64,000 bases of DNA from an uncultured Microbulbifer sp. (GTDB lineage: Bacteria > Pseudomonadota > Gammaproteobacteria > Pseudomonadales > Cellvibrionaceae), in the NCBI RefSeq assembly GCF_947504145.1, contig NZ_CANNGQ010000004.1, positions 186,001 through 250,000 on the forward strand. Reading direction: 5' to 3'. The notes below the pieces were generated by a model that made no database searches, was not told the DNA's origin, and was given only the letters and a program-made list of their open reading frames with translations. Positions 1 through 64,000 of the stretch are shown piece by piece. The position numbers were made by a program, and so were the translations under genes. Numbering within the stretch: position 1 is the stretch's first letter; every line of letters begins with the position of its first letter.

Positions 1-208
1 CCAGTCACAATCGCTACTTATATATAGCTGCGGAAATATTGCACGGATTCTAGCAGATGGGGTTTAGCCACCACAATACGAGAATCACCAACACAGTCTT
101 ACCAAATTGTACTAACCTACCGATTGCGGCCTTACCAATATAGTGTTAGATTGCAACCAATCATAACGACAACTGACCGCAAGTCCTTATTAGCGGAGTC
201 AGGACAAG
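1..208. promoter_or_regulatory. Leader region of the UxaA-type gene with repeated CTTACCAA
   Basis: No gene is seen here. The stretch is AT-rich compared with the rest and ends with an AGGACAAG ribosome site just before the ATG at 209. The octamer CTTACCAA occurs twice on the + strand, at 98-105 and 131-138, 33 bp apart, close to three helical turns. UxuR/ExuR-type hexuronate regulators bind palindromes built on TTGG/CCAA half sites, so these could be regulator half sites; that link is inference and no regulator gene is nearby. Confidence 0.35.
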
Positions 209-1732
209 ATGGATCTGATACATATACATTCCGACGATAACGTCGCCGTCAGTAAGGCCCCCCTGCCAGCTGGCACCCTGGTGAACTGGAACGGCAGCAT
301 GATGCCCCTGGTTACCGACGTGCCTGCCATGCACAAGGTCTGCGTACGCCCGATTGCCGCCGGTGAAGCGGTCATCAAGTACGGCCAAGTTATCGGCTTT
401 GCACGGGCGGACATTGCGCCCGGCAACCACGTACACGAATTCAATATGGGAGCGGGCACCCACCAGGTGGAGCACGCTTTCTGTGAAGACTATGTGCCCA
501 CGGAGTTTATCGCCCCAGAAGCGCGTGCAACCTTTATGGGTTACCGCCGCTCCAGTGGTAAATCCGGCACCCGCAATTACCTCGCGGTGGTGTCTACCGT
601 TAACTGTTCAGTTACCGTTTCCCGTGCGATTGCGGCGCACTTCCGCGACAGCGGGAAGCTGCGCGATTTCCCCAACGTAAATGGCGTTGTTGCCCTGGGC
701 CACGACAGCGGCTGCGGTATGTCCACGTCAGGCGAAGGCTACCAGACACTGCTGCGTACGTTGCACGGGTATATTGCCCATCCCAATTTCGCCGGTGTTT
801 TGCTGATTGGCCTCGGCTGCGAAGCGATGCAAATTACCAAACTGATGCGGGAAACAGGCCTTCAGGAGGGTGATGCATTTCAGGTAATGACGATTCAGCA
901 GCAGGGCGGTACCCGCGCGGCAATCGAATCGGGCATTGAGCGCCTGACCGACATGTTACCCGCGGCGAATGCATGCGAGCGCGAAGCAATCCCGGCTTCC
1001 GAGCTGACCCTTGCGGTGCAATGTGGCGGCAGCGATGCATATTCCGGCATTACAGCAAACGCGGGCCTGGGTGCAGCTGCGGATATTCTGGTGCGCCAGG
1101 GCGGCACCGTCATTTATTCGGAGACGCCAGAAATTTACGGTGCTGAGCATTTACTTACCCGGCGCGCCTGCTCTACGGAAGTGGCACAGAAGCTGGTTGA
1201 CCGCATTACATGGTGGGAACAATACACGCAGATGCATGGCGTAGAGCTGAACAACAACCCTTCCCCTGGAAACAAAGCAGGTGGCCTGACGACCATTGCA
1301 GAGAAGTCGCTGGGTGCACAGGCCAAGGGTGGCACCACAGCGTTACAGGATGTTTACCTGTACGCGGAGCCGGTGCACAAGAAGGGGCTGGTGTTTATGG
1401 ACAGCCCGGGCTTCGATCCGGTTTCTGTTACAGGCCAGGTGGCGAGCGGTGCAAATGTGGTGTGCTTCACCACGGGCCGGGGCTCAGCCTTCGGCGGCAA
1501 GCCGGTACCCAGTATCAAGTTAGCCAGTAATTCGAATCTGTTTGAGCGCATGCGCGAGGATATGGATATCGATTGCGGTGGTATTCTGGACAAGCGCTAC
1601 ACCGTTGCCGAATGTGGCGAGATGATTTTCCAACACATTCTGTCGATTGCTTCTGGTGAGCAGAGTGCCAGCGAGAAGCTCGACTACGGTGATAACGAGT
1701 TTGTACCCTGGCATATTGGGGCGGTGGTTTAA
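209..1732 (+). CDS. uxaA: UxaA family dehydratase (altronate dehydratase-like)
   Basis: The 507-residue protein has the two-part layout of altronate dehydratases: an N-terminal SAF domain (about residues 5-85) and the large D-galactarate/altronate dehydratase domain from about residue 105. The family signature TRNYLAVVSTVNC is at 121-133, and conserved cysteines are seen at C133, C169 in HDSGCG, C204 in GLGCEA and C272 in QCGGSDAYSG, the likely ligands of the metal centre. Known members remove water from altronate or galactarate to give 2-keto-3-deoxy sugar acids. Length matches the family. No uronate isomerase, mannonate dehydratase or KDG kinase is visible in the window, so the exact sugar acid cannot be told. 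A rho-independent terminator follows at 1756, so the gene is the last or only one of its unit. Confidence 0.85.
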   Translation: MDLIHIHSDDNVAVSKAPLPAGTLVNWNGSMMPLVTDVPAMHKVCVRPIAAGEAVIKYGQVIGFARADIAPGNHVHEFNMGAGTHQVEHAFCEDYVPTEFIAPEARATFMGYRRSSGKSGTRNYLAVVSTVNCSVTVSRAIAAHFRDSGKLRDFPNVNGVVALGHDSGCGMSTSGEGYQTLLRTLHGYIAHPNFAGVLLIGLGCEAMQITKLMRETGLQEGDAFQVMTIQQQGGTRAAIESGIERLTDMLPAANACEREAIPASELTLAVQCGGSDAYSGITANAGLGAAADILVRQGGTVIYSETPEIYGAEHLLTRRACSTEVAQKLVDRITWWEQYTQMHGVELNNNPSPGNKAGGLTTIAEKSLGAQAKGGTTALQDVYLYAEPVHKKGLVFMDSPGFDPVSVTGQVASGANVVCFTTGRGSAFGGKPVPSIKLASNSNLFERMREDMDIDCGGILDKRYTVAECGEMIFQHILSIASGEQSASEKLDYGDNEFVPWHIGAVV

Positions 1733-1755
1733 CCTTTCTCCCTCTCTCGTTTCGC

Positions 1756-1790
1756 AAAAAACCGGACTTGTGCCGGTTTTTTGTTTTTGG
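1756..1790 (+). terminator. Rho-independent terminator after uxaA
   Basis: Stem AAAAAACCGG / CCGGTTTTTT (1756-1765 with 1773-1782) closes a 7-base loop and is followed by more T residues to 1788. It lies 24 bp past the uxaA stop. Confidence 0.85.
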
Positions 1791-1830
1791 GTTTCTGTGA
1801 TGGTTCAGTGGTGTAGGTGCTTTGAAGCGG

Positions 1831-1965
1831 GTCCTGTGGCGGCGAGGCACCGGGTATTCATTTTTGAAACCGAGCTGGGCGCCCCCCTGTTAACCCATCC
1901 CTGGGCGCTGCGGCGCAAACATCCTGTTTGCGACGCTTTCAAAAATGAATCCCCGCCACCTCACC
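1831..1965 (-). repeat. Variable-arm palindromic element, copy A (subfamily 1)
   Basis: Read on the minus strand this has the layout of all six copies in the window. The outer arms 1844-1869 and 1937-1962 pair over about 26 bp with few mismatches. An inner hairpin CGCAAAC-loop-GTTTGCG is at 1914-1932, with loop AGGAT on the minus strand. The second motif CCCAGGGATGGG is at 1894-1905 (minus strand), and the tail CCGCCAC at 1835-1841. This copy has about 15 extra GC-rich bases (roughly 1870-1889) between the second hairpin and the outer arm that other copies lack. It sits between the convergent stops of uxaA and the 65-residue gene. Confidence 0.85.
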
Positions 1966-1999
1966 TTAGCTTCTGAGCAAGAGCTTCGTAAGCAAGCAC

Positions 2000-2197
2000 T
2001 TAGTCGTGCACTTTTGCGGGCGCTTTGCTCAGCAACACTAAAATCAAAGTGGCTAACGGCCCAAAAATAAGGCTCAAAACCCACCAGATTAAACCGCTGC
2101 GGTTTTTGCCCTGGGCCAAACCTGCATTAATCAATGAAAGCGTTCCCCACCCTACCAGCCACTCTCGTGACTGAATCATCACCTGATACTCTTCCAT
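2000..2197 (-). CDS. Small membrane protein of unknown function
   Basis: The 65-residue protein has a short polar start, then a segment QGKNRSGLIWWVLSLIFGPL leading into a strongly hydrophobic run (about residues 36-58). This suggests one or two membrane segments with a positively charged entry. Small inner-membrane proteins with a KNRSxxxW...FGPLATLIL motif are common in bacteria and have no assigned role; that resemblance is from memory of the pattern, not a search. The ATG is preceded by GAGGAAAATTC, a good ribosome site, which argues that the gene is real. It is monocistronic and convergent with uxaA. Confidence 0.7.
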   Translation of the reverse strand: MEEYQVMIQSREWLVGWGTLSLINAGLAQGKNRSGLIWWVLSLIFGPLATLILVLLSKAPAKVHD

Positions 2198-2269
2198 GAA
2201 TTTTCCTCACTGCCTATACAGAGGCACAAATGTAAAAAGTTAAGGCTGCGTACGTGGCTACCACTAAAA

Positions 2270-3559
2270 TTAATTGTCTAACAGGAACCGGGCAATAGTC
2301 CTGAACCCATGGCCTTTAGCCCCCTGCGCCCACTGATCATTGGGTCCCGGGAGGTAAGAGCCGGAAAGATCCATATGCACCCAACCACGCCCGTCATCAC
2401 GCACAAATTTCGCCAGGAAAGCGGCAGCAGTTGACGCACCGGGCGTGCCATCCATACCCACGTTGGCAGTCTCTGCAAAGCCCGAAGGAATCTGCTCCAT
2501 GTGAAATTTCTCCAACGGCAGACGCCAGGCCTTTTCATTTTCAGCTTTCGCCGCACTCAGCACCTTTTCCGCCATGTCATCTTCAAGGCTCAGCACCGAG
2601 TTGTAATCGCGCCCCACCGCCATCTTCGCAGCACCGGTTAACGTCGCCGCATCCAGAATATAGCGGGGATTGTCTTCACTGGCGGCGATCAGGCCATCCG
2701 CCAGTACCAGCCGTCCTTCTGCATCCGTATTCAAAATTTCTGCGGTGACACCATTTTTGTAAGTGATCACATCACCAAGCTTGAATGCATGGCCGGAAAT
2801 CAGGTTTTCTGCACAACACAGATACAGTTTTACGCGCTTGTTCAAGCCGCGCGCAATGGCCAGTGCCAGACCGCCGGCAACCATCGCCGCGCCGCCCATA
2901 TCGGACTTCATATGGGCCATGCCCGCCGAAGGCTTGATACTGTAACCACCGGAATCGAAGGTAATGCCCTTGCCCACCAGACACAGATCCACATCGGCGC
3001 TGTCATCACCGGTAGGGTTATAGTCCAGCTGCAGCATCGCGCCGCCGCGCACACTGCCGCGGCCGACGTTGTGAATCCCCATAAAGCCTTCGTCCAGCAA
3101 TTCATCACCGGACACGATGCGATAGCTCACCGCATCGGGCGCCAGTTTCTGCAGCATGTCTGCAGCACTTTCCGCCAGCGCGCGCGGGAAAACATTTTCC
3201 GGCGTACCGTTGGTGATCTCCCGCACCCACAGACTGGCGGCCTTGCGCGCATCCAGCTCTTTGCGCTCGTCACCCTCGCCAACACCCCATTCCAGGGTGC
3301 TCTTGCGGTTTGGATTGTAGTAGCCGGCCCAGAAGGCCCAGCGGCTTTCCAGATCCCATTGATCGCCGGCAAGGGCAATATTGGTCACCCCCATACCGTC
3401 CAGGCGGCGCGCGGCGCGCTGTACCGCAACCAGGGTGCCGCCGGTAGCTTCGGTGGCGTGAATACAGGCCTCGTGCTCACTGAAACTCAGCAGGGCATTC
3501 TTGCCCCAGTGCTCCGCCGCCGCGGAATTGTCCAGCCGTACCTGCATCGCTGTTGTCAT
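2270..3559 (-). CDS. pepB: M17 leucyl aminopeptidase family protein, PepB-like
   Basis: From the ATG at 3559 the protein is 429 residues, close to E. coli PepB (427), and its N-terminus (MTTAMQVRLD, then RAARRLDGMG and WAFWAGY) follows PepB. A longer frame opens 20 codons upstream, but the internal start has an AAGGTG box and fits the family length. The M17 active-site blocks are present: GKGITFDSGG with the following catalytic lysines at about 195-215, and NTDAEGRLVLADGL at about 277-290 with metal-binding Asp and Glu. These cytosolic hexameric metallopeptidases remove N-terminal residues from peptides in protein turnover. It stands alone and is divergent from the B-box gene. Confidence 0.9.
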   Translation of the reverse strand: MTTAMQVRLDNSAAAEHWGKNALLSFSEHEACIHATEATGGTLVAVQRAARRLDGMGVTNIALAGDQWDLESRWAFWAGYYNPNRKSTLEWGVGEGDERKELDARKAASLWVREITNGTPENVFPRALAESAADMLQKLAPDAVSYRIVSGDELLDEGFMGIHNVGRGSVRGGAMLQLDYNPTGDDSADVDLCLVGKGITFDSGGYSIKPSAGMAHMKSDMGGAAMVAGGLALAIARGLNKRVKLYLCCAENLISGHAFKLGDVITYKNGVTAEILNTDAEGRLVLADGLIAASEDNPRYILDAATLTGAAKMAVGRDYNSVLSLEDDMAEKVLSAAKAENEKAWRLPLEKFHMEQIPSGFAETANVGMDGTPGASTAAAFLAKFVRDDGRGWVHMDLSGSYLPGPNDQWAQGAKGHGFRTIARFLLDN

Positions 3560-3715
3560 TCTGTACACCTTGAAATTGTGATGGTAGGAAAAAGTGCCTG
3601 AGACACAATATTGGGTCATTCTAGCAGGCTACAAGCATCCGTTTGCGCCATGCGGGAAACTGTCGATACACTTCACCGGTTAAAAATAACGACAAAGAAG
3701 CGTGAGGGAATCACC

Positions 3716-5146
3716 ATGGGGACAAACTGCCATTACCACTCGGGAGCGGATGCCATCTGGCAGTGTACCGGCTGCAGCAAGGACTACTGCGGCGACTGTG
3801 TACCCGGCTCGGTGGACAACTACTACCAGTCCACCCCCAAATGCACTCTGTGTAACAAGCGTCTGGAAAATGTCGGCGCCAGCAACAAGGCCAGGCCCTT
3901 CTGGCAGATGGCACCCTTCTACTTCCGCTACGGGATTGCATCCGGCCCCGTTACCGTATCTGCAGTCTGCGCCGTGGCCGCCCTGGCCATGACCGGCCTC
4001 GGCATTCTGTCGATTTTCGTGTTTGTGGCGACCCTCGCCGTGGTAATGCGTTACAACCTGCTGGTGATTGAAAAGCTCGCCAGCGGCCAACTGGAAGCTC
4101 CCAGCTTTGGCGACGCCCAGGACGGCCGCAGTGCAGCGATTTTTGCCAAGGTGATCGGGATGATCCTGGTAGCCGGCGGTGTGGGTATGCTGTTTGCCGG
4201 GCTCGGAGAGAGTGCGGTACAGGTATATTCCATTGCCCTGTCCCTGCTGGCGCCAGCGGCCATGATCGTACTTGCGCTGGAACAGAGTATGCGCGCCGCG
4301 GTAAACCCGCTGAAGCTGCTGCAATTTACCTTGATCATCGGCTGGCCCTACTGGTTGCTTTGGCTCTCCACCAGCGCCGTATCCGCCGCACCTGCTTATT
4401 TGTTGCCTGCGGTGATGGACAAGCTCCCGGTGTGGATGCTGTTGCCGTTGATCGCGTTTGTAACCAGTTATTTCTCCATCGTCACCAGTGCCATGATGGG
4501 CTACATCTGCCTGACCCGGCAGCGCAAGCTGGGTGTGATTGCGCAGGTGGATGACGAGGAATTTCTGGAAGAGCGGGAATTCGAGCGCAAAAAGGCACTG
4601 GCCAATGCGGGAATTTTTCTGCGTGAAGGTCGGCACGATGAAGCGCGCAAGGCGCTGGTGAATGTGTTGCGCCAGCAACCGGACGACATCCCCCTCAACG
4701 AGCGTTATGTGCAGTTGCTACTTGCCACCGATGATAAAAAAGCCCTACGCGAACTGGGCCCACATTTGTTAGAGCGGTTTATAAAACTAAACCACGCGCA
4801 CAAGGCCGCAGAGCTCTACCTGGCCATAACCAAAAGCCAGGGCGCACCGGCAATCGACAAATCGCTACTGCGCCACCAGATTGCGGAAGCGCTCTACCGC
4901 CAACGCCAGTTCAAACCCGCTCTGGCACTGATCAACAACCTGCACAAAGAAGACCCGCACTACACCCGCCTGGATAGCGCCTATCTGTTGCTGGCGAAAA
5001 TCTATATGGATGGATTCAATCGCACCGATAACAGTCGCAAGTTGCTGGCGTTTGTGCAGAAAAAGTATCCGAAAAGCGGTGTGTTGCGAGAGGTGAAACA
5101 GCTGGAAGGGATCCTGGCGGCGGAGCAAAACGCACAGCCAGTTTAA
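3716..5146 (+). CDS. B-box zinc-finger, multi-pass membrane, TPR-tailed protein
   Basis: The start at 3716 is chosen because GTGAGGGA lies 7-14 bases upstream; the upstream extension lacks domain content. The 476-residue product begins with a cysteine/histidine cluster (C5, H8, C17, C20, C25, C28, C43, C46) of B-box or treble-clef type, likely binding zinc in the cytosol. Residues about 60-280 hold five or six hydrophobic segments. A charged linker (EEREFERKK) leads to a helical tail (about 290-476) with TPR-like repeats, for example GIFLREGRHDEARKALVNVL. No enzyme motif is seen. It is convergent with a rhomboid protease whose tail is of the same type. The function is unknown; a membrane scaffold is a guess. 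Confidence 0.75.
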   Translation: MGTNCHYHSGADAIWQCTGCSKDYCGDCVPGSVDNYYQSTPKCTLCNKRLENVGASNKARPFWQMAPFYFRYGIASGPVTVSAVCAVAALAMTGLGILSIFVFVATLAVVMRYNLLVIEKLASGQLEAPSFGDAQDGRSAAIFAKVIGMILVAGGVGMLFAGLGESAVQVYSIALSLLAPAAMIVLALEQSMRAAVNPLKLLQFTLIIGWPYWLLWLSTSAVSAAPAYLLPAVMDKLPVWMLLPLIAFVTSYFSIVTSAMMGYICLTRQRKLGVIAQVDDEEFLEEREFERKKALANAGIFLREGRHDEARKALVNVLRQQPDDIPLNERYVQLLLATDDKKALRELGPHLLERFIKLNHAHKAAELYLAITKSQGAPAIDKSLLRHQIAEALYRQRQFKPALALINNLHKEDPHYTRLDSAYLLLAKIYMDGFNRTDNSRKLLAFVQKKYPKSGVLREVKQLEGILAAEQNAQPV

Positions 5147-5210
5147 TCAAGGGCAGTGGCGGCACCGCTACCGGGTAGAGGCGCCTTCGCACAAAGCTCA
5201 ATGAAATAAA

Positions 5211-6656
5211 CTAAACCACCTCAGGCTGCAGCGCGCGGGCAAAATCCTGCGCTTTGCGCGCGCGCTCTTCATCCCCACAGCGGCGATAGTGCTCTACCAG
5301 ACCGTTGGCCAACCGCGCCATCAGCGGGTGGCGCTGCTCTTTCTGTTGCAGCCGCTGCAGCAGGCGCTCTACCAGTTCCCAGTGTTTTTCCCGCGCTGCG
5401 CGCTGTGCCAGCACCAGACAGGTCCGCGCATTCAACGCCCGCGGCTCGCTGGTGCTTTCCATATAGGTTTCAACGCCGCTGGCCACCGGCGCAAAATCCT
5501 GTTCGGGCGCTTTTGCCAGGGCGAACAGTGCCAGCCAGGCGCGATGATGCGCCTCGCTTTCCGGCGCAAGCCTGCTCAGCTCAATAAACTTGTGGATAAG
5601 TGCCAGCGACTGCGGGTGCTGCCGCTGTGCGCTGGCGGCAGCCTGATTGGCCTCCAGCAATTTTCCGTTATTCTGCAGAGATTCGATCCGCGCCAGCGCC
5701 AGCTGTTCCGGGGTGGGTGGCAGGTCTTCTTCCACCTGGATCTCACGGCTTGGCCGAAACCGTATCAGCGCCATGGTGCCCACGAAGCCCGCCACCAGAC
5801 CGCCAAAATGCGCCCAGTAGGCAATGTTATCGTTGCCGAAGAAATACCCGAACACCTCTTTGCCGAGCCACAACGGCAATACCAGCAACGCCGGCGCAGT
5901 AAATTCTCCAAACGCGAACCCCAGCGTGTAGAAAAACCGCAGGCGACGCACCCCGTACACGGCCACGAACATCCCCATCACCGCGGAGACGGCACCGGAG
6001 GCACCAATCACCGGTATCAGGCTGCCCGCTTCCACCCCCATATGCAGGCCAGCCGCAGCGAGACCACCCAGCAGATACAGGCCGATAAACCAGGCCGCTC
6101 CCAACGCCAGCTCCACCGACAGACCAAACAGCAGCAGGAAGATCATATTGCCCAGCAGGTGCTCCCAGCTGCCGTGCAGAAACATATGACCGAACAAGCC
6201 TTGCAGCGTCGGCTCTGCCGGAGTCAATCCATAGGCAAAGCTGGACAGGCGGTCGCGCAGTTCGCTGAATTGATTGCGCTGATCAAGCCACTGCTGCTCG
6301 CCCTCATCCCGCAACTGCGGCAGCAGCCAGTTGTGAAATTCGTGACTCCACAACAGCTGCTGGTAAATAAATTCTTCCCCGGCGCCCTGGGCCTGGGTGC
6401 GCCACTCAGGTTTTTCCGCGTCCACAAATTCGTAAAAGCGCTGCTCTTCCAGCACCGGCAGTTCACTGGAGAAGTAATATTCTTCCGCCACCTGCCAGCG
6501 CGCCTCATCGCCGCTCTGGTAGAGCACGAACACCAGCAGGTTGATCAGGATCAGGGCAAAACAGACCAGGGGGGGGCGTCGCCAGTCAGGCTTGTTCTGA
6601 ATGGGGATAATCAGCAAGGGCGGACCTGCGGCTCGGTTGGTAGTGCGGGGGATCAC
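5211..6656 (-). CDS. Rhomboid family intramembrane serine protease with TPR-like tail
   Basis: The 481-residue protein is much longer than the six-helix GlpG core. Helix 1 is at about 28-46. A hydrophilic insert of roughly 100 residues (about 48-150) follows, then the rhomboid core: HLLGN at 166-170 (oxyanion His and Asn), GASGA with nucleophile S220, and AHFGG with the dyad H283. All catalytic residues are present, so it should cleave transmembrane helices. After the last helix (RFRPSRE, about residue 305) comes a soluble helical tail to the end, with TPR-like pattern. The start codon is GTG at 6656; a TTG 13 codons downstream is a possible alternative. Substrates are unknown. Confidence 0.85.
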   Translation of the reverse strand: MIPRTTNRAAGPPLLIIPIQNKPDWRRPPLVCFALILINLLVFVLYQSGDEARWQVAEEYYFSSELPVLEEQRFYEFVDAEKPEWRTQAQGAGEEFIYQQLLWSHEFHNWLLPQLRDEGEQQWLDQRNQFSELRDRLSSFAYGLTPAEPTLQGLFGHMFLHGSWEHLLGNMIFLLLFGLSVELALGAAWFIGLYLLGGLAAAGLHMGVEAGSLIPVIGASGAVSAVMGMFVAVYGVRRLRFFYTLGFAFGEFTAPALLVLPLWLGKEVFGYFFGNDNIAYWAHFGGLVAGFVGTMALIRFRPSREIQVEEDLPPTPEQLALARIESLQNNGKLLEANQAAASAQRQHPQSLALIHKFIELSRLAPESEAHHRAWLALFALAKAPEQDFAPVASGVETYMESTSEPRALNARTCLVLAQRAAREKHWELVERLLQRLQQKEQRHPLMARLANGLVEHYRRCGDEERARKAQDFARALQPEVV

Positions 6657-6801
6657 GGCGGGTGATCCGTTCGAGCCATTCAGAATACAGGGGCTGTGAA
6701 ATATGAACAGCCCCGGGCGTGGCAGTTACGTCGAAAATGTGGTGATAAACGTCACAGAATGTCGTTGAGATACTGTGATTCGCTATTGTCCTCAATGGCC
6801 C

Positions 6802-9180
6802 TCAATGACTGGGGGCGCCACCGTCGTCACCACCACCTTCGCTGCCGCTCTCACCCTCCCCGCCAGCATCATCGGGCCAGTCTTCGATGCCGGCCGATCC
6901 GCGGCGCTCATCCTTGGGTGCCGGGGGCTTGCGGGGACCAGAACCCTCACCCTGTGCGGGCAGAGTATCCTGCTCCCCCCAGCTGCGCACGTGCAGGTCT
7001 CGCTGGGGGAAGGGAATCTCGATACGGCGCTCGTTGAATTCATGCAGCAGTTCGATGTTGTACAGCGCGTTGAGATCGCCCAGCGAAGACACCGCGTTGC
7101 TGTTGACCCACACCACCAGTTTGAAATCCAGTGAGCTGTCGCCAAAGCCGGTAAGCCACACCTCGGTTTTGCGCTGCCAGTTGGAAAAGGTGACCGGTAC
7201 CCGTTCTGCAGCAGCCATCGCCGCCTCGCGTACTTCTTCCGGGTCAGTGCCATAGGCGACACCGAAACCGATGTGAATGCGCCGCACCGGGTCTTCCAGG
7301 GTGTGGTTGGTCACCCGGCCAGTGACGAACTCCGAGTTGGGCACCAGGATATCCACATTGTCGCGGGTAGTAATACGGGTGGAGCGCACATTGATATCGC
7401 GTATACGCCCGAACACGCCGGACTCCAGCTCCACCAGATCACCCACCCGCAGGGGCTGCTCAAACAGCAGAATGATGCCGGAAATAAAGTTGGAGAAAAT
7501 GGCCTGCATGCCGAAACCGATACCTACCGAAAGGGCACCGGCGATCAAGGTGAGCTTGGAAGTATCCAGCCCCACCATGGCAAGGAGGATGACGAAGGTA
7601 ATCAGGACGATGCAGTAATTCAACACCCGCCACAGGGTATAGGCGGCCTGTTCGCTGGTGCGGTTACGGCGCACCATGCGGCGCAGAATCCAGTTGAGCA
7701 GCCGCGAGCAGGCCCAGGCGGCAAGTATCACCAGGATCATTTTGGCGATGTCTTTCAGGGTAATCGGCTGCTCACTGACCGCAAACAGCTCGTAGTTGGC
7801 GAGGTTGCGCCAGCCACTGCGCAGCTGCTGAAACTGCAGCACAATCCGGTCGCCCATGGTCTGCCACCATCCCTGCTGGCGCTGGTACACAAACAGCTGG
7901 GCGGTTTCATAGCGCTTCACATCTTCGGTCAGGTCGCGCACCCGGCCGAGGCCACTGGCGACTTTTTCAAACTGTCCCCACCATTTGCGCATGGCCTCGG
8001 AATCTTCCCCCACCCAGGCGACGATCTGGCGCTGGCGTACATTTACCTGCCGCACGAGATTTTCGCGGATGGTTTCCGCGTTTTTCACCAGGTCTTTACT
8101 GAAGGAGAGCTTTTCATCTTCTGTGCCGGCATCCAATACGCTGTTCATGGCCAGCAACAGCTCCTGCTTGCGCAGTTGCAACCGGTTCTCCAGCGCTTCC
8201 ACGCTGTAGATCATCATCTGGATCTGCTGCTCCATTGTGACTGCGGCGTCGGAGCTTTCGAAAATGAGGTTGCGGGAGTCGCTGCGCTCCCGCGCCAGCT
8301 CATCCAGATTGGATTTTTCCTCGGTACGCGCGGCCGCCAGTTTCTCTGCCGCTTCGCTGCTGAATTGCAGGCCCTTCAGCATTCGCGCCAGCTCGCCATC
8401 GGCGTATTTCAGCTCCTCATCCCAGGCCGCCAGCTGCTCGTTGAGCATGCCCTGCTCTTCAAGAATCTGCAGGTGGCTGATCTGTGCCAGGAACACATCC
8501 AAAGTGGCCTTTAGATGCTTGGAGTCAGCGTGGTGCTTTTCACGCAGTGCACCCACAGTTTCCCGCAGCCGGTTGAGCGACAGATCGACACTCTCGTCCA
8601 TCTGCGACTTTTCCAGCTTCAGGCCATCGAAGCGCTGCTTGCCGCGCGTGACTCCGGCATCGGACTCTGCCCACTGCAGTACCGTCGGCTTTTCGGGGAA
8701 GGTGATTGTGGGAAGCACGCTGACTTTTTTCAGCTCCTCGCGCTTCTCCCAGGTTTTACCAATGCCTGCCAGCCGCTGATTGATCGCGGCGACCTCTTCG
8801 GAAAGCTTCGCCTCCTCGGGCAGGGTGGCGCTCCAGTCCTGCCAGGCCTTGTCGACATCCTTCAGCCAAAGGTCACGCTGCTCGAGGGTGACGTCCGGCC
8901 ACTGGGTCCACCAGTCTGCGGCGAGGTTACTGAAATCGGGAACAACCGGAGAGAACTCTTTCGGCTTGGTGGAAGGTAGTTGCGCGATGGCGAAGGAAGG
9001 AATGAGAAAACAGAGCAGGCAGAAAACCGCCAGCAGCACGCGCAAAGACGTGGCCGCAAAGCGCGGGAAATACGGAAAAAGGGCGGTGCCGAAAACTCCC
9101 ATGGCTGAGACTGTCCCTGTACCTCTATCCCTGACCCCGGTTCCCTTGCCCCCAGCCCCTATGAGTTCCATCCGGACCAA
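6802..9180 (-). CDS. Large MscS/MscK-type mechanosensitive ion channel
   Basis: The reading frame gives 792 residues. The true start may be the ATG at 9102, because an N-terminal signal-like segment (LRVLLAVFCLLCFLIPSFAIAQ) follows it. The periplasmic part (about 65-460) is rich in coiled-coil helices (many K/E/L heptads). It is followed by membrane helices and the MscS core: SKLTLIAGALSVGIGFGMQ is the pore-lining helix and the beta domain starts around FEQPLRVGDLVE. The C-terminus (about 730-792) is a low-complexity Gly/Ser/Asp/Pro tail. Such channels release solutes on hypo-osmotic shock. It has fewer predicted helices than MscK, so it is best called a large MscS family member. Confidence 0.85.
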   Translation of the reverse strand: MVRMELIGAGGKGTGVRDRGTGTVSAMGVFGTALFPYFPRFAATSLRVLLAVFCLLCFLIPSFAIAQLPSTKPKEFSPVVPDFSNLAADWWTQWPDVTLEQRDLWLKDVDKAWQDWSATLPEEAKLSEEVAAINQRLAGIGKTWEKREELKKVSVLPTITFPEKPTVLQWAESDAGVTRGKQRFDGLKLEKSQMDESVDLSLNRLRETVGALREKHHADSKHLKATLDVFLAQISHLQILEEQGMLNEQLAAWDEELKYADGELARMLKGLQFSSEAAEKLAAARTEEKSNLDELARERSDSRNLIFESSDAAVTMEQQIQMMIYSVEALENRLQLRKQELLLAMNSVLDAGTEDEKLSFSKDLVKNAETIRENLVRQVNVRQRQIVAWVGEDSEAMRKWWGQFEKVASGLGRVRDLTEDVKRYETAQLFVYQRQQGWWQTMGDRIVLQFQQLRSGWRNLANYELFAVSEQPITLKDIAKMILVILAAWACSRLLNWILRRMVRRNRTSEQAAYTLWRVLNYCIVLITFVILLAMVGLDTSKLTLIAGALSVGIGFGMQAIFSNFISGIILLFEQPLRVGDLVELESGVFGRIRDINVRSTRITTRDNVDILVPNSEFVTGRVTNHTLEDPVRRIHIGFGVAYGTDPEEVREAAMAAAERVPVTFSNWQRKTEVWLTGFGDSSLDFKLVVWVNSNAVSSLGDLNALYNIELLHEFNERRIEIPFPQRDLHVRSWGEQDTLPAQGEGSGPRKPPAPKDERRGSAGIEDWPDDAGGEGESGSEGGGDDGGAPSH

Positions 9181-9298
9181 TACCCAGTATCAATGTCCAG
9201 TACCGATACTCACCACCAATACTGCACGAAAACAATCGTTTCAGTGCCCTGTGCGCGGGGACTACATCTGACTCAGTGTAGATGAGAAATTCAGGGCC

Positions 9299-10129
9299 TC
9301 AGCGGCGCGCGTCATAGCGCTGGATACAATCGCGATACTCCCGCCGGTAGATTCGCAGGCGCTGGTCTTCCAGGGTGCTGCCACGGCGCGCTGCATCAAA
9401 CGCATCCTGGCGACAGGCGGACTCCAGCAGGGCGCGGTTGTCGTTGCGTTCGCCACTGGCATCATAGGGCGGACGCACATTGGCATAGGGGCGAGGTGCA
9501 CGCCGGCGCCGGTCGCGGTAGCCATCCGCTTCGTACACCGGCTCGCCCTCTCCATCCAGTTCGTTCGGCGACAGGGCATCCGGTGGATACGCCTGCGGGA
9601 TGCCGGAGCGGTCGCGCAGGTCGTCCAGGTCCTCGTCCGGGTAACCGTACAGGCGGTCTTCATAGGCCCCCACTATGTCCCCGTTGTAATGACGCCGCCA
9701 CGCATAGGGCGGCGTAGTCACAATGTAACTGCGGCGCTTTGGCTCGTAGCGGTAAAAGGTGCCCGTGCCGCTCAGGAAAAACCGCCGGCCGTCGATCTCG
9801 AAACCGTTGCTGCCGGAGGGAAGAAACGTCAGCTCTGCCCCCAGCGGTGGTTCCACGCGCAGGTAACCGTCGTCTTCCTTGCGGTAAAAATAGCCACCCT
9901 GGTAGTAGTAGATATTGCCGCTCAAAGTAAGGCGGGTGGCGCCCGCGGGCAGCGAGCGCTGGCGATTGGGATCGCGCTGGTAATCCTCGTCGGACTCGGC
10001 ACTGGAGTTGTCCGTAGCCTGCGCCAGCACACCACCGGGTAGCGCCAGTAGTAAAGCCAGCGCACTGGATAGACCGTACAGCAGAGGACGGGAAAAATAA
10101 GCGGCAGGAACCCGGGGGAGATCGCGCAT
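9299..10129 (-). CDS. DUF6515-like secreted or periplasmic protein
   Basis: The 276-residue protein has a signal-peptide-like N-terminus (LLYGLSSALALLLALPGGVLAQA). A Tyr/Phe-rich pair of small beta modules follows: NIYYYQGGYFYRK (about 72-84) and a related GTGTFYRYE block near 125. This pattern is typical of DUF6515 proteins, which have no known function. The C-terminal half is polar and Arg/Asp-rich (RDRRRRAPRPY) with two cysteines near the end (SACRQDAF and YRDCIQRYD) that could form a disulfide. The gene lies 118 bp upstream of the channel gene on the same strand. Confidence 0.7.
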   Translation of the reverse strand: MRDLPRVPAAYFSRPLLYGLSSALALLLALPGGVLAQATDNSSAESDEDYQRDPNRQRSLPAGATRLTLSGNIYYYQGGYFYRKEDDGYLRVEPPLGAELTFLPSGSNGFEIDGRRFFLSGTGTFYRYEPKRRSYIVTTPPYAWRRHYNGDIVGAYEDRLYGYPDEDLDDLRDRSGIPQAYPPDALSPNELDGEGEPVYEADGYRDRRRRAPRPYANVRPPYDASGERNDNRALLESACRQDAFDAARRGSTLEDQRLRIYRREYRDCIQRYDARR

Positions 10130-10201
10130 GTGCTACCTCAATACGGCACATTCAACACTACAGCGCACCGAAACCGGCACCCTGCAATCCCCACCCGAAT
10201 T

Positions 10202-10227
10202 GGCTCCCGAAGATGTTCGAGGGAGCC
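10202..10227. other. Small inverted repeat upstream of the DUF6515 gene
   Basis: GGCTCCC at 10202-10208 pairs with GGGAGCC at 10221-10227 around a 12-base loop. There is no downstream T run in the sense of the gene; on the minus strand the T run precedes the stem. It may be a regulatory fold in the 5' region of the gene that starts at 10129. Confidence 0.35.
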
Positions 10228-10257
10228 TAAAAAGAAGCGTAAAAATTAAAGCGACAC

Positions 10258-10300
10258 ACGGTCTCCGCCCGTCGCAAAAAATGCGACGGACGGAGGCCGT
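10258..10300 (-). terminator. Long hairpin in the gap after the transaminase gene
   Basis: A 19-base arm at 10258-10276 pairs with 10282-10300 at 17 of 19 positions; the two exceptions are G:T-type. The loop is five A residues. It lies about 185 bases past the transaminase stop on the minus strand and is followed there by an AT-rich stretch but not a clean T run. It is a plausible terminator or mRNA 3' stabiliser. It shares no core with the six palindromic elements. The rest of the gap 10130-10484 shows no gene. Confidence 0.45.
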
Positions 10301-10484
10301 ATGCGCTGGTAGCCGGAGCGCCACTCAACAATGTGATTGGCGAATTCAGCAGAGCACCCAAGCCATCACGGCTTCGTACTTTTGCTGTACGCCCGACTAC
10401 AACTCTTATTGTAGATTGCCCCAACAGGTATCCAAGTTTTCCCGGCGAATAGCCGCCGGACCGGGACTAATCCACATGCGGAAG

Positions 10485-11798
10485 TCACGACAGGCCCGAG
10501 ATCACCTTGCGCAGGGTACTCACGATGGTATCGATCTCATGTGCCTCAATGGTCAGCGGCGGCGACATACACAGCGCATCGCCGATACCCCGCGCCATTA
10601 CCCCCGCATCCCAAGCCAGCGCCGACGCCTTGCCACCAAATTTGCCTTTCAGGTTATCCGGCGCGCGCAACTCGATCGCCGCCACCAGCCCGTAATTACG
10701 CACATCAATTACATTGTCCAGGTCCGCCAGTGAGTGCACGGCTTCCTCCCAATGCTTACCGATATCGCCGGACGCACGGGTCAGCAGGCCTTCGCGGTCG
10801 TAAATATCCAGCGTCGCCATCCCCGCCGCACAGGCCACCGGGTGCGCGGAATAGGTATAACCGTGGAACAGCTCCACCATCCCCTCCGCCGCGGCATCCA
10901 TGACCGTTTTGTAAATCTTGTCGCTCACAAACACCGCACCGAGAGGCACCGTCGCATTGGTGATGCCCTTGGCGGACGTGATCATATCCGGCGTCACACC
11001 AAACTCTTCCGACGCAAACGGCGAACCCAGTCGACCCCAACCGGAAATCACCTCATCAAAAATCAGCAACAGGTCGTGCTGATCGCAGATCTCGCGGATG
11101 CGTTTCAGATACCCCTTGGGCGGAAGAATCACACCACCGGCGCCGGAGAACGGCTCCACAATCACCGCCGCAATCTGATCCGCCCCATGGAACGCAACAA
11201 GACGCTGCAGGTCTTCGGCCATCTCAACGCCGTGCTCCGGCAGCCCTTTGGTGAACGCGTTGCGCTCGATATCCAGCGTATGGCGCATATGATTCGCCTT
11301 CACCGGCTGACCAAAACTCTGGTAATTCGGCGCAATACCACCGACAGAAATCCCACCAAAATTCACCCCGTGATAACCCTTCTCACGGCCGATAAACATC
11401 GTGCGCGAACCCTTACCGCGCGCGCGCTGGTACTGCAGTGCAATCTTCAGCGCCGACTCCACCGCCTCGGAACCGGAATTGCCGAAGAACACGTGATTCA
11501 GCGGATCCGGTGTGTACTGCACCAGACGCTCCGCGTATTCAAAACCCAGCTCGTGGCCAAAATTGAAAATGGAACTGTAATCCAGCTTCATCGCCTGCTG
11601 ATGAATCGCCTCGGCAATCTCCGAACGACAGTGACCGGCATTGGAACACCACAGGCCCGCGGTCGCATCGATGATCTTGCGACCAGATTTTTCGAACAGA
11701 TAAATCCCTTCCGCGCGTTCAACAATACGCGGTGCGGCTTTGAAGGTGCGATTGGGGGTAAACGGCATCCAGAATGCGTTGGTATTCAATTCGGACAT
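10485..11798 (-). CDS. Omega-amino acid:pyruvate (class III) aminotransferase
   Basis: The 437-residue protein is a fold-type I, class III PLP transaminase. DEVISGWGR at 248-256 carries the Asp that holds the cofactor nitrogen, SAKGIT at 275-280 has the Schiff-base K277, and GNSGSEAVE at 106-114 binds the phosphate. The opening NAFWMPFTPNRTF with ATAGLWCSNAGH is characteristic of beta-alanine/omega-amino acid:pyruvate transaminases. These move the amino group of beta-alanine, GABA or putrescine-derived amines to pyruvate. The neighbouring semialdehyde dehydrogenase and LysR regulator support a GABA or beta-alanine degradation role. A repeat element separates it from the dehydrogenase gene, so joint transcription is uncertain. 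Confidence 0.9.
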   Translation of the reverse strand: MSELNTNAFWMPFTPNRTFKAAPRIVERAEGIYLFEKSGRKIIDATAGLWCSNAGHCRSEIAEAIHQQAMKLDYSSIFNFGHELGFEYAERLVQYTPDPLNHVFFGNSGSEAVESALKIALQYQRARGKGSRTMFIGREKGYHGVNFGGISVGGIAPNYQSFGQPVKANHMRHTLDIERNAFTKGLPEHGVEMAEDLQRLVAFHGADQIAAVIVEPFSGAGGVILPPKGYLKRIREICDQHDLLLIFDEVISGWGRLGSPFASEEFGVTPDMITSAKGITNATVPLGAVFVSDKIYKTVMDAAAEGMVELFHGYTYSAHPVACAAGMATLDIYDREGLLTRASGDIGKHWEEAVHSLADLDNVIDVRNYGLVAAIELRAPDNLKGKFGGKASALAWDAGVMARGIGDALCMSPPLTIEAHEIDTIVSTLRKVISGLS

Positions 11799-11858
11799 GA
11801 TGTTCTCCGATTTTTAAGAATTAGAGTCTTTCTAACGTAGTAAAAATTTCGATGCGAA

Positions 11859-11980
11859 GGCAAAGTGCCGGGGATCTGTTTTCAGAAGCGTCGCAAACAG
11901 GATGTTTGCGCCGCAACGCCCAGGGATGGGTTCACAGCGGTTCTGAAAACAGATACCCGGTGCTTTGCCGCCACAAAGCC
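11859..11980 (+). repeat. Variable-arm palindromic element, copy B (subfamily 1)
   Basis: The outer arms 11859-11887 and 11941-11969 pair over about 29 bp. The inner hairpin CGCAAAC / GTTTGCG (11892-11898 with 11904-11910) has loop AGGAT. The second hairpin motif CCCAGGGATGGG is at 11920-11931. The tail CCGCCACAAAGCC (11968-11980) is shared with copy F. It fills the gap between the end of gabD and the start of the transaminase gene, starting 30 bp after the gabD stop. Confidence 0.9.
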
Positions 11981-12010
11981 AATTAGAAGGTTCGCCACAA
12001 GCAACGAAGC

Positions 12011-13456
12011 TCACACTCCGTAGCAGCAGTATTTGGTCTCATAGAATTCGGCCATGCCTTCGACACCGCCCTCGCGTCCAATACCGGACTCCTTGCTGCC
12101 ACCAAACGGCGCCACCGTGGTCGAGAAGACACCCGCATTGCAGGCCACCATCCCATATTCCAGCGCCTCCACCACCCGGTTCGCCCGGTGAATGTTTTCA
12201 CTCATTACATACGCCGCCAACCCGAACGGCGTATCATTGGCGCGGCGCACAACGTCATCTTCATCGCGGAACTTCTGCACCACCGCCAGCGGCCCAAAAA
12301 TTTCCTCCCGCGCAATCCGCATCTCATCGTGCACCTCCGTCAGCAGCGTCGGTGCGTAGAAATTCTCCCCGTTCGGCAGAAAATCCCCGCCCAACAAAAG
12401 GCGCGCCCCGTTGGCCACCGCCTCCTCCACCAGGCCGTGCACCCGATCCACCGCACGGCGGAAAATCAGCGGGCCAAACGTCGTCCCCTGCTTCAGCCCG
12501 TGCCCCGGCTGCAGCGCCTCCATCTGCGCACGCAACTTATCCACAAATACATCGTGCACCGCCTCGTGCACATAAATCCGGTTGGTGGACACGCAAGTCT
12601 GGCCCGAGTTGCGCATCTTGGTCGCCATGCAGGCGGTCACCGCCACATCGATATCCGCATCGTCGAACACGATAAACGGCGCGTTGCCGCCGAGCTCCAT
12701 GGACATCTTCTTGATGGTGCTCGCGCACTGGGCCATCAGCAGCTTGCCCACCGGGGTCGAGCCGGTGAACGTGAACTTGGATACGCGCGGGTCCTGGGTC
12801 AGCACCTTGCCGATGGCCGCGGAATCGGATCCCACCACCACATTCAGGGTACCTGCCGGCAGGCCCGCCTCCTCCGCCAGCACACACAGCGCCAGCGCGG
12901 AAAGTGGTGTTTCCGACGCCGGCTTGATCACCACGGTGCAGCCCGCCGCCAGTGCCGGCGCCGCCTTGCGGGTAATCATCGCGTTGGGGAAATTCCACGG
13001 GGTAATACAGCTCACCACACCCACCGGCTGGCGGATGGTGTGCAGGCGCATGGTGGGGTTGTGGGTAGGGATGGTCTGGCCGTAGGCGCGGCGACACTCT
13101 TCCGCGTACCACTCGATATAGGACGCGCCATAGTCGATCTCGCCCATGGCCTCTGCCAGAGGCTTGCCCTGTTCCAGGGTCAACAGCCGCGCCAGATCCT
13201 CGCGGTTGTCGGCGATCAGCTGGTACCAGCGCTTCAATACGGCCGCGCGCTCAGCGGCGGTCTTGCGGCTCCATTCCGGGAAAGCCGCGTGCGCCGCGGC
13301 CACCGCCTGTTCAGCGTCGGCGGCACTGCCATCGGCAATCTCCGCAAGCAATTCACCGCTGGCGGGGTCAGTGACCGCCAACTTACCGGCACCGTCGCGC
13401 CACTGGCCGTCAATGTAGTTCTGGGTCTTGAACAGCTGGCTATTATTCAGATTCAT
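12011..13456 (-). CDS. gabD: NAD(P)-dependent succinate-semialdehyde dehydrogenase
   Basis: From the ATG at 13456, which has GGAG eight bases upstream, the protein is 481 residues, like GabD (482). The frame opens 28 codons earlier but that stretch is not family-like. Aldehyde dehydrogenase landmarks are present: PWNFPNAMITRK for cofactor binding, FTGSTPVGK of the Rossmann loop, MELGGNAPFIVFDDAD with the general-base Glu (about 253), and NSGQTCVSTNR with the nucleophile Cys (about 287). GabD oxidises succinate semialdehyde, made from GABA by transamination, to succinate. The order with the transaminase and the divergent LysR gene supports this pathway. Confidence 0.9.
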   Translation of the reverse strand: MNLNNSQLFKTQNYIDGQWRDGAGKLAVTDPASGELLAEIADGSAADAEQAVAAAHAAFPEWSRKTAAERAAVLKRWYQLIADNREDLARLLTLEQGKPLAEAMGEIDYGASYIEWYAEECRRAYGQTIPTHNPTMRLHTIRQPVGVVSCITPWNFPNAMITRKAAPALAAGCTVVIKPASETPLSALALCVLAEEAGLPAGTLNVVVGSDSAAIGKVLTQDPRVSKFTFTGSTPVGKLLMAQCASTIKKMSMELGGNAPFIVFDDADIDVAVTACMATKMRNSGQTCVSTNRIYVHEAVHDVFVDKLRAQMEALQPGHGLKQGTTFGPLIFRRAVDRVHGLVEEAVANGARLLLGGDFLPNGENFYAPTLLTEVHDEMRIAREEIFGPLAVVQKFRDEDDVVRRANDTPFGLAAYVMSENIHRANRVVEALEYGMVACNAGVFSTTVAPFGGSKESGIGREGGVEGMAEFYETKYCCYGV

Positions 13457-13540
13457 CGAATACTCCGTGATCAGCCTGTTTATCGGCGTTTCAAGGATTC
13501 TGGACCGGCAGTCCGACGGCGAATAGTAAGATCTTTGCAA

Positions 13541-13566
13541 CTAAAGTTTGGATCTATCAAACTTAG
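13541..13566. promoter_or_regulatory. LysR-type operator between gabD and the LysR gene
   Basis: AAGTTTG (13544-13550) and CAAACTT (13558-13564) form a perfect 7-bp inverted repeat with a 7-bp spacer. It contains the classic T-N11-A box (T13548, A13560); CTAA/TTAG extend the arms less exactly. It sits in the 139-bp divergent gap, 85 bp from the gabD start and 30 bp from the regulator ATG, the usual place of an LTTR site that controls its neighbour and its own gene. Confidence 0.7.
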
Positions 13567-13595
13567 CGTCACCCAAGCTACCACGAGCCCCAGCC

Positions 13596-14513
13596 ATGGC
13601 CAAAAGCACACAGCCCCTGTCCGGGCGCCTCAGCGATATGGATCTGCGGCTACTGCGGGTCTTTCGCGAAGTCGTCCGCGCCGGTGGTTTGGCGCCGGCG
13701 GAAGTGGCGTTGAACATCAACCGCTCCACCATCAGCGTGCACCTGTCGGACCTGGAAACCCGCCTGGGCATGCAGCTGTGTATCCGCTCCCGCGGCCGCG
13801 CCGATTTCAAGCTCACCCCCGAGGGCGAATCCCTGTACCAGGCCATTCTGGAGCTGGACGGCCACCTGGCCAGCTTCAAGAGCCAGGTCAACGCCATCCA
13901 GTCGCAGCTCACCGGCAAACTGCGGGTGATCCTCCCAGACGATGCCCTCGCCATGCCGCAGCTGGACCTGCCCGCCACTATCGCGCGCCTGCGTGAGCGG
14001 GCGCCGCAACTTCAACTGGACATCCAGCTGGCGGCACCTCACGAGCTGGAGCTGGAAATTCTCGCCGGCCGCGCCGATGTGGGTATCAACCCGCTGCACT
14101 CCCGCCGCCCGGGCCTCAGCTACCAGCCACTGTTCAGTCACCAGTCCCTGCTCTACGCCGCCGCCGGCCACCCCTGCGCCACCAACTCCGATGAAGAGCT
14201 GATCACCCAACAGGAACTGGCCGCCCCGGACCACGCCGTACTATCGGGTGCTGCCCACCTGTACCGCCTGTTCCCCCACAAAAGTATCGCCAACCACATG
14301 GCCGCGCGCCTGGCGATGATCCTGTCGGGGAAATTTATCGGCTTCCTGCCCACCTATCTGGCGGAGGATTATGTTAGAAATGGGGAGCTGGCCGCACTGA
14401 GGCCGGAACGCTTCAGTTACCAGATCCAGAATGCCATTACCTGTAAAAGCAGCGCCGCAGAACAGCCGGCGGTGCAGCTTTTTACCGCGGCACTGATACT
14501 TTGCAACCACTGA
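13596..14513 (+). CDS. LysR family transcriptional regulator
   Basis: The ATG at 13596 gives 305 residues, normal for LysR regulators. An in-frame TTG at 13548 is unlikely to be the start because it lies within the palindromic operator. The N-terminal winged helix-turn-helix (about residues 12-72) includes VVRAGGLAPAEVALNINRST and LETRLGMQLC. The periplasmic-binding-protein-like effector domain follows, with GKLRVILPDD near residue 107. It is divergent from gabD and the transaminase gene, so it probably senses an intermediate of that pathway and activates them. The last two residues of the domain run straight into the stop, with no extension. Confidence 0.85.
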   Translation: MAKSTQPLSGRLSDMDLRLLRVFREVVRAGGLAPAEVALNINRSTISVHLSDLETRLGMQLCIRSRGRADFKLTPEGESLYQAILELDGHLASFKSQVNAIQSQLTGKLRVILPDDALAMPQLDLPATIARLRERAPQLQLDIQLAAPHELELEILAGRADVGINPLHSRRPGLSYQPLFSHQSLLYAAAGHPCATNSDEELITQQELAAPDHAVLSGAAHLYRLFPHKSIANHMAARLAMILSGKFIGFLPTYLAEDYVRNGELAALRPERFSYQIQNAITCKSSAAEQPAVQLFTAALILCNH

Positions 14514-14533
14514 ACAAGGGAGTTCATTCCAGT

Positions 14534-14680
14534 ATGCGTAAGGAATTCAGTTCCTGGTGGAATACCACTTCTTCAAGCGAAAAATCTGCACTTTTAACTC
14601 TGGCTGTGATTGCTACCGGAATAGGCATATTTGCCCTGGGGATTAAACTGGGTGCAATATTCGGGCGACTGTTTGGCTAA
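14534..14680 (+). CDS. 48-residue single-pass membrane peptide
   Basis: This short frame starts at ATG 14534, 20 bp after the LysR stop, with AGGGAG about 11 bases upstream, and ends with TAA three bases before the methyltransferase ATG at 14684. The product begins with a polar, charged part (MRKEFSSWWNTTSSSEKSA). It continues with one hydrophobic helix (about residues 19-43) in which Gly recurs, and ends GRLFG. The tight spacing to the next gene suggests translational coupling. No family is recognised. The composition and position favour a real gene, but only 48 codons support it. Confidence 0.55.
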   Translation: MRKEFSSWWNTTSSSEKSALLTLAVIATGIGIFALGIKLGAIFGRLFG

Positions 14681-14683
14681 ACC

Positions 14684-15469
14684 ATGAAATATAAGTTCTA
14701 TACAGAGCAGACACTAGAGTCCTGGAATCAGGTCGCAGAAATTCATCAACGGCGAAACCCAGAACTCCTCAAGAAGGCTTCCGCCTCGGATTTCAATGCC
14801 CTTGAGGTGGAGTTCAACCGCCTGGTCGATGCGCAGAACCTGGACAGTGCCTCCGTCGTCCAGGTCTGCTGCAACAACGGCAAAGATCTGCTTTCAATAA
14901 AAAACAAAGGTGCGGGCTACTGTTTGGGAATTGATGGATCAGACAAATTTATCGAACAGGCTCGCGCACTTTCACAGCATCCGCACTACACCAATGTACA
15001 ATTCGAAACGTACAACATTTACGAAATTCCGGAGCGACACTACGAACGCTTCGACTTTGCTGTAGTCACGGTCGGAGTAGTCAACTGGATGCCTGACCTC
15101 CCCAGATTCTTTGAAATTTGCAACCGACTTCTGAAGCCCGGCGGCGCCCTGCTTATGGAAGAGATACACCCTGTGCTCAATATGTACCAAGAGGGCAGCC
15201 CTTCGAAGATCGCCTATTCCTACTTCAATCGGGAAGCGCAGCTGGATACCGATGGACTGGACTACTTCTCTGGCGAAAAATACGATGCCGAGCCTAACTA
15301 CTACTTCCAACATACGCTGGGTGACATTCTTACCGCAGCCATTGCTAGCGGCCTTCACCTGCAGACATTTGAAGAGTCCGCCTCGAACATCGGAAATTAC
15401 TGTAAAGATTTAGCTGACGCGCCCCACAGCCTACCAATGGCGTTTATTGCCAGCTGGAGAAAAGGATAG
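14684..15469 (+). CDS. Class I SAM-dependent methyltransferase
   Basis: The 261-residue protein has a class I methyltransferase core. Motif I is the unusual VVQVCCNNGKDLLSI (58-72), with NNG in place of the common GxG turn. LGIDGSDKFIEQA (81-93) ends beta-2, and LLKPGGALLMEEIHPVLNM is the post-motif helix region near 150-170. The substrate cannot be told. The C-terminal region includes ASNIGNYCKDLADAPHS. It sits in a tight run of small genes from 14534 to 15770 that look co-transcribed. Confidence 0.75.
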   Translation: MKYKFYTEQTLESWNQVAEIHQRRNPELLKKASASDFNALEVEFNRLVDAQNLDSASVVQVCCNNGKDLLSIKNKGAGYCLGIDGSDKFIEQARALSQHPHYTNVQFETYNIYEIPERHYERFDFAVVTVGVVNWMPDLPRFFEICNRLLKPGGALLMEEIHPVLNMYQEGSPSKIAYSYFNREAQLDTDGLDYFSGEKYDAEPNYYFQHTLGDILTAAIASGLHLQTFEESASNIGNYCKDLADAPHSLPMAFIASWRKG

Positions 15470-15470
15470 T

Positions 15471-15770
15471 ATGCAACAAGACAAATTTATCCAGCAAGTC
15501 TCCCGTCGCCTTCACAGACTTTTCACCAACTCCAAACTCGGTGTGCGGATACCGCCCGTCGAGCGCCACAGGCTGGAAGGATTTATGCAGGCAGGTGTGT
15601 TTTTTGGTTTCAGCAGCAAAAACGAACTAGCCGAGATGATTGAGAACATTCACATCGATGTGTTTGGAAAAACCATCGCCGAACGCAAAGCAGAAGCACC
15701 CGCCTCCTGGATTTTCGAAGAAGTCGATTACAGTCAATACGACTCACCCACCTATGAGCGAAGTCGGTAA
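15471..15770 (+). CDS. Hypothetical protein, 99 residues
   Basis: The ATG at 15471 follows the methyltransferase stop by one base, so the two genes are coupled; AAAGGA at 15460-15465 serves as ribosome site. The protein is basic at the N-terminus (QVSRRLHRLFTNSKLGVRIPP), with a central FMQAGVFFGFSSKNELAEMIE helix and an acidic C-terminus. No membrane segment or known motif is seen. It may act with the methyltransferase, but this rests only on position. Confidence 0.55.
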   Translation: MQQDKFIQQVSRRLHRLFTNSKLGVRIPPVERHRLEGFMQAGVFFGFSSKNELAEMIENIHIDVFGKTIAERKAEAPASWIFEEVDYSQYDSPTYERSR

Positions 15771-15778
15771 ATCGGGTA

Positions 15779-16039
15779 ATGTATACACCAAAACACTTCG
15801 TGGTCGATCAACTTTCCGAGAAATACGAAGCCGGCGCCGACAACCCGTGGCGACCGGAATATTCGCACAAGCTTCTGCGCGCTATCGTGGGTGTGGAGAT
15901 TGAAATCACAGAGATTCAAGGGAAGTACAAGCTGAGCCAGAATCGTCCTGCAGAAGACCATGAGAGCGTCATCAAAGCGCTGCGCGCGGAGGGAGAAATT
16001 TCCATGGCCGACGCGATGGAAGAGTGGAGCCCATCGTGA
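15779..16039 (+). pseudogene. Internally deleted PaiB-like (FMN-binding) gene
   Basis: The frame encodes 86 residues made of the two ends of PaiB-type proteins. The N-terminal MYTPKHF matches the PaiB start. From about residue 12, LSEKYEAGADNPWRP and LLRAIVGVEIEIT...KYKLSQNR match the PaiB C-terminal third. The whole middle, about 110-120 residues with the FMN-binding split barrel, is missing, although the frame is kept. PaiB proteins are usually about 200-215 residues. The product therefore cannot bind FMN as in the family, and it is best read as a remnant. It could also be a retained small protein, since there is no stop or frameshift. Confidence 0.65.
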
Positions 16040-16067
16040 ACGCCCCCTGCTGTAGAGGAAAGAATAA

Positions 16068-16631
16068 ATGACTGAAAAGCAGAAAATGCTCGCGGGCGAA
16101 ATGTACGACCCGGCGGATCCGGAGCTGGCGAAAATGCGCCTGGCGGCTCGCCTGCTGTTCGAAGAGCTGAATACCGTCAGTCAGCAGGACCGCCAGCGCC
16201 GGGATAAATTGATCAAGCAACTGTTTGGCAGCACCGGCGAGCAAATCCAGATCGAGTCGCCGTTCCATTGTGACTACGGCGAGAACATTCACGTGGGCGA
16301 AAACTTTTTTGCCAACTTCGGCTGTGTGATTCTGGACGTGGCAGAGGTCCGCTTTGGTGACAACTGTATGCTGGCACCCCAGGTAGGCATCTATACCGCA
16401 ACCCATCCACTGGATCCTGCGGAAAGAAACAGCGGACGGGAATACGCCAAGCCGATCACCATCGGTGACAACTGCTGGATTGGCGGCATGGCGGTGATCA
16501 ATCCGGGGGTGACACTGGGCGATAATGTGGTGGTTGCCTCCGGCGCAGTAGTGACCAAGAGCTTTGGTGATAACGTCGTACTAGGCGGGAATCCTGCCAG
16601 GGTGATCCGCACCATCGAGCCCAAATCCTGA
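16068..16631 (+). CDS. maa: Maltose/galactoside O-acetyltransferase family protein
   Basis: The 187-residue protein has the Maa/LacA/NodL layout: an N-terminal helical cap ([19 protein letters not shown]) and a left-handed beta-helix of hexapeptide repeats. The repeats carry the catalytic His region (YTATHPLD near 110-117) and the typical end [15 protein letters not shown]. Such trimeric enzymes move acetyl from acetyl-CoA to sugar hydroxyls. GAGGAAAG before the ATG is a good ribosome site. The Maa-like start sequence favours maltose/glucose acetyltransferase over NodL, but the substrate is uncertain. Confidence 0.85.
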
Positions 16632-16649
16632 CGATTCAGAAGTCCATCA

Positions 16650-17033
16650 ATGCTGAAATCCATCCACCACGCCGCCATCATCTGCTCCGATTATGCGCGC
16701 TCGAAACGTTTTTATAGCGAAATTCTCGGGCTGGAAATCATTGCGGAAAACTACCGCGCCGAACGCGATTCCTGGAAGCTCGACTTGCGCCTATCAGAGG
16801 GAGGCCAGGTGGAACTGTTTTCCTTTCCCGATGCACCGGCACGGCCAAGTTATCCGGAGGCGCAGGGTTTGCGGCATCTGGCGTTCGTAGTAGATTCGGT
16901 CGAGGAGATGAAAGCGAAACTGGAGTCCCGCGGCGTGGAAGTGGAACCGGTGCGGGTAGATGAATACACCGGCAAGCGATTTACATTTTTCAGCGACCCG
17001 GACGGGTTACCGCTCGAACTCTATGAGCAGTAA
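16650..17033 (+). CDS. yaeR: VOC family protein, YaeR-like
   Basis: The 127-residue single-domain protein has the two beta-alpha-beta-beta-beta modules of the glyoxalase/VOC superfamily. IHHAAIICSDYARSKRFYSE opens the first, and GLRHLAFVVDSVEEM opens the second. Candidate metal ligands are the His near the start, the His in LRHLAF and the Glu of PLELYEQ at the end. It most resembles the YaeR/SMU1112c group. Its substrate is unknown. It follows the acetyltransferase by 18 bp and is likely in the same unit. Confidence 0.8.
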   Translation: MLKSIHHAAIICSDYARSKRFYSEILGLEIIAENYRAERDSWKLDLRLSEGGQVELFSFPDAPARPSYPEAQGLRHLAFVVDSVEEMKAKLESRGVEVEPVRVDEYTGKRFTFFSDPDGLPLELYEQ

Positions 17034-17050
17034 TTGCCGCTCTGGGAAAT

Positions 17051-18022
17051 TCAGGTCACAACGTTATTCTCGCCCTTAGAAAGGCTTTCAGTAGGGCTCT
17101 CCGTCACACTCTCAATCACAAAGACCGGCCGACGTTTGGATTCCATATAAATACGGCCGATATATTCACCAATCACACCGATACCGATCAGCTGGATACC
17201 ACCGAGAAACAGCACCACCACAATGGTGGATGCATAGCCGGGAGTGTCCACCCCCAGTAACAGTGTTCGCACGATAATCCAGGCACCGTAGAGAAAGGAC
17301 ACGGACGAAACCAGCACGCCGATATAAGTCCAGATACGCAATGGTACGGTGCTGAAACTGGTAATGCCCTCCCAGGCTAGGTTCCACAATTTCCAACCGC
17401 TGAAACTGCTCTCACCGGCAACCCGTTCCGGGCGCTCGTAATCCACATAGGCGGTGGGGAAACCGCACCAGGCGAACAGGCCTTTCATAAAGCGCTGAGA
17501 TTCCGGCAGGTTGTTCAGTACGTTGACTACGCGGCGTGATATCAGGCGGAAGTCACCGACGTTTTCCGGGATCTGCACCTTGGAGAGACGCTTTAACAGC
17601 CGGTAGAACATGCCGGCGGTCCAGCGCTTGGCCAGGGAATCCGATTTGCGCGAAACCCGTCGCGCCAGTACCACGTCAAAACCCTGCTTATATTTTTCCA
17701 GCATCTGCACGATCAGCTCGGGCGGATCCTGCAGGTCTGCATCGATGGGAATGACGACATCCCCTTCTGCCACGCTCAGCCCGGCAGAGAGGGCGCACTC
17801 TTTACCAAAGTTCCGGGAGAGGTTCACCACTCGGGTCTGTTCAACTTCCTTTGCTTTCGCCTGCAAAAGTTTGAGGGTGTTATCCGTGCTGCCGTCGTTG
17901 ACACAAATCAGCTCGTACGGATGACCGATCTGGTCCAGATGCCGGGTGATTTCTTTGAAGTAGTGATCGAGCCCCGCACTTTCGTTGTACATCGGGCACA
18001 CGATGGATATCAGAAGGCTCAA
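17051..18022 (-). CDS. GT2 glycosyltransferase, GtrB/DPM1-like
   Basis: The protein of about 323 residues opens with LLISIVCPMYNESAG, the GT-A start of family 2. It carries IPIDADLQDPPELI with the DxD-like metal site and has two C-terminal transmembrane helices (about 225-250 and 258-285). This is the GtrB/ArnC/DPM1 design, which loads a sugar from a nucleotide donor onto undecaprenyl phosphate. The start is a TTG at 18022 with GGGGGA six bases upstream; a second TTG four codons before is possible. No flippase (GtrA) or acceptor enzyme gene is adjacent. It is convergent with the YaeR-like gene. Confidence 0.85.
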   Translation of the reverse strand: MSLLISIVCPMYNESAGLDHYFKEITRHLDQIGHPYELICVNDGSTDNTLKLLQAKAKEVEQTRVVNLSRNFGKECALSAGLSVAEGDVVIPIDADLQDPPELIVQMLEKYKQGFDVVLARRVSRKSDSLAKRWTAGMFYRLLKRLSKVQIPENVGDFRLISRRVVNVLNNLPESQRFMKGLFAWCGFPTAYVDYERPERVAGESSFSGWKLWNLAWEGITSFSTVPLRIWTYIGVLVSSVSFLYGAWIIVRTLLLGVDTPGYASTIVVVLFLGGIQLIGIGVIGEYIGRIYMESKRRPVFVIESVTESPTESLSKGENNVVT

Positions 18023-18084
18023 AGCTTCCCCCAACGGTTGTTGAACTTATTCTTATTGTCCCGCTTTTCGAAAACGGGGCGCTT

Positions 18085-18147
18085 AAACGAAAAAACCGGG
18101 TCCGATAGTAGCGGCTATTGCACGCCGCTTCTATCGGATACCCGGTT
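18085..18147 (-). terminator. Rho-independent terminator of the exported peptidase gene
   Basis: AACCGGGT..CCGATAG-AGCGGC (18091-18113) pairs with GCCGCTTCTATCGGAT-ACCCGGTT (about 18123-18147) over some 21 pairs. On the minus strand the stem is followed by TTTTTT. It lies 27 bp past the stop of the gene at 18174. Confidence 0.85.
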
Positions 18148-18173
18148 AAGACGTTTTATACAGTCGTTTTAGA

Positions 18174-19766
18174 TCAGGGCGTTGCCTTGCTGGCGCCACT
18201 AGCGGCTGCGGATGTCTTATCCTTAACCGAGGCCTTGCCCTGTATTCTGCTTTCAGCTTTGGCGTTATCGGCCAGTGTAGGCTTCAGCTCCGCCAGCATG
18301 TTTTTCATCTGGTTGTACTCGGCCTCGTCGGTAAGTTCCAACATCAGTGGCTGCGCCACTTCGGCGAAGTACGCCGCGTCTTTGCGGTCGTACAGTTCCT
18401 GCGCCATCCACTGGGCGATATGCAGTTCGCGCGGTGCACGCAGATAAGCCTGCTCCAACATTTCCACATACTGGTCTTTGGGGTACCCCAGCATCTGCAT
18501 GGTGATCGCCAGGCCGTACCAGTTCATGGCCTCGTCAGACTGGTTGTTGACCAGCTTTACAAACTTGTCGCGAGCGCCTTTCATCATCTCTTTGCTGCGA
18601 TCGCCACCCATGGAACCGATTTCGCGGTTCAACCACAACCAGGCCTGCGCTCGTTGATACCAAAACTCTTCGCGGTCAGACGGCGCCACCTGGGCCAGCA
18701 GACGAGCGGCCCGGTCGAAGTCGCCTTCGCGAGTAGCGGCATCGGCACGCACTGCAGTCAGCTCGGGGGTGTAGACGTCATCCTGTTCGGCGTATTTCAC
18801 CAGTTCGTGCAACCCGTGGGGGTTGTAACCGGACTTCACCAGAAAACGCGCCAGCTCAACCACGGCTTCCTGACTCTCCAAGACTTTCAGCTTCGGACGC
18901 TCCGACTTGAAAGTGGCCGGCACCTTGCCACGAGCCAACTGGAAACGGCCTTCGCGGAACTGGTCGTTGTACACCTTTTCGATTTCGTCGATGGACATGC
19001 CGAGGTTTTTCGCCAGCGCCTTCACCGGGTCGGCGCCGTTGTTGTAGTCCTTGACGAACTGCTTGAACTCTTCGGCTTTGCCACTCTCCATAATGATCCA
19101 GTGGGCGAGCATCCAGCCGCTGGCATACACACGGCCCTTCTCTTCGTCCGGCGTGTTGTACACGGTAGCGCGCAGCAATTCCTGCAGCGGCATCGGCGCG
19201 GTGTACAGCAGGGTCATGGCGCGCTCGCCTGGAATGGCACCGATATCGTAGGTATTGCCGGGGCCGAACGTCATGGTGGACATGAACTCGGCAAAGCCTT
19301 CGCTATACCAGTAGGGATAGTGGGTGGTGGTGCCGTTATAGCTCAGGAAGTGGGTGTACTCGTGGAACAGGAACTCCCGCGCTTCCAGCTGGCGCTCACC
19401 GGTGCGACCATCCAGGTTCACCAGGGCGTAGCTGCCCTCGGCGGTGGTGTCGAACAGACCGTTGGTCAGTTCGGAAAGGTCTTCACCCACCAGGCCCGCG
19501 TAACTTTCGCGGTCGGCAGCAGCATAAATGGTCAGCTTGGCACCATCGTCTTTCGCGCCCAGCAGGCTCAATGCCACCGCACGGTAGCGCTCCAGATCCT
19601 CCGCCAGGCGACGTACGGAGCTGGCTTCACCGTTGGTGATGATGTGAAAGTTAGCGCTGTCAATTTCGTACCAGGTGTCTTTCGCCAGATTGTCCGCCAT
19701 CACATCACTGGTAAACAGCCATGCGCCGGAAAATACGACTAAGTACGCGAGCATTCGTGAAAACAT
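18174..19766 (-). CDS. Exported HExxH metallopeptidase-like protein with TPR-type region
   Basis: The ATG at 19766 gives 530 residues starting with a signal peptide (MLAYLVVFSGAWLFTSDVMA). A gluzincin-type site FHEYTHFL is at 134-141 (zinc ligands H135 and H139), with SEGFAEF at 156-162 providing the third ligand Glu, as in DUF1570/M1-like exported peptidases. Residues 300-500 are helical and repeat-like (GDFDRAARLLAQV, AMNWYGLAITMQML). The C-terminus is a Lys/Ala/Ser-rich tail. Zinc site and signal point to a periplasmic or secreted peptidase; the substrate is unknown. A strong terminator follows. Confidence 0.75.
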   Translation of the reverse strand: MFSRMLAYLVVFSGAWLFTSDVMADNLAKDTWYEIDSANFHIITNGEASSVRRLAEDLERYRAVALSLLGAKDDGAKLTIYAAADRESYAGLVGEDLSELTNGLFDTTAEGSYALVNLDGRTGERQLEAREFLFHEYTHFLSYNGTTTHYPYWYSEGFAEFMSTMTFGPGNTYDIGAIPGERAMTLLYTAPMPLQELLRATVYNTPDEEKGRVYASGWMLAHWIIMESGKAEEFKQFVKDYNNGADPVKALAKNLGMSIDEIEKVYNDQFREGRFQLARGKVPATFKSERPKLKVLESQEAVVELARFLVKSGYNPHGLHELVKYAEQDDVYTPELTAVRADAATREGDFDRAARLLAQVAPSDREEFWYQRAQAWLWLNREIGSMGGDRSKEMMKGARDKFVKLVNNQSDEAMNWYGLAITMQMLGYPKDQYVEMLEQAYLRAPRELHIAQWMAQELYDRKDAAYFAEVAQPLMLELTDEAEYNQMKNMLAELKPTLADNAKAESRIQGKASVKDKTSAAASGASKATP

Positions 19767-20120
19767 ATTCTTGCCACCCGGATGTTTCGTCAATTTTTCA
19801 GTTGACCGTTTTTTGATCAACCTTGCGCGAAAATCCACAATACCGTTTTTCACTGTTTAAAAAAAGAACAATCTTAAACGAGAACCTGTAATTCACCCTG
19901 GGTATAAGGCAGTCACGACTTTTTGGTCACACGCGGTCACAAAATGACTGAAAAGTTCTGCGTATAGCCACACGCCACTGACCGATAACCAATTCACAGT
20001 CACTGCGTTTCGCGATTTTCTCGCCTCCCTGCCCCCCTAGACTCGAGACGTCCCACCGGTTCGCTCAGTCGGCCGGCGCGATAGCGATGTAATAAAACCA
20101 ATAAATACCGAGAGAAGACC
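19767..20120. other. Divergent intergenic region between two exported hydrolase genes
   Basis: This 354-bp gap holds the 5' regions of the peptidase (minus) and the CocE-type hydrolase (plus). No gene is supported. GGTCAC recurs at about 19926 and 19934 in direct repeat, and the run TTTTTTTAAACAGTG-type AT-rich DNA near 19850-19870 is a likely promoter zone. GAGAGAAG precedes the ATG at 20121. Confidence 0.4.
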
Positions 20121-21680
20121 ATGAAGACTTTCGCCCTGCCGGCACTGCTGGCCTGCGCCCTGTGCGCCGCGTTCACGCCCACCTCCCAAGCCGCACCCAC
20201 GTTTATCGCCGACCTGGATATCACGACCTTCGACGGCACCGAGCTGGACGCCAACCTGTTCATCCCGGAAACACCGCCCCCCGCCGCTGGCTACCCCACG
20301 GTGCTGCTCACCAACAGCTGGATGCTCGATAAACACCAGTACCTGCTGCAGGCCGCCGAACTTGCGGACAACGGCTACCTGGTGATGAGCTATTCCACCC
20401 GGGGTTTTGGTGTCTCCGGCGGACTGGTGGACGTGGCCGGCAACAATTCCATCACCGACGCCAGCGTGTTGATCAACTGGCTGGAAGCCAACTATCCGGT
20501 GGGTAAACTGGGCATGGCAGGTATCTCCTACGGCGCCGGCATCTCCCTGGTTACCGCCGCACAGGATCCCCGGGTCGACGCCGTCGCCGCCCTCTCCGGC
20601 TGGTCCGACGTGATCGAAGGACTCTACCCGGGCAACACCGTCAACCTGGTGTGGGGCACCATCCTCACCACCACCGCGCTCAACCTGGACCCAGAAGTAG
20701 ACACCATCTGGGCAAATCTCCGCGCTACCGAGAATATTCAGGGCGTAAAAGACTTCGCCGCCCCGCGATCCGCCCTCTCCTACGTGCCGGAATTGAACAG
20801 CAACGGCACCGCCGTATTAATGTCCAATAACTTCGCCGACTACCTGTTCAAACCCAACAGCATGACCCAGCTCTACAGCCTGCTGGACGGCCCCAAAAAG
20901 CTCCTCCTAAACCCCGGCACCCACGCCGTCACCGAAACCCTCGGCGGCAACCACGGCCACATCTGGGCCACCACCTTCCGCTGGTTCGACCGCTACCTCA
21001 AAGACCAGCCCAACGGCATCGACAGCGAACCCAAGGTCGACATGACCGTGCGCATCGGCAACAAGCTCGAGCAGTTCGACGACTTCCCGGTAACCGACAA
21101 AACCACTCAATACCACCTCCACCCGCGCTTCACCTACTTCAACAACGCCAGCATGAAAACCAGCCCCTACAGCGGCTGGAACTGGAGCAACGACTTCCAC
21201 GGCGGCGCCGACACCAAAGCCGGCACCGGCATCCCCGTCATCTCCGACGCACTGGAAGGCTTCGGCATTCCTGTCTACACCAACATGACCGACATCAACG
21301 GCTACTACGCCATCGAGTACAACTCACCGATACACTGGAGCACCTTCAAAATCCGCGGCACCCCAAGCCTCGAAATGTGGATAAAACCCAGCAAACCAGA
21401 AGTACAACTCCAGGTGCACCTCTACGACACCGGCCCACTGGGCCTCGGCCGCCTGATCACCCACGCCCCACTCACCCTGCACAACGCACAGGTGGGCCAG
21501 ACTCAGAAAATCTCCATGGAACTCTTCACCACCTCCTACGACGTACCACCGGGGCACGTGGTGACACTCGCGATTGATACCGAAGGCGCGATTTATCAGA
21601 AGCCGGAAGACAGGAATTATGAGATTGAAGTGCCGTACATAAGCAGCAGGCAATCGGTACTAACGATTCCACATTTGTAA
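20121..21680 (+). CDS. Exported CocE/NonD (X-Pro dipeptidyl-peptidase S15-like) hydrolase
   Basis: The 519-residue protein begins with a signal peptide (LLACALCAAFTPTSQA). The alpha/beta-hydrolase domain follows, with the nucleophile elbow GISYGAG (S136), the FGVSGG region before it, and a candidate His in GNHGHIW near residue 275. The C-terminal part (about 300-519) is the jelly-roll domain of CocE/NonD and PepX proteins. Family members cleave acyl esters, beta-lactam acyl groups or X-Pro dipeptides; the substrate cannot be chosen here. It should act in the periplasm or outside the cell. Confidence 0.85.
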   Translation: MKTFALPALLACALCAAFTPTSQAAPTFIADLDITTFDGTELDANLFIPETPPPAAGYPTVLLTNSWMLDKHQYLLQAAELADNGYLVMSYSTRGFGVSGGLVDVAGNNSITDASVLINWLEANYPVGKLGMAGISYGAGISLVTAAQDPRVDAVAALSGWSDVIEGLYPGNTVNLVWGTILTTTALNLDPEVDTIWANLRATENIQGVKDFAAPRSALSYVPELNSNGTAVLMSNNFADYLFKPNSMTQLYSLLDGPKKLLLNPGTHAVTETLGGNHGHIWATTFRWFDRYLKDQPNGIDSEPKVDMTVRIGNKLEQFDDFPVTDKTTQYHLHPRFTYFNNASMKTSPYSGWNWSNDFHGGADTKAGTGIPVISDALEGFGIPVYTNMTDINGYYAIEYNSPIHWSTFKIRGTPSLEMWIKPSKPEVQLQVHLYDTGPLGLGRLITHAPLTLHNAQVGQTQKISMELFTTSYDVPPGHVVTLAIDTEGAIYQKPEDRNYEIEVPYISSRQSVLTIPHL

Positions 21681-21705
21681 TACAGCGCATAAAAGCCAGA
21701 TGAGT

Positions 21706-21830
21706 AGGTGGCGATAGCGGGTACGGCCTTCTGAGACCTTCAAAAACAGGATGTTTTTGCAGAGCCCCCATGGATGGGTTCACGGCGTGTCTCAGAAGGC
21801 CGTACCCGCTAGCGGCGCCGCCACCAAACC
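21706..21830 (+). repeat. Variable-arm palindromic element, copy C (subfamily 2)
   Basis: Perfect 22-bp outer arms lie at 21716-21737 and 21789-21810. The inner hairpin CAAAAAC / GTTTTTG (21741-21747 with 21753-21759) has loop AGGAT. The second motif is CCCATGGATGGG (21767-21778), and GGGTTCACGGCGTG follows. The tail CCGCCACCAAACC ends at 21830. It starts 26 bp after the hydrolase stop and lies upstream of the M1 aminopeptidase gene. Confidence 0.9.
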
Positions 21831-21957
21831 ACCCACGAAGCTCTCCACCGAGCTGGCACCAGGCTCAACCTGTCCCACCCACCCTGCAAACCATCCCACC
21901 CGACCCGCTACAATAAGGAAAACCCGCGAACCATCCATTCCAAAGCAAAGATTGAAC

Positions 21958-24711
21958 ATGCGAATTCTTACCCTTCCGGCCCTGCTTGCCGGGCTGATAC
22001 TGCTCACCGCCTGCGGCTCCGACAACAAAACCACTACAGACCCCTCCGGGGAAAAAAGCGCAGCGCAAACAACCAGCAGCGAACAAGCCGCCACAGAAAA
22101 CGCGGAAACAGAATCCAGCGTCGAAGAACAACCACCTGCCGGCAAACTCCCCGACGGTGTCCGCCCCAGCGCCTATCGCCTCGACCTAACCCTCGATCCC
22201 CGCGAAGACACCTTCCACGGCCAGGTCGAAATCGACATAGAAATCGACAAAGCCACCGACCACATCTGGATGCACGGCAACAACATCGACGTCGCCAACA
22301 TCAAAGCCATCGTGCCGGCCGAGGGCGACAAAATCGTCCCCGCCCACTACCGGCAGATGCTCGACAGCGGCGTCGTACGCGTCGACTTCGCCGGCGGCGT
22401 GCCCGCGGGCAAAATCACCCTGCGCATCCAATACAGCGCCCCGTTTGATAAGAACCTCGCCGGCCTGTTCAAGGTCGAAGAAAAAGGCGATGCCTACGCC
22501 CTGGCCAAATCCGAATCCATCCAGGCGCGCCGCTTCCTGCCCGGCTTCGACGAACCCGGACTCAAAGCCACCTACGACATCCGCCTCACCATTCCCAAGG
22601 GCTACAAAGCCATCAGCAACGGCCCCGAAACCGAGCGTGTCGATGCGGGCAACGGCATGGAAAAAGTCACCTTCGCCCAGACCCGCCCCATGCCCACCTA
22701 TCTGCTGTCCCTCGCCGTCGGCCCCTTCGATGTCGTCGAGCGCCCGGCCATCCCCGCCAACAAATACCGCAAAGAAGCGCTGCCCCTGCGCGGCTTCGCG
22801 CGCAAAGGCCGCGGCAAGGACATGGCGTACGTGCTGGATAAAACCCCGGAAATGCTGCGCATTTTTGAAGAGCAGCTTCAGCGCCCCTACCCCTTCCGCA
22901 AGCTGGACATTATTGCCGCACCGCAATGGCCCAGCGGCGCCACCGAACTCTCCGCCGCCATCACCTACCGCGAGCAACGCATTCTGGTAGAAGGCGATGA
23001 ACCCGCCCCCGGCCTGCGCCTGGCCCTGCTCGGGGTACACGCCCACGAGATTGCCCACATGTGGTTCGGCAACCTGGTCACCCCGCCCTGGTGGGACGAT
23101 TTATGGCTGAAAGAAGGCTTCGCCACCTGGGGCACACCCCTGGCACTCACCATCATGGAACCGGACGGCGGCCACGACCTGAACGCCGCCGTGCGCGCTA
23201 TAGGCGCGATGAAACTGGATTCCCTCGCCAGCACCCGCGCCATTCGCGAGCCGATCACCGACAACAACAATATCCGCAACGCCTACGACGCCATCACCTA
23301 CGCCAAAAGCCTCGGCGTTATCCACATGGTGGACCAGTACTTCGGCGCGAACACCTTCCGCCCGGCACTCGGCCGCTATATCGAACAGTTTGCCGATGGC
23401 GTGGCGGACTCGCCGGATTTCTACAAAGTGATCGGCGATGAAACCGAGAGCCCACAACTGACCGAAACCTTTCGGACTTTTGTGGAACAGAAAGGCGTAC
23501 CACTGCTGAGCCTGAGCGTGGATTGCAGCACGGAAGGCGATGCGAAGATGCGGGTCAAACAACAGCGCTACAAGCCGCTGGGTTCGCCCATTTCCGAAAC
23601 CGGCCAGCAATGGAGCATTCCGGTTTGTATGCGCGGCAGCTCCGGCGTGGCTCAGTGCGAGTTTCTGAGCGACAGCCAGCAGGAAATTGCGGTATCCGGC
23701 GGCGCCTGCCCCCAGTGGGTCATGCCGAACGCCAATGGCAGCGGCTACTACCGTTTCAATATGGAAGAAAAACACTGGCAGGCACTGCTCGACCAGTTCG
23801 AAAACCTGAACCCCACCGAGCGCCTGTCAGTGATCGACAGCGCCTTCGCCGCGTTTGAAGCGGGCGAACTGAAACCCGCTACTCTGCTGGAAGTCGTGCG
23901 TCTCTCCGCAACCTCCGACAAACGCCAGGTAGTGGAAGCGCCGCTGGGCTACCTCGCCAAGTACGCCGACCACTATGTGGACAAGGACAACGCAAAGAAC
24001 TGGCAGGACTTTCTGAAGAAACAGTACGCTAAAAAAGCACAGGCCCTGGCCGACAACAGCGACTCGGAAAGCAAGTTGCTGCGCAGCCGCCTGCTCGGTT
24101 TCCTGGCCCTGGAAGGGCAAGACCAGGAGACCCGTAAACAGCTGCAACAACGCGCCGAGCAATTTACCGGTTTCCGCGGTGAGCGCGATGCCAAGGCACT
24201 GGACTCCGACCTGTACGAAGCTGCGCTCACCGTCGCCATCCAGGATTCCGGCAAGGAATTTCTCGATCACCTGATCCAGGTGCGCAGTGAGCTGGACGAC
24301 CCGCTGTTCGACAATGCCAGCGCCAACGCCATCGGCCGCGTCACCGACCCGTCGCAACTGGATACCATCCACAGCCTGGCCCTGAGCGAAGACATGGGTG
24401 CACGGGAAGCGTTCGGCCTGATTCAGAATGCCCTGATCGAACCGGACCTTCAGGCAAAGAACTGGCAGTGGCTACAGGATAACTTCGCTGCGGTAGTGGC
24501 AAAGATTCCGGAGCAGTGGCGACGCAACACCCCGCGTTTTGCCGCCAATTTCTGTGATCAGCAATCGCTCGAGCAAGTGCAGATGCTGTTTACCCAACAG
24601 GAAAAACTGGTGCCCGGATACCAGCGGGCGCTGGCACAGACTGAAGAAGGGATAAACCTGTGTGTGGCACAGAAAGGTAAGGGGCAGGAGTTAGTGGGCA
24701 GCTTGAAATAG
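21958..24711 (+). CDS. M1 family metallo-aminopeptidase lipoprotein with altered GxMEN motif
   Basis: The ATG at 21958 gives 917 residues with a lipoprotein signal (LTAC, lipidated C19) and a low-complexity Thr/Ser/Glu linker to about 60. The gluzincin site HEIAH at 363-367 with E386 in LKEGF is complete. The exopeptidase motif that is GxMEN in most M1 enzymes reads GATEL at 327-331, so the Glu that holds the substrate amino group may be kept (E330) while Met and Asn are not. The long C-terminal helical domain (about 560-917) is ERAP/PepN-like. Its longer upstream frame starts inside repeat copy C and is rejected. It is likely membrane-anchored in the periplasm. Confidence 0.85.
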   Translation: MRILTLPALLAGLILLTACGSDNKTTTDPSGEKSAAQTTSSEQAATENAETESSVEEQPPAGKLPDGVRPSAYRLDLTLDPREDTFHGQVEIDIEIDKATDHIWMHGNNIDVANIKAIVPAEGDKIVPAHYRQMLDSGVVRVDFAGGVPAGKITLRIQYSAPFDKNLAGLFKVEEKGDAYALAKSESIQARRFLPGFDEPGLKATYDIRLTIPKGYKAISNGPETERVDAGNGMEKVTFAQTRPMPTYLLSLAVGPFDVVERPAIPANKYRKEALPLRGFARKGRGKDMAYVLDKTPEMLRIFEEQLQRPYPFRKLDIIAAPQWPSGATELSAAITYREQRILVEGDEPAPGLRLALLGVHAHEIAHMWFGNLVTPPWWDDLWLKEGFATWGTPLALTIMEPDGGHDLNAAVRAIGAMKLDSLASTRAIREPITDNNNIRNAYDAITYAKSLGVIHMVDQYFGANTFRPALGRYIEQFADGVADSPDFYKVIGDETESPQLTETFRTFVEQKGVPLLSLSVDCSTEGDAKMRVKQQRYKPLGSPISETGQQWSIPVCMRGSSGVAQCEFLSDSQQEIAVSGGACPQWVMPNANGSGYYRFNMEEKHWQALLDQFENLNPTERLSVIDSAFAAFEAGELKPATLLEVVRLSATSDKRQVVEAPLGYLAKYADHYVDKDNAKNWQDFLKKQYAKKAQALADNSDSESKLLRSRLLGFLALEGQDQETRKQLQQRAEQFTGFRGERDAKALDSDLYEAALTVAIQDSGKEFLDHLIQVRSELDDPLFDNASANAIGRVTDPSQLDTIHSLALSEDMGAREAFGLIQNALIEPDLQAKNWQWLQDNFAAVVAKIPEQWRRNTPRFAANFCDQQSLEQVQMLFTQQEKLVPGYQRALAQTEEGINLCVAQKGKGQELVGSLK

Positions 24712-24730
24712 CCAGATCACCACTAGAAAC

Positions 24731-24759
24731 AAAAATGGCAGCCTTGGCTGCCATTTTTA
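24731..24759. terminator. Bidirectional terminator between M1 peptidase and sulfotransferase genes
   Basis: AAAAATGGCAGCC and GGCTGCCATTTTT form a near perfect stem with a minimal loop. A and T runs on the two sides allow use on both strands. It sits in the 62-bp convergent gap. Confidence 0.9.
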
Positions 24760-24773
24760 TAGATGGAAGTATT

Positions 24774-26252
24774 TCAATCTAAGGGAATCCCCGCACGCTC
24801 TAACTGTTCAGCCAGCGGCGCAAGTTGCGACTCATAGTGTCGCCAACGCTCCACTGCTGTTTTATACAGTGGAGAACGAACCTGAGCCGAACTCGCTGTA
24901 GCGACCGCGCTTTTATTTTTGTGAAAATCACCACAGGATTCTTCCCAATCCAAGCCGATTCTTTCTACTAGAGCCCGAGCATCACGATCAAAATGATGCA
25001 CGAGATCCTCATAACGCTGAAAGGTCACACTGTTCGCCAACGACGTCCGCCAGCGCTCCTTCAAATTCCAGTAGGCTACATAGTAGAAACCAAGCTCTTT
25101 TAAATCGTAAGAAAATGGATATCCCATCTGAAACAGTGTTTTAAACATGCCAAAACAAGAGTCCATCGGGTGGCGCTCCATCCAGATAGTGGTCGACGAA
25201 GGCATGGATCGCGCGATCAAACCCGCATACAGGAAATTAAGCGGTGTCTTGTCGATCAATTTCAAGCTATTTCCCGGATAATTGTTAATCCGTTTTAGGT
25301 AGCCCGCAGCGATAGCCTTCGGAGACCACTGTGCAGTTTCCTGAATCAAGGTTTCTTTGGTGAGCTTCTTACCGGCTGTAACCATCAGGGACATTGGGAA
25401 ATCTGTAATTTCACCAAGACTCCCACAGTCACTATGGCTTGAAAGGATACGATCGACTAACGTAGTTCCGGACCGCGGTAAGCCACAAACAAATACCATG
25501 CGAGAACCGTCGAGACCAGTTTCGATATCACTTTCAAACTCCGCATTAAAGGCTTTTCCGTGTTGATCACCGATCAGCGCTAGTGCGCGCACATCATCCT
25601 CAACACGGTATTGCATACCCCGTCGGCGAATCCGAGCGCCCTGCTGAAAACTCGAAAATGCCTGATCGTATTCTCCTAGGTCTTCCAGCTCCTTACCTAG
25701 TGCGAAATGGAGTTGAATACGCTCCGATACGGGCAAACTCGAGCGAGACAACATCGCCAGAACCCGATCTACACTATTCTTTTCTCGAGTTGCTTTCTCG
25801 AGCCCGCTCAACACCTGCTGCGCCTGTCCATCAGTTGGAAACTGCTCAAGCAGATTCTGCAGCACACTTTCAGCTTCGGCGATCTCTCCCACCGCCACCA
25901 AGTTCGCGGCCAGGTTATACCGCGCATCCCGGTCTCCGCTTTTCGCCAACTCCCGGTAGATTTCAACCCCTGTCGGAATTTTCTGACATTGCGTCATCAA
26001 CTGCGCGCATTCAGCCAGATGGCGAAGATCCGTGTTGGCTCGCGATTGATATTCGTCAAGCAGTTGACCAGCCCGAGCATGTTCTCCAACAAACATTAGG
26101 CAGCGAATGGTATGAGGGAAAAGAATTAGGGAATCTGGCGAGCATCGTCGTGCATCCAGTAAAACAGTAAGCGCTTGAGAAAACTGATTTTCCTGCAAGT
26201 GCCGATTGGCCTGCTTAATCGCCACAATGGCAGAATCGCTGTCAGTAACCAA
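24774..26252 (-). CDS. TPR-containing sulfotransferase family protein
   Basis: The 492-residue protein has an N-terminal helical-repeat half (about 1-225; pattern A-x-x-LL-x-x-P) and a C-terminal sulfotransferase domain. The domain opens with VFVCGLPRSGTTLVDRIL (about residue 255), the PAPS 5'-phosphosulfate loop. LIDKTPLNFLYAGLI and TIWMERHPMDSCFGMF correspond to the later PAPS-binding blocks. A TTG start is preceded by AGGTGA. TPR-sulfotransferases often neighbour TonB receptor genes in marine and sphingomonad bacteria, as here; the sulfated target is not known. A terminator lies between it and the receptor gene. Confidence 0.8.
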   Translation of the reverse strand: MVTDSDSAIVAIKQANRHLQENQFSQALTVLLDARRCSPDSLILFPHTIRCLMFVGEHARAGQLLDEYQSRANTDLRHLAECAQLMTQCQKIPTGVEIYRELAKSGDRDARYNLAANLVAVGEIAEAESVLQNLLEQFPTDGQAQQVLSGLEKATREKNSVDRVLAMLSRSSLPVSERIQLHFALGKELEDLGEYDQAFSSFQQGARIRRRGMQYRVEDDVRALALIGDQHGKAFNAEFESDIETGLDGSRMVFVCGLPRSGTTLVDRILSSHSDCGSLGEITDFPMSLMVTAGKKLTKETLIQETAQWSPKAIAAGYLKRINNYPGNSLKLIDKTPLNFLYAGLIARSMPSSTTIWMERHPMDSCFGMFKTLFQMGYPFSYDLKELGFYYVAYWNLKERWRTSLANSVTFQRYEDLVHHFDRDARALVERIGLDWEESCGDFHKNKSAVATASSAQVRSPLYKTAVERWRHYESQLAPLAEQLERAGIPLD

Positions 26253-26273
26253 ACTCGTTCACCTGGGTCAAAG

Positions 26274-26300
26274 CAAAAAAAGGGGCGCTAAGCGCCCCTG
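26274..26300 (-). terminator. Terminator after the TonB receptor gene
   Basis: AGGGGCGCT / AGCGCCCCT (26281-26289 with 26291-26299) is a 9-bp perfect stem. On the minus strand it is followed by a run of T. It comes 40 bp after the receptor stop and just before the sulfotransferase start. Confidence 0.85.
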
Positions 26301-26339
26301 AATCATATCAACAATAACGAGGTCACACGCAACCGATAC

Positions 26340-28718
26340 TTAGAAAACCAAGCTCAGGTTAGCGCCAACAGTACGCGGCAACGCGAGAAACTCTTTAGAG
26401 CCATTACCAAAGTAGTTCTGTGACGGGTCTGTTCCCATATATTCCTCTTTGAATACACCGGTGGTTCCCGCTTCATTGGTGAGATTCTTAGCAAACAGTG
26501 TTGCTGTCCACCAGTCACCGGCAAGGCCAATATGGCCGTCTACAATCGCAAAGCCGTCCAGTTCTTCGGCAAAGCGCGGGCTTTCACTGGCTGCGTTGGT
26601 GGTCGACGACTGGTAGTAACCGGCCAGGCGCGCGATCAAATTAAGGCCACCGTCGCCAATCGGCGCACTGTAGTCCAGTGTGGAAGTCAAGGTATGTTCT
26701 GGAGCCCCCGGCAGCCGGGTACCTGCTCCGGTGATGTGGCCACCAATGGGCGAGATCAGATCATCATCGAGCTCCGCTTTCACATAAGCATAACCGAGCC
26801 CATAAGACAGGCTCTCGGTCAAGCTTCCTTGCAGCTCAAATTCGATACCGCTGGTACTCGCGTTTTCACCATTGGCGACAACGTAAAAACCGCTAGGCGT
26901 CGAAGTATTGATCTGGACATCATCCCAGTCGACCATAAAGGCAGCCAAGGTGTAACGTGCACCGCCTAACGTGCCCTTGATACCAAATTCGGTGTTAAGC
27001 ACGGAGTCTGAATCGTAATCAAGCCAAGCATCGCTTTCCTCAAAATTACCGGAAAGAGGCACAGCATTATTGCCGCCACGGCGATAACCTTCAGAAACCG
27101 TAACGTAGGCCATGGTGTCTTCATTGATATCGTAGGCTACGTTGCCTTTAAATAGGGTTCCCGAGTCCGCAGTGGTGCGATTCTCGTAAACAGCGTCGCC
27201 GATAACCCCCGGGCCCCACAGCGGCAAGTCCATAAACACATCGGACTCATACTCGTTATCGAAATAGCGGGCACCTAAAGTAAAGTGCAGGCGGTCGAGG
27301 TGCCAGGTGGCCTCACCGTAAATGGCATTTTCGGTGAAGTTGTCCTCGCGGTCGTAATCCCAGTCCTGATCAGTTGCAACAAGGTCGATTCCCCATGCGG
27401 CTTCCGCCCAGCGGTCAAAGCCGCGCAGGTAACTTTGCTGAGCGCCGGCTGTATCCTGATCGATATGAAAAGCGCCGAGGGTCCAATCAAAATTACCGGA
27501 CGTCTGGGAAACCAGACGTACTTCCTGAATGAATGCACTATCCTCATACTGGCGCACCGCCTGCGCCATTGGACGAGTATGGTTGTAGTAGAAACCACCA
27601 ATCCATCCCAGTTGCGCGTAAAAGCCAGTATTTTCAGAAATTGATTCACCAACGTGATCGTATTGAGAAGTGGCTGAAGTCAAGGTCGCAAAGCCGAGAT
27701 CGATATCGACTTCCAAGGACGTCATATCGGCTTCACGGCTGGACGGTTCAAGTTGGATAGACCCATTTTCGTAGTCATCGTACTGGTTGCCGAAACCATC
27801 ACTACCCAGAGTTTGTTGACGTCGACCACCGATATCATCTTCCTGCATCATATGGGTCAGCACAGCTTCAATCTTTTCGTTGGGCTGCCATAACGCTGCT
27901 ACTTTGGCATATTTGATATCGACGGTATCGGCATCCTCCACGCTGCGATAATCCGCATCAGGTGAAAGTACACCATTCGGAGCGGTCGGCAGGCCTTCAT
28001 TGTCAAGTTGGTATACATTGACGTAATCGACTACACCCGCGCTATTAACAAAGCCCGCTGCTGCACGCACCGCAAAATTATCGGACAGCGGCACATTTAC
28101 TACTGCATCACTGTAGTAATTCAGCCCCTCCGAACCGGCGGTAGAAGAAACACCCGAGTTGAGATTAACCTCTGCACCTTCAGTGCTGGGCTTACGGGTA
28201 ATATAACGTACGGTACCGCCAAGTGAGCCAGAGCCATACAGAGTGCCTTGAGGACCGCGCAAAACCTCTACGCGCTCGAGGTCCTTCAAAATGAAGTTTG
28301 CGTATACCGGAGTACTGTTGATGTACGTGGACACGGTAGGCGAAGCTGAAAGTGCATAATCACCAAGAGCAGAACCGTCAACGTTTAAACCACGAATCAT
28401 GATTCCGTTGATCACACCAGAGTTACGACTACCCCGATCGACAACAGCGACACCGGGAATACTACGCATCAATTCCGCTTGGTCAGTGATTTGAGCGGAT
28501 ACTAGTTCATCACCAGAAACCGCAGAAATATTGTAAGGAATATCCTGCATCGAAGCTTCACGACTGGTTGCCGTTACGATGATTTCTTCGATCGGTCCCT
28601 CGCTCTCTGTTTGTGCGAAAGACACCTGCGACACACTGAACAATGCTCCGGCAGACACTGCCGCTACGGCGCTGGCCAAAGTGGATTTGCTAAACCCCTG
28701 CTTGATTGGTTGTTTCAT
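26340..28718 (-). CDS. TonB-dependent outer membrane receptor
   Basis: The ATG at 28718 has AGAGG upstream and opens a signal peptide (STLASAVAAVSAGALFSVSQ, cleavage near FAQ-TE). The TonB box region EEIIVTATSREAS is at about 45-57. The plug domain follows, with QAELMRSIPGVAVVDRG, RGLNVDG and VEVLRGPQGTLYGSGSLGG, then a beta-barrel that ends with FSLVF-like aromatic termination (ANLSLVF). The length (792) is normal. It imports a large or scarce substrate, powered by TonB-ExbBD. Plug features resemble the catechol/complex-organic receptors of Cellvibrionales and sphingomonads rather than classical siderophore receptors. The amidase and carrier next to it suggest an amide or nitrile-containing organic substrate. 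Confidence 0.9.
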   Translation of the reverse strand: MKQPIKQGFSKSTLASAVAAVSAGALFSVSQVSFAQTESEGPIEEIIVTATSREASMQDIPYNISAVSGDELVSAQITDQAELMRSIPGVAVVDRGSRNSGVINGIMIRGLNVDGSALGDYALSASPTVSTYINSTPVYANFILKDLERVEVLRGPQGTLYGSGSLGGTVRYITRKPSTEGAEVNLNSGVSSTAGSEGLNYYSDAVVNVPLSDNFAVRAAAGFVNSAGVVDYVNVYQLDNEGLPTAPNGVLSPDADYRSVEDADTVDIKYAKVAALWQPNEKIEAVLTHMMQEDDIGGRRQQTLGSDGFGNQYDDYENGSIQLEPSSREADMTSLEVDIDLGFATLTSATSQYDHVGESISENTGFYAQLGWIGGFYYNHTRPMAQAVRQYEDSAFIQEVRLVSQTSGNFDWTLGAFHIDQDTAGAQQSYLRGFDRWAEAAWGIDLVATDQDWDYDREDNFTENAIYGEATWHLDRLHFTLGARYFDNEYESDVFMDLPLWGPGVIGDAVYENRTTADSGTLFKGNVAYDINEDTMAYVTVSEGYRRGGNNAVPLSGNFEESDAWLDYDSDSVLNTEFGIKGTLGGARYTLAAFMVDWDDVQINTSTPSGFYVVANGENASTSGIEFELQGSLTESLSYGLGYAYVKAELDDDLISPIGGHITGAGTRLPGAPEHTLTSTLDYSAPIGDGGLNLIARLAGYYQSSTTNAASESPRFAEELDGFAIVDGHIGLAGDWWTATLFAKNLTNEAGTTGVFKEEYMGTDPSQNYFGNGSKEFLALPRTVGANLSLVF

Positions 28719-28846
28719 GATGCCCTCTGCTAGGTCTGGTTCTGTTATTTTGATTGGTCTTGTCTGGTGAAACTGCACCGACTTTTGTTGTGATTAGTTT
28801 TATATCTGGACCCTGGCCCATACCTAGTGCCAGTTAGTCTACAACG

Positions 28847-28857
28847 ACTGGTCCAGT
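28847..28857. promoter_or_regulatory. Palindromic CTGGTCCAG site upstream of the TonB receptor gene
   Basis: ACTGGTCCAGT is an 11-bp odd palindrome, 129 bp upstream of the receptor ATG. A related CTGGACC lies at 28806-28812. The same CTGGnCCAG core recurs at 29843-29851 in the amidase/MFS gap, which suggests one regulator for the cluster. Confidence 0.45.
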
Positions 28858-28908
28858 TTGTTGTGAGTGAAAAATCATCCTGTGAAAATGAATTCTGTGT
28901 GGCCAGTC

Positions 28909-29766
28909 TTACTCCGGCACTTTCAGCTCACCGAGCTGCTCCAGCGCGGGTGATACAGCGCCGGGTTGGTATTGTGGGTAGCGCACTTTACCGTCGCGGA
29001 AACTTTTCAATGTCTGGCCAAGGCCTTTCATTCCGCGCTCTCGCACCTGGGTAACTTTTTCTACATCGAGGTACAGAGAGATAATTTCTTCCTCTGTATC
29101 CGCTTCGTGGAGAGTATCTCCTTCCGGGCCGACGACGATGGAGCGACCATTACCCTGTGCGCCGGCACCGTTCACGTCGATGATGTAGCACTGATTCATA
29201 ACGGCGCTGGCACGCACCATGGAGAGCTCGTCCTTGCGGTCGATGGTGTCGGTTTTGGTGGGATGGATGATGACCTCTGCACCCATCCAGACCATGGCTC
29301 GCGTGGTTTCCGGGAACCACATGTCATAACAGATTGAGACACCAAAGCGGCCGATTTCCGGCACGTCAAAAACGACGAACTGATCACCGGCGGTAACGCC
29401 TTTCTCATAGGGAAGGAACGGATAAATCTTGCGATAACGGGACACCACTTCCCCATCGGGATTGATCACCGGCGTGGTATTGAATACGGCGCTGCCGCAT
29501 TTTTCGTACATAGAACCCGGGATCAGCCAGATACCAAGCTCCCGTGCGGTCCGACAAAAAGCGTCTTCCTCGGCGGAGGGCAGTTCCCGTGCATGCTGAG
29601 CACCCACACCGCGCAGAGCCAGTTCACTCAGCACAATCATCTTGACCCAGGGGTAGCGCAATTTGGTGCGCTGGATCTTCTGCAGCAACAACTCAAGGTT
29701 GTCTGCCTCATCCAGCTTCAATTGCAGCGCTGCTATTCCGAAAGACCTGCGGTTGCTACTCATCAC
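28909..29766 (-). CDS. Carbon-nitrogen hydrolase (nitrilase superfamily amidase)
   Basis: The 285-residue protein has the full nitrilase triad: E48 in LSELALRG, K113 in YRKIYPF and the nucleophile C146 in SICYDMWFPE. The CYDMWFPE form, with Tyr-Asp after Cys, is common in amidases and carbamoylases rather than true nitrilases. The protein should hydrolyse a non-peptide C-N bond in the cytosol. It lies between the TonB receptor and the divergent MFS carrier gene, so it probably works on the imported substrate. The receptor start and the end of this gene are 190 bp apart. Confidence 0.85.
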   Translation of the reverse strand: MMSSNRRSFGIAALQLKLDEADNLELLLQKIQRTKLRYPWVKMIVLSELALRGVGAQHARELPSAEEDAFCRTARELGIWLIPGSMYEKCGSAVFNTTPVINPDGEVVSRYRKIYPFLPYEKGVTAGDQFVVFDVPEIGRFGVSICYDMWFPETTRAMVWMGAEVIIHPTKTDTIDRKDELSMVRASAVMNQCYIIDVNGAGAQGNGRSIVVGPEGDTLHEADTEEEIISLYLDVEKVTQVRERGMKGLGQTLKSFRDGKVRYPQYQPGAVSPALEQLGELKVPE

Positions 29767-30080
29767 ACCGGTTCCTGATTCTGGATTATTGGTTTTGATT
29801 TTCTGGGACTATCCAGAGTGCCTGTCGTGGCCTGGATCAATACTGGCCCAGAGCCCGGCACAGCTATAGGGCCAGATGAGCGAGAGGCATGAGTCCAAAA
29901 GGCTTTCCTGCCCCCTTGAACGGTGATTGGATCCACCGAGAGCATCCATCTGGCACTATCCCGCGCGCTGTAATAAGTTAGCGTTGGTCCGGTACAGGAA
30001 TCGTTCGCGCCCAGTGAGCACCCGCGCAGACGCCATAACAATCACAAGAACAAAGCCGATTAAATTTCGCCGGAGTACCC
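29767..30080. promoter_or_regulatory. Divergent promoter region of amidase and MFS genes, with operator-like repeats
   Basis: No gene is supported in these 314 bp. TCTGG-N6-CCAGA forms a perfect inverted repeat at 29802-29817. CTGGCCCAG at 29843-29851 matches the palindrome upstream of the TonB receptor, and GGGCCAG at 29869-29875 is its inverted partner 19 bp further on. The cluster of TGG/CCA half sites looks like a regulator landing area. No regulator gene is visible in the cluster. Confidence 0.45.
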
Positions 30081-31316
30081 ATGCAAAACCCTGCCAGATC
30101 CGCAGCAACAGACGCCCCCGACTCGGGCTATTCCGGCAATCAAGTTCCACAACCTGATGCTTCGGCAGGATTGCTGGTAAGCAATGGCTGGATTGCGAGT
30201 ATTTTTCTCGCCTTTCTTTCCTCTGCCGGGCTCTACTACGTCAATATTTTTCCGGTGATTGTGGATGCGCTGATGGCAGGCGCGGGCCTGAGTGCGGAGC
30301 AGGCGGGCCAGATCACCTTTGCCAACACCATGGGTGCGGTAATCGGTGCGTTTACGGTTTCCTGGCTGATCCGACATATTCCCCGCTGGAAACGTGCCGC
30401 CGCCATTCTCCTATGCTGCTCCATCGGCATGGATGTACTGACCATTCAGCTCGCCAATCTGGACCTGCTGATTCCCCTGCGGCTGGTGCACGGGATGCTC
30501 GGTGGTGCGTTGGTGGGACTGGGTTTTGCGGTGATTGCCCGCAGTGGTATCGCAGGGCGCAGTTACAGCATGGTGTTACTGGTGCAGTACACCGGTGGCG
30601 CCATCGGGGTGGGATTTCTTCCGGCGCTTGTGGCCGAGCACGGCACATATGTGCCCTTTTATGCCCTGATCACCTTCAGCGCGATCACGCTGTTGATGCT
30701 GCCATTGATAGCGGACTACCCGCTGCCTACCGAAGAAGAAAAGCGCGTACAGGCAGAAAACAGGGTGCCACTGCCAATGCTCCCTATTGCGGTAACACTG
30801 CTGGCGCTGTTCTGCTTCCAGTTTGCCAACATGGCTCTGTTCGCGTTTATTTTTGATCTTGGCAAGTCTTTCGATTTGCCGCTTGGCTTTATCAGCCAGA
30901 CTCTGTTCTGGGCGAACCTGATCGCGATCGGCGGTGCGGCACTGGCGGCTGTGACCGGGCAGAAACTCCCCCTGGCCAAACCTTTGGCGATCGCGCTAAT
31001 CATCACCCTGGTGGGTTTGCTGATGTTTGTTTTCAGTGATATTCGCCCGGTATTCATTCTCGCCAACATCGTGACCGGAATGACCTGGGCCTTCTGCGTA
31101 CCCTATTTTCTCACCATGGCATCGCGCTTTGATGCCGCCGGTCAGATGGGCGCTTTTGGCGGGTTTGCGTCCAAGCTCGGGCTCGCTTGTGGCCCGCTGG
31201 TCGCGGGGTACTTTATTACCGGTGGGGGTAGCTACACGCAGCTGATTATTCTGGCGACTACGGTGCTGGTGATCTGCCTGGCCGCTGTTCCCGCAGCCGC
31301 CAGGCTGGATCGATAG
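30081..31316 (+). CDS. MFS transporter
   Basis: The 411-residue protein has twelve predicted membrane helices in two halves, with a charged cytosolic loop in the middle (LPTEEEKRVQAENRVPLPM, about 215-233). This is the major facilitator fold. WLIRHIPRWKRAA near 92-105 is the loop 2-3 segment. It is divergent from the amidase gene across the palindrome-rich gap and ends 8 bp before the convergent oligoribonuclease gene. It probably moves the substrate or the product of the TonB receptor/amidase pathway across the inner membrane; this is inference from position. Confidence 0.8.
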   Translation: MQNPARSAATDAPDSGYSGNQVPQPDASAGLLVSNGWIASIFLAFLSSAGLYYVNIFPVIVDALMAGAGLSAEQAGQITFANTMGAVIGAFTVSWLIRHIPRWKRAAAILLCCSIGMDVLTIQLANLDLLIPLRLVHGMLGGALVGLGFAVIARSGIAGRSYSMVLLVQYTGGAIGVGFLPALVAEHGTYVPFYALITFSAITLLMLPLIADYPLPTEEEKRVQAENRVPLPMLPIAVTLLALFCFQFANMALFAFIFDLGKSFDLPLGFISQTLFWANLIAIGGAALAAVTGQKLPLAKPLAIALIITLVGLLMFVFSDIRPVFILANIVTGMTWAFCVPYFLTMASRFDAAGQMGAFGGFASKLGLACGPLVAGYFITGGGSYTQLIILATTVLVICLAAVPAAARLDR

Positions 31317-31324
31317 CCACCCAA

Positions 31325-31867
31325 TCAGCTCATGCGGAAGAAATGTTCCCGGTAGTGCTTGAGCTCGTTGATGGAATCGTGAATGTCATCCAGGGCGAGA
31401 TGTGAAGAGGTTTTCTTGACCCCATCGAGCACATCCGGGCGCCAGCGCCGCGCCAGCTCCTTCACCGAGCTGACATCCAGATTGCGGTAATGGAAGTAAC
31501 GCTCCAGTAGCGGCATATACTTCACCAGGAAGCGTCGGTCCTGGCCGATGGAGTTGCCGCACATGGGCGATGCACCCTCGGGCACCCACTGTTGCAGGAA
31601 CTCAATGGTATCCCGCTCGGCCAGGTGCTCACTGATCTGCGACTCTTTCACCCGCGCCACCAGTCCGGAGCCACCGTGCTGCTCCGTGTTCCAGTCGTCC
31701 ATGGCGTTCAGCAGTGCATCGCTCTGATGAACCGCCATCACCGGCCCCTCCGCCAGCACATTCAGCCGAGAATCCGTCACCACGGTGGCGATCTCGATGA
31801 TGCGCTCCTTCTCAGGATCGAGGCCGGTCATTTCCAGATCGATCCAGATCAGATTATTCTGATCCAC
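31325..31867 (-). CDS. orn: Oligoribonuclease
   Basis: The GTG at 31867 is preceded by AAGGAG and yields 180 residues, the usual Orn length (E. coli 181). The longer frame to 31936 is not needed. DEDDh exonuclease motifs are present: [10 protein letters not shown] (D10, E12), [11 protein letters not shown] for the second Asp, and [11 protein letters not shown] for the last Asp/His pair. Orn degrades 2-5 nt RNA remnants and linear pGpG from c-di-GMP breakdown, and is essential in many gammaproteobacteria. It is divergent from rsgA. Confidence 0.97.
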
Positions 31868-31983
31868 AATAGTCTCCTTAATTGCCGCTGACGGCGCCAT
31901 TATCAGTGAGGATAGCGGGCAAGTTACCGCAACCACCTATCGATGCAAGTTATAATCCGGCGCTTTCCGCAAACCGAGCCCTC

Positions 31984-33015
31984 ATGAGCAAACGCAAACT
32001 CAACCGCCGCCAGCAGTGGCGTATCGCCAAAATCCAGGAGGAGCGGGAGGCCCGCGCGCGCAAGCGTGAGGAAAACCTCGAGCAGGCCGCGGAAATCGGC
32101 GACCTGGGGGCAGAGCAGACCGGCCTGGTCATCGCCAACTATGGCACCCAGGTCCTCGTCGAAAGCGTATCCGACAGCCGGTTACGACAGCGCTGCCACG
32201 TGCGCGCCAATATCGAAACCCTGGTAACCGGCGACACCGTGGCCTGGAATCCCGCTACCGGTGAGTCCACTGGCGGCCTCGGCGTGGTCGGCGCTCGCCT
32301 GCCCCGTCACTCGGAACTGCAGCGCCCGGACCGCTACGGCGATATGAAAACCGTGGCCGCGAATATTGACCGCATTCTGATCGTCATCGCACCCTTCCCC
32401 GAGCCGTTCGCCAACGCCATTGACCGCTATCTGGTGGCCGCGGAAACCACCGGTATCCAGCCGCTGCTGCTACTCAACAAAATCGACCTGATTGACGACA
32501 GCAATCGCGAAGAACTTGAAGAACTATTGGCGCCGTATCCGGATCTCGGCTATCCGGTACTGAAGTTATCCACCAAGACCGGGGAAGGCCTCGACGGGCT
32601 GCTCAAAACGCTCGCCGAAGGCACTAGCGTCTTTGTCGGCCAGTCCGGCGTCGGCAAATCCTCCCTGATCAACGGCCTGCTTCCGGGCACCGATGCCCGT
32701 ACCGGCGCCCTGTCGGAAGCCACCGGCAAAGGCACCCACACCACGACCGCCGCGGAACTGTTTCACCTGCCCAGCGGCGGCGATCTGATAGACTCCCCGG
32801 GCATCCGCGAGTTCGGCATCTGGCATATGAGCGAGCAGGCACTGCTGGAAGGCTACGTCGAATTCCGCCCGTTTATCGGCTACTGCCGCTTCCGCGACTG
32901 CCGCCACCAGAGCGAACCCGGTTGTGCCATTCAGGGCGCCCTGGAGTGCGGCGACATCAGCCAGCGGCGCATGGACAGCTTTCTACATTTGCGCAACAGC
33001 CTGGAAAACGACTGA
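31984..33015 (+). CDS. rsgA: Small ribosomal subunit biogenesis GTPase RsgA
   Basis: The 343-residue protein is a circularly permuted GTPase. NKIDLIDD (G4) comes before GQSGVGKSSLI (G1, about residues 219-229), then the SPG of LIDSPGIREFG. A lysine/arginine-rich N-terminus is followed by an OB-fold domain. The C-terminal zinc site is in CRFRDCRHQSEPGC (C-x4-C-x-H-x5-C). RsgA checks the decoding centre in late 30S assembly. The start ATG at 31984 fits the family N-terminus (MSKRKLNRRQQ). It heads the unit rsgA-rhodanese-psd-MFS. Confidence 0.96.
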   Translation: MSKRKLNRRQQWRIAKIQEEREARARKREENLEQAAEIGDLGAEQTGLVIANYGTQVLVESVSDSRLRQRCHVRANIETLVTGDTVAWNPATGESTGGLGVVGARLPRHSELQRPDRYGDMKTVAANIDRILIVIAPFPEPFANAIDRYLVAAETTGIQPLLLLNKIDLIDDSNREELEELLAPYPDLGYPVLKLSTKTGEGLDGLLKTLAEGTSVFVGQSGVGKSSLINGLLPGTDARTGALSEATGKGTHTTTAAELFHLPSGGDLIDSPGIREFGIWHMSEQALLEGYVEFRPFIGYCRFRDCRHQSEPGCAIQGALECGDISQRRMDSFLHLRNSLEND

Positions 33016-33048
33016 GCAAACCAAAGGCCACTCAACAAGGAACCCCAC

Positions 33049-33855
33049 GTGAGCGATGTACCCCTGATCCTCGAACCGGAACAACTGGCACCACTGCTGG
33101 AGCACGAAGAAATCCGCGTCGTCGATTTAAGCGCGCCGGCCAACTACCAGGCCGGACACATCCCCGGCGCCCTCGGCCTCCCCTTCCAGGCCCTCATGGC
33201 CGGCACACCTCCGGCCCCGGGTAAACTGCCCTCCGTCGAGCGCCTCACCCAGGTCATGCGCGCCATCGGCCTCACCCCCGACACCCACATCGTCGCCTGC
33301 GACGACGAAGGCGGCGGCTGGGCCGCGCGCCTGCTGTGGACCCTCGAAGTGATTGGCCACAAAAAATACAGCTACCTGAACGGCGGTATGATCGCCTGGA
33401 AAAACGCCGGTCTACCGCTTACCAACGAAGACGTATCCGTCACCCCCAGCAGTATCGATATTCAGATTGCCAACGATGCGCCAATGATCGACGCGGAACA
33501 AATCCAACAGCGCCTGACTCAAAACGACCTGCAAATCTGGGACGCCCGCTCACCACAGGAGCACTCCGGTGAACGGGTACTGGCAATGAAAGGCGGGCAC
33601 ATTCCCGGCGCGATCAATTGTGAGTGGACACAGCTGATGGATCCTCAACGGGATCTGCGGATTCGCAAAGATGCGAAAGAATTTCTCGCCACACTGGGGA
33701 TTGATGGGAAAAAAGAAATCGCGACCCACTGCCAGAGTCACCATCGATCGGCATTTACGTGGTTGGTGGGGAAATCTCTCGATTTTCCGATCAAGGCCTA
33801 CCCGGGCTCTTGGAGCGAATGGGGCAACCTGCCGGATACGCCAGTGGAGAATTAA
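33049..33855 (+). CDS. Tandem-rhodanese sulfurtransferase
   Basis: The 268-residue protein has two rhodanese domains, about 8-130 and 150-268. The active one is the second, with CQSHHRSAF at about 229-237 holding the persulfide Cys. In the first domain the loop reads CDDEGGGWA, which may or may not be active. It starts with GTG at 33049 after AAGGA. Single-subunit thiosulfate or 3-mercaptopyruvate sulfurtransferases of this length are encoded next to rsgA and psd in related gammaproteobacteria. It moves sulfane sulfur to cyanide or thiols. Confidence 0.87.
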   Translation: MSDVPLILEPEQLAPLLEHEEIRVVDLSAPANYQAGHIPGALGLPFQALMAGTPPAPGKLPSVERLTQVMRAIGLTPDTHIVACDDEGGGWAARLLWTLEVIGHKKYSYLNGGMIAWKNAGLPLTNEDVSVTPSSIDIQIANDAPMIDAEQIQQRLTQNDLQIWDARSPQEHSGERVLAMKGGHIPGAINCEWTQLMDPQRDLRIRKDAKEFLATLGIDGKKEIATHCQSHHRSAFTWLVGKSLDFPIKAYPGSWSEWGNLPDTPVEN

Positions 33856-33958
33856 GCTTCTTGCTATCGCTCACTGGATTCTCGCCTTCGCGGGTATGAC
33901 GATGACTGTCGGTCTGAGCCTTCGATCTCGCTAACGAAGAACAAAAACTTAAATCGCA

Positions 33959-34078
33959 GGTCAGGTGGCGGGGATTCGTTTTCGAAAGCGTCGCAAACAG
34001 GATGTTTGCGCCGCAGCGCCCAGGGATGGGTTCACAGCGGTTTCGAAAACGAATCCCCGGCGCCTGACCGCCACAGAA
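33959..34078 (+). repeat. Variable-arm palindromic element, copy D (subfamily 1)
   Basis: The outer arms 33959-33987 and 34041-34069 pair at 27 of 29 positions. The inner hairpin CGCAAAC / GTTTGCG (33992-33998 with 34004-34010) has loop AGGAT. The second motif CCCAGGGATGGG is at 34019-34030, and the tail CCGCCACAG at 34068-34076. The arm contains GATTCGTTTTCGAAA, close to GATTCATTTTTGAAA of copy A, and both are paired. It sits between the rhodanese gene and psd, 103 bp after the rhodanese stop. Confidence 0.9.
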
Positions 34079-34106
34079 CTACAACCAACGGGACCACAAA
34101 ACCCCA

Positions 34107-34958
34107 ATGCACCCGAAACTGTTTATCTTCCTGCAATACATCACCCCCCAGCACCTACTCTCCCGCGCCGCTGGATGGCTCGCCGAAACGCGTATCGGCG
34201 GCATCAAAAATCCATTCACCAAATGGTTCGTGGAAAAATACCAAGTCGACATGAGTGAGGCGCTTGAGGAAGACTACACCGCCTATACCTGCTTCAACGA
34301 CTTCTTCACCCGCGCCCTCAAAGACGGCGCCCGCCCCATCGTCGAAGGCACAGGCACCATCGCCGGCTGCGCCGACGGCGCCATCAGCCAACTGGGTGAA
34401 ATCCACAACGGCCGAATCTTCCAGGCCAAAGGCCAGGACTACAGCCTGCTCGAACTGGTGGGCGGCGATCCAGAAGTCGCCTCCCAATTCACCGGTGGTA
34501 AATTCGCCACCGTCTACCTGTCACCCAAAGACTACCACCGCGTACACATGCCGCTCGACGGCGTACTGCAGCGCATGATCTATGTGCCCGGCGAACTGTT
34601 TTCCGTAAACACCACCACCGCTGAAAATGTCCCGCGCCTGTTCGCCCGCAACGAGCGCCTCGTGTGCATCTTCGACACCGCCGCCGGCCCCATGGCCATG
34701 ATCCTCGTTGGTGCCATGATCGTCGCCGCCATCGAAACCGTCTGGGCCGGACAGGTGGCGCCCATCAAACGTCAGATCCAAACCACCCGTTACGACGAGC
34801 AAAAACCTATCGCACTGAAAAAAGGTGAAGAGATGGGCCGCTTCAAGCTCGGCTCTACAGTGGTACTGCTGTTTGGTGCCGACAAGGTAAATTGGCTGGA
34901 AGAATTGGCTGCGGAAACACCCGTTAAAATGGGTGAGCACTTCGGGGATCTCGCTTAA
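34107..34958 (+). CDS. psd: Phosphatidylserine decarboxylase proenzyme
   Basis: The 283-residue protein is a class I PSD proenzyme. The self-cleavage motif LGST is in [12 protein letters not shown] at about 248-259; cutting before its Ser makes the pyruvoyl cofactor. [10 protein letters not shown] near 148-157 holds the catalytic His and GAMIVAAI is conserved. It turns phosphatidylserine into phosphatidylethanolamine at the inner membrane. Its ribosome site is weak. It follows rsgA and the rhodanese gene, but copy D intervenes, and the MFS gene starts 5 bp after its stop. Confidence 0.95.
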
Positions 34959-34963
34959 CCAAA

Positions 34964-36190
34964 ATGCCAGCAGTCCCCGCATTTATCCGCAGCAACCCCA
35001 AGCTAGCATTCTTCGCACTGGTCGCGGTCGCCGCCTCCGGCTTTGGTCAGACATTTTTCATCGCCATTTTTGGCGGCGCCCTGCGCGAAGAATTCCACCT
35101 CAGCAACAGCTGGTATGGCGCCAGCTACAGCGCAGCAACATTACTGTCGGCGTTCGTATTGTTAAGCGCGGGCACACTGATCGATCGCTGGCCACTAAAA
35201 CGCGTGGCGATACTCGGTGTCTTGTTACTCAGTGCCGGCTGTATCACCCTCGCCAGCGCACACAGCGCCTGGATGCTTCTGCCCGGGTTTTTCTTGCTGC
35301 GCTTCGCCGGGCAGGGGTTTATGACCCACATGGGAATGACCACGGCCGGACGCTATTTCACAGCCAATCGCGGAAAAGTCATCGCGCTCGCCGCACTGGG
35401 CTTCCCCATCGCCGAGGCACTACTGCCTACCGGCGGCTCCCTGATGATTGCTGGCAGTGGTTGGCGCAGTGTCTGGCTGGCTTCCGCAGCGGTGTTAATC
35501 GTCGCAGTGTTACCGACTCTGATATGGCTGGCCGGCGATACCGGCAAACACGATGGGCAAAGCAGCACCGAAAATACCACCAGTAAAAGTGACTACACCC
35601 GCGCTGAGGTGCTGAAAGACCCGGGGTTCTACTGCCTGTTGCCCGCCGCGCTGATGACGCCCTTTGTGGTTACCGCCATCCTGTTTCACCAGGCCGCGAT
35701 CGCCGACGAACGCGGCTGGTCAATGGCGGTGCTCGCCGGCGCATTTGGCAGTTATGCCGCAGGTCACCTGCTTGCACTATTATTTGCCGGGGGACAGGTG
35801 GACCGTTACGGCGCCCAGCGCAGCCTGCCGTTGGCACTGATCCCGATGATCGGCGCGCTGGTACTGCTGGCGCTGTGTAATGCCAGCTGGGTTCCCTATG
35901 TGTATCTGGCGCTGATCGGTATTGCCCAGGCGGGAACCGGCACCGCCGGTAGCGCGCTTTGGCCCGAGCGCTACGGCAGCAGTCACCTCGGCGCTATCCG
36001 CTCCGTATCACAGGCAGCTATGGTGTTCTCCACCGCGGCATCACCGCTGCTGCTGGGCTTTCTTCTCGATCGGGGATGGGATGTTCAGGGAGTGGGGCTA
36101 CTGTTCGCGGGACTTATTCTGGCGGCCTGCCTTCTTACCTTGCTGGCACCGATGACCGCAAAGCAGAACCCACAGGAAAGCGCCGCCTGA
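34964..36190 (+). CDS. MFS transporter
   Basis: The 408-residue protein has twelve hydrophobic helices. The typical loop GTLIDRWPLKRVAI at about 68-82 matches the MFS GxxxDRxxxR signature, and an internal loop of charged residues (TGKHDGQSSTENTTSKS) divides the halves. It resembles oxalate/formate antiporter-type carriers, but the substrate cannot be told. Its ATG lies 5 bp past the psd stop, so it is co-transcribed and probably coupled with psd. It is convergent with the HD-GYP gene. Confidence 0.8.
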   Translation: MPAVPAFIRSNPKLAFFALVAVAASGFGQTFFIAIFGGALREEFHLSNSWYGASYSAATLLSAFVLLSAGTLIDRWPLKRVAILGVLLLSAGCITLASAHSAWMLLPGFFLLRFAGQGFMTHMGMTTAGRYFTANRGKVIALAALGFPIAEALLPTGGSLMIAGSGWRSVWLASAAVLIVAVLPTLIWLAGDTGKHDGQSSTENTTSKSDYTRAEVLKDPGFYCLLPAALMTPFVVTAILFHQAAIADERGWSMAVLAGAFGSYAAGHLLALLFAGGQVDRYGAQRSLPLALIPMIGALVLLALCNASWVPYVYLALIGIAQAGTGTAGSALWPERYGSSHLGAIRSVSQAAMVFSTAASPLLLGFLLDRGWDVQGVGLLFAGLILAACLLTLLAPMTAKQNPQESAA

Positions 36191-36221
36191 AGTTGCGGAA
36201 ACCGAGAAAAAATAACGGGAA

Positions 36222-37598
36222 TTAACGGCTGGGAATAAAGCGCGCGATAAATGCCGGGAGGCGCTGCTCGTACAGGTACTGGTCGCGCACCTTGGCCACA
36301 TCAATCTGCGGATAGCGGCAGGGATCCAGATCCTGGGTAATGGTAATCAGGCCCATTTCTGCGAGCAGTTTTTTACCCTTGTTGACCACCGCCTGCTTGC
36401 GATCGTCATCCGCAGCCATATCAAACAGCCGCGGCTTTTCCAGAAGCTGCTTATTCCGATCTGTCACCAGCATGACTTTCGGCTTTAACCGGCGTTTGTG
36501 ACTCTGCTCAACCACCACCGCAATTTCACCGGTGGAAAGTTCGACCTGGGTGCCGGTAGGGTAAAGACCGATGGACTGGATAAACTCCACCACCAGCTGC
36601 TCCTGAAACGCGCAATTGCGCAGATCATAAAGCTGCCCGACTGCCCGGGAAGGGGGCAATGGGAATTCCGCACCGCGGGGATTGGTGGCCTCATCGTAAA
36701 AAGTCACAATACCGCACATACGCGCGAGCACCGGGATCTGGCCGCCGCGTAAACCGCGGGGATAGCCGCTTCCGTCGTACTGCTCTTTGTGACACTGCAC
36801 AATGTTGAGTATCTGCTGATCGACATTCGGATCGACCGACAGCAGTTTCACGCTGTAATCGACGAACTTCCGATACTCCAGCTCTTCCCGCGGCTCACGC
36901 TTCTCGGCTTTTAGCACTGTATCGGCAAGATACAGCTTGCCCACATCTTTCAGCAGCGTGGCAATACCCAGTTGAACCAGCTCCTGACGACGCAGGCCAA
37001 TATGCCGCCCGAACACCACCGCCCATACGCTGGCGCGCACCGAGTGGCTATACGTGTGTTCGTCCTTTTCCCGCACCCGCGCCAGCCAGGAAAAGGCATC
37101 GGGACTGCGCAGAACGCTGTCGACCATCTGCGTGACGGTCTGATTCACCTGTGCGGTGGGTAGCGGCCGATCCGTTTTCAGCTGGACCATGACCTCGTGC
37201 ATGCCCTGAACAATACGATCGTGCAACTGCCTCGCCTTGGCCGCCTCTTTGCGAGCAGGCTCCGGGGGGGCGTAGCTATCGTGCTTGATCTGGACCGGTT
37301 TACAGCTGATGGCAACGGGGATTCGGCGCGGGGTGCCCTTGGCGGGCGCGACACTGGCAGAGGCCTCACTGGCGGCGCGTGTCAGCTTGCGCAGCTTGAC
37401 GCCCACATCGCCTACGGTCTTGACCACATCCACGTAGACGTAACGGCAGTATTTCTGCAGCTGGCGGATTTCTTCCAAGTCGCGGATATAGAAACCCTGC
37501 AGAGCAAACGGGGTACGCGTCCACGGGCGATCCAGACGAGACACAAACATGCCTCGTTGCAGGTCTTCAACAAATACTTTCGCCTGTTGGATTGCCAC
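36222..37598 (-). CDS. Degenerate HD-GYP domain protein with N-terminal DUF3391
   Basis: The frame opens at 37727, but homologous architecture starts at VAIQQAKVFVEDLQRGMFV, so GTG 37598 is preferred (458 residues). DUF3391 (about 1-130) comes first, with FVSRLDRPW and TPFALQGF. The HD-GYP domain (about 175-370) keeps HTYSHSVRAS, YDGSGYPRGL and TFYDEA. The core HD pair is changed: LLKDVGK has K for H, the helix His after it reads FVDYSV, and the HHE site is CHKEQ. Several metal ligands are lost, so c-di-GMP hydrolysis is doubtful. It may bind nucleotide or act as an adaptor. Confidence 0.8.
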   Translation of the reverse strand: MAIQQAKVFVEDLQRGMFVSRLDRPWTRTPFALQGFYIRDLEEIRQLQKYCRYVYVDVVKTVGDVGVKLRKLTRAASEASASVAPAKGTPRRIPVAISCKPVQIKHDSYAPPEPARKEAAKARQLHDRIVQGMHEVMVQLKTDRPLPTAQVNQTVTQMVDSVLRSPDAFSWLARVREKDEHTYSHSVRASVWAVVFGRHIGLRRQELVQLGIATLLKDVGKLYLADTVLKAEKREPREELEYRKFVDYSVKLLSVDPNVDQQILNIVQCHKEQYDGSGYPRGLRGGQIPVLARMCGIVTFYDEATNPRGAEFPLPPSRAVGQLYDLRNCAFQEQLVVEFIQSIGLYPTGTQVELSTGEIAVVVEQSHKRRLKPKVMLVTDRNKQLLEKPRLFDMAADDDRKQAVVNKGKKLLAEMGLITITQDLDPCRYPQIDVAKVRDQYLYEQRLPAFIARFIPSR

Positions 37599-37688
37599 TT
37601 GATCGCTGCCGCTAATGGTTGCTGCGTAATTTTTGTTCTGGGTATAGCTGTGACCAGCCGGGATACGGCATAGCTGGCACACACTAAT

Positions 37689-37717
37689 GCCCCGCTTTGG
37701 GAAGCCCAAAGCGGGGC
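37689..37717 (-). terminator. Perfect 13-bp hairpin between hemE and the HD-GYP gene
   Basis: GCCCCGCTTTGGG (37689-37701) and CCCAAAGCGGGGC (37705-37717) pair without mismatch around a 3-base loop. It is 100 bp past the hemE stop on the minus strand. No T run follows, so it may be a transcript end stabiliser or a rho-assisted stop. It also lies in the leader of the HD-GYP gene. Confidence 0.55.
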
Positions 37718-37816
37718 GAATTGTCACACAAGTCTACTCGCTAGTACGCATTATAATTGTGACTTGCGTCACGGAAAAGTGGTCAGTGACTGCTCACCCA
37801 CCAAATTCATTCCGGG

Positions 37817-38896
37817 TTATTGGTGGTATTGAGGAGACAGTTCCACCACTGCATCAAACATGGCACCGGCGTGGGCCGGATCTACCTTGGGGGTAACCCC
37901 GTGGCCCAGGTTAAAGATATGGCCGGTCCCACGGCCAAAGCCCGCCAGAACCGAGGCCACTTCCTCGCGAATTCGCTCCGGGCTCGCCAGCAGAATCGAC
38001 GGGTCCATATTGCCCTGCAAGGTCACTCTGTCACCCACTCGCGCACGTGCCTGCGCAATATCCGTGGTCCAGTCCAGCCCCAGTGCGGTAGCACCGGCAT
38101 CCGCCATCGCCTCCAGCCACTGCCCACCACCTTTGGTGAACAGGATCACCGGCACCTGGCGGCCGTCATGTTCTTTAATCAACCCCTGCACGATGCGCGC
38201 CATGTAGTTCAGAGAGAACTCTTTATAGGCCGCGTGGCTCAAGGCCCCACCCCATGTATCAAAGATCTGCACCGTTTGTGCCCCTGCGCGGATCTGCGCA
38301 TTCAGGTAATCAATCACCGAGTCCGCCAGGACGGTCAGCAACTGGTGCATGTCTTCAGGACGGTTGTAGAGCATCTCCTTGGCGCGGGCAAAATCCCGGC
38401 TGGAGCCGCCTTCGATCATGTAGGTGGCCAGGGTCCAGGGGCTGCCGGAAAAGCCGATCAGCGGCACGCGACCGTTCAGCTCACGGCGGATGGTGGTCAC
38501 CGCGTCCGTCACGTAGCTGAGATCTTTCGCAGTATTCACGACTTCGAGCGCCGCGATATCGGCACTGGTGCGCACGGGCTTTTTGAATTTGGGCCCTTCG
38601 CCTTCCTCAAAGTACAACCCGAGGCCCATGGCGTCGGGAATGGTGAGGATATCGGAAAACAGGATGGCGGCATCCAGGGGGTAGCGTTCCAGCGGTTGCA
38701 GGGTCACTTCGCAGGCCAGTTCGGTGTTGCGGCACAGATCCATAAAGGTACCGGCTTTGGCACGAGTGGCGCGGTATTCGGGCAGGTAGCGGCCGGCCTG
38801 ACGCATCATCCACATGGGTGTGCGGTCGACGGGCTGGCGCAGCAGGGCGCGGAGGAAACGGTCGTTTTGGAGGGGGGCGAACTGGGTATCGGACAT
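37817..38896 (-). CDS. hemE: Uroporphyrinogen decarboxylase
   Basis: From the ATG at 38896 the protein has 359 residues, normal for HemE. The signature [13 protein letters not shown] at about 30-42 is intact, and the substrate-binding Asp lies in [31 protein letters not shown] and the late [13 protein letters not shown] blocks are as expected. It removes four carboxyl groups from uroporphyrinogen III to give coproporphyrinogen III in heme biosynthesis. The longer frame that opens at 39022 reads into repeat copy E and is rejected. It is transcribed alone toward the HD-GYP gene. Confidence 0.97.
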
Positions 38897-39030
38897 GATC
38901 ACAACGGCTGGGTAAATGGCCGGCCATTGTACTCGCGGGGTCTCGTTTAGGACAGAGACTCGCCTGACTCGGGATTTATGCGGGTGATTGGGGTGGGCTA
39001 TTGGAGGTTTTGGGGTTCGCACTCAGGAGG

Positions 39031-39155
39031 AGCTGGGCGGCTTTGCTACCGGGTGGTTGTATGCGGGACACGCCGTAAACCCCTCCCTGGGGGCTCTGCA
39101 CCGCCATCCCTGGCGGAGAAGGTCCCGCATACAACCACCCGGTATCAAAGCCTTC
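39031..39155 (-). repeat. Variable-arm palindromic element, copy E (subfamily 2, most divergent)
   Basis: The outer arms 39039-39069 and 39122-39152 pair at 30 of 31 positions, the longest stem of the set. On the minus strand the first inner hairpin reads CCGCC-AGGGAT-GGCGG (39101-39116), a third stem type with compensatory changes. The second is CCCCC-AGGGA-GGGG (39079-39093 region). The GACCTTC and ACGGCGTGTC edges of subfamily 2 are kept. It lies upstream of hemE (135 bp from its ATG) and faces copy F. Confidence 0.88.
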
Positions 39156-39235
39156 GCACCGACTCACGTGCAATTTAAAATCACGGAGAAACCCGTTCGT
39201 GGCCCGAACCGAGCTCTGAAGTTCGATGAGAACGT

Positions 39236-39354
39236 GCTGGTGCCGGTAAAGGTTTGCCAGACCTTCAAAAACAGGATGTTTTTGCAGAGCCCCCAGGGAT
39301 GGGTCCACGGCGTGTCTGGCAAACCTTTACCGGTAGCAGTACCGCCACAAAGCC
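39236..39354 (+). repeat. Variable-arm palindromic element, copy F (subfamily 2)
   Basis: Perfect 20-bp outer arms lie at 39243-39262 and 39314-39333, with weaker pairing outward. The inner hairpin CAAAAAC / GTTTTTG (39266-39272 with 39278-39284) has loop AGGAT. The second motif CCCAGGGATGGG is at 39292-39303, and the tail CCGCCACAAAGCC at 39342-39354 equals that of copy B. It begins 38 bp beyond the gltD stop. The 80-bp spacer to copy E (39156-39235) holds no gene. Confidence 0.9.
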
Positions 39355-39392
39355 AGCTAGCGGTACCACAGACTCAGATATAGAGCCCAGAG

Positions 39393-40826
<1,434 letters not shown>

Positions 40827-43800
40827 TTATTCGCCGCGCTTGCGTACATCGGACAGCAGTCCGGCGAGGCTGGCAGCCTTGGGCTTCACCAACCAGAATT
40901 TGTTGAGGTAATCGTCGAAGTTGTCCAACAACTCTTCACCCCAGGCACTGCCGGTCTCGGCGACGAACTCTTCGATCACTTCGCGCAGGTGGCTCTGGTA
41001 TTCCTCCAGGGCCTCGCTGCTGATACGGCGCAGTTCGATCAACTCGTGGTTGCATTTGTCGAAGAAATCGCGATCCATATCCAGCACATAGGCAAAGCCG
41101 CCGGTCATGCCGGCACCGAAGTTGACCCCGGTCTTGCCCAGCACGGCGATCATGCCGCCGGTCATGTATTCACAACAGTGGTCACCCGAACCCTCGACGA
41201 CCGCGAAGGCACCGGAGTTACGCACACCGAAGCGCTCGCCGGCACAACCGGAGGCGAACAGCTTGCCGCCAGTAGCACCATACAGACAGGTGTTGCCCAC
41301 AATGCTGGTTTCCTCGGACGCAAATTCGCTGCCCTGAGGCGGACGGATCACCAGCTTGCCGCCGGCCATACCTTTGCCCACGTAATCATTGGCGTCGCCT
41401 TCCAGATACATCTCCAGACCGCCGGCGTTCCACACACCGAATGACTGGCCGGCAACGCCGGTGAGGCGCAGTTTTATGGGCGCATCTGCCATGCCCTGAT
41501 TGCCGTGGCGCTTGGCAATCTCTCCGGACAGGCGCGCACCGATGGAGCGGTCGCAGTTGGTCAGCTTGAAGCTGAACTCACCACCGGCCAGGTTTTCGAT
41601 CGCCGGCAGGGTTTCTTCTACCATGCGCTCGGCCAGAAGGCCTTTATCCCACGGTTCATTGCGGGCCTGCTGGCAGGTCTGCGGTTTGCTGTCGAGCAGC
41701 GCATCGGTGTGCAGCAGTGGTGACAGGTCCAGCGTCTTCTGCTTGGCAGTTTTGCCCTCGATGGCTTCCAGCAGGTCCACACGGCCCACCAGTTCATCCA
41801 GGGTGCGAATACCCAGGCCGGCCATCCACTCGCGTACTTCTTCGGCCACAAACTTGAAGAAGTTCATCGCCATTTCCACTGTGCCGATATAGTGCTCGTC
41901 GCGCAGATCCTTGTTCTGGGTGGCGACGCCGGTGGCGCAGTTGTTCAGGTGGCAGATACGCAGGTACTTACAGCCCAGCGCCACCATGGGTGCGGTGCCA
42001 AAGCCAAAGCTCTCAGCGCCGAGAATTGCCGCCTTGACCACGTCGAGGCCACTCTTCAGGCCGCCGTCGGTCTGCACCCGCACATTGCCGCGCAGGTCGT
42101 TGGCACGCAGGGTCTGGTGGGTTTCCGCCAGCCCCAGCTCCCAGGGGGACCCCGCATAGCGAATGGAGGTGATCGGGCTCGCTGCGGTACCGCCGTCGTA
42201 ACCGGAAATGGTGATCAGGTCCGCGTAGGCCTTGGCCACACCCGCGGCGATGGTGCCGACACCTGGGCGGGATACCAGTTTCACGGAAACCAGCGCATTC
42301 GGGTTGACCTGCTTGAGGTCGTAGATCAGCTGCGCCAGATCCTCGATGGAGTAGATATCGTGGTGCGGCGGCGGCGAGATCAGGGTCACGCCGGGCACGG
42401 AATAGCGCAGGCGCGCGATCAGCTCGTTCACCTTGCCGCCGGGCAGCTGGCCGCCCTCACCGGGCTTGGCGCCCTGGGCCACCTTGATCTGCAGTACCTC
42501 GGCATTCACCAGGTAATGCGGAGTGACACCGAAGCGGCCGGAGGCGATCTGCTTGATCTTGGAAACCTTATCGGTACCAAAACGCACCGGGTCTTCACCG
42601 CCCTCACCACTATTGGAGCGACCGCCGAGACGGTTCATGGCCTGGGCCAGGGACTCGTGGGCCTCCGGCGACAGAGCGCCGAGCGACATGGCGGCGGAGT
42701 CGAAGCGGCGCAGGATATTTTCTGCGGGCTCCACTTCGTCCAGCGGGATCGGCTGCACGTCTTTTTTCAGTGCCAGCAGGTCGCGCAGTGTGGCCACCGG
42801 GCGCTGATTGATCAGGGTGGCGTAGTCGCGCCAGGCACCGTAATCGCCAGTGCGCACCGCTTCCTGCAGGGCCTTGACCACATCCGGGTTGAAGGCGTGG
42901 TATTCCTCGCCGTAGACAAACTTGTGCAGGCCACCGGGAGAGACTTTCTTGCGCGCCTTCCACGCCAGTGTTGCGCGCGCGCGCATATCGTCTTCCAGCT
43001 CGGCAAAGCCCGCGCCCAGTACACGCGCCGGTGCTTCCGGGAAACACAGATCGATCACGTCCTGAGACAGACCCACCAGCTCGTACAGCAGCGCACCGCG
43101 GTAGGAGGCGATGGTAGAGATACCCATCTTCGACAGGATCTTCAGCAGGCCCTTGATGATGCCGTTGCGGTAATTCTTCTGCGCAGTGGCCGCGTCCAGC
43201 AGCAGCTCACCGGTTTCAATCAGGTGATTGATGATGCTGTAGGAGAAGTACGGGTGCACCGCTGTGGCGCCCACGCCAATCAGGCATGCCAGCTGGTGAG
43301 AGTCCCGCGCCGTTGCGGTATCCACCACAATGTTGGAATCGCAACGCAGCCCGTTGTGTACCAGGTGATGATGCACCGCACCGGTGGCCATCAGCGCGTC
43401 GATGGGCAGCTTGCCCTCTGCAATCTCACGGTCCGACAGCACAATGATCACAGTGCCGTCGTTGCGCACAGAATCCGCCACATCGCTGCACAGCTTTTCG
43501 ATGGCACTCTTCAGATCCAGCTGAGCGGGATCGTAATTGAGGTCAAAGGTCTTCGCGGTGAATTCTTCGCGCCCCAGGTCCAGCAGCGCGGTGTACTTCA
43601 TGTGCGACAGTACGGGCGAGGACAGAATCACCCGGTCCGCGTGCTCGACGGTTTCCTCGAATACGGATTTCTCACGGCCCAGACAGGTCTCCAGGGACAT
43701 GACGATGGTTTCCCGCAGCGGATCGATAGGCGGGTTGGTCACCTGGGCAAACTGCTGACGGAAATAGTCGTACAGACAGCGGTTGCCTTCCGACAATACC

Positions 43801-45278
43801 GCCATTGGCGTATCGTCGCCCATGGAGCCCACCGCTTCCTGACCAGCTTCCGCCAGCGGGCGGATCACTTGATCACGCTCTTCCAGGGAGGAGCTGAACA
43901 GCTTCTGGAAGACCTTGAACTGATCCAGGGAGAAGTTGTTGTCCACCGGCGCAGTGACCAGAGTAGAGCGAATGCGGCGGGCCTTTTCCTTCAGCCACTT
44001 TTTGTAGGGCTGTGCTTTTTTAAGCTCGCCGTCCACTTCGGCGGTGTGGCGCAACTCGCCCTTCAGGGTGTCCACAGAAAGAATCTGGCCCGGGCCCAGG
44101 CGGCCCTTGGCAACCACGTCCGCCGGATCGTACTGGTAAGTACCCACTTCCGAGGCAACAGTGATGAAGTCGTCCTTGGTGATTACCCAGCGGGACGGGC
44201 GCAGGCCGTTGCGATCGAGGGTACACACCGCGTGGCGACCATCGGTCAGTACCAGACCGGCGGGGCCATCCCAGGGCTCCATGTGCATGGAGTTGTATTC
44301 GTAGAAGGCGCGCAGATCCGAATCCATGGTGTCCACGTTCTGCCACGCCGGCGGTACCAGCATGCGAATGGCGCGGTGCATGTCGATGCCACCCACGGTG
44401 AGCAGCTCCAGCATATTATCCAGGCTGGAGGAGTCAGAGCCCACACGGTTCACCAGCGGCGTCAGTTCGGACAGCTCTGGCAAAAGATCGGTGATGAACT
44501 TGTTGGTGCGCGCCACAGACCAGTTGCGGTTACCGGTGATGGTGTTGATCTCACCGTTGTGCGCGACCATACGGAACGGTTGCGCCAGGGGCCAGCGCGG
44601 CATGGTGTTGGTGGAGAAGCGCTGGTGGAATACGCAAATGGCGGTTTCCAGGCGCGGATCCGCCAGATCCGGGAAGAACGCCGGCAGATCCGCCGGCATC
44701 ATCAGGCCTTTATAAGACAGCACGGAAGTGGACAGGCTGCCTATATAGGTAGCGTCCGTCAGCTGCTGCTCGGCCTTGCGGCGGGCGACGAACAGGCGTG
44801 CATTGAACTGCTGCTGCTCCAGCGGCGATTCCGCGTTGTTAATCAGCAGGTGTTCAAAACGCGGCAGGGATTCTTTGGCGATGGGGCCCAGACAATCTTC
44901 GTTGGTGGGCACCACGCGCCAGCCGGCCACTTTCAGGCCCTGCGCTTCCACAGCGCGCTCGAGAATGGCGCGAGCACTGGCGGCTTCCGCTTCGTCCAGC
45001 GGCAACATAATGGAGCCGACCGCATACAGGTCGCTCAGATCCTGGCCAAACTGCTCTTTTGCCACAGTGCGCAGAAAGCCGTCTGGCTTCTGCAGCAACA
45101 GACCGCAGCCATCGCCGGTTTTGCCATCGGCGGCAATACCACCGCGGTGAGTCATGCAGGTCAGCGACTCAATCGCTGTCTGCAACAACTTGTGGCTGGT
45201 TTGGCCCTTCAGGTGGGCGATCAGTCCAAAGCCACAGTTGTCTTTGAACTCATCCAATCGATACAGACCGCTACCCAT
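40827..45278 (-). CDS. gltB: Glutamate synthase (NADPH) large subunit
   Basis: The ATG at 45278, with GAGGA upstream, gives 1483 residues, in the range of bacterial GltB. Cleavage of a short propeptide would expose Cys15 in [12 protein letters not shown], the class II amidotransferase nucleophile. The central and FMN-binding domains follow, with [12 protein letters not shown] and [20 protein letters not shown]. The [3Fe-4S] cysteines are in [20 protein letters not shown], and the beta-helical GXGXG domain is at the C-terminus. It makes glutamate from glutamine and 2-oxoglutarate with GltD. The whole large subunit is intact. Confidence 0.97.
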
Positions 45279-45707
45279 AGAATTCCTCAAAGTGTTATCG
45301 CTACCCCGTACGCCCTCACTGCCAAACCGCTACTGTTGCTCTTCTTCACTAGCGGTGACAATCAGTTCACAGTCGGGAGACTGCTGTTGGGGGTATATTT
45401 ATCTACTCTCGAGCCAAAGGTGCCGCAGATTCCACTAACTTTTTGAAACCCCAATGACAAAAAAAGCCCACGTGAGGGGCTTGGTGGTGCTCGCTATATG
45501 CGAGCCTGCATTTCTTCTTATCAGCACAATTGTCAGCTCATTACCCCGGCTTTCACCGAGGGGGCGCGCAATATTACTCGTGCCCCCCTGTGATTGCAAG
45601 ATTCGCCAGTTTTTTTCGCTGTTCGCAACAACTTTGACCGATTTATCTTCTTTTGCCGCCACTTTCGGTCAAAGAATCCTCCGTGCGGTAAAATAACTAC
45701 AAAACTG
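45279..45707. other. Intergenic region upstream of gltB and downstream of aroB
   Basis: No gene is supported in 429 bp. Besides the terminator at 45458, two small hairpins are visible: GCTCG/CGAGC at about 45489-45505 and GGGGGC/GCCCCC at about 45559-45587. The gltB promoter should lie in the AT-rich part nearer 45300-45440. Confidence 0.4.
45458..45482 (-). terminator. Rho-independent terminator of the pilM-aroB unit
   Basis: On the minus strand AAGCCCC-TCACGT-GGGCTTTTTTT forms a stem of five or six pairs with a following T run. It is 226 bp past the aroB stop and before gltB. Confidence 0.75.
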
Positions 45708-46793
45708 TCATCGCGCGCCGCAGGTGCGCAACACCTCTATCAGCTGCTCTTTGGGCGTATCCGCGACAATCTGCGCACTCCCCAGGGCATGTAACAGTAC
45801 AAGCCGCAATTTGCCATCCTGCACCTTTTTATCCACCGACATTGCCTGCAAATAATCGTCTACTGCCATGTCCGCGGGAGATTGTTGCGGCAATTCCGCC
45901 TTACTTAGCAGCGCCCGCAAGCGATCAACATCCTGCGCTGAAATCCATCCGCGCAGCTTCGAAAGCTCCGCCGCCATCACCATACCTGCCGCCACCGCCT
46001 CTCCGTGCAGCCAATTGCCGTAGCCCTGCACCGCTTCAATAGCGTGACCGAAGGTATGACCAAAGTTGAGGATGGCGCGACGACCGGATTCGCGCTCGTC
46101 TTCCGCCACCACCGCGGCTTTATCCGCACAACTGCGCTGGATCGCATAGGCCAGTGCCTCGGGGTCCCTCGCCAGCAGCGCATCCATATTGCTTTCGAGC
46201 CACTCGAAAAATGGCGCGTCGCAGATCATCCCGTACTTGATGACTTCCGCAATGCCAGCGGATAGCTCCCGGTCGGGGAGCGTCGTCAGGGTATCGATAT
46301 CGATCAACACCAGCTGCGGCTGGTAGAAGGCGCCGATCATGTTTTTGCCGAGCGGGTGATTCACGCCGGTCTTGCCGCCTACGGAAGAATCCACCTGGGA
46401 AAGAAGGGTAGTGGGCACCTGTACAAAATCGACGCCGCGCTGGTAGCAGGCGGCCGCAAAGCCGCTCATGTCACCGATCACACCGCCACCGAGGGCGATA
46501 ATCGTGGTGCTGCGGTCGTGTCGTTTTTCCAGCAAGGTGTCGAAGACGCGATTGACGGTATCCAGCGTTTTAAACGCTTCGCCATCCGGAAGTAAAACGG
46601 TGTCGACCTTGGCAAAACCATTCAGTGCGGCAAGAACCATTTCGAGATACAGGGGCGCAATGGTCTCATTGGTGACCACAAGCACCTGCTTGCCGCGAAC
46701 GGATTCCTCAAAATACCCTGGGTCTTTCAACAGGCCGGAACCGATCAGAATCGGATAGCTGCGATCACCCAGATCGACATGGAGACTGTGCAT
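45708..46793 (-). CDS. aroB: 3-dehydroquinate synthase
   Basis: From the ATG at 46793, with AAGGGAG upstream, the protein has 361 residues. The NAD-binding loop [19 protein letters not shown] and the active-site run [19 protein letters not shown] are present, and metal ligands are in GHTFGHAIE. It forms 3-dehydroquinate from DAHP in the shikimate pathway. It lies 105 bp after aroK at the end of the pil-aro cluster, the usual gammaproteobacterial order. Confidence 0.97.
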
Positions 46794-46898
46794 GGCTACT
46801 CCCTTTCGCACACATCTGGCGGAATATACTCGGAAAGGCCGCTACTTTAGCACAATCGGTTGCGTGCTCGCCCGGCGGAACAGACGCGCACAGCCAAC

Positions 46899-47423
46899 TC
46901 AGCAATCGACGCTGGAGAGCAATCGATCCGAAACCATGGTCGAGGCCTGCTTCGGTGTGCAATCGTTGGTATCGCACACAAGGTCGGCCACTTCACTGTA
47001 GAAAGGCTCACGCTGGAGAAGGATTTCTCGCAGCTTGCCTCTGGGGTCCGCCACCTGAAGCAGTGGGCGGTTATTATTTTTGGCGGTGCGCTCCACGAGC
47101 TGATCGAGGCTCGCCCGCAGATACACCACAAACCCGTGCGCTTTAAGCAGCGCGCGGTTCTCCGGCAACAAGACAATACCACCGCCGGTGGCAATCACCT
47201 GTGGCTCACCGGTACAGAGATCTGCCAGCACCTCACTTTCACGGCGGCGAAAACCGGCCTCCCCTTCCACATCAAAGATCCAGGGAATATCGGCACCGGT
47301 ACGGTCTTCAAGCACTTTATCCGAATCGGCAAAAGGCAGCCCGAGTTGAGCTGCCAGTAATTTACCGATAGTGGACTTGCCGGCCCCCATGGGACCGACA
47401 AGAAAGATAGGTTGCGTGATCAC
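46899..47423 (-). CDS. aroK: Shikimate kinase
   Basis: The 174-residue kinase has Walker A GPMGAGKSTIGK at 10-21, FADSDKVLE (substrate Asp), FRRRESEVL and the GGGIVL loop. It phosphorylates shikimate. The GTG start overlaps the pilQ stop by four bases (GTGA), so translation is coupled to pilQ. Linkage of pilMNOPQ with aroKB is conserved in gammaproteobacteria. Confidence 0.95.
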   Translation of the reverse strand: MITQPIFLVGPMGAGKSTIGKLLAAQLGLPFADSDKVLEDRTGADIPWIFDVEGEAGFRRRESEVLADLCTGEPQVIATGGGIVLLPENRALLKAHGFVVYLRASLDQLVERTAKNNNRPLLQVADPRGKLREILLQREPFYSEVADLVCDTNDCTPKQASTMVSDRLLSSVDC

Positions 47424-49642
47424 TTGCTGAACGACATGAACTCGTCTTGCATGATGCGCGGCGTGATGAAGATCAGCAGTTCGCGCTTGTCTTCCTGCTT
47501 GGTGGTTCGCTTGAACAGGTGCCCCAGATATGGAATATCGCCCAGGAATGGAACCTTAGTCTCTCCTTCCAGAGTCTGCGCCTCAAAGATACCGCCCAGC
47601 ACAATGGTTTCACCGTTGGCTACTAGCACCTTGGTTTGCAGTGAGTTCACATTGATCGCGGGAATCTGAGAGCCGGTAATCACGTTGGTAAACAACTCAC
47701 CGACACTGTTCTGGTCAATGTTCAGGTTCATGATGATGTTGTCATCCGGCGTGATTTGCGGAGTGACATTCAACAACAGAACGGCCTCTTTAAAGGTTAC
47801 GGATGCCGCACCGGAAGAAGTTGCCTCCAGGTAGGGAACTTCCACACCTGAGCGGATGCTCGCTTCCTGCTTATCCCCGGTAACCACTTTGGGCTGGGAA
47901 ACAATCTCGGCCTTGCCCACGTCTTCCAGTGCAGACAGCTCCAGGCCCAGCAGGAAATCTTCTTTCAAGATGGCATAAGCCACGCTGCCAGCGCTCTCAG
48001 ACAGCCCCAGATCCACCAGCATCGGGTCGTGTAGGGTTTCCGGCGCAGACAGATCAGGACCATTGCCGTCACCATCTGAAATGCCCGGGAACTGAGAGCC
48101 GGAACCGATACCAATGGAGTCATCGCTGATATTGTGATCTTCGAGGTAGCTCCAGCGAACACCCAGGTTTTTCTCAAAATCAGCGTTGGCAGTCACAATG
48201 CGCGCTTCGATCATCACCTGCCGAATGGGGATATCGATGGCATTGATCAAGTCGCGGAACTGAGCAATTTTCTCTTCGGTATCGGTCAGGATAATCGTAT
48301 TGGTACGCTCATCCACGATCGCACTGCCACGGGAAGACAGCATGCTGCGGCTTTCCTGATCTTCACGACCGCCGGCGAAGTTGCCTTGACCGAAGCCTCC
48401 GCCCTGACCACCTTGATTCCCAGCGAACAAACCAAACAGCTCACCGGCATCCGCGTAGCGGATCTGAATATACTCGGTGCGCAGCGGCGCCAGCTCTTCG
48501 AGTTGCTTGCGGGTTTCCAGTTCGCGGCGCTCACGCTCGGCAATTTCAGCCGCCGGCGCCACCATGATCACGTTGCCTTCCTGACGCTTGTCGAGGCCTT
48601 TGGCCTTGAGAATCAACTCCAGCGCCTGATCCCAGGGCACACCGTCGAGACGCAGGGTAATACGACCCGCCACGGTATCACTGGCAACCAGATTCAAGTC
48701 GGTAAAGTCAGCGATCAACTGAAGCACGGAACGCACTTCGATGTCCTGGAAGTTCAGCGACAGTTTTTCACCGGTGAACTGGAACTCTTTCTCTTTCTCA
48801 CGCACCTGAGCAACCGTCAGCGGTTTCACACTCAGTACGTATTCTGTGTCCGCCTGATACGCCAGATAATCGTACTCACCATCGTGGGGATCCACGGAAA
48901 TGACTGTATTGCGGCCGTCGTAGTCTACACTGATGCTGCTCACTGGCGTGGCGAAATCGGTAACGTCAAGGCGTTGACGCAGCTCCGAAGGAAGCTCAGC
49001 ACCGAGGAAAGTCAGCACGATCTTGCCGCGGGTGCGCTCTACATCGATATTCACCGCCGGATCCGTCAGGCTGACAATCACCTTGCCCTCCCCACCTTCA
49101 CCGCGACGGAAATCCACATTGTCGATTCCCACATTGCCAGCCGGCTTGAACTGGGCGCTTCCGCCAACATTCGTGCTGGTATGCACCGGTGCAGCGGCAA
49201 CCGCTGCGGTAGTAGCTGCATCCGCACCGACCTCGAGCACCACCTGGTTCCCCACACGCTCGCTGGTGTAAACCGGCAGCTCGTCGAGGTTCAGGATGAG
49301 GCGGGTCCGGTCGTCACTGGAAACGATCACTGCGCTGCGCGCCGAGCCGATATCCAGGGAGTATTTTTTCTCGGGAAGCACGCTCTCGACACCGGCAAAG
49401 TCCATAACGATGCGCGCGGGCTGCTCAATGGTGTAACCGGTGGGCTCCGGCGGCACGTCGCTGAACGTCAAGCGCAGCTGCAGGCGGCTGCCCGGCAGTT
49501 CGGAGAACTGAATATCGTTCAACTGGCTTGCCAGAGACGGCATCGCCAACGGCAGTAACAGCAGGGCCAACAGTGGCGTTTTCACGCGCACAAATACGTT
49601 GGCGACCCGCGCCAATACTCTGGCGAGTTGCTTGGTGATCAT
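47420..49642 (-). CDS. pilQ: Type IV pilus secretin PilQ
   Basis: The 740-residue protein has a signal region (LLALLLLPLAMPSLA) and two AMIN-type beta domains (about 40-250) that bind peptidoglycan. An STN/N0 domain comes next (LSLNFQDIEVRSVLQLIADF, about 300), then N1/NolW with a Gly/Gln-rich loop (GGQGGGFGQGNFAGG). The secretin domain ends with VPFLGDIPYLGHLFKR and ELLIFITPRIM. PilQ makes the outer-membrane pore for the pilus. It is translated in one operon with pilMNOP. Confidence 0.96.
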   Translation of the reverse strand: MITKQLARVLARVANVFVRVKTPLLALLLLPLAMPSLASQLNDIQFSELPGSRLQLRLTFSDVPPEPTGYTIEQPARIVMDFAGVESVLPEKKYSLDIGSARSAVIVSSDDRTRLILNLDELPVYTSERVGNQVVLEVGADAATTAAVAAAPVHTSTNVGGSAQFKPAGNVGIDNVDFRRGEGGEGKVIVSLTDPAVNIDVERTRGKIVLTFLGAELPSELRQRLDVTDFATPVSSISVDYDGRNTVISVDPHDGEYDYLAYQADTEYVLSVKPLTVAQVREKEKEFQFTGEKLSLNFQDIEVRSVLQLIADFTDLNLVASDTVAGRITLRLDGVPWDQALELILKAKGLDKRQEGNVIMVAPAAEIAERERRELETRKQLEELAPLRTEYIQIRYADAGELFGLFAGNQGGQGGGFGQGNFAGGREDQESRSMLSSRGSAIVDERTNTIILTDTEEKIAQFRDLINAIDIPIRQVMIEARIVTANADFEKNLGVRWSYLEDHNISDDSIGIGSGSQFPGISDGDGNGPDLSAPETLHDPMLVDLGLSESAGSVAYAILKEDFLLGLELSALEDVGKAEIVSQPKVVTGDKQEASIRSGVEVPYLEATSSGAASVTFKEAVLLLNVTPQITPDDNIIMNLNIDQNSVGELFTNVITGSQIPAINVNSLQTKVLVANGETIVLGGIFEAQTLEGETKVPFLGDIPYLGHLFKRTTKQEDKRELLIFITPRIMQDEFMSFSK

Positions 49643-49644
49643 TT

Positions 49645-50172
49645 TTAGTTGTCCTTATCTTCCAAAGTCAGAGCCCGCGGCCGTTCGATCCAGCCGCCAG
49701 TGCCATCCGGCACAATTTCCAGTACATCGAGTTGCGACGATGAGGCGTTGACCACACGCCCGTGGTTTTTACCCATATAATTGCCGATGGTGATCCGATG
49801 GATCCCCCCGTCACCATCGTTTACGAGCGCCCACAGCTGACCGCCACGGGACAAGGTGCCCACCATCGCAAGGGCATCAAAGGGAAAGCGCTCAAGCAGT
49901 TCTTTCTGCCGATTCTGATCCGGCGCCACATCCAGCTTGCGGCCCACAAGACGCTGATCCGCCTCCAGCACTGGACGCAGGAACGGGCTGCGCATGGCCG
50001 CCGCACTGTATACATAAGGGCTGTAGGGAGTAAACGTCGGGATAGGCTCGATCTGGCCTTTAGGCTTGTGTTTCACTGCAGCCATCTTCTGACGCAAGTC
50101 GCTGTGACTGCCGTCCAGGCTACAACCGGCCAGCGCCAGCAGGGCTGCGCTCAGAGCGAAGTACTTTTTCAT
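49645..50172 (-). CDS. pilP: Type IV pilus assembly lipoprotein PilP
   Basis: The 175-residue lipoprotein has a signal ending LAGCS (lipidated C16). A flexible linker follows, and then the beta-sandwich with MVGTLSRGGQLWALVNDGDG, as in PilP. It connects the PilMNO inner-membrane complex to PilQ. Its ATG overlaps the pilO stop by four bases. Confidence 0.94.
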   Translation of the reverse strand: MKKYFALSAALLALAGCSLDGSHSDLRQKMAAVKHKPKGQIEPIPTFTPYSPYVYSAAAMRSPFLRPVLEADQRLVGRKLDVAPDQNRQKELLERFPFDALAMVGTLSRGGQLWALVNDGDGGIHRITIGNYMGKNHGRVVNASSSQLDVLEIVPDGTGGWIERPRALTLEDKDN

Positions 50173-50789
50173 CCTTCTTCCCCCTGATCCTTGTAACGGT
50201 AGGTTTTCGCGTTTACCACCATATTCAGCAGTGCCGCACCGTCTCTACTGGTCTGGATATCAAAATCGTGCAGGGTAACGATACGGGGCATGCCGGCGAT
50301 ACCGCTGATAAAGGCACCGAACTCGTGATAGCCGCCCTGCACCTCGATACGGATGGGCAGCTCGACGTAGAACTCTCCCACCTGCTCACCTTCCAGCGCA
50401 ACCTTCTGAATCGTCAGGCCACTACCGCGGCCAAATTCGTCGATATCTTCCAGGAGACCGGGGACTTCGGTATCTTTCGGCAGCTGCTTCAGCAGCGCAC
50501 CGAAAGTCTCCTCCATTTCCACCAGCTGCTCGCGATAAGCATCCAGGTTGGCTGCTTCAAAGGACTTGCGCTCAAACTGGGTAAACAGCTCGCGCTCCTT
50601 GTTCGCTGCAAATTCCAGCTGGCTGTAGCGATCCTTGATCATGAAAAAGTAACCACCACCGGCCAGTACCGCAGCAATCACAATAAGCAGCACCACGCGT
50701 CCAGCCAGGGGCCAGACACCGACGCGGGAGAAATCGATATCATTGATATCCAGCTGATTAAGCTGTTTGAGAGTATCTTCAAGCGCCAC
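50169..50789 (-). CDS. pilO: Type IV pilus assembly protein PilO
   Basis: The 206-residue bitopic inner-membrane protein has one helix (GRVVLLIVIAAVLAGGGYFFM, about 30-50), a coiled-coil stretch (about 55-95) and a ferredoxin-like domain with VQGGYHEFGAFISGIAGMPR. It pairs with PilN. It lies two bases after the pilN stop. Confidence 0.95.
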   Translation of the reverse strand: MALEDTLKQLNQLDINDIDFSRVGVWPLAGRVVLLIVIAAVLAGGGYFFMIKDRYSQLEFAANKERELFTQFERKSFEAANLDAYREQLVEMEETFGALLKQLPKDTEVPGLLEDIDEFGRGSGLTIQKVALEGEQVGEFYVELPIRIEVQGGYHEFGAFISGIAGMPRIVTLHDFDIQTSRDGAALLNMVVNAKTYRYKDQGEEG

Positions 50790-50791
50790 GG

Positions 50792-51376
50792 TTACGCTCC
50801 ATTGTTGGCGCGGTCAGCGCCCTCTTCTTCTTTTTTGCGGCCGCTGACACTGACCGTCATCTCAAAAGCGCTGGCCTGCTCACCGAATTCCGGCTTGGCA
50901 GTTACGCCGGTCAGGTTGGGAGATTCAAACCACTCCGACTGATCCAGGCTACGCATGAAAGATGAAACTCGATTGTTAGACTCGGCTACCCCGGAAACCT
51001 GCAGCGTCTTTCCAGAGCGCTTGAGATGGGTCAGCCACAGGCCTTCTGGCGCCGCGCGAACCATATCATCGAAGTAGCGCACTGCCAGCGGACGGTTGCC
51101 CTGCAGCTCCTGAATAACCCGCATGCGGTCAATCAGCTCCTGACGGCGCTTTTTGAGATCCTTGATCTCCTTGACCTGCTTGTTCAGCGCGGTGATTTCG
51201 GTGTTCAGCAGCTGATTGCGCTCATTCTGGTTGGCAATCTGCGAATCGACCGTCTTCATCCACATGAACACGGAGAAGCCGGCGGCGATCACCACCAGCA
51301 CTGCGACCTGCTGGAATTCTTTCTGTTTCTGCGCCCGATATTCCTGACGCCAGGGTAATAGGTTGATCTTTGCCAT
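50792..51376 (-). CDS. pilN: Type IV pilus assembly protein PilN
   Basis: The 194-residue protein begins MAKINLLPWRQEYR, the PilN signature INLLPWR that binds the PilM groove. A helix (about 22-40) and a long coiled coil follow. A periplasmic ferredoxin-like domain carries PEGLWLTHLKRSGKTLQVSG. The C-terminus has a charged tail (RKKEEEGADR). Confidence 0.95.
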   Translation of the reverse strand: MAKINLLPWRQEYRAQKQKEFQQVAVLVVIAAGFSVFMWMKTVDSQIANQNERNQLLNTEITALNKQVKEIKDLKKRRQELIDRMRVIQELQGNRPLAVRYFDDMVRAAPEGLWLTHLKRSGKTLQVSGVAESNNRVSSFMRSLDQSEWFESPNLTGVTAKPEFGEQASAFEMTVSVSGRKKEEEGADRANNGA

Positions 51377-51379
51377 GTC

Positions 51380-52477
<1,098 letters not shown>

Positions 52478-52611
52478 TTATGGAAGTTTGATGGTATAGC
52501 ACTTTAAATTACCGCCGCAACCGCCTTTTGCATAGGTAACAGCGCACATTCTTCGTATAATTGTCGAACAGTGCCGATAACTTGACCAAAGACGTACACA
52601 GAAGCATTTCC

Positions 52612-55305
52612 ATGACCGAAAAAGCCCGCAACCGACTGCTCTCCCTGCTGTGGCTGATTCTGGCCGGGGCCGCCGCTGGCGCCATGGCATTCTCCAGCAT
52701 TTATCTCTACCTCAAGCCGGGTCTGCCGTCGGTAGAGAGCCTGCGCGACATCCGCCTGCAGACACCCCTGCGCATCTACTCCCGGGATATGAAGCTGATC
52801 GGAGAGTTCGGCGAGAAACGCCGCAGCCCCATTACCATCGAACAGACGCCGGAGATGTTCATCAAGGCCATTCTCGCCGCGGAGGATGACGGTTTTTACT
52901 CGCACAGCGGGGTTTCCATCAAAGGCCTGATGCGCGCTGTGCGCCAGTTGGTGGCCAGCGGCTCCATCCAGTCCGGCGGCAGCACGCTGACCATGCAGGT
53001 GGCGCGGAACTTCTTCCTGAGCCGCGAACAGCGCTTTATCCGCAAATTCAACGAGATCCTGCTGTCCCTGCAAATCGAGCAGGAACTCAGCAAAGACGAA
53101 ATTCTCGCCCTTTACATCAACAAGATTTTCCTCGGTAACCGCGCCTATGGCTTCCAGGCGGCCGCGCACGTGTACTACGGGCAGGACATCAACGAACTCA
53201 ACCTGGCCCAGTGGGCGATGATGGCGGGCCTGCCAAAAGCCCCCTCCACCTACAACCCCATCGCCAACCCCTCGCGGGCCCTGGTGCGCCGCAACTGGAT
53301 CCTCAAGCGCATGCTGGATCTCGGCTACATCGGCCAGGACGAGTACAAGAATTCCATTACCGCACCAGTCAGCGCCCGCTATCACGGCCGCGATCTGGAC
53401 CTGAGCGCACCTTATGTTGCTGAAATGGCCCGCAAGGAGGCCGTGGACCTGTTTGGTGACGCCGCGTATACCGATGGCTACCAGGTGATCACCACCGTCG
53501 ACAGCCGCCTGCAGGACGCCGCACGCAACGCCCTGCAACATGGCCTTGAGACTTACGACGGCCGCCACGGCTACCGTGGGCCCGAGCAACGCCTCGACGC
53601 TGAGCTGCTGGCGGACAATGACCAGCTGGTGGACCTGCTGAAAGAAATTCCGATTCTGGGCGGTCTCGAGCCTGCAGTGGTCACCGCCGTAGCGCCACAG
53701 AGCCTGAGCGTACAATTACGCGACCGCCGGGTGATTGAGATTCCCTGGGAGCACGGCCTCAGCGATATCCGCCCCTACATCTCGGAAAACGCCCGCGGTG
53801 CCCGCCTCAAATCCGCCGAAGAAATGTTCGCACCGGGCGACGTTGTTCGTCTGCGCCGGGTTGTCATTTCCGCGGAAGACGTTGCTCGCGAACAGCGGGA
53901 AGCGCAGCAGGAGGCAAAAGAATCCGCCGCCGAAGCGCTGGCAGATACCGATATTACCGACGACCCATTTGCCACCCCGGATGGACTGGGGGAGCAGCGC
54001 GAAGACGAGCTACCCCAGGCCCGGGAAGAATGGCACCTGACCCAGATCCCCGAAGCCCAGGGCGCACTGGTGTCCCTGGAGCCCGAAGATGGCGCCATTC
54101 GTGCGCTGGTAGGTGGCTATGATTTCCGCCAGAGCCACTTTAACCGGGTAACCCAGGCTGCGCGCCAGCCGGGCTCCAGCTTCAAACCGTTTATCTATTC
54201 TGCAGCGCTGGAGAATGGCTACACCGCCGCCAGCATCATCAACGATGCACCAATCATCTTCGAGCAGACCAATCTGGAAGACGTGTGGCGCCCCGAAAAC
54301 GACGGCGGCACCTTCCTCGGCCCGACCCGCCTGCGCAAGGCCTTGTACATGTCCCGCAACATGGTGTCCATCCGCCTGCTGCAGGCTCTGGGACTGGATC
54401 GCGCACTAACCTTCGCCGAAGGCTTCGGCTTCGAGCGCAGCAAACTGGCCCGCAACCTGTCCATTGCCCTGGGCAGCTCCGCGCTCACACCACTGGAAAT
54501 GGTGCGCGGTTACGCCGCCTTCGCCAACGGTGGCTATCGCGTGGAACCCTATCTCGTGGACCAGGTGCTGGATGTTCACGGCGACACCGTCTATCAGGCA
54601 CTGCCGCTCACCGTGTGCCACGACTGCCCCGCACCCGGTGAGGAACGCGGGCTGGAGGCCGAGCCCATGGACCTGCTTGCGGTACAGAAAGAAGCCGCGC
54701 TCGAGCCGGACGAGAACGAACCCCTGGAACTGCGCACCCTGCCGGTGGCACCGCTGCACGCCGACGAGCAAGCCCGCCCGCGCGCCCCGCGCGCCATGTC
54801 GGCGGAAACCGCTTACATCATGGATTCCATGCTGAAGGACGTGATCAAGCGCGGTACCGGTCGCAAAGCCCTGGTCATGAAACGCGGTGATATCGCCGGT
54901 AAAACCGGCACCACCAACGGCCCCCGGGACGCGTGGTTCTCCGGCTACAGCCCCTATCTCGCCACCAGCGCCTGGGTGGGCTTCGACGACAACACGCCCA
55001 TTGGTCGCAACGAATACGGTGGTTCCGCCGCCCTGCCCATCTGGATCGACTATATGTCGACCGCGCTGGATGGTCTGCCGGAACGCCACTTGGCGCAACC
55101 GGACGATATCGTCACCATGCGAATCAACCCGCGCACTGGCCTGCGCACCTCGCGCGGGGGCATCTTCGAAATTTTCCGCGCGGAACGAGTGCCCGGGCGC
55201 GAGACTTACGGCAATTATCCATCGATCTACTCCGATGAAAGCCCTGGCTCGCCGAACAGCAGCGAAGAACAGGCGCAAGAAGCACTGCCGGAAGAGCTGT
55301 TCTAA
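52612..55305 (+). CDS. mrcA: Penicillin-binding protein 1A (bifunctional)
   Basis: From the ATG at 52612 the protein has 897 residues. A membrane helix is at about 12-35. The glycosyltransferase domain has EDDGFYSHSGVS and GGSTLTMQVARNF, and a linker/OB region follows. The transpeptidase has GSSFKPF (Ser at about 522), SRN (about 581) and KTGTTNGPRDAWFSG (about 764). Between OB and transpeptidase there is a polar Glu/Ala/Asp-rich insert (about 420-475). It polymerises and crosslinks peptidoglycan. The same place next to pilM is seen in pseudomonads. Confidence 0.96.
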   Translation: MTEKARNRLLSLLWLILAGAAAGAMAFSSIYLYLKPGLPSVESLRDIRLQTPLRIYSRDMKLIGEFGEKRRSPITIEQTPEMFIKAILAAEDDGFYSHSGVSIKGLMRAVRQLVASGSIQSGGSTLTMQVARNFFLSREQRFIRKFNEILLSLQIEQELSKDEILALYINKIFLGNRAYGFQAAAHVYYGQDINELNLAQWAMMAGLPKAPSTYNPIANPSRALVRRNWILKRMLDLGYIGQDEYKNSITAPVSARYHGRDLDLSAPYVAEMARKEAVDLFGDAAYTDGYQVITTVDSRLQDAARNALQHGLETYDGRHGYRGPEQRLDAELLADNDQLVDLLKEIPILGGLEPAVVTAVAPQSLSVQLRDRRVIEIPWEHGLSDIRPYISENARGARLKSAEEMFAPGDVVRLRRVVISAEDVAREQREAQQEAKESAAEALADTDITDDPFATPDGLGEQREDELPQAREEWHLTQIPEAQGALVSLEPEDGAIRALVGGYDFRQSHFNRVTQAARQPGSSFKPFIYSAALENGYTAASIINDAPIIFEQTNLEDVWRPENDGGTFLGPTRLRKALYMSRNMVSIRLLQALGLDRALTFAEGFGFERSKLARNLSIALGSSALTPLEMVRGYAAFANGGYRVEPYLVDQVLDVHGDTVYQALPLTVCHDCPAPGEERGLEAEPMDLLAVQKEAALEPDENEPLELRTLPVAPLHADEQARPRAPRAMSAETAYIMDSMLKDVIKRGTGRKALVMKRGDIAGKTGTTNGPRDAWFSGYSPYLATSAWVGFDDNTPIGRNEYGGSAALPIWIDYMSTALDGLPERHLAQPDDIVTMRINPRTGLRTSRGGIFEIFRAERVPGRETYGNYPSIYSDESPGSPNSSEEQAQEALPEELF

Positions 55306-55324
55306 TCCCCCCTGTAGTGCACCG

Positions 55325-55370
55325 ACAGACACAAAAAAGCCGCTCAGTGAGCGGCTTTTTTGTGTCTGTT
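55325..55370. terminator. Bidirectional terminator between mrcA and chpC
   Basis: ACAGACACAAAAAAGCCGCTCA pairs with TGAGCGGCTTTTTTGTGTCTGT in a perfect long stem. T runs are available on both strands. It serves the convergent mrcA and chpC genes. Confidence 0.92.
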
Positions 55371-55403
55371 CAGGTCAATTCTCTGACCCCACTCAAGGCC
55401 CCA

Positions 55404-55895
55404 TCAGCGCCGGCTGCGATACGCCAGGCAGGCCTCCTCCAGTTCGGACAGGTTCGGGATCACCGCTGCTTCGCCGGAAAGTGCCACGTGCATCAGCTCA
55501 CCGATGGCACATTCGCCCTCACGGCCCGCCAGCTCCTGCGGGGTGACCCGCACCAGCCGCGGCGTGCCCTGCAGAACCACCGCAAAAAACGGCAGATCAC
55601 CTTCGCTATTGCCACTGCTCAATACGGCAATCCGGCAATTACTGCGCAGCACGGGCATGGGATTGCCACGCATCACCTCGAAAGAGATCAATGGCAGGCG
55701 CAACTCGCGCCAGTGCAGCTCACCCATATACCAGTCCGGCGCATCAAACGCCGACACTGGGCTCTGCAGTGCGATGATCTCGGACAGGGTATCCACCGGC
55801 ACCAGTAACTGACCGTCCGCCAGGGGCAACAGCAAGCTGCTGAGCTCCTGAGGCATTTCGGTAGTCGACATGGCGTCTACGCTGGTTCCACTCAT
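55404..55895 (-). CDS. chpC: CheW-like chemosensory coupling protein ChpC
   Basis: The 163-residue protein is a single CheW-like beta domain (about 15-150) with LLLPLADGQLLVPVDTLSEI, YMGELHWRELRLPLISFE and RIAVLSSGNS. GGAGAGG precedes the ATG. It sits 55 bp after chpA and is convergent with mrcA. In Pseudomonas a second CheW-like protein ChpC is encoded in the pil-chp chemosensory cluster, and the position supports that identity. Confidence 0.85.
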   Translation of the reverse strand: MSGTSVDAMSTTEMPQELSSLLLPLADGQLLVPVDTLSEIIALQSPVSAFDAPDWYMGELHWRELRLPLISFEVMRGNPMPVLRSNCRIAVLSSGNSEGDLPFFAVVLQGTPRLVRVTPQELAGREGECAIGELMHVALSGEAAVIPNLSELEEACLAYRSRR

Positions 55896-55950
55896 GTTCT
55901 GACCTCTCCGCCGCCCGCTCGGGCTTCAATACATTGGTTGCTCGGCCGCA

Positions 55951-58900
55951 TCAAACTTCCGCCTCGGCTTCGGTGAAGTCGTGAATCGCACTCAGCAGAA
56001 CCTCTTCCTGGTAGGGCTTGCCCAGGTAGTGGTTGACCCCCAATGACAGCGCGTGATCGCGGTGTTTTTTACCGGTACGGGAGGTGATCATGATGATCGG
56101 GATATCCCGCAAACGACTACTGGAGCGGATGTTGCGCGCCACTTCAAAACCATCCATACGCGGCATCTCGATATCCAGCAGCATCACGTCCGGAATCACA
56201 TCCTGCAACTGGATAATCGCATCCTGGCCATCTTTGGCGGTGATCACGCGGAAGCCCTCCCGCTCGAGGAAGCGCGTGGTCACCTTGCGCACGGTTACCG
56301 AGTCGTCCACCACCATGACCAGCTTCTGGGTGACCGGCTCCTCGCGCCCGCTGACCTCGGGAAGCTCCTTAAGCAATGGTGCCTCGGGGCGCGCCAGCAG
56401 CGCGGAGTGCTTACGCAGCAGCGCATGGGCATCGAGAATCACTACCACGGTACCGTCACCGGTTACGGTTGCACCGGATACGCCCTGCACACTGGCAAAC
56501 TGGGGCCCCAGGCTCTTCACCACAATTTCGCGGCTGCCCATAATGGCATCCACCTGCAGGGCCATAGCGGTATTTTCCGAGCGCACCAGTAGCACCGGCA
56601 TCTGCATGTCTTCGACCGCCAGCCGCGGTTGCGCACTGGACTGTAGAAGGCTGCCGAAATAGTTCACCTGATAGGGCTCGCCGGCGTATTCAAAACGCGC
56701 TTCCGGCGTGCGGTAATAGTGCTCCAGTTCAAACGGGCTCAGGCGCACGATACCTTCGATGGTATTCAGCGGCAGTGCGAACAGATCGTCACCCACCTTC
56801 ACCATCAGTGCGCGGTTCACGGATACGGTGAACGGCAGACGCACCACAAACTCGGTGCCCTGACCGATCTGCGAACCGATGGTGACACTACCACCAATCT
56901 GTTTGATCTCTGCAGACACCACGTCCATACCGACGCCGCGACCAGAAATCTGAGTGACCTTATCGGCGGTACTGAAGCCCGCCTGCAGAATAAACTGCAT
57001 GATTTCGTTGTTCGACAGCTCCGCATCCGCTCGCATCAAGCCGCTTTCGATGGCCTTTTCGCGCACCCGCATCAGGTTGATACCAGCACCGTCGTCACTG
57101 ATGGTGATCACCACCTCACTGCCCTCGCGAGCCAGTGCTACCGAGATACGCCCGCGCTCAGCCTTGCCGGCATCGCGACGCTCCGCCGGGGATTCGATGC
57201 CGTGGTCAACCGCGTTGCGCAGCATATGCTCCAGCGGTGCAACCATGCGCTCGAGCATGGAGCGGTCCAGTTCGCCCTCAACGTTGGAGAACACCAGGTC
57301 CACCTGCTTGCTCAGTTCCGCGCTAACCTGACGCACGATCCGGCGCAGGCGCGGCACCAGGCGGGAGAAAGGCACCATGCGGCTGCGCATCAGGCCTTCC
57401 TGCAATTCTGTATTGACCCGCGACTGCTGCAGCAGCAGGGTCTCGGTATCCCGAGCCTTGTGCCCCAGAGTCTGCTTCAGTTCCAGCAAATCCGAGGTGG
57501 ACTCCAGCAGAGATCGGGACAGCTGCTGAATGGACGAGTAACGGTCCATTTCCAACGGGTCGAAGTCGCCATCCTGTTCCGCCAGCTGCTCCTGACGGAA
57601 CAGAATCTGGGCTTCGGTTTCTTTATCCAGGCGGCGCAGCTGTTCGTTCAGGCGCGACAGGGTGGAGTCCATCTCGTCCAGCGCCGTGCCGAACTCGCCC
57701 ACCTGTTCTTCCAGCCGGCCGCGGGAGATGGAGGTCTCACCGGCAAGGTTTACCAACTCTTCGAGCAGCTCCGAGGCAACCCGCACCATTTCCTGCGGCT
57801 GGTTGCGTGACTGGCCACCGTCGCGGTCGCCAACTTCTTTCGATTTGCGTACAAACGGCAGCACATTGCCGGCAGCAGCCGGTGCGTGAGGCTGCAGGGC
57901 ATTGCCCTTCTCGATAACTTCAACTTCGGGAGCGGGGTCCTCCGGCGGCGCAACTGGCTCTTCGACAGCGTGTGTAGCCACCGGCAGTTCCTCGTCGGAC
58001 TCCATGCCGTAATCTACCGGGCTTGCGTCTTCAGCGACCTGTTCATCGGCCCACTGGGTTTCGAGCAGCGCACAGAAAGGCTCCAGCTCGTCGCCACCCA
58101 TCCAGGCCCGCACAGTTTCCACACCCGCCGCCAGGCGGTCGTAGATACTGTGGGCATCGGCAAAGAATTCCGCAGACGGCGAGCTGCCGCGCTGCATGTT
58201 TTCGATCACCGTTTCGAAGCGGTGCGCCACTTCACCCAGCCCCATCAGGGCCGCCATGCGTGCACCGCCCTTGAAGGTGTGCAGTACGCGCTTGAGTGCT
58301 TCCGGTGCCTCAGCGTCGTCCGGAGACTGCTCCCAGTTCTGGATCAGCTCTTCGAGCTCGTCAACCAGTTCGCCGGCCTCCTCTAGGAAGACCTCGACCA
58401 CATCCGGGTCGATATCGGCCAGCAGTGCGCGCTGGCCTTCACTGATACCGCCCGCTGATGCGGCGACGGCTGGTCCGGATTCAACGCTATCGGTGACCGG
58501 CTCAGAAATAACCGATTCGGAAACTACGGGCTCGGACACAGAAGCTGGAATATCTTCCGCAAACACGCTGTGCTCGGGCTCAACCGGCTCCACAACGGGT
58601 GCAGACTCCTCAACCGAGACATCCTCAGTGGCAAGCTCGGATTCAAGCCACTCTACTGTCAGCTCCGGTTCTTCGCTCTCGGCTGCCGGAACCGCAGCCT
58701 GCGACTCGGACCCGGACTCGCTAGCATCTGCTGCACTCTCGGCAGCCACCAGGTCGTCAAAGCTGAAGCTCACCTCGTCGCTTTCGGTCTCCTCTTCGGA
58801 AACGTCGACCCCGACAACTTCATGCTCGGCGGCTTCGCCAGTGGAGGCTTCATCGGCAAAACTGAATTCGCTGCTGTCGATGCCGTACTCGGAAAGATCG

Positions 58901-61900
58901 ATGTCTTCCTCTTCCGCACCGTCATCTCCCTGAGCCAGATAGCGCAGAGCTTCCCCCACTGCCTCGCTGACCGGTGGCAGATCGGTGGAAGCGGCAACTG
59001 CATCCACCAGATCCAATAGTTCGTTGTGGCCCTGCTCCAGCGCCGCCCAGAGTGCAGGCTCCTCTTCCAGGTGCCCATCAATGACCTGGCGGTAAACAGC
59101 CAGCAGCAACAGGGATAGCTCCTGCAGAGCAGGGAGCTGTGCCTGACCGGCGGCCTGTTGCAACACGTCCAGCTCTTCCGCCACTGGCAACAGGATGGAT
59201 CTGTCACCCGGATGCTGGCGCCACTGGTTCAGCATCTGGTCGGCATCCAGCAGTACTTTCATGCCGTCGGCCATGATCACCGCCAGCAATTGCGGATCCA
59301 CGGCTTTTGGCTCGTTCGCTTCGCGTTCGCGAATCAGGTGACCGACCGCGCGCTCCTGCAGCTCGGCAACACGGGCAAGGAATTGCTCGCTGCGCGCCAC
59401 ATGCAACGGTTCACTGTTATAGATCTGCTGAAGTACCGCCTGTACATAGCGGCGCGCGTCGCTGATCAGCTCGAAAATATCGCTGTCGATGGCAACCTGA
59501 TAGGTGCGCAGCTCCTTGGCGAAACGCTCCAGTGGCGCCATCAGCTCGGCCACCTGGGTGACCTCCGCCATATGCGCGGAGCCTTTCAGGGTGTGCAGGG
59601 CGCGGTGCAATGGATCCGATGGCACTCCGTAGAGTGGCGCGGCGCGCTCCATTTCGCTGAGGAATTCTTCCACCGTGGCTAGGTGGGTTTCCGCCTCTTG
59701 AGCGAAAATTTCCCACAACTGGGCGTTTTCATCGGCGTCGACATCTGCCTCGGCAGAATCTTCGAGTGAGGTATTGGATTGCGCAGAGCCCGCGGCGTCA
59801 GCGACGCTGGCGGATTGCAGCAGAGCCTCCGGCACTTCGCCGTGTGAGAGCTGCTTGGCCCAGGCCTCAAGCTCGGCAGTGCGGGCCGGATCCGGGTCGC
59901 CGGTGCGGGTGCGAAAGCCGTCGATCATGGAGGGCAACTTGGCCACCACCTGCTCAATCAACAGCGCGTGTCCACGGCCCGGGGCGACGGTTTCGTCGAT
60001 CACCCGGTTCAGCATGTTCTCGACCGCCCAAGACAGCTCGCCCACTTCCAGCGCTTCCACCATACGGCCGGAGCCTTTCAGGGTGTGGAAGCCACGACGA
60101 AATTCCACCAGCGCATCGCGGTTATCAAAATTGGCGGCCCACTGGGGGAAGTAGTGCTCGATGGTCTCCAGCACCTCACCGGCTTCCTCGAGGAAGATTT
60201 CGACAATTTCATCGTCGATAATGCTGGTGTCATCATCCTCCTCCAGAACCGGCGCTTGCGGCGCGGGTGCAGTGGATGGTTCCTCATTGGACTCGGCAAC
60301 ACCTGTTGTTTCGGCAAAATCGAAGTCAGACGCGGTGTCGGCTTCACTGTCACCGGCGAACCAGCTTTCTTCGATCAGCGATGGCTCGTCGGCACCTTCG
60401 CTTGCGGTTTCCGGTTGCACGGATTCTTCGCCAGACGCGTCGAATACCGGCTCCGACAGGGCCGCCAGCGCGTCATCACTCACAGGGGCTTCGGGTGCTG
60501 CCTCTGCCACTGCGTCTTCAGCGGTGGCTTCAACGCCTGCCTCAACACCGACTTCGTCCAGATCGAGGGTATATTCAAAGCTGTCGAGAGCACTCTGCTC
60601 TTCGGACTCAACCGCCGGTGCTGACTGAGCTTCCGGCGCATCCGCAAACGGCTGTACCTGCTCGTCAGTTGCAGCTGCTTTGGCTACCGCACCTTCGCCA
60701 TCGGCGACTGCATAGCCAAGGGTGGCAACACTGTCTTCCGCCAGGGCCAACAGCATATCCGCGTCTTCAATGCCGTCGGCACGACGCTCGAGGTAGTATT
60801 CAACACTGGTCACCGCGTCCGCGAGGGTATCCAGCAATTTCCAGTCCGGCTGATCGCCGGCATTGATCAGGCGCTCTTCGATATAGCTTTTGCAGGCGCC
60901 GACGATCTCTGCCGCACGCTGGTAACCCACCATATCCAGGCCGCCGCAGACTTCCTGCAGGCGCTTGGGTACCTGGGACAGGTGACCGGCATCCCAATGG
61001 CTGGCGATGTACTCCACCACCGCCTCTTTGACGGTTTCCAGGCCGATGCGCGCTTCGCGCAGCACCTGCTCGGTGGCCTCGCCCATCAATGGCGAGTCAC
61101 TGTCAATTTTCTTATCGCGCTCGGCAGCGGCCGCCAGGCCACTGTCCAGCTGCACCAGTTCCGAGGCCGCCTGCATCAGCAGGTCGTCGGGAGCCTGGCT
61201 ACGCGAAGCGTCGCGCAGGTATTCGTAAATACTGCGCGCGCGGGTGCGCTGGTTTTCCAGCCCCAGCACACCCAGAGTATCGGCAATACGCTTCGCCACA
61301 ATCGCCGTGTCCGCAAGCGGCGGGCGTTCGCTGTTGGCGATGCTCGGATCCAGTGCTTCACGCACACTGGCGAGCTCTTCACGCAATGCGGCGACAGCGG
61401 TTCCCATCGCTTCCGGCCCCATGGCCAGCGCGTCTTCGGTATCCGGACGCGGCGTGCCGGGAACGGCCTGGTCGAGTGCGTATTTCTGGTAGAGGGCCTG
61501 CGTACGCGGACCATTGGGGCCGCACAGGTAAACGTAGAACAGCAGGTTGCGGCTCAGATCGCGATCCGGACGCAAATCCAGGACGCGCGCGCCCTGCCCC
61601 TGCAGCAGACGGAATTCCACATCGATACGACGAAGCAACTGACGCAGGGCCGGCAGCACATTGACGCGGTGATCGGCGATGCCTTCGAGCAGCCCCTGAA
61701 GAATTTCCCACAGGTGCTGGCGCTGGCTGCCGCTGTACAACAGCGACATCTTTTCACTGACTTTATTCAGGTAGGCAAGGCTTTCGCCGCTGTTTACATC
61801 GCGGATCAGTGACGCTGCAGCGACGTGGTACATCTTGCGCAGCTTGAGCACCAGCTCCTGCAGCTTGGCATTATTGGAAAGCAGCGGTTGGCGATTGCCC

Positions 61901-62388
61901 GTCGCGTAATCCAGTGCGCTGAGGTCTGGAGCAAACAACGCCCCCTCGGTGATCAGGCGCTCGCGGCGCACCGCGCGCAGATCGTTCAGAAGGGGAAGTA
62001 GCAGTACCGGATTATCGCGGCGCTGGAAGGCAATTTTTTCCAGGTACAGCGGGAGTTCCAGTAGCGCACGCATGAGGAATTCGCGAGTTTCATCGCTGTT
62101 TTCCACTTCGCCACTGGCCAGGGCGTGCACCAGCTGCTCCATCTCTTCGGCGAGCATGGCGGCGCCGGTCAGCTCTGCCATGTGCAGGCTACCGTGCACC
62201 TGGTGGATCAGGTCGAGACAGCTTTTCAGCAGGCCGGAAGGATCACCGGCACTGTCTGCGAAAGAAGAGTCCGCAGAGGAAGAGTCCGAGGCAAAGGTTT
62301 CCAGCTGCTGTCGCGCCTGCGCCAGCGTCTCGTTGATTTCGCCTATCAGCCAATCCAGGGCTACAAAATTGGGATTGTCGCGACTCAC
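55951..62388 (-). CDS. chpA: Pilus chemosensory hybrid histidine kinase ChpA
   Basis: The GTG at 62388 has GAGGA upstream and gives 2145 residues. The N-terminal part (about 1-600) has two Hpt-like or FimL-like modules without a full xHxxKG motif (VHGSLHM near 56, VCGGLDM near 480). Three canonical Hpt modules follow: FHTLKGSGRM (about 764), LHTLKGSAHM (about 930) and LHTFKGGARM (about 1369), separated by acidic linkers. Next are the dimer helices (about 1535), an HATPase with NAVDHGIES (about 1719) and DDGAGIN (about 1764), a CheW domain, and a receiver domain with MLLDIEMPRMDGF (about 2070) and GKPY. It controls twitching motility and cAMP in Pseudomonas. Confidence 0.94.
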   Translation of the reverse strand: MSRDNPNFVALDWLIGEINETLAQARQQLETFASDSSSADSSFADSAGDPSGLLKSCLDLIHQVHGSLHMAELTGAAMLAEEMEQLVHALASGEVENSDETREFLMRALLELPLYLEKIAFQRRDNPVLLLPLLNDLRAVRRERLITEGALFAPDLSALDYATGNRQPLLSNNAKLQELVLKLRKMYHVAAASLIRDVNSGESLAYLNKVSEKMSLLYSGSQRQHLWEILQGLLEGIADHRVNVLPALRQLLRRIDVEFRLLQGQGARVLDLRPDRDLSRNLLFYVYLCGPNGPRTQALYQKYALDQAVPGTPRPDTEDALAMGPEAMGTAVAALREELASVREALDPSIANSERPPLADTAIVAKRIADTLGVLGLENQRTRARSIYEYLRDASRSQAPDDLLMQAASELVQLDSGLAAAAERDKKIDSDSPLMGEATEQVLREARIGLETVKEAVVEYIASHWDAGHLSQVPKRLQEVCGGLDMVGYQRAAEIVGACKSYIEERLINAGDQPDWKLLDTLADAVTSVEYYLERRADGIEDADMLLALAEDSVATLGYAVADGEGAVAKAAATDEQVQPFADAPEAQSAPAVESEEQSALDSFEYTLDLDEVGVEAGVEATAEDAVAEAAPEAPVSDDALAALSEPVFDASGEESVQPETASEGADEPSLIEESWFAGDSEADTASDFDFAETTGVAESNEEPSTAPAPQAPVLEEDDDTSIIDDEIVEIFLEEAGEVLETIEHYFPQWAANFDNRDALVEFRRGFHTLKGSGRMVEALEVGELSWAVENMLNRVIDETVAPGRGHALLIEQVVAKLPSMIDGFRTRTGDPDPARTAELEAWAKQLSHGEVPEALLQSASVADAAGSAQSNTSLEDSAEADVDADENAQLWEIFAQEAETHLATVEEFLSEMERAAPLYGVPSDPLHRALHTLKGSAHMAEVTQVAELMAPLERFAKELRTYQVAIDSDIFELISDARRYVQAVLQQIYNSEPLHVARSEQFLARVAELQERAVGHLIREREANEPKAVDPQLLAVIMADGMKVLLDADQMLNQWRQHPGDRSILLPVAEELDVLQQAAGQAQLPALQELSLLLLAVYRQVIDGHLEEEPALWAALEQGHNELLDLVDAVAASTDLPPVSEAVGEALRYLAQGDDGAEEEDIDLSEYGIDSSEFSFADEASTGEAAEHEVVGVDVSEEETESDEVSFSFDDLVAAESAADASESGSESQAAVPAAESEEPELTVEWLESELATEDVSVEESAPVVEPVEPEHSVFAEDIPASVSEPVVSESVISEPVTDSVESGPAVAASAGGISEGQRALLADIDPDVVEVFLEEAGELVDELEELIQNWEQSPDDAEAPEALKRVLHTFKGGARMAALMGLGEVAHRFETVIENMQRGSSPSAEFFADAHSIYDRLAAGVETVRAWMGGDELEPFCALLETQWADEQVAEDASPVDYGMESDEELPVATHAVEEPVAPPEDPAPEVEVIEKGNALQPHAPAAAGNVLPFVRKSKEVGDRDGGQSRNQPQEMVRVASELLEELVNLAGETSISRGRLEEQVGEFGTALDEMDSTLSRLNEQLRRLDKETEAQILFRQEQLAEQDGDFDPLEMDRYSSIQQLSRSLLESTSDLLELKQTLGHKARDTETLLLQQSRVNTELQEGLMRSRMVPFSRLVPRLRRIVRQVSAELSKQVDLVFSNVEGELDRSMLERMVAPLEHMLRNAVDHGIESPAERRDAGKAERGRISVALAREGSEVVITISDDGAGINLMRVREKAIESGLMRADAELSNNEIMQFILQAGFSTADKVTQISGRGVGMDVVSAEIKQIGGSVTIGSQIGQGTEFVVRLPFTVSVNRALMVKVGDDLFALPLNTIEGIVRLSPFELEHYYRTPEARFEYAGEPYQVNYFGSLLQSSAQPRLAVEDMQMPVLLVRSENTAMALQVDAIMGSREIVVKSLGPQFASVQGVSGATVTGDGTVVVILDAHALLRKHSALLARPEAPLLKELPEVSGREEPVTQKLVMVVDDSVTVRKVTTRFLEREGFRVITAKDGQDAIIQLQDVIPDVMLLDIEMPRMDGFEVARNIRSSSRLRDIPIIMITSRTGKKHRDHALSLGVNHYLGKPYQEEVLLSAIHDFTEAEAEV

Positions 62389-62526
62389 GCCAAGTCCTCG
62401 GTAATTCAGGTTGCTCGCTGACAGGCGGCAGTCAACCGCGGACGCCACCCATCTGCTGCTTTACACCCCGGGGCCGCGAGCCCCGGCAGTGTCCGCATTG
62501 TTGTCGTTATCAGTATCTGCGGAGGA

Positions 62527-64000
62527 TCAGGCCATGGCCCGCTCATCGCGCTCTTCTGCGGAGAGCGCCGCGAGACTGTCTTCTTCGGCGGCAACGCCTT
62601 CAACGGTCTCTTCTTCCAGCATCGGGAACTCTTCGGAGAGTTCCGCCAGGTCGCCATCATACAGATCGCTCTCGCCTTCCACTTCGTCTGCGTTGGGCAG
62701 TTTGAAGCCGGCAACGGAGTCGCGCAGGGCGGAGGCGGTCTGAGCCAGGTTACCAATGGACTGTGCCGTAGCCTGGGTACCGGCGGAAGTCTGCGAGGTA
62801 ATTTCCTGAATCACGTTCATCGTGTTGGAGATGTGACCCGCGGACGACGCCTGCTGGCGCGCCGCGTTGGAGATGTTCTGAATCAAGGAGGCGAGGTTGG
62901 TGGATACCGTTTCGATCTCCTCCAGGGCAACACCGGCGTCCTGCGCCAGGCGGGCACCGCGCACCACCTCGGTGGTGGTGGATTCCATCGAAACAACCGC
63001 TTCGTTGGTGTCCGACTGAATCGCTTTTACCAGGCCTTCAATCTGCTTGGTGGCCGCTGCGGAACGTTCTGCAAGGCGCTGAACCTCGTCCGCAACCACC
63101 GCGAAGCCTCGGCCTGCGTCACCGGCCATAGAGGCCTGGATCGCCGCGTTCAATGCCAGGATGTTGGTCTGGTCGGCAATGTCGTTAATCAGGCTTACGA
63201 TGTCGCCAATCTCCTGGGAAGATTCACCCAGTCGTTTGATTCGCTTGGACGTGTCCTGAATCTGCTCGCGGATGGTATCCATGCCCTTGATGGTGTTCTG
63301 TACCACCTTGGAGCCATTGCTCGCGATCTGTACCGAGCGCTCGGCTACCTGGGCCGATTCAGCGGCGTTGGCAGATACCTGGTCAATGGTTACGGCCATT
63401 TCGTTAACGGCCGCAGATGCACCAGCAATTTCCTGAGCCTGGTGCTCGGAGGCCTCGGCCAGGTGCAGGGCGGTCTGCTGGGTTTCCTGGGACAGGGAAG
63501 ATACTTCCTGTGCCGCGCCATTGATTCGGGAAACCAGAACCCGCAGCTGGTCAATGGTGTAGTTGATGGAGTCTGCGATCGCACCGGTGAAGGCCTCGGT
63601 TACCGTCGCGGTAGTGGTCAAGTCACCATCGGCGAGGTCGGCCAGCTCGTCCAGCAGCTGCATAATCGCCTGCTGGTTACGCTCGTTGGTTTCGGTCTCT
63701 TCTTTCAGGGTACGGCGGGTACCGGAGAAGGCGGTAACCATCATGCCGAAGATCAACAGTACAAACACACCGGCAATAATGGCGATGGTCTGGTTGTTCG
63801 GCTGACGCTCACCAGAGAGGCTTACGATTCGGTCGTTCAGGGTCGACAGGGCTTCCAGCAGCTGAGGCGAGGAAGCGGAGATGCCGTCCGCGGCCTGACG
63901 GGTGGCAAACAGAGCCGGGGTCGCCTCGAAGATCTCACGTACGGAGGAGCTCACGAATTCGAACAGCTCGGTAATTTCTTCCAGAGACTCGCGGGCCTCG
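62527..64000 (-). CDS. pilJ: Type IV pilus methyl-accepting chemoreceptor PilJ (partial, start outside window)
   Basis: The frame stays open to the window edge, so the start is missing; the internal ATG/GTG-like codons are not the start. The visible part holds the end of the periplasmic PilJ domain, a membrane helix ([18 protein letters not shown]), a HAMP-like segment with [20 protein letters not shown], and the methyl-accepting signalling domain. Its hairpin tip is near [21 protein letters not shown] short acidic tail ends the protein. PilJ passes pilus signals to ChpA. pilK and chpB are not found between pilJ and chpA/chpC. Confidence 0.94.

Follow-up and report, generated by a model that had tools for sequence, protein, structure and literature searches.

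The six palindromic elements A to F of the window (the whole stretch of DNA analysed, 64,000 nucleotides) are probably miniature, non-autonomous repeats of the YPAL/RU-2 type, members of a gammaproteobacterial family in which the fold of one strand is kept and copies are spread in trans. All six were found at the places given by the first-pass annotation, which had been made from the sequence alone. They represent a real family and not a chance resemblance, since all six fold beyond their shuffled versions and the family occupies at least 64 places in its own genome.

Structure of the six elements

Each element consists of a long imperfect stem of about 20-31 bp enclosing two short hairpins, with conserved linkers between them. 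The six are:

Element A: 1834-1972, (-) strand, arms 1841-1872 and 1934-1965, 112.9 bits; a 14-nt variant block, GGGGGCGCCCAGCT, adjoins hairpin 2; located between converging gene ends.
Element B: 11852-11976, (+) strand, arms 11859-11890 and 11938-11969, 127.9 bits; type-1 core (CGCAAACAGGATGTTTGCG, CCCAGGGATGGG); antisense to both neighbouring genes.
Element C: 21700-21826, (+) strand, arms 21707-21737 and 21789-21819, 135.8 bits; type-2 core (CAAAAACAGGATGTTTTTG, CCCATGGATGGG); sense to both neighbouring genes, starting 19 nt past the upstream stop codon.
Element D: 33952-34076, (+) strand, arms 33959-33990 and 34038-34069, 131.2 bits; sense.
Element E: 39032-39159, (-) strand, arms 39039-39069 and 39122-39152, 126.1 bits; hairpin 1 is CCGCCAGGGATGGCGG; sense to both neighbouring genes.
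Element F: 39226-39350, (+) strand, arms 39234-39262 and 39314-39342, 123.0 bits; antisense to both neighbouring genes and forming a divergent (-,+) pair with element E.

Both hairpin loops carry GGA in five of the six elements (B-F), and element A has GGA in hairpin 1; its hairpin 2 region folds differently because of the 14-nt extra block. The folding z-scores lie between -5.2 and -8.9, with none of 200 shuffles as good for any element, and a consensus fold computed from the six with RNAalifold contains 41 pairs; in 21 of these both sides have changed at least once. The arms had been described as nearly perfectly paired in E and perfectly paired in C and F, which is correct for E (97%), whereas C and F each pair at 90% over the whole arms; the innermost 23 bp of C all match, as do 24 of 26 inner positions of F.

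Copies with unpaired arms, which the first-pass annotation had named as evidence against a kept fold, do exist in small number, and most copies are paired. The exceptions are locus L059, with 20 of 30 aligned arm cells Watson-Crick paired, the mosaic element F of genome G018, and low-scoring hits. Arm scores below 11 were found for 2 of the 53 motif hits in the genus set and for 24 of the 148 in the named set, some of which resemble chance matches of a short motif.

Covariation and strand specificity of the fold

At the orthologous sites of element E 96.4% of cells are paired and the covariation is 0.341, compared with 0.150 in shuffles; the corresponding values for element F are 97.0%, 0.302 and 0.126. 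None of 500 shuffles reached the E or F values in paired cells and covariation, a comparison in which related rows may exceed shuffles even where there is no structure. Other measures were reached by shuffles, for E by 68 of 500 in pairs changed on both sides and by 432 of 500 in further pair types, and for F by 57 of 500 in further pair types. In the inner arms of both E and F the two sides change together at orthologous sites.

The mismatches are informative about the strand. Among the E and F orthologues there are 14 wobble mismatches of the G-T kind and none of the A-C kind, and the 101 named copies outside Microbulbifer have 102 G-T and 34 A-C (p 4e-9; 48 and 12 in the inner arms). Grouping the named copies gives 32 groups that lean towards G-T, 5 towards A-C and 17 ties (32 of 37 untied). 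The latter counts include only copies with an arm score of at least 14 (111 named); with a cut of 11, which keeps 124 of the 148 named matches, the numbers are 133 G-T and 38 A-C. Loci L169-L206 of the named set contain no Microbulbifer. A first count in the own genome gave 74 G-T and 16 A-C and was inflated by outer-arm positions that are fixed in the genus, and the own inner arms alone, at the same arm score of at least 14, gave 7 G-T and 4 A-C (summed over contexts), so that the claim about the strand rests on the orthologue and named sets. Since G-T exceeds A-C, it is the fold of one particular strand that is maintained, antisense copies included. The presence of this preference in antisense copies is not predicted by a role as 3' mRNA hairpin alone. 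The earlier proposal that the fold, not the arm sequence, is kept is thus borne out by the covariation at E and F together with the excess of G-T over A-C mismatches.

Copy number and distribution

The genome-wide search that had been proposed for the family turned up at least 64 separate places in the own genome that score above 43 bits (both strands of a place merged), and 60 of these exceed 84 bits. The number is a lower bound because 150 of 1196 first-look candidates were scored. Copies are also present in many other genera. Within the order, 85 of 293 genomes, from 41 of 118 genera, contain the core pattern, with no match for the reversed-pattern control. A draw across the phylum gave 11 positive genomes among the 40 belonging to the class and 1 among the 120 from other classes. 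The family is patchy yet widespread in Gammaproteobacteria. Copies per genome range from tens to about two hundred; in genome G167, for instance, there are 146 places with up to one mismatch, 100 of them exact. For the comparisons below, the genus set includes three loci from other families (L076, L078 and L084), and copies with the 14-nt block are under-represented among the 259 elements because the block breaks the core motif.

The first-pass annotation had offered no family name and had missed a named relative. The RU-2 sequence as printed in PMC2759123 matched 206 of the 259 elements, 49 of them above 40 bits and the best at 78 bits, while the ERIC (RU-1) control gave at most 22.6 bits, and 19 of 20 RU-2 shuffles had any match, with a maximum of 26.8 bits. 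On sequence grounds, the core of the elements is homologous to YPAL/RU-2, the miniature repeat described from Yersinia.

Position and history of the copies

Whatever their orientation, copies lie shortly after stop codons, a position said to have been given by De Gregorio in 2006 as a mark of YPAL. The median distance of own copies to a 3' gene end is 36 nt, compared with 55 nt when positions are drawn at random within these gaps (2.5-97.5% range 40-72; 53 copies), and one of the 54 gaps that hold own copies is divergent, as against 6 of 26 gaps in the window. Sense copies outnumber antisense copies 104 to 71 (p 0.015, with copies that are not independent). Along the G167 chromosome no orientation bias was seen (57 of the 100 exact-match places, p 0.19).

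A full element is present at site D in 7 of 10 congeners examined, and the other 3 have an arm remnant or remnant-like stretch. Among the 20 congeners examined for each, site E has an orthologue in 9 and site F has its element in 10, despite its antisense position. At D, E and F whole hairpin blocks have been replaced from a small set of blocks, one rare block being found in 5 of the 64 own copies and at other sites in congeners; hairpin blocks are exchanged among copies and the locus stays occupied. With a gapped aligner, for which the random baseline is 0.64-0.70, the identity of the E and F orthologues is 0.71-0.75 in the flanks, which is near this baseline, and 0.94 and 0.89, respectively, in the hairpin-2 core. 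The inner arms have an identity of 0.69 in E and 0.87 in F, and the F arms are therefore much less diverged. No clean empty site was seen at the sites examined in congeners, where places lacking a full element were deletions, remnants or gaps that could not be aligned.

No mobiliser-like gene recurs near the 111 named copies; the 13 listed clusters of at least 3 neighbouring proteins look like housekeeping functions by inspection. Flanking words of at least 7 nt are shared in 0.143 of own copies (0.135 when mispaired), 0.130 of the genus set (0.097) and 0.245 of named copies (0.091), for which the boundary is not consistent. A phage origin was considered and rejected, the 2.9 million viral contigs holding 5 stretches of the KATT subtype and 3 of the GGTT subtype. 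A plasmid search with element F gave no match, whereas 15 plasmid records carry a Pectobacterium-like copy, as do 5 of 5426 E. coli genomes. In both regions inspected, this copy adjoins a gene for an iron-containing alcohol dehydrogenase.

Alternative explanations

Arms that differ between copies and still pair could also arise by quasi-palindrome correction, in which template switching within a strand rewrites one arm from the other and the fold is under no selection. This would account for the inner arms of E and F, where nearly all changed pairs have changed on both sides and one-sided intermediates are almost absent, but the process is strand-symmetric and fits poorly with G-T to A-C ratios of 14:0 and 102:34; as sole explanation we hold it to be improbable, and it may act together with selection on the fold. 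Strong hairpins near stop codons in either orientation are also what ordinary intrinsic terminators, alike by appearance only, would look like. The core and conserved linkers of the elements are, however, common to many genera. TTTT follows the right arm within 15 nt in only 1 of the 56 copies in the own set, in none of the 92 in the genus set and in 3 of the 111 named ones, and AAAA precedes the left arm within 15 nt in 2, 12 and 8 copies of these sets, which makes this reading highly improbable. We give equally little credence to a REP/RAYT system, in which the elements would be REP-like units moved by a Y1 transposase. It agrees with the dispersed palindromes and with the divergent (-,+) arrangement of 5 of the 6 pairs closer than 400 bp among the 100 listed G167 places. 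A search for Y1_Tnp in the own genome and 39 others, however, gave 108 matches in the 39 (36 of which had one), and none of the 30 loci fetched had the core motif within about 1.5 kb; this test tolerated 2 substitutions at most and would overlook a copy whose core is strongly altered. Three genomes, G012, G022 and G275, carry elements but lack any Y1_Tnp match. The only own match, a 255-aa protein between T6SS-like genes with an HUH region that appears altered by eye, lies away from the elements in 7 kb free of them, and the earlier remark that the window holds no linked transposase stands as far as tested. Of what the first-pass annotation had proposed, a mobile unit or a 3' RNA fold, a dispersed non-coding repeat near 3' gene ends is supported and the REP/RAYT model is not.

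A possible reading, which we consider rather unlikely, is that the elements are docking RNAs for CsrA/RsmA: the two GGA hairpins would bind one CsrA dimer, copies that are transcribed would serve as dispersed sponges or CsrA-responsive 3' ends, and the stem would only present the hairpins. The CsrA SELEX consensus is RUACARGGAUGU. GGA is present in the hairpin 1 loop of 246 of 256 scored copies (own 56/56, genus 90/92, named 100/108, the named copies having been found by hairpin 2 alone), and the named loops come near the consensus: 92 of 102 have A two positions ahead of GGA, and 92 of 102 have T or C after it. The stems vary, the named set showing 52 different stem ends, and the own genome has one CsrA match. 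On the other hand, GGA is by a looser test equally kept in antisense copies (own 19/19, genus 26/27, named 25/25), where the transcript of the neighbouring gene would carry TCC, and sense exceeds antisense by only 104 to 71. In at least half of the own and genus copies the N that separates A from GGA is missing or the closing pairs are different, A at -2 being present in 28 of 56 own copies, and the Rfam model Ysr224 describes the strand with TCC loops. An RsmZ search, with 5 of 48 weak and 0 of 48 above the cut-off, carries little weight. It is tempting to speculate, and we regard it as unlikely, that a mobile family carries CsrA/RsmA docking sites and that its dispersed copies form a distributed CsrA buffer wiring neighbouring genes. 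If so, every jump would set down behind some gene a two-hairpin GGA module specific to one strand, after which the arms would drift and the hairpins be exchanged.

Returning to the preferred reading of a mobile YPAL/RU-2-type repeat, we infer that an enzyme acting in trans recognises the single-stranded fold and spreads the copies. Once in place, copies would either persist through selection or be re-templated when they recombine with others; any that are read through would supply the mRNA next to them with a stable 3' hairpin, an effect reported for YPAL. A raised level of the upstream mRNA is a further mark of YPAL. A repeat described in Yersinia is thereby extended to a family of the Gammaproteobacteria whose fold signature is clear and strand-specific, and its orthologous series allow loss, exchange and compensatory change to be traced at individual sites. 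The GGA loops permit a concrete and cheap test of whether a global RNA regulator can gain binding sites through the spread of a mobile repeat, and the search for the mobiliser of YPAL-type repeats turns into comparative genomics across many genera.

Comparison with known systems

Sponge RNAs of the CsrB/RsmZ type share with the elements several GGA-looped hairpins; the elements, however, are two hairpins inside a long stem and occur in tens of dispersed copies. The CGTC REPs, according to PMC3733652, are likewise palindromic repeats with no known transposase, but have much shorter stems of 8-9 bp and are mostly alphaproteobacterial. GTAG REPs with their RAYT resemble the elements as high-copy palindromes, often in inverted pairs, and differ in that no linked Y1 transposase was found for the latter. 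ERIC/RU-1, a palindromic miniature repeat of 127 bp in enterobacteria, has no sequence relation to the 259 elements (its best score being that of the control), and its printed consensus is without the pair of GGA hairpins. The Rfam family RF02770 (Ysr224, Yersinia sRNA 224) matched the Pectobacterium member L165 with 73.3 bits over all 107 model positions (gathering score 70), the sole match among 18 named loci; no window element reached the gathering score, and Ysr224 models the opposite strand and another fold.

The closest relative is YPAL/RU-2. PMC2229807 and PMC2759123 give YPAL, the Yersinia palindromic sequence, a length of 167-168 bp, PMC2229807 places it in Yersinia and Erwinia carotovora, and PMC2847712 tabulates 3 matches in E. 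coli. The literature returned by keyword search mentions YPAL, in the sections covered, only from Yersinia, Erwinia and E. coli and with no link to CsrA. The present elements differ in occurring in Microbulbifer and many other genera, in their unrelated arms and other hairpin stems, and in that the target-site duplication of 3-26 bp, a criterion for YPAL/RU-2, is not clearly seen in them. Common to both are a mostly intergenic location, a composition that is not A+T-rich and internal inverted repeats; RU-2 and the six elements each fold with a long internal inverted repeat around two small hairpins, and both cores share a GGA-looped hairpin, the stretch GAGCCTACATGGATGTATTTACGGCG and the long enclosing stem.

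The repeat family in its own genome

The repeat family is real, structured and strand-polar. Its six members in the window lie where the first-pass annotation had placed them:

A, 1834-1972, minus strand
B, 11852-11976, plus strand
C, 21700-21826, plus strand
D, 33952-34076, plus strand
E, 39032-39159, minus strand
F, 39226-39350, plus strand

Individual RNA folds of the six have energies of -66 to -83 kcal/mol (z -5.2 to -8.9), with no shuffled sequence equal. The covariance model from the six copies that the annotation had proposed as a check (R1) gave 82 matches in the whole own genome (4.36 Mb), corresponding to 64 distinct places when the two strands of one place are merged, and 60 of the 64 score above 84 bits. 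The window itself gave no match to Rfam 15 reaching the gathering score.

Core, hairpins and inserts

On the strand with GGA in its loops, the order is GCGAAGG, outer arm, inner arm, hairpin 1, linker, hairpin 2, TTCACGGCG(TG) or TTCACAGCG, inner arm, outer arm and CCGCCAC. The linker between the hairpins has GAGC or AGCG at its 3' end, the hairpin 1 stems form a small set (e.g. CAAAAACAGGATGTTTTTG, CGCAAACAGGATGTTTGCG, CGGCGACAGGGACGTCGCCG, CCGCCATGGATGGCGG and TCCGCGAGAGGGACCTCGCGGA), and hairpin 2 is mainly CCCA(G/T)GGATGGG or TACA(G/T)GGATGTA. The hairpin 1 loop contains GGA in 56/56 own copies, 90/92 genus copies (mostly Microbulbifer) and 100/108 scored copies from named genomes, 3 of 111 without the hairpin being omitted; TCC occupies this loop in five named copies. 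The search that retrieved named copies used only hairpin 2 with its linker, so it did not select on their hairpin 1 or arms. Four named copies lack the upstream GGA, and three of these (at the fetched loci L120, L142 and L202) have a nested insert. This insert, whose end reads GGCATT(T/C)CCGCCATCC(A/T)TGGCGGTCA or similar, interrupts one of the two hairpins in Microbulbifer, Halomonas ventosae, Vreelandella sedimenti and a Porticoccaceae MAG, and is perhaps a second small repeat targeting the element hairpins.

Nested inserts
L054:727-905, own genome
L057:890-1069, own genome
near L120 2179
near L127 5498
near L142 772
near L202 6418

Inserts of another type (GTTGATTCGC...CACCCTGCGGGCGCCTCCGGCGTCC...) separate the left arm from hairpin 1 in two copies from different loci and species (L239, element E of G018; L244, element F of G322). 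The copy at L060:733-796 is coreless, consisting of arms only in a near-perfect palindrome centred on TTTTCGAAAA, and is explicable by deletion between the TTTCGAAA repeats of both arms.

Arms and exchange at orthologous sites

The E/F site was fetched from 20 of the 47 congeners matched, and reading by eye found E in 9/20 and F in 10/20; an internal deletion has removed E from G020, the site in G013 is occupied by a single different element, and nine are without any. Further comparison used 10 E and 10 F, own included; not among them was the F of G321, a copy with the variant block (an extra 14-nt stretch next to hairpin 2). In the E alignment (9 rows; G018 omitted for its internal insert) 96.4% of cells are paired, eight pairs are altered on both sides, and covariation is 0.341 vs 0.150 shuffled and ≤0.088 slid. 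The F alignment (8 rows; G018, G322 and G321 omitted for inserts or variant block) has 97.0% of cells paired, ten pairs altered on both sides, and covariation of 0.302 vs 0.126 shuffled and ≤0.052 slid. Two weaker measures gave no gain over shuffles, namely the number of E pairs with both partners changed (68/500 as high) and further pair types (432/500 as high in E, 57/500 in F).

The earlier claim that arms differ between copies while pairing within each holds for these aligned E and F orthologues, and fails for the F of G018, whose left and right arms come from different haplotypes and are mismatched. This mosaic shows recombination within elements, and warns that paired arm changes are partly whole-block exchange, not stepwise compensation. 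Exchange between copies is also favoured because the rare block GGGGGCGCC(T/C)AGC recurs in 5/64 own copies and at several other congener sites. Site D holds a full element in 7/10 congeners and a remnant or remnant-like stretch in 3/10. Single sites have been occupied long, with their hairpins exchanged.

Strand polarity, placement and a possible docking function

A one-strand fold accepts G-T and not A-C mismatches, whereas duplex-level processes treat both equally. Mismatches in E/F orthologues comprise 14 G-T, no A-C and 17 others (15 of them at one fixed position). In named copies outside Microbulbifer (named strand set of 101 copies with arm score ≥14) G-T outnumbers A-C by 102 to 34, and by 48 to 12 in the inner arms, under an admission score (match minus mismatch) neutral between the two; 32 named groups (genus or MAG) lean to G-T, 5 to A-C and 17 are tied. 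Own inner arms alone give 7 vs 4, numbers too small to decide. The same bias occurs in copies antisense to their neighbours (39 vs 14 named, 39 vs 9 genus). The fold is strand-specific.

Genes were called by codon usage trained on the window, and this Microbulbifer model is rougher in other genera. The 56 scored own copies are 29 sense, 19 antisense, 5 convergent, 1 divergent and 2 others; in the wider list (64 copies) these classes number 33, 21, 7, 1 and 2, respectively. The elements are placed near 3' gene ends: for 53 own copies the median separation is 36 nt, vs 55 when positions are drawn at random within the same gaps. T-runs 3' of the stem are rare. Over all sets sense exceeds antisense by 104 to 71 (p 0.015, related copies counted separately), an excess significant in no single set. 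Along the G167 chromosome there is no orientation preference (57/100, p 0.19).

Close pairs, in G167 and at E/F of the window, are mainly divergent (-,+) and 201-243 bp apart; 5/6 G167 pairs below 400 bp are of this type (100 places listed). At G066:C1:94445-95373, five same-strand core motifs with regular 227-229-nt spacing form a tandem array of elements.

Close divergent pairs in G167
G167:C1:1219413-1219657
G167:C1:2808500-2808735
G167:C1:2971922-2972141
G167:C1:3243138-3243369
G167:C1:3559093-3559354

One idea is that the element is a candidate CsrA/RsmA docking module. GGA hairpins fit the recognition motif of these regulators, a CsrA dimer is able to bridge two of them, each element has two, and the own genome has one CsrA match. 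However, GGA is retained in antisense copies too, so the RNA relevant to CsrA, if involved, is not simply the neighbour's mRNA. The docking idea is easy to test.

Distribution and spread

R1 matches at E ≤0.001 occur in 25/38 genomes, own included, their number being an "at least" value in several, where the best 91 candidates were scored; the congeners G003, G004 and G007 gave none. A 19-nt core pattern, whose reversed control gave 0 in every scan, was found in 85/293 genomes of the order, with a maximum of 203 places (G286), and in 12/160 of a phylum draw (11/40 in the class, 1/120 outside it). Named hosts among the matches listed include Microbulbifer, Halomonas, Billgrantia, Marinobacter, Alcanivorax, Saccharospirillum, Stenotrophomonas, Xanthomonas, Rheinheimera, Shewanella, Zobellella, Alteromonas, Pectobacterium, Erwinia and others. 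Plasmids also carry one Pectobacterium-like copy: there are 15 such records, of which 14 are predicted conjugative, from Klebsiella, Citrobacter, Escherichia and Shigella. It adjoins an iron-containing alcohol dehydrogenase gene in both regions opened:

L306:3001-3109, plasmid-borne copy
L307:2028-2136, plasmid-borne copy

A trans-acting enzyme that works on a single strand may spread the element. The first-pass annotation could link no transposase of the window to it. In a RAYT check none of 30 Y1_Tnp loci opened, out of 108 matches, had the core motif within about 1.5 kb, and no mobiliser-like gene recurred beside 111 named copies. A 255-aa Y1_Tnp-like protein whose HUH region, judged by eye, is altered (L032:3467-4234; G000:C2:328505) is encoded between PP2C phosphatase-like and T6SS component-like genes, and many congeners have weak Y1_Tnp matches of similar length; it looks as if it were a domesticated transposase.

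Relation to YPAL/RU-2

The Rfam sRNA family Ysr224 includes the Pectobacterium element, on the strand opposite GGA (cmscan, 18 named loci). The printed sequence of YPAL/RU-2, a miniature palindromic repeat from Yersinia, has the two hairpins and linker of the Microbulbifer elements, and RU-2 matches 206/259 elements, 49 above 40 bits, with ERIC and shuffle controls at ≤26.8. De Gregorio reportedly located YPAL 3' of stop codons in 2006, and YPAL-carrying transcripts are said, in that same work, to be at higher level.

In the portions of the YPAL literature consulted, the repeat is described as ~168 bp long with internal inverted repeats, without TA ends, inserting at dyad symmetry with duplication of 3-26 bp of the target (PMC2229807), as matching 2-144 times per Yersinia species and three times in E. 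coli (PMC2847712), and as a conserved stem-loop with an RNAz score of 1.00 (PMC2267715). From the RU-2 core match and these descriptions, YPAL-type is the best class for this family, although flanking words shared by both sides of an element show no clear excess over mispaired controls in own and genus copies, and in named copies an excess with no consistent boundary. Among miniature elements the family counts as a far-flung variant of one already known, not as a new kind.
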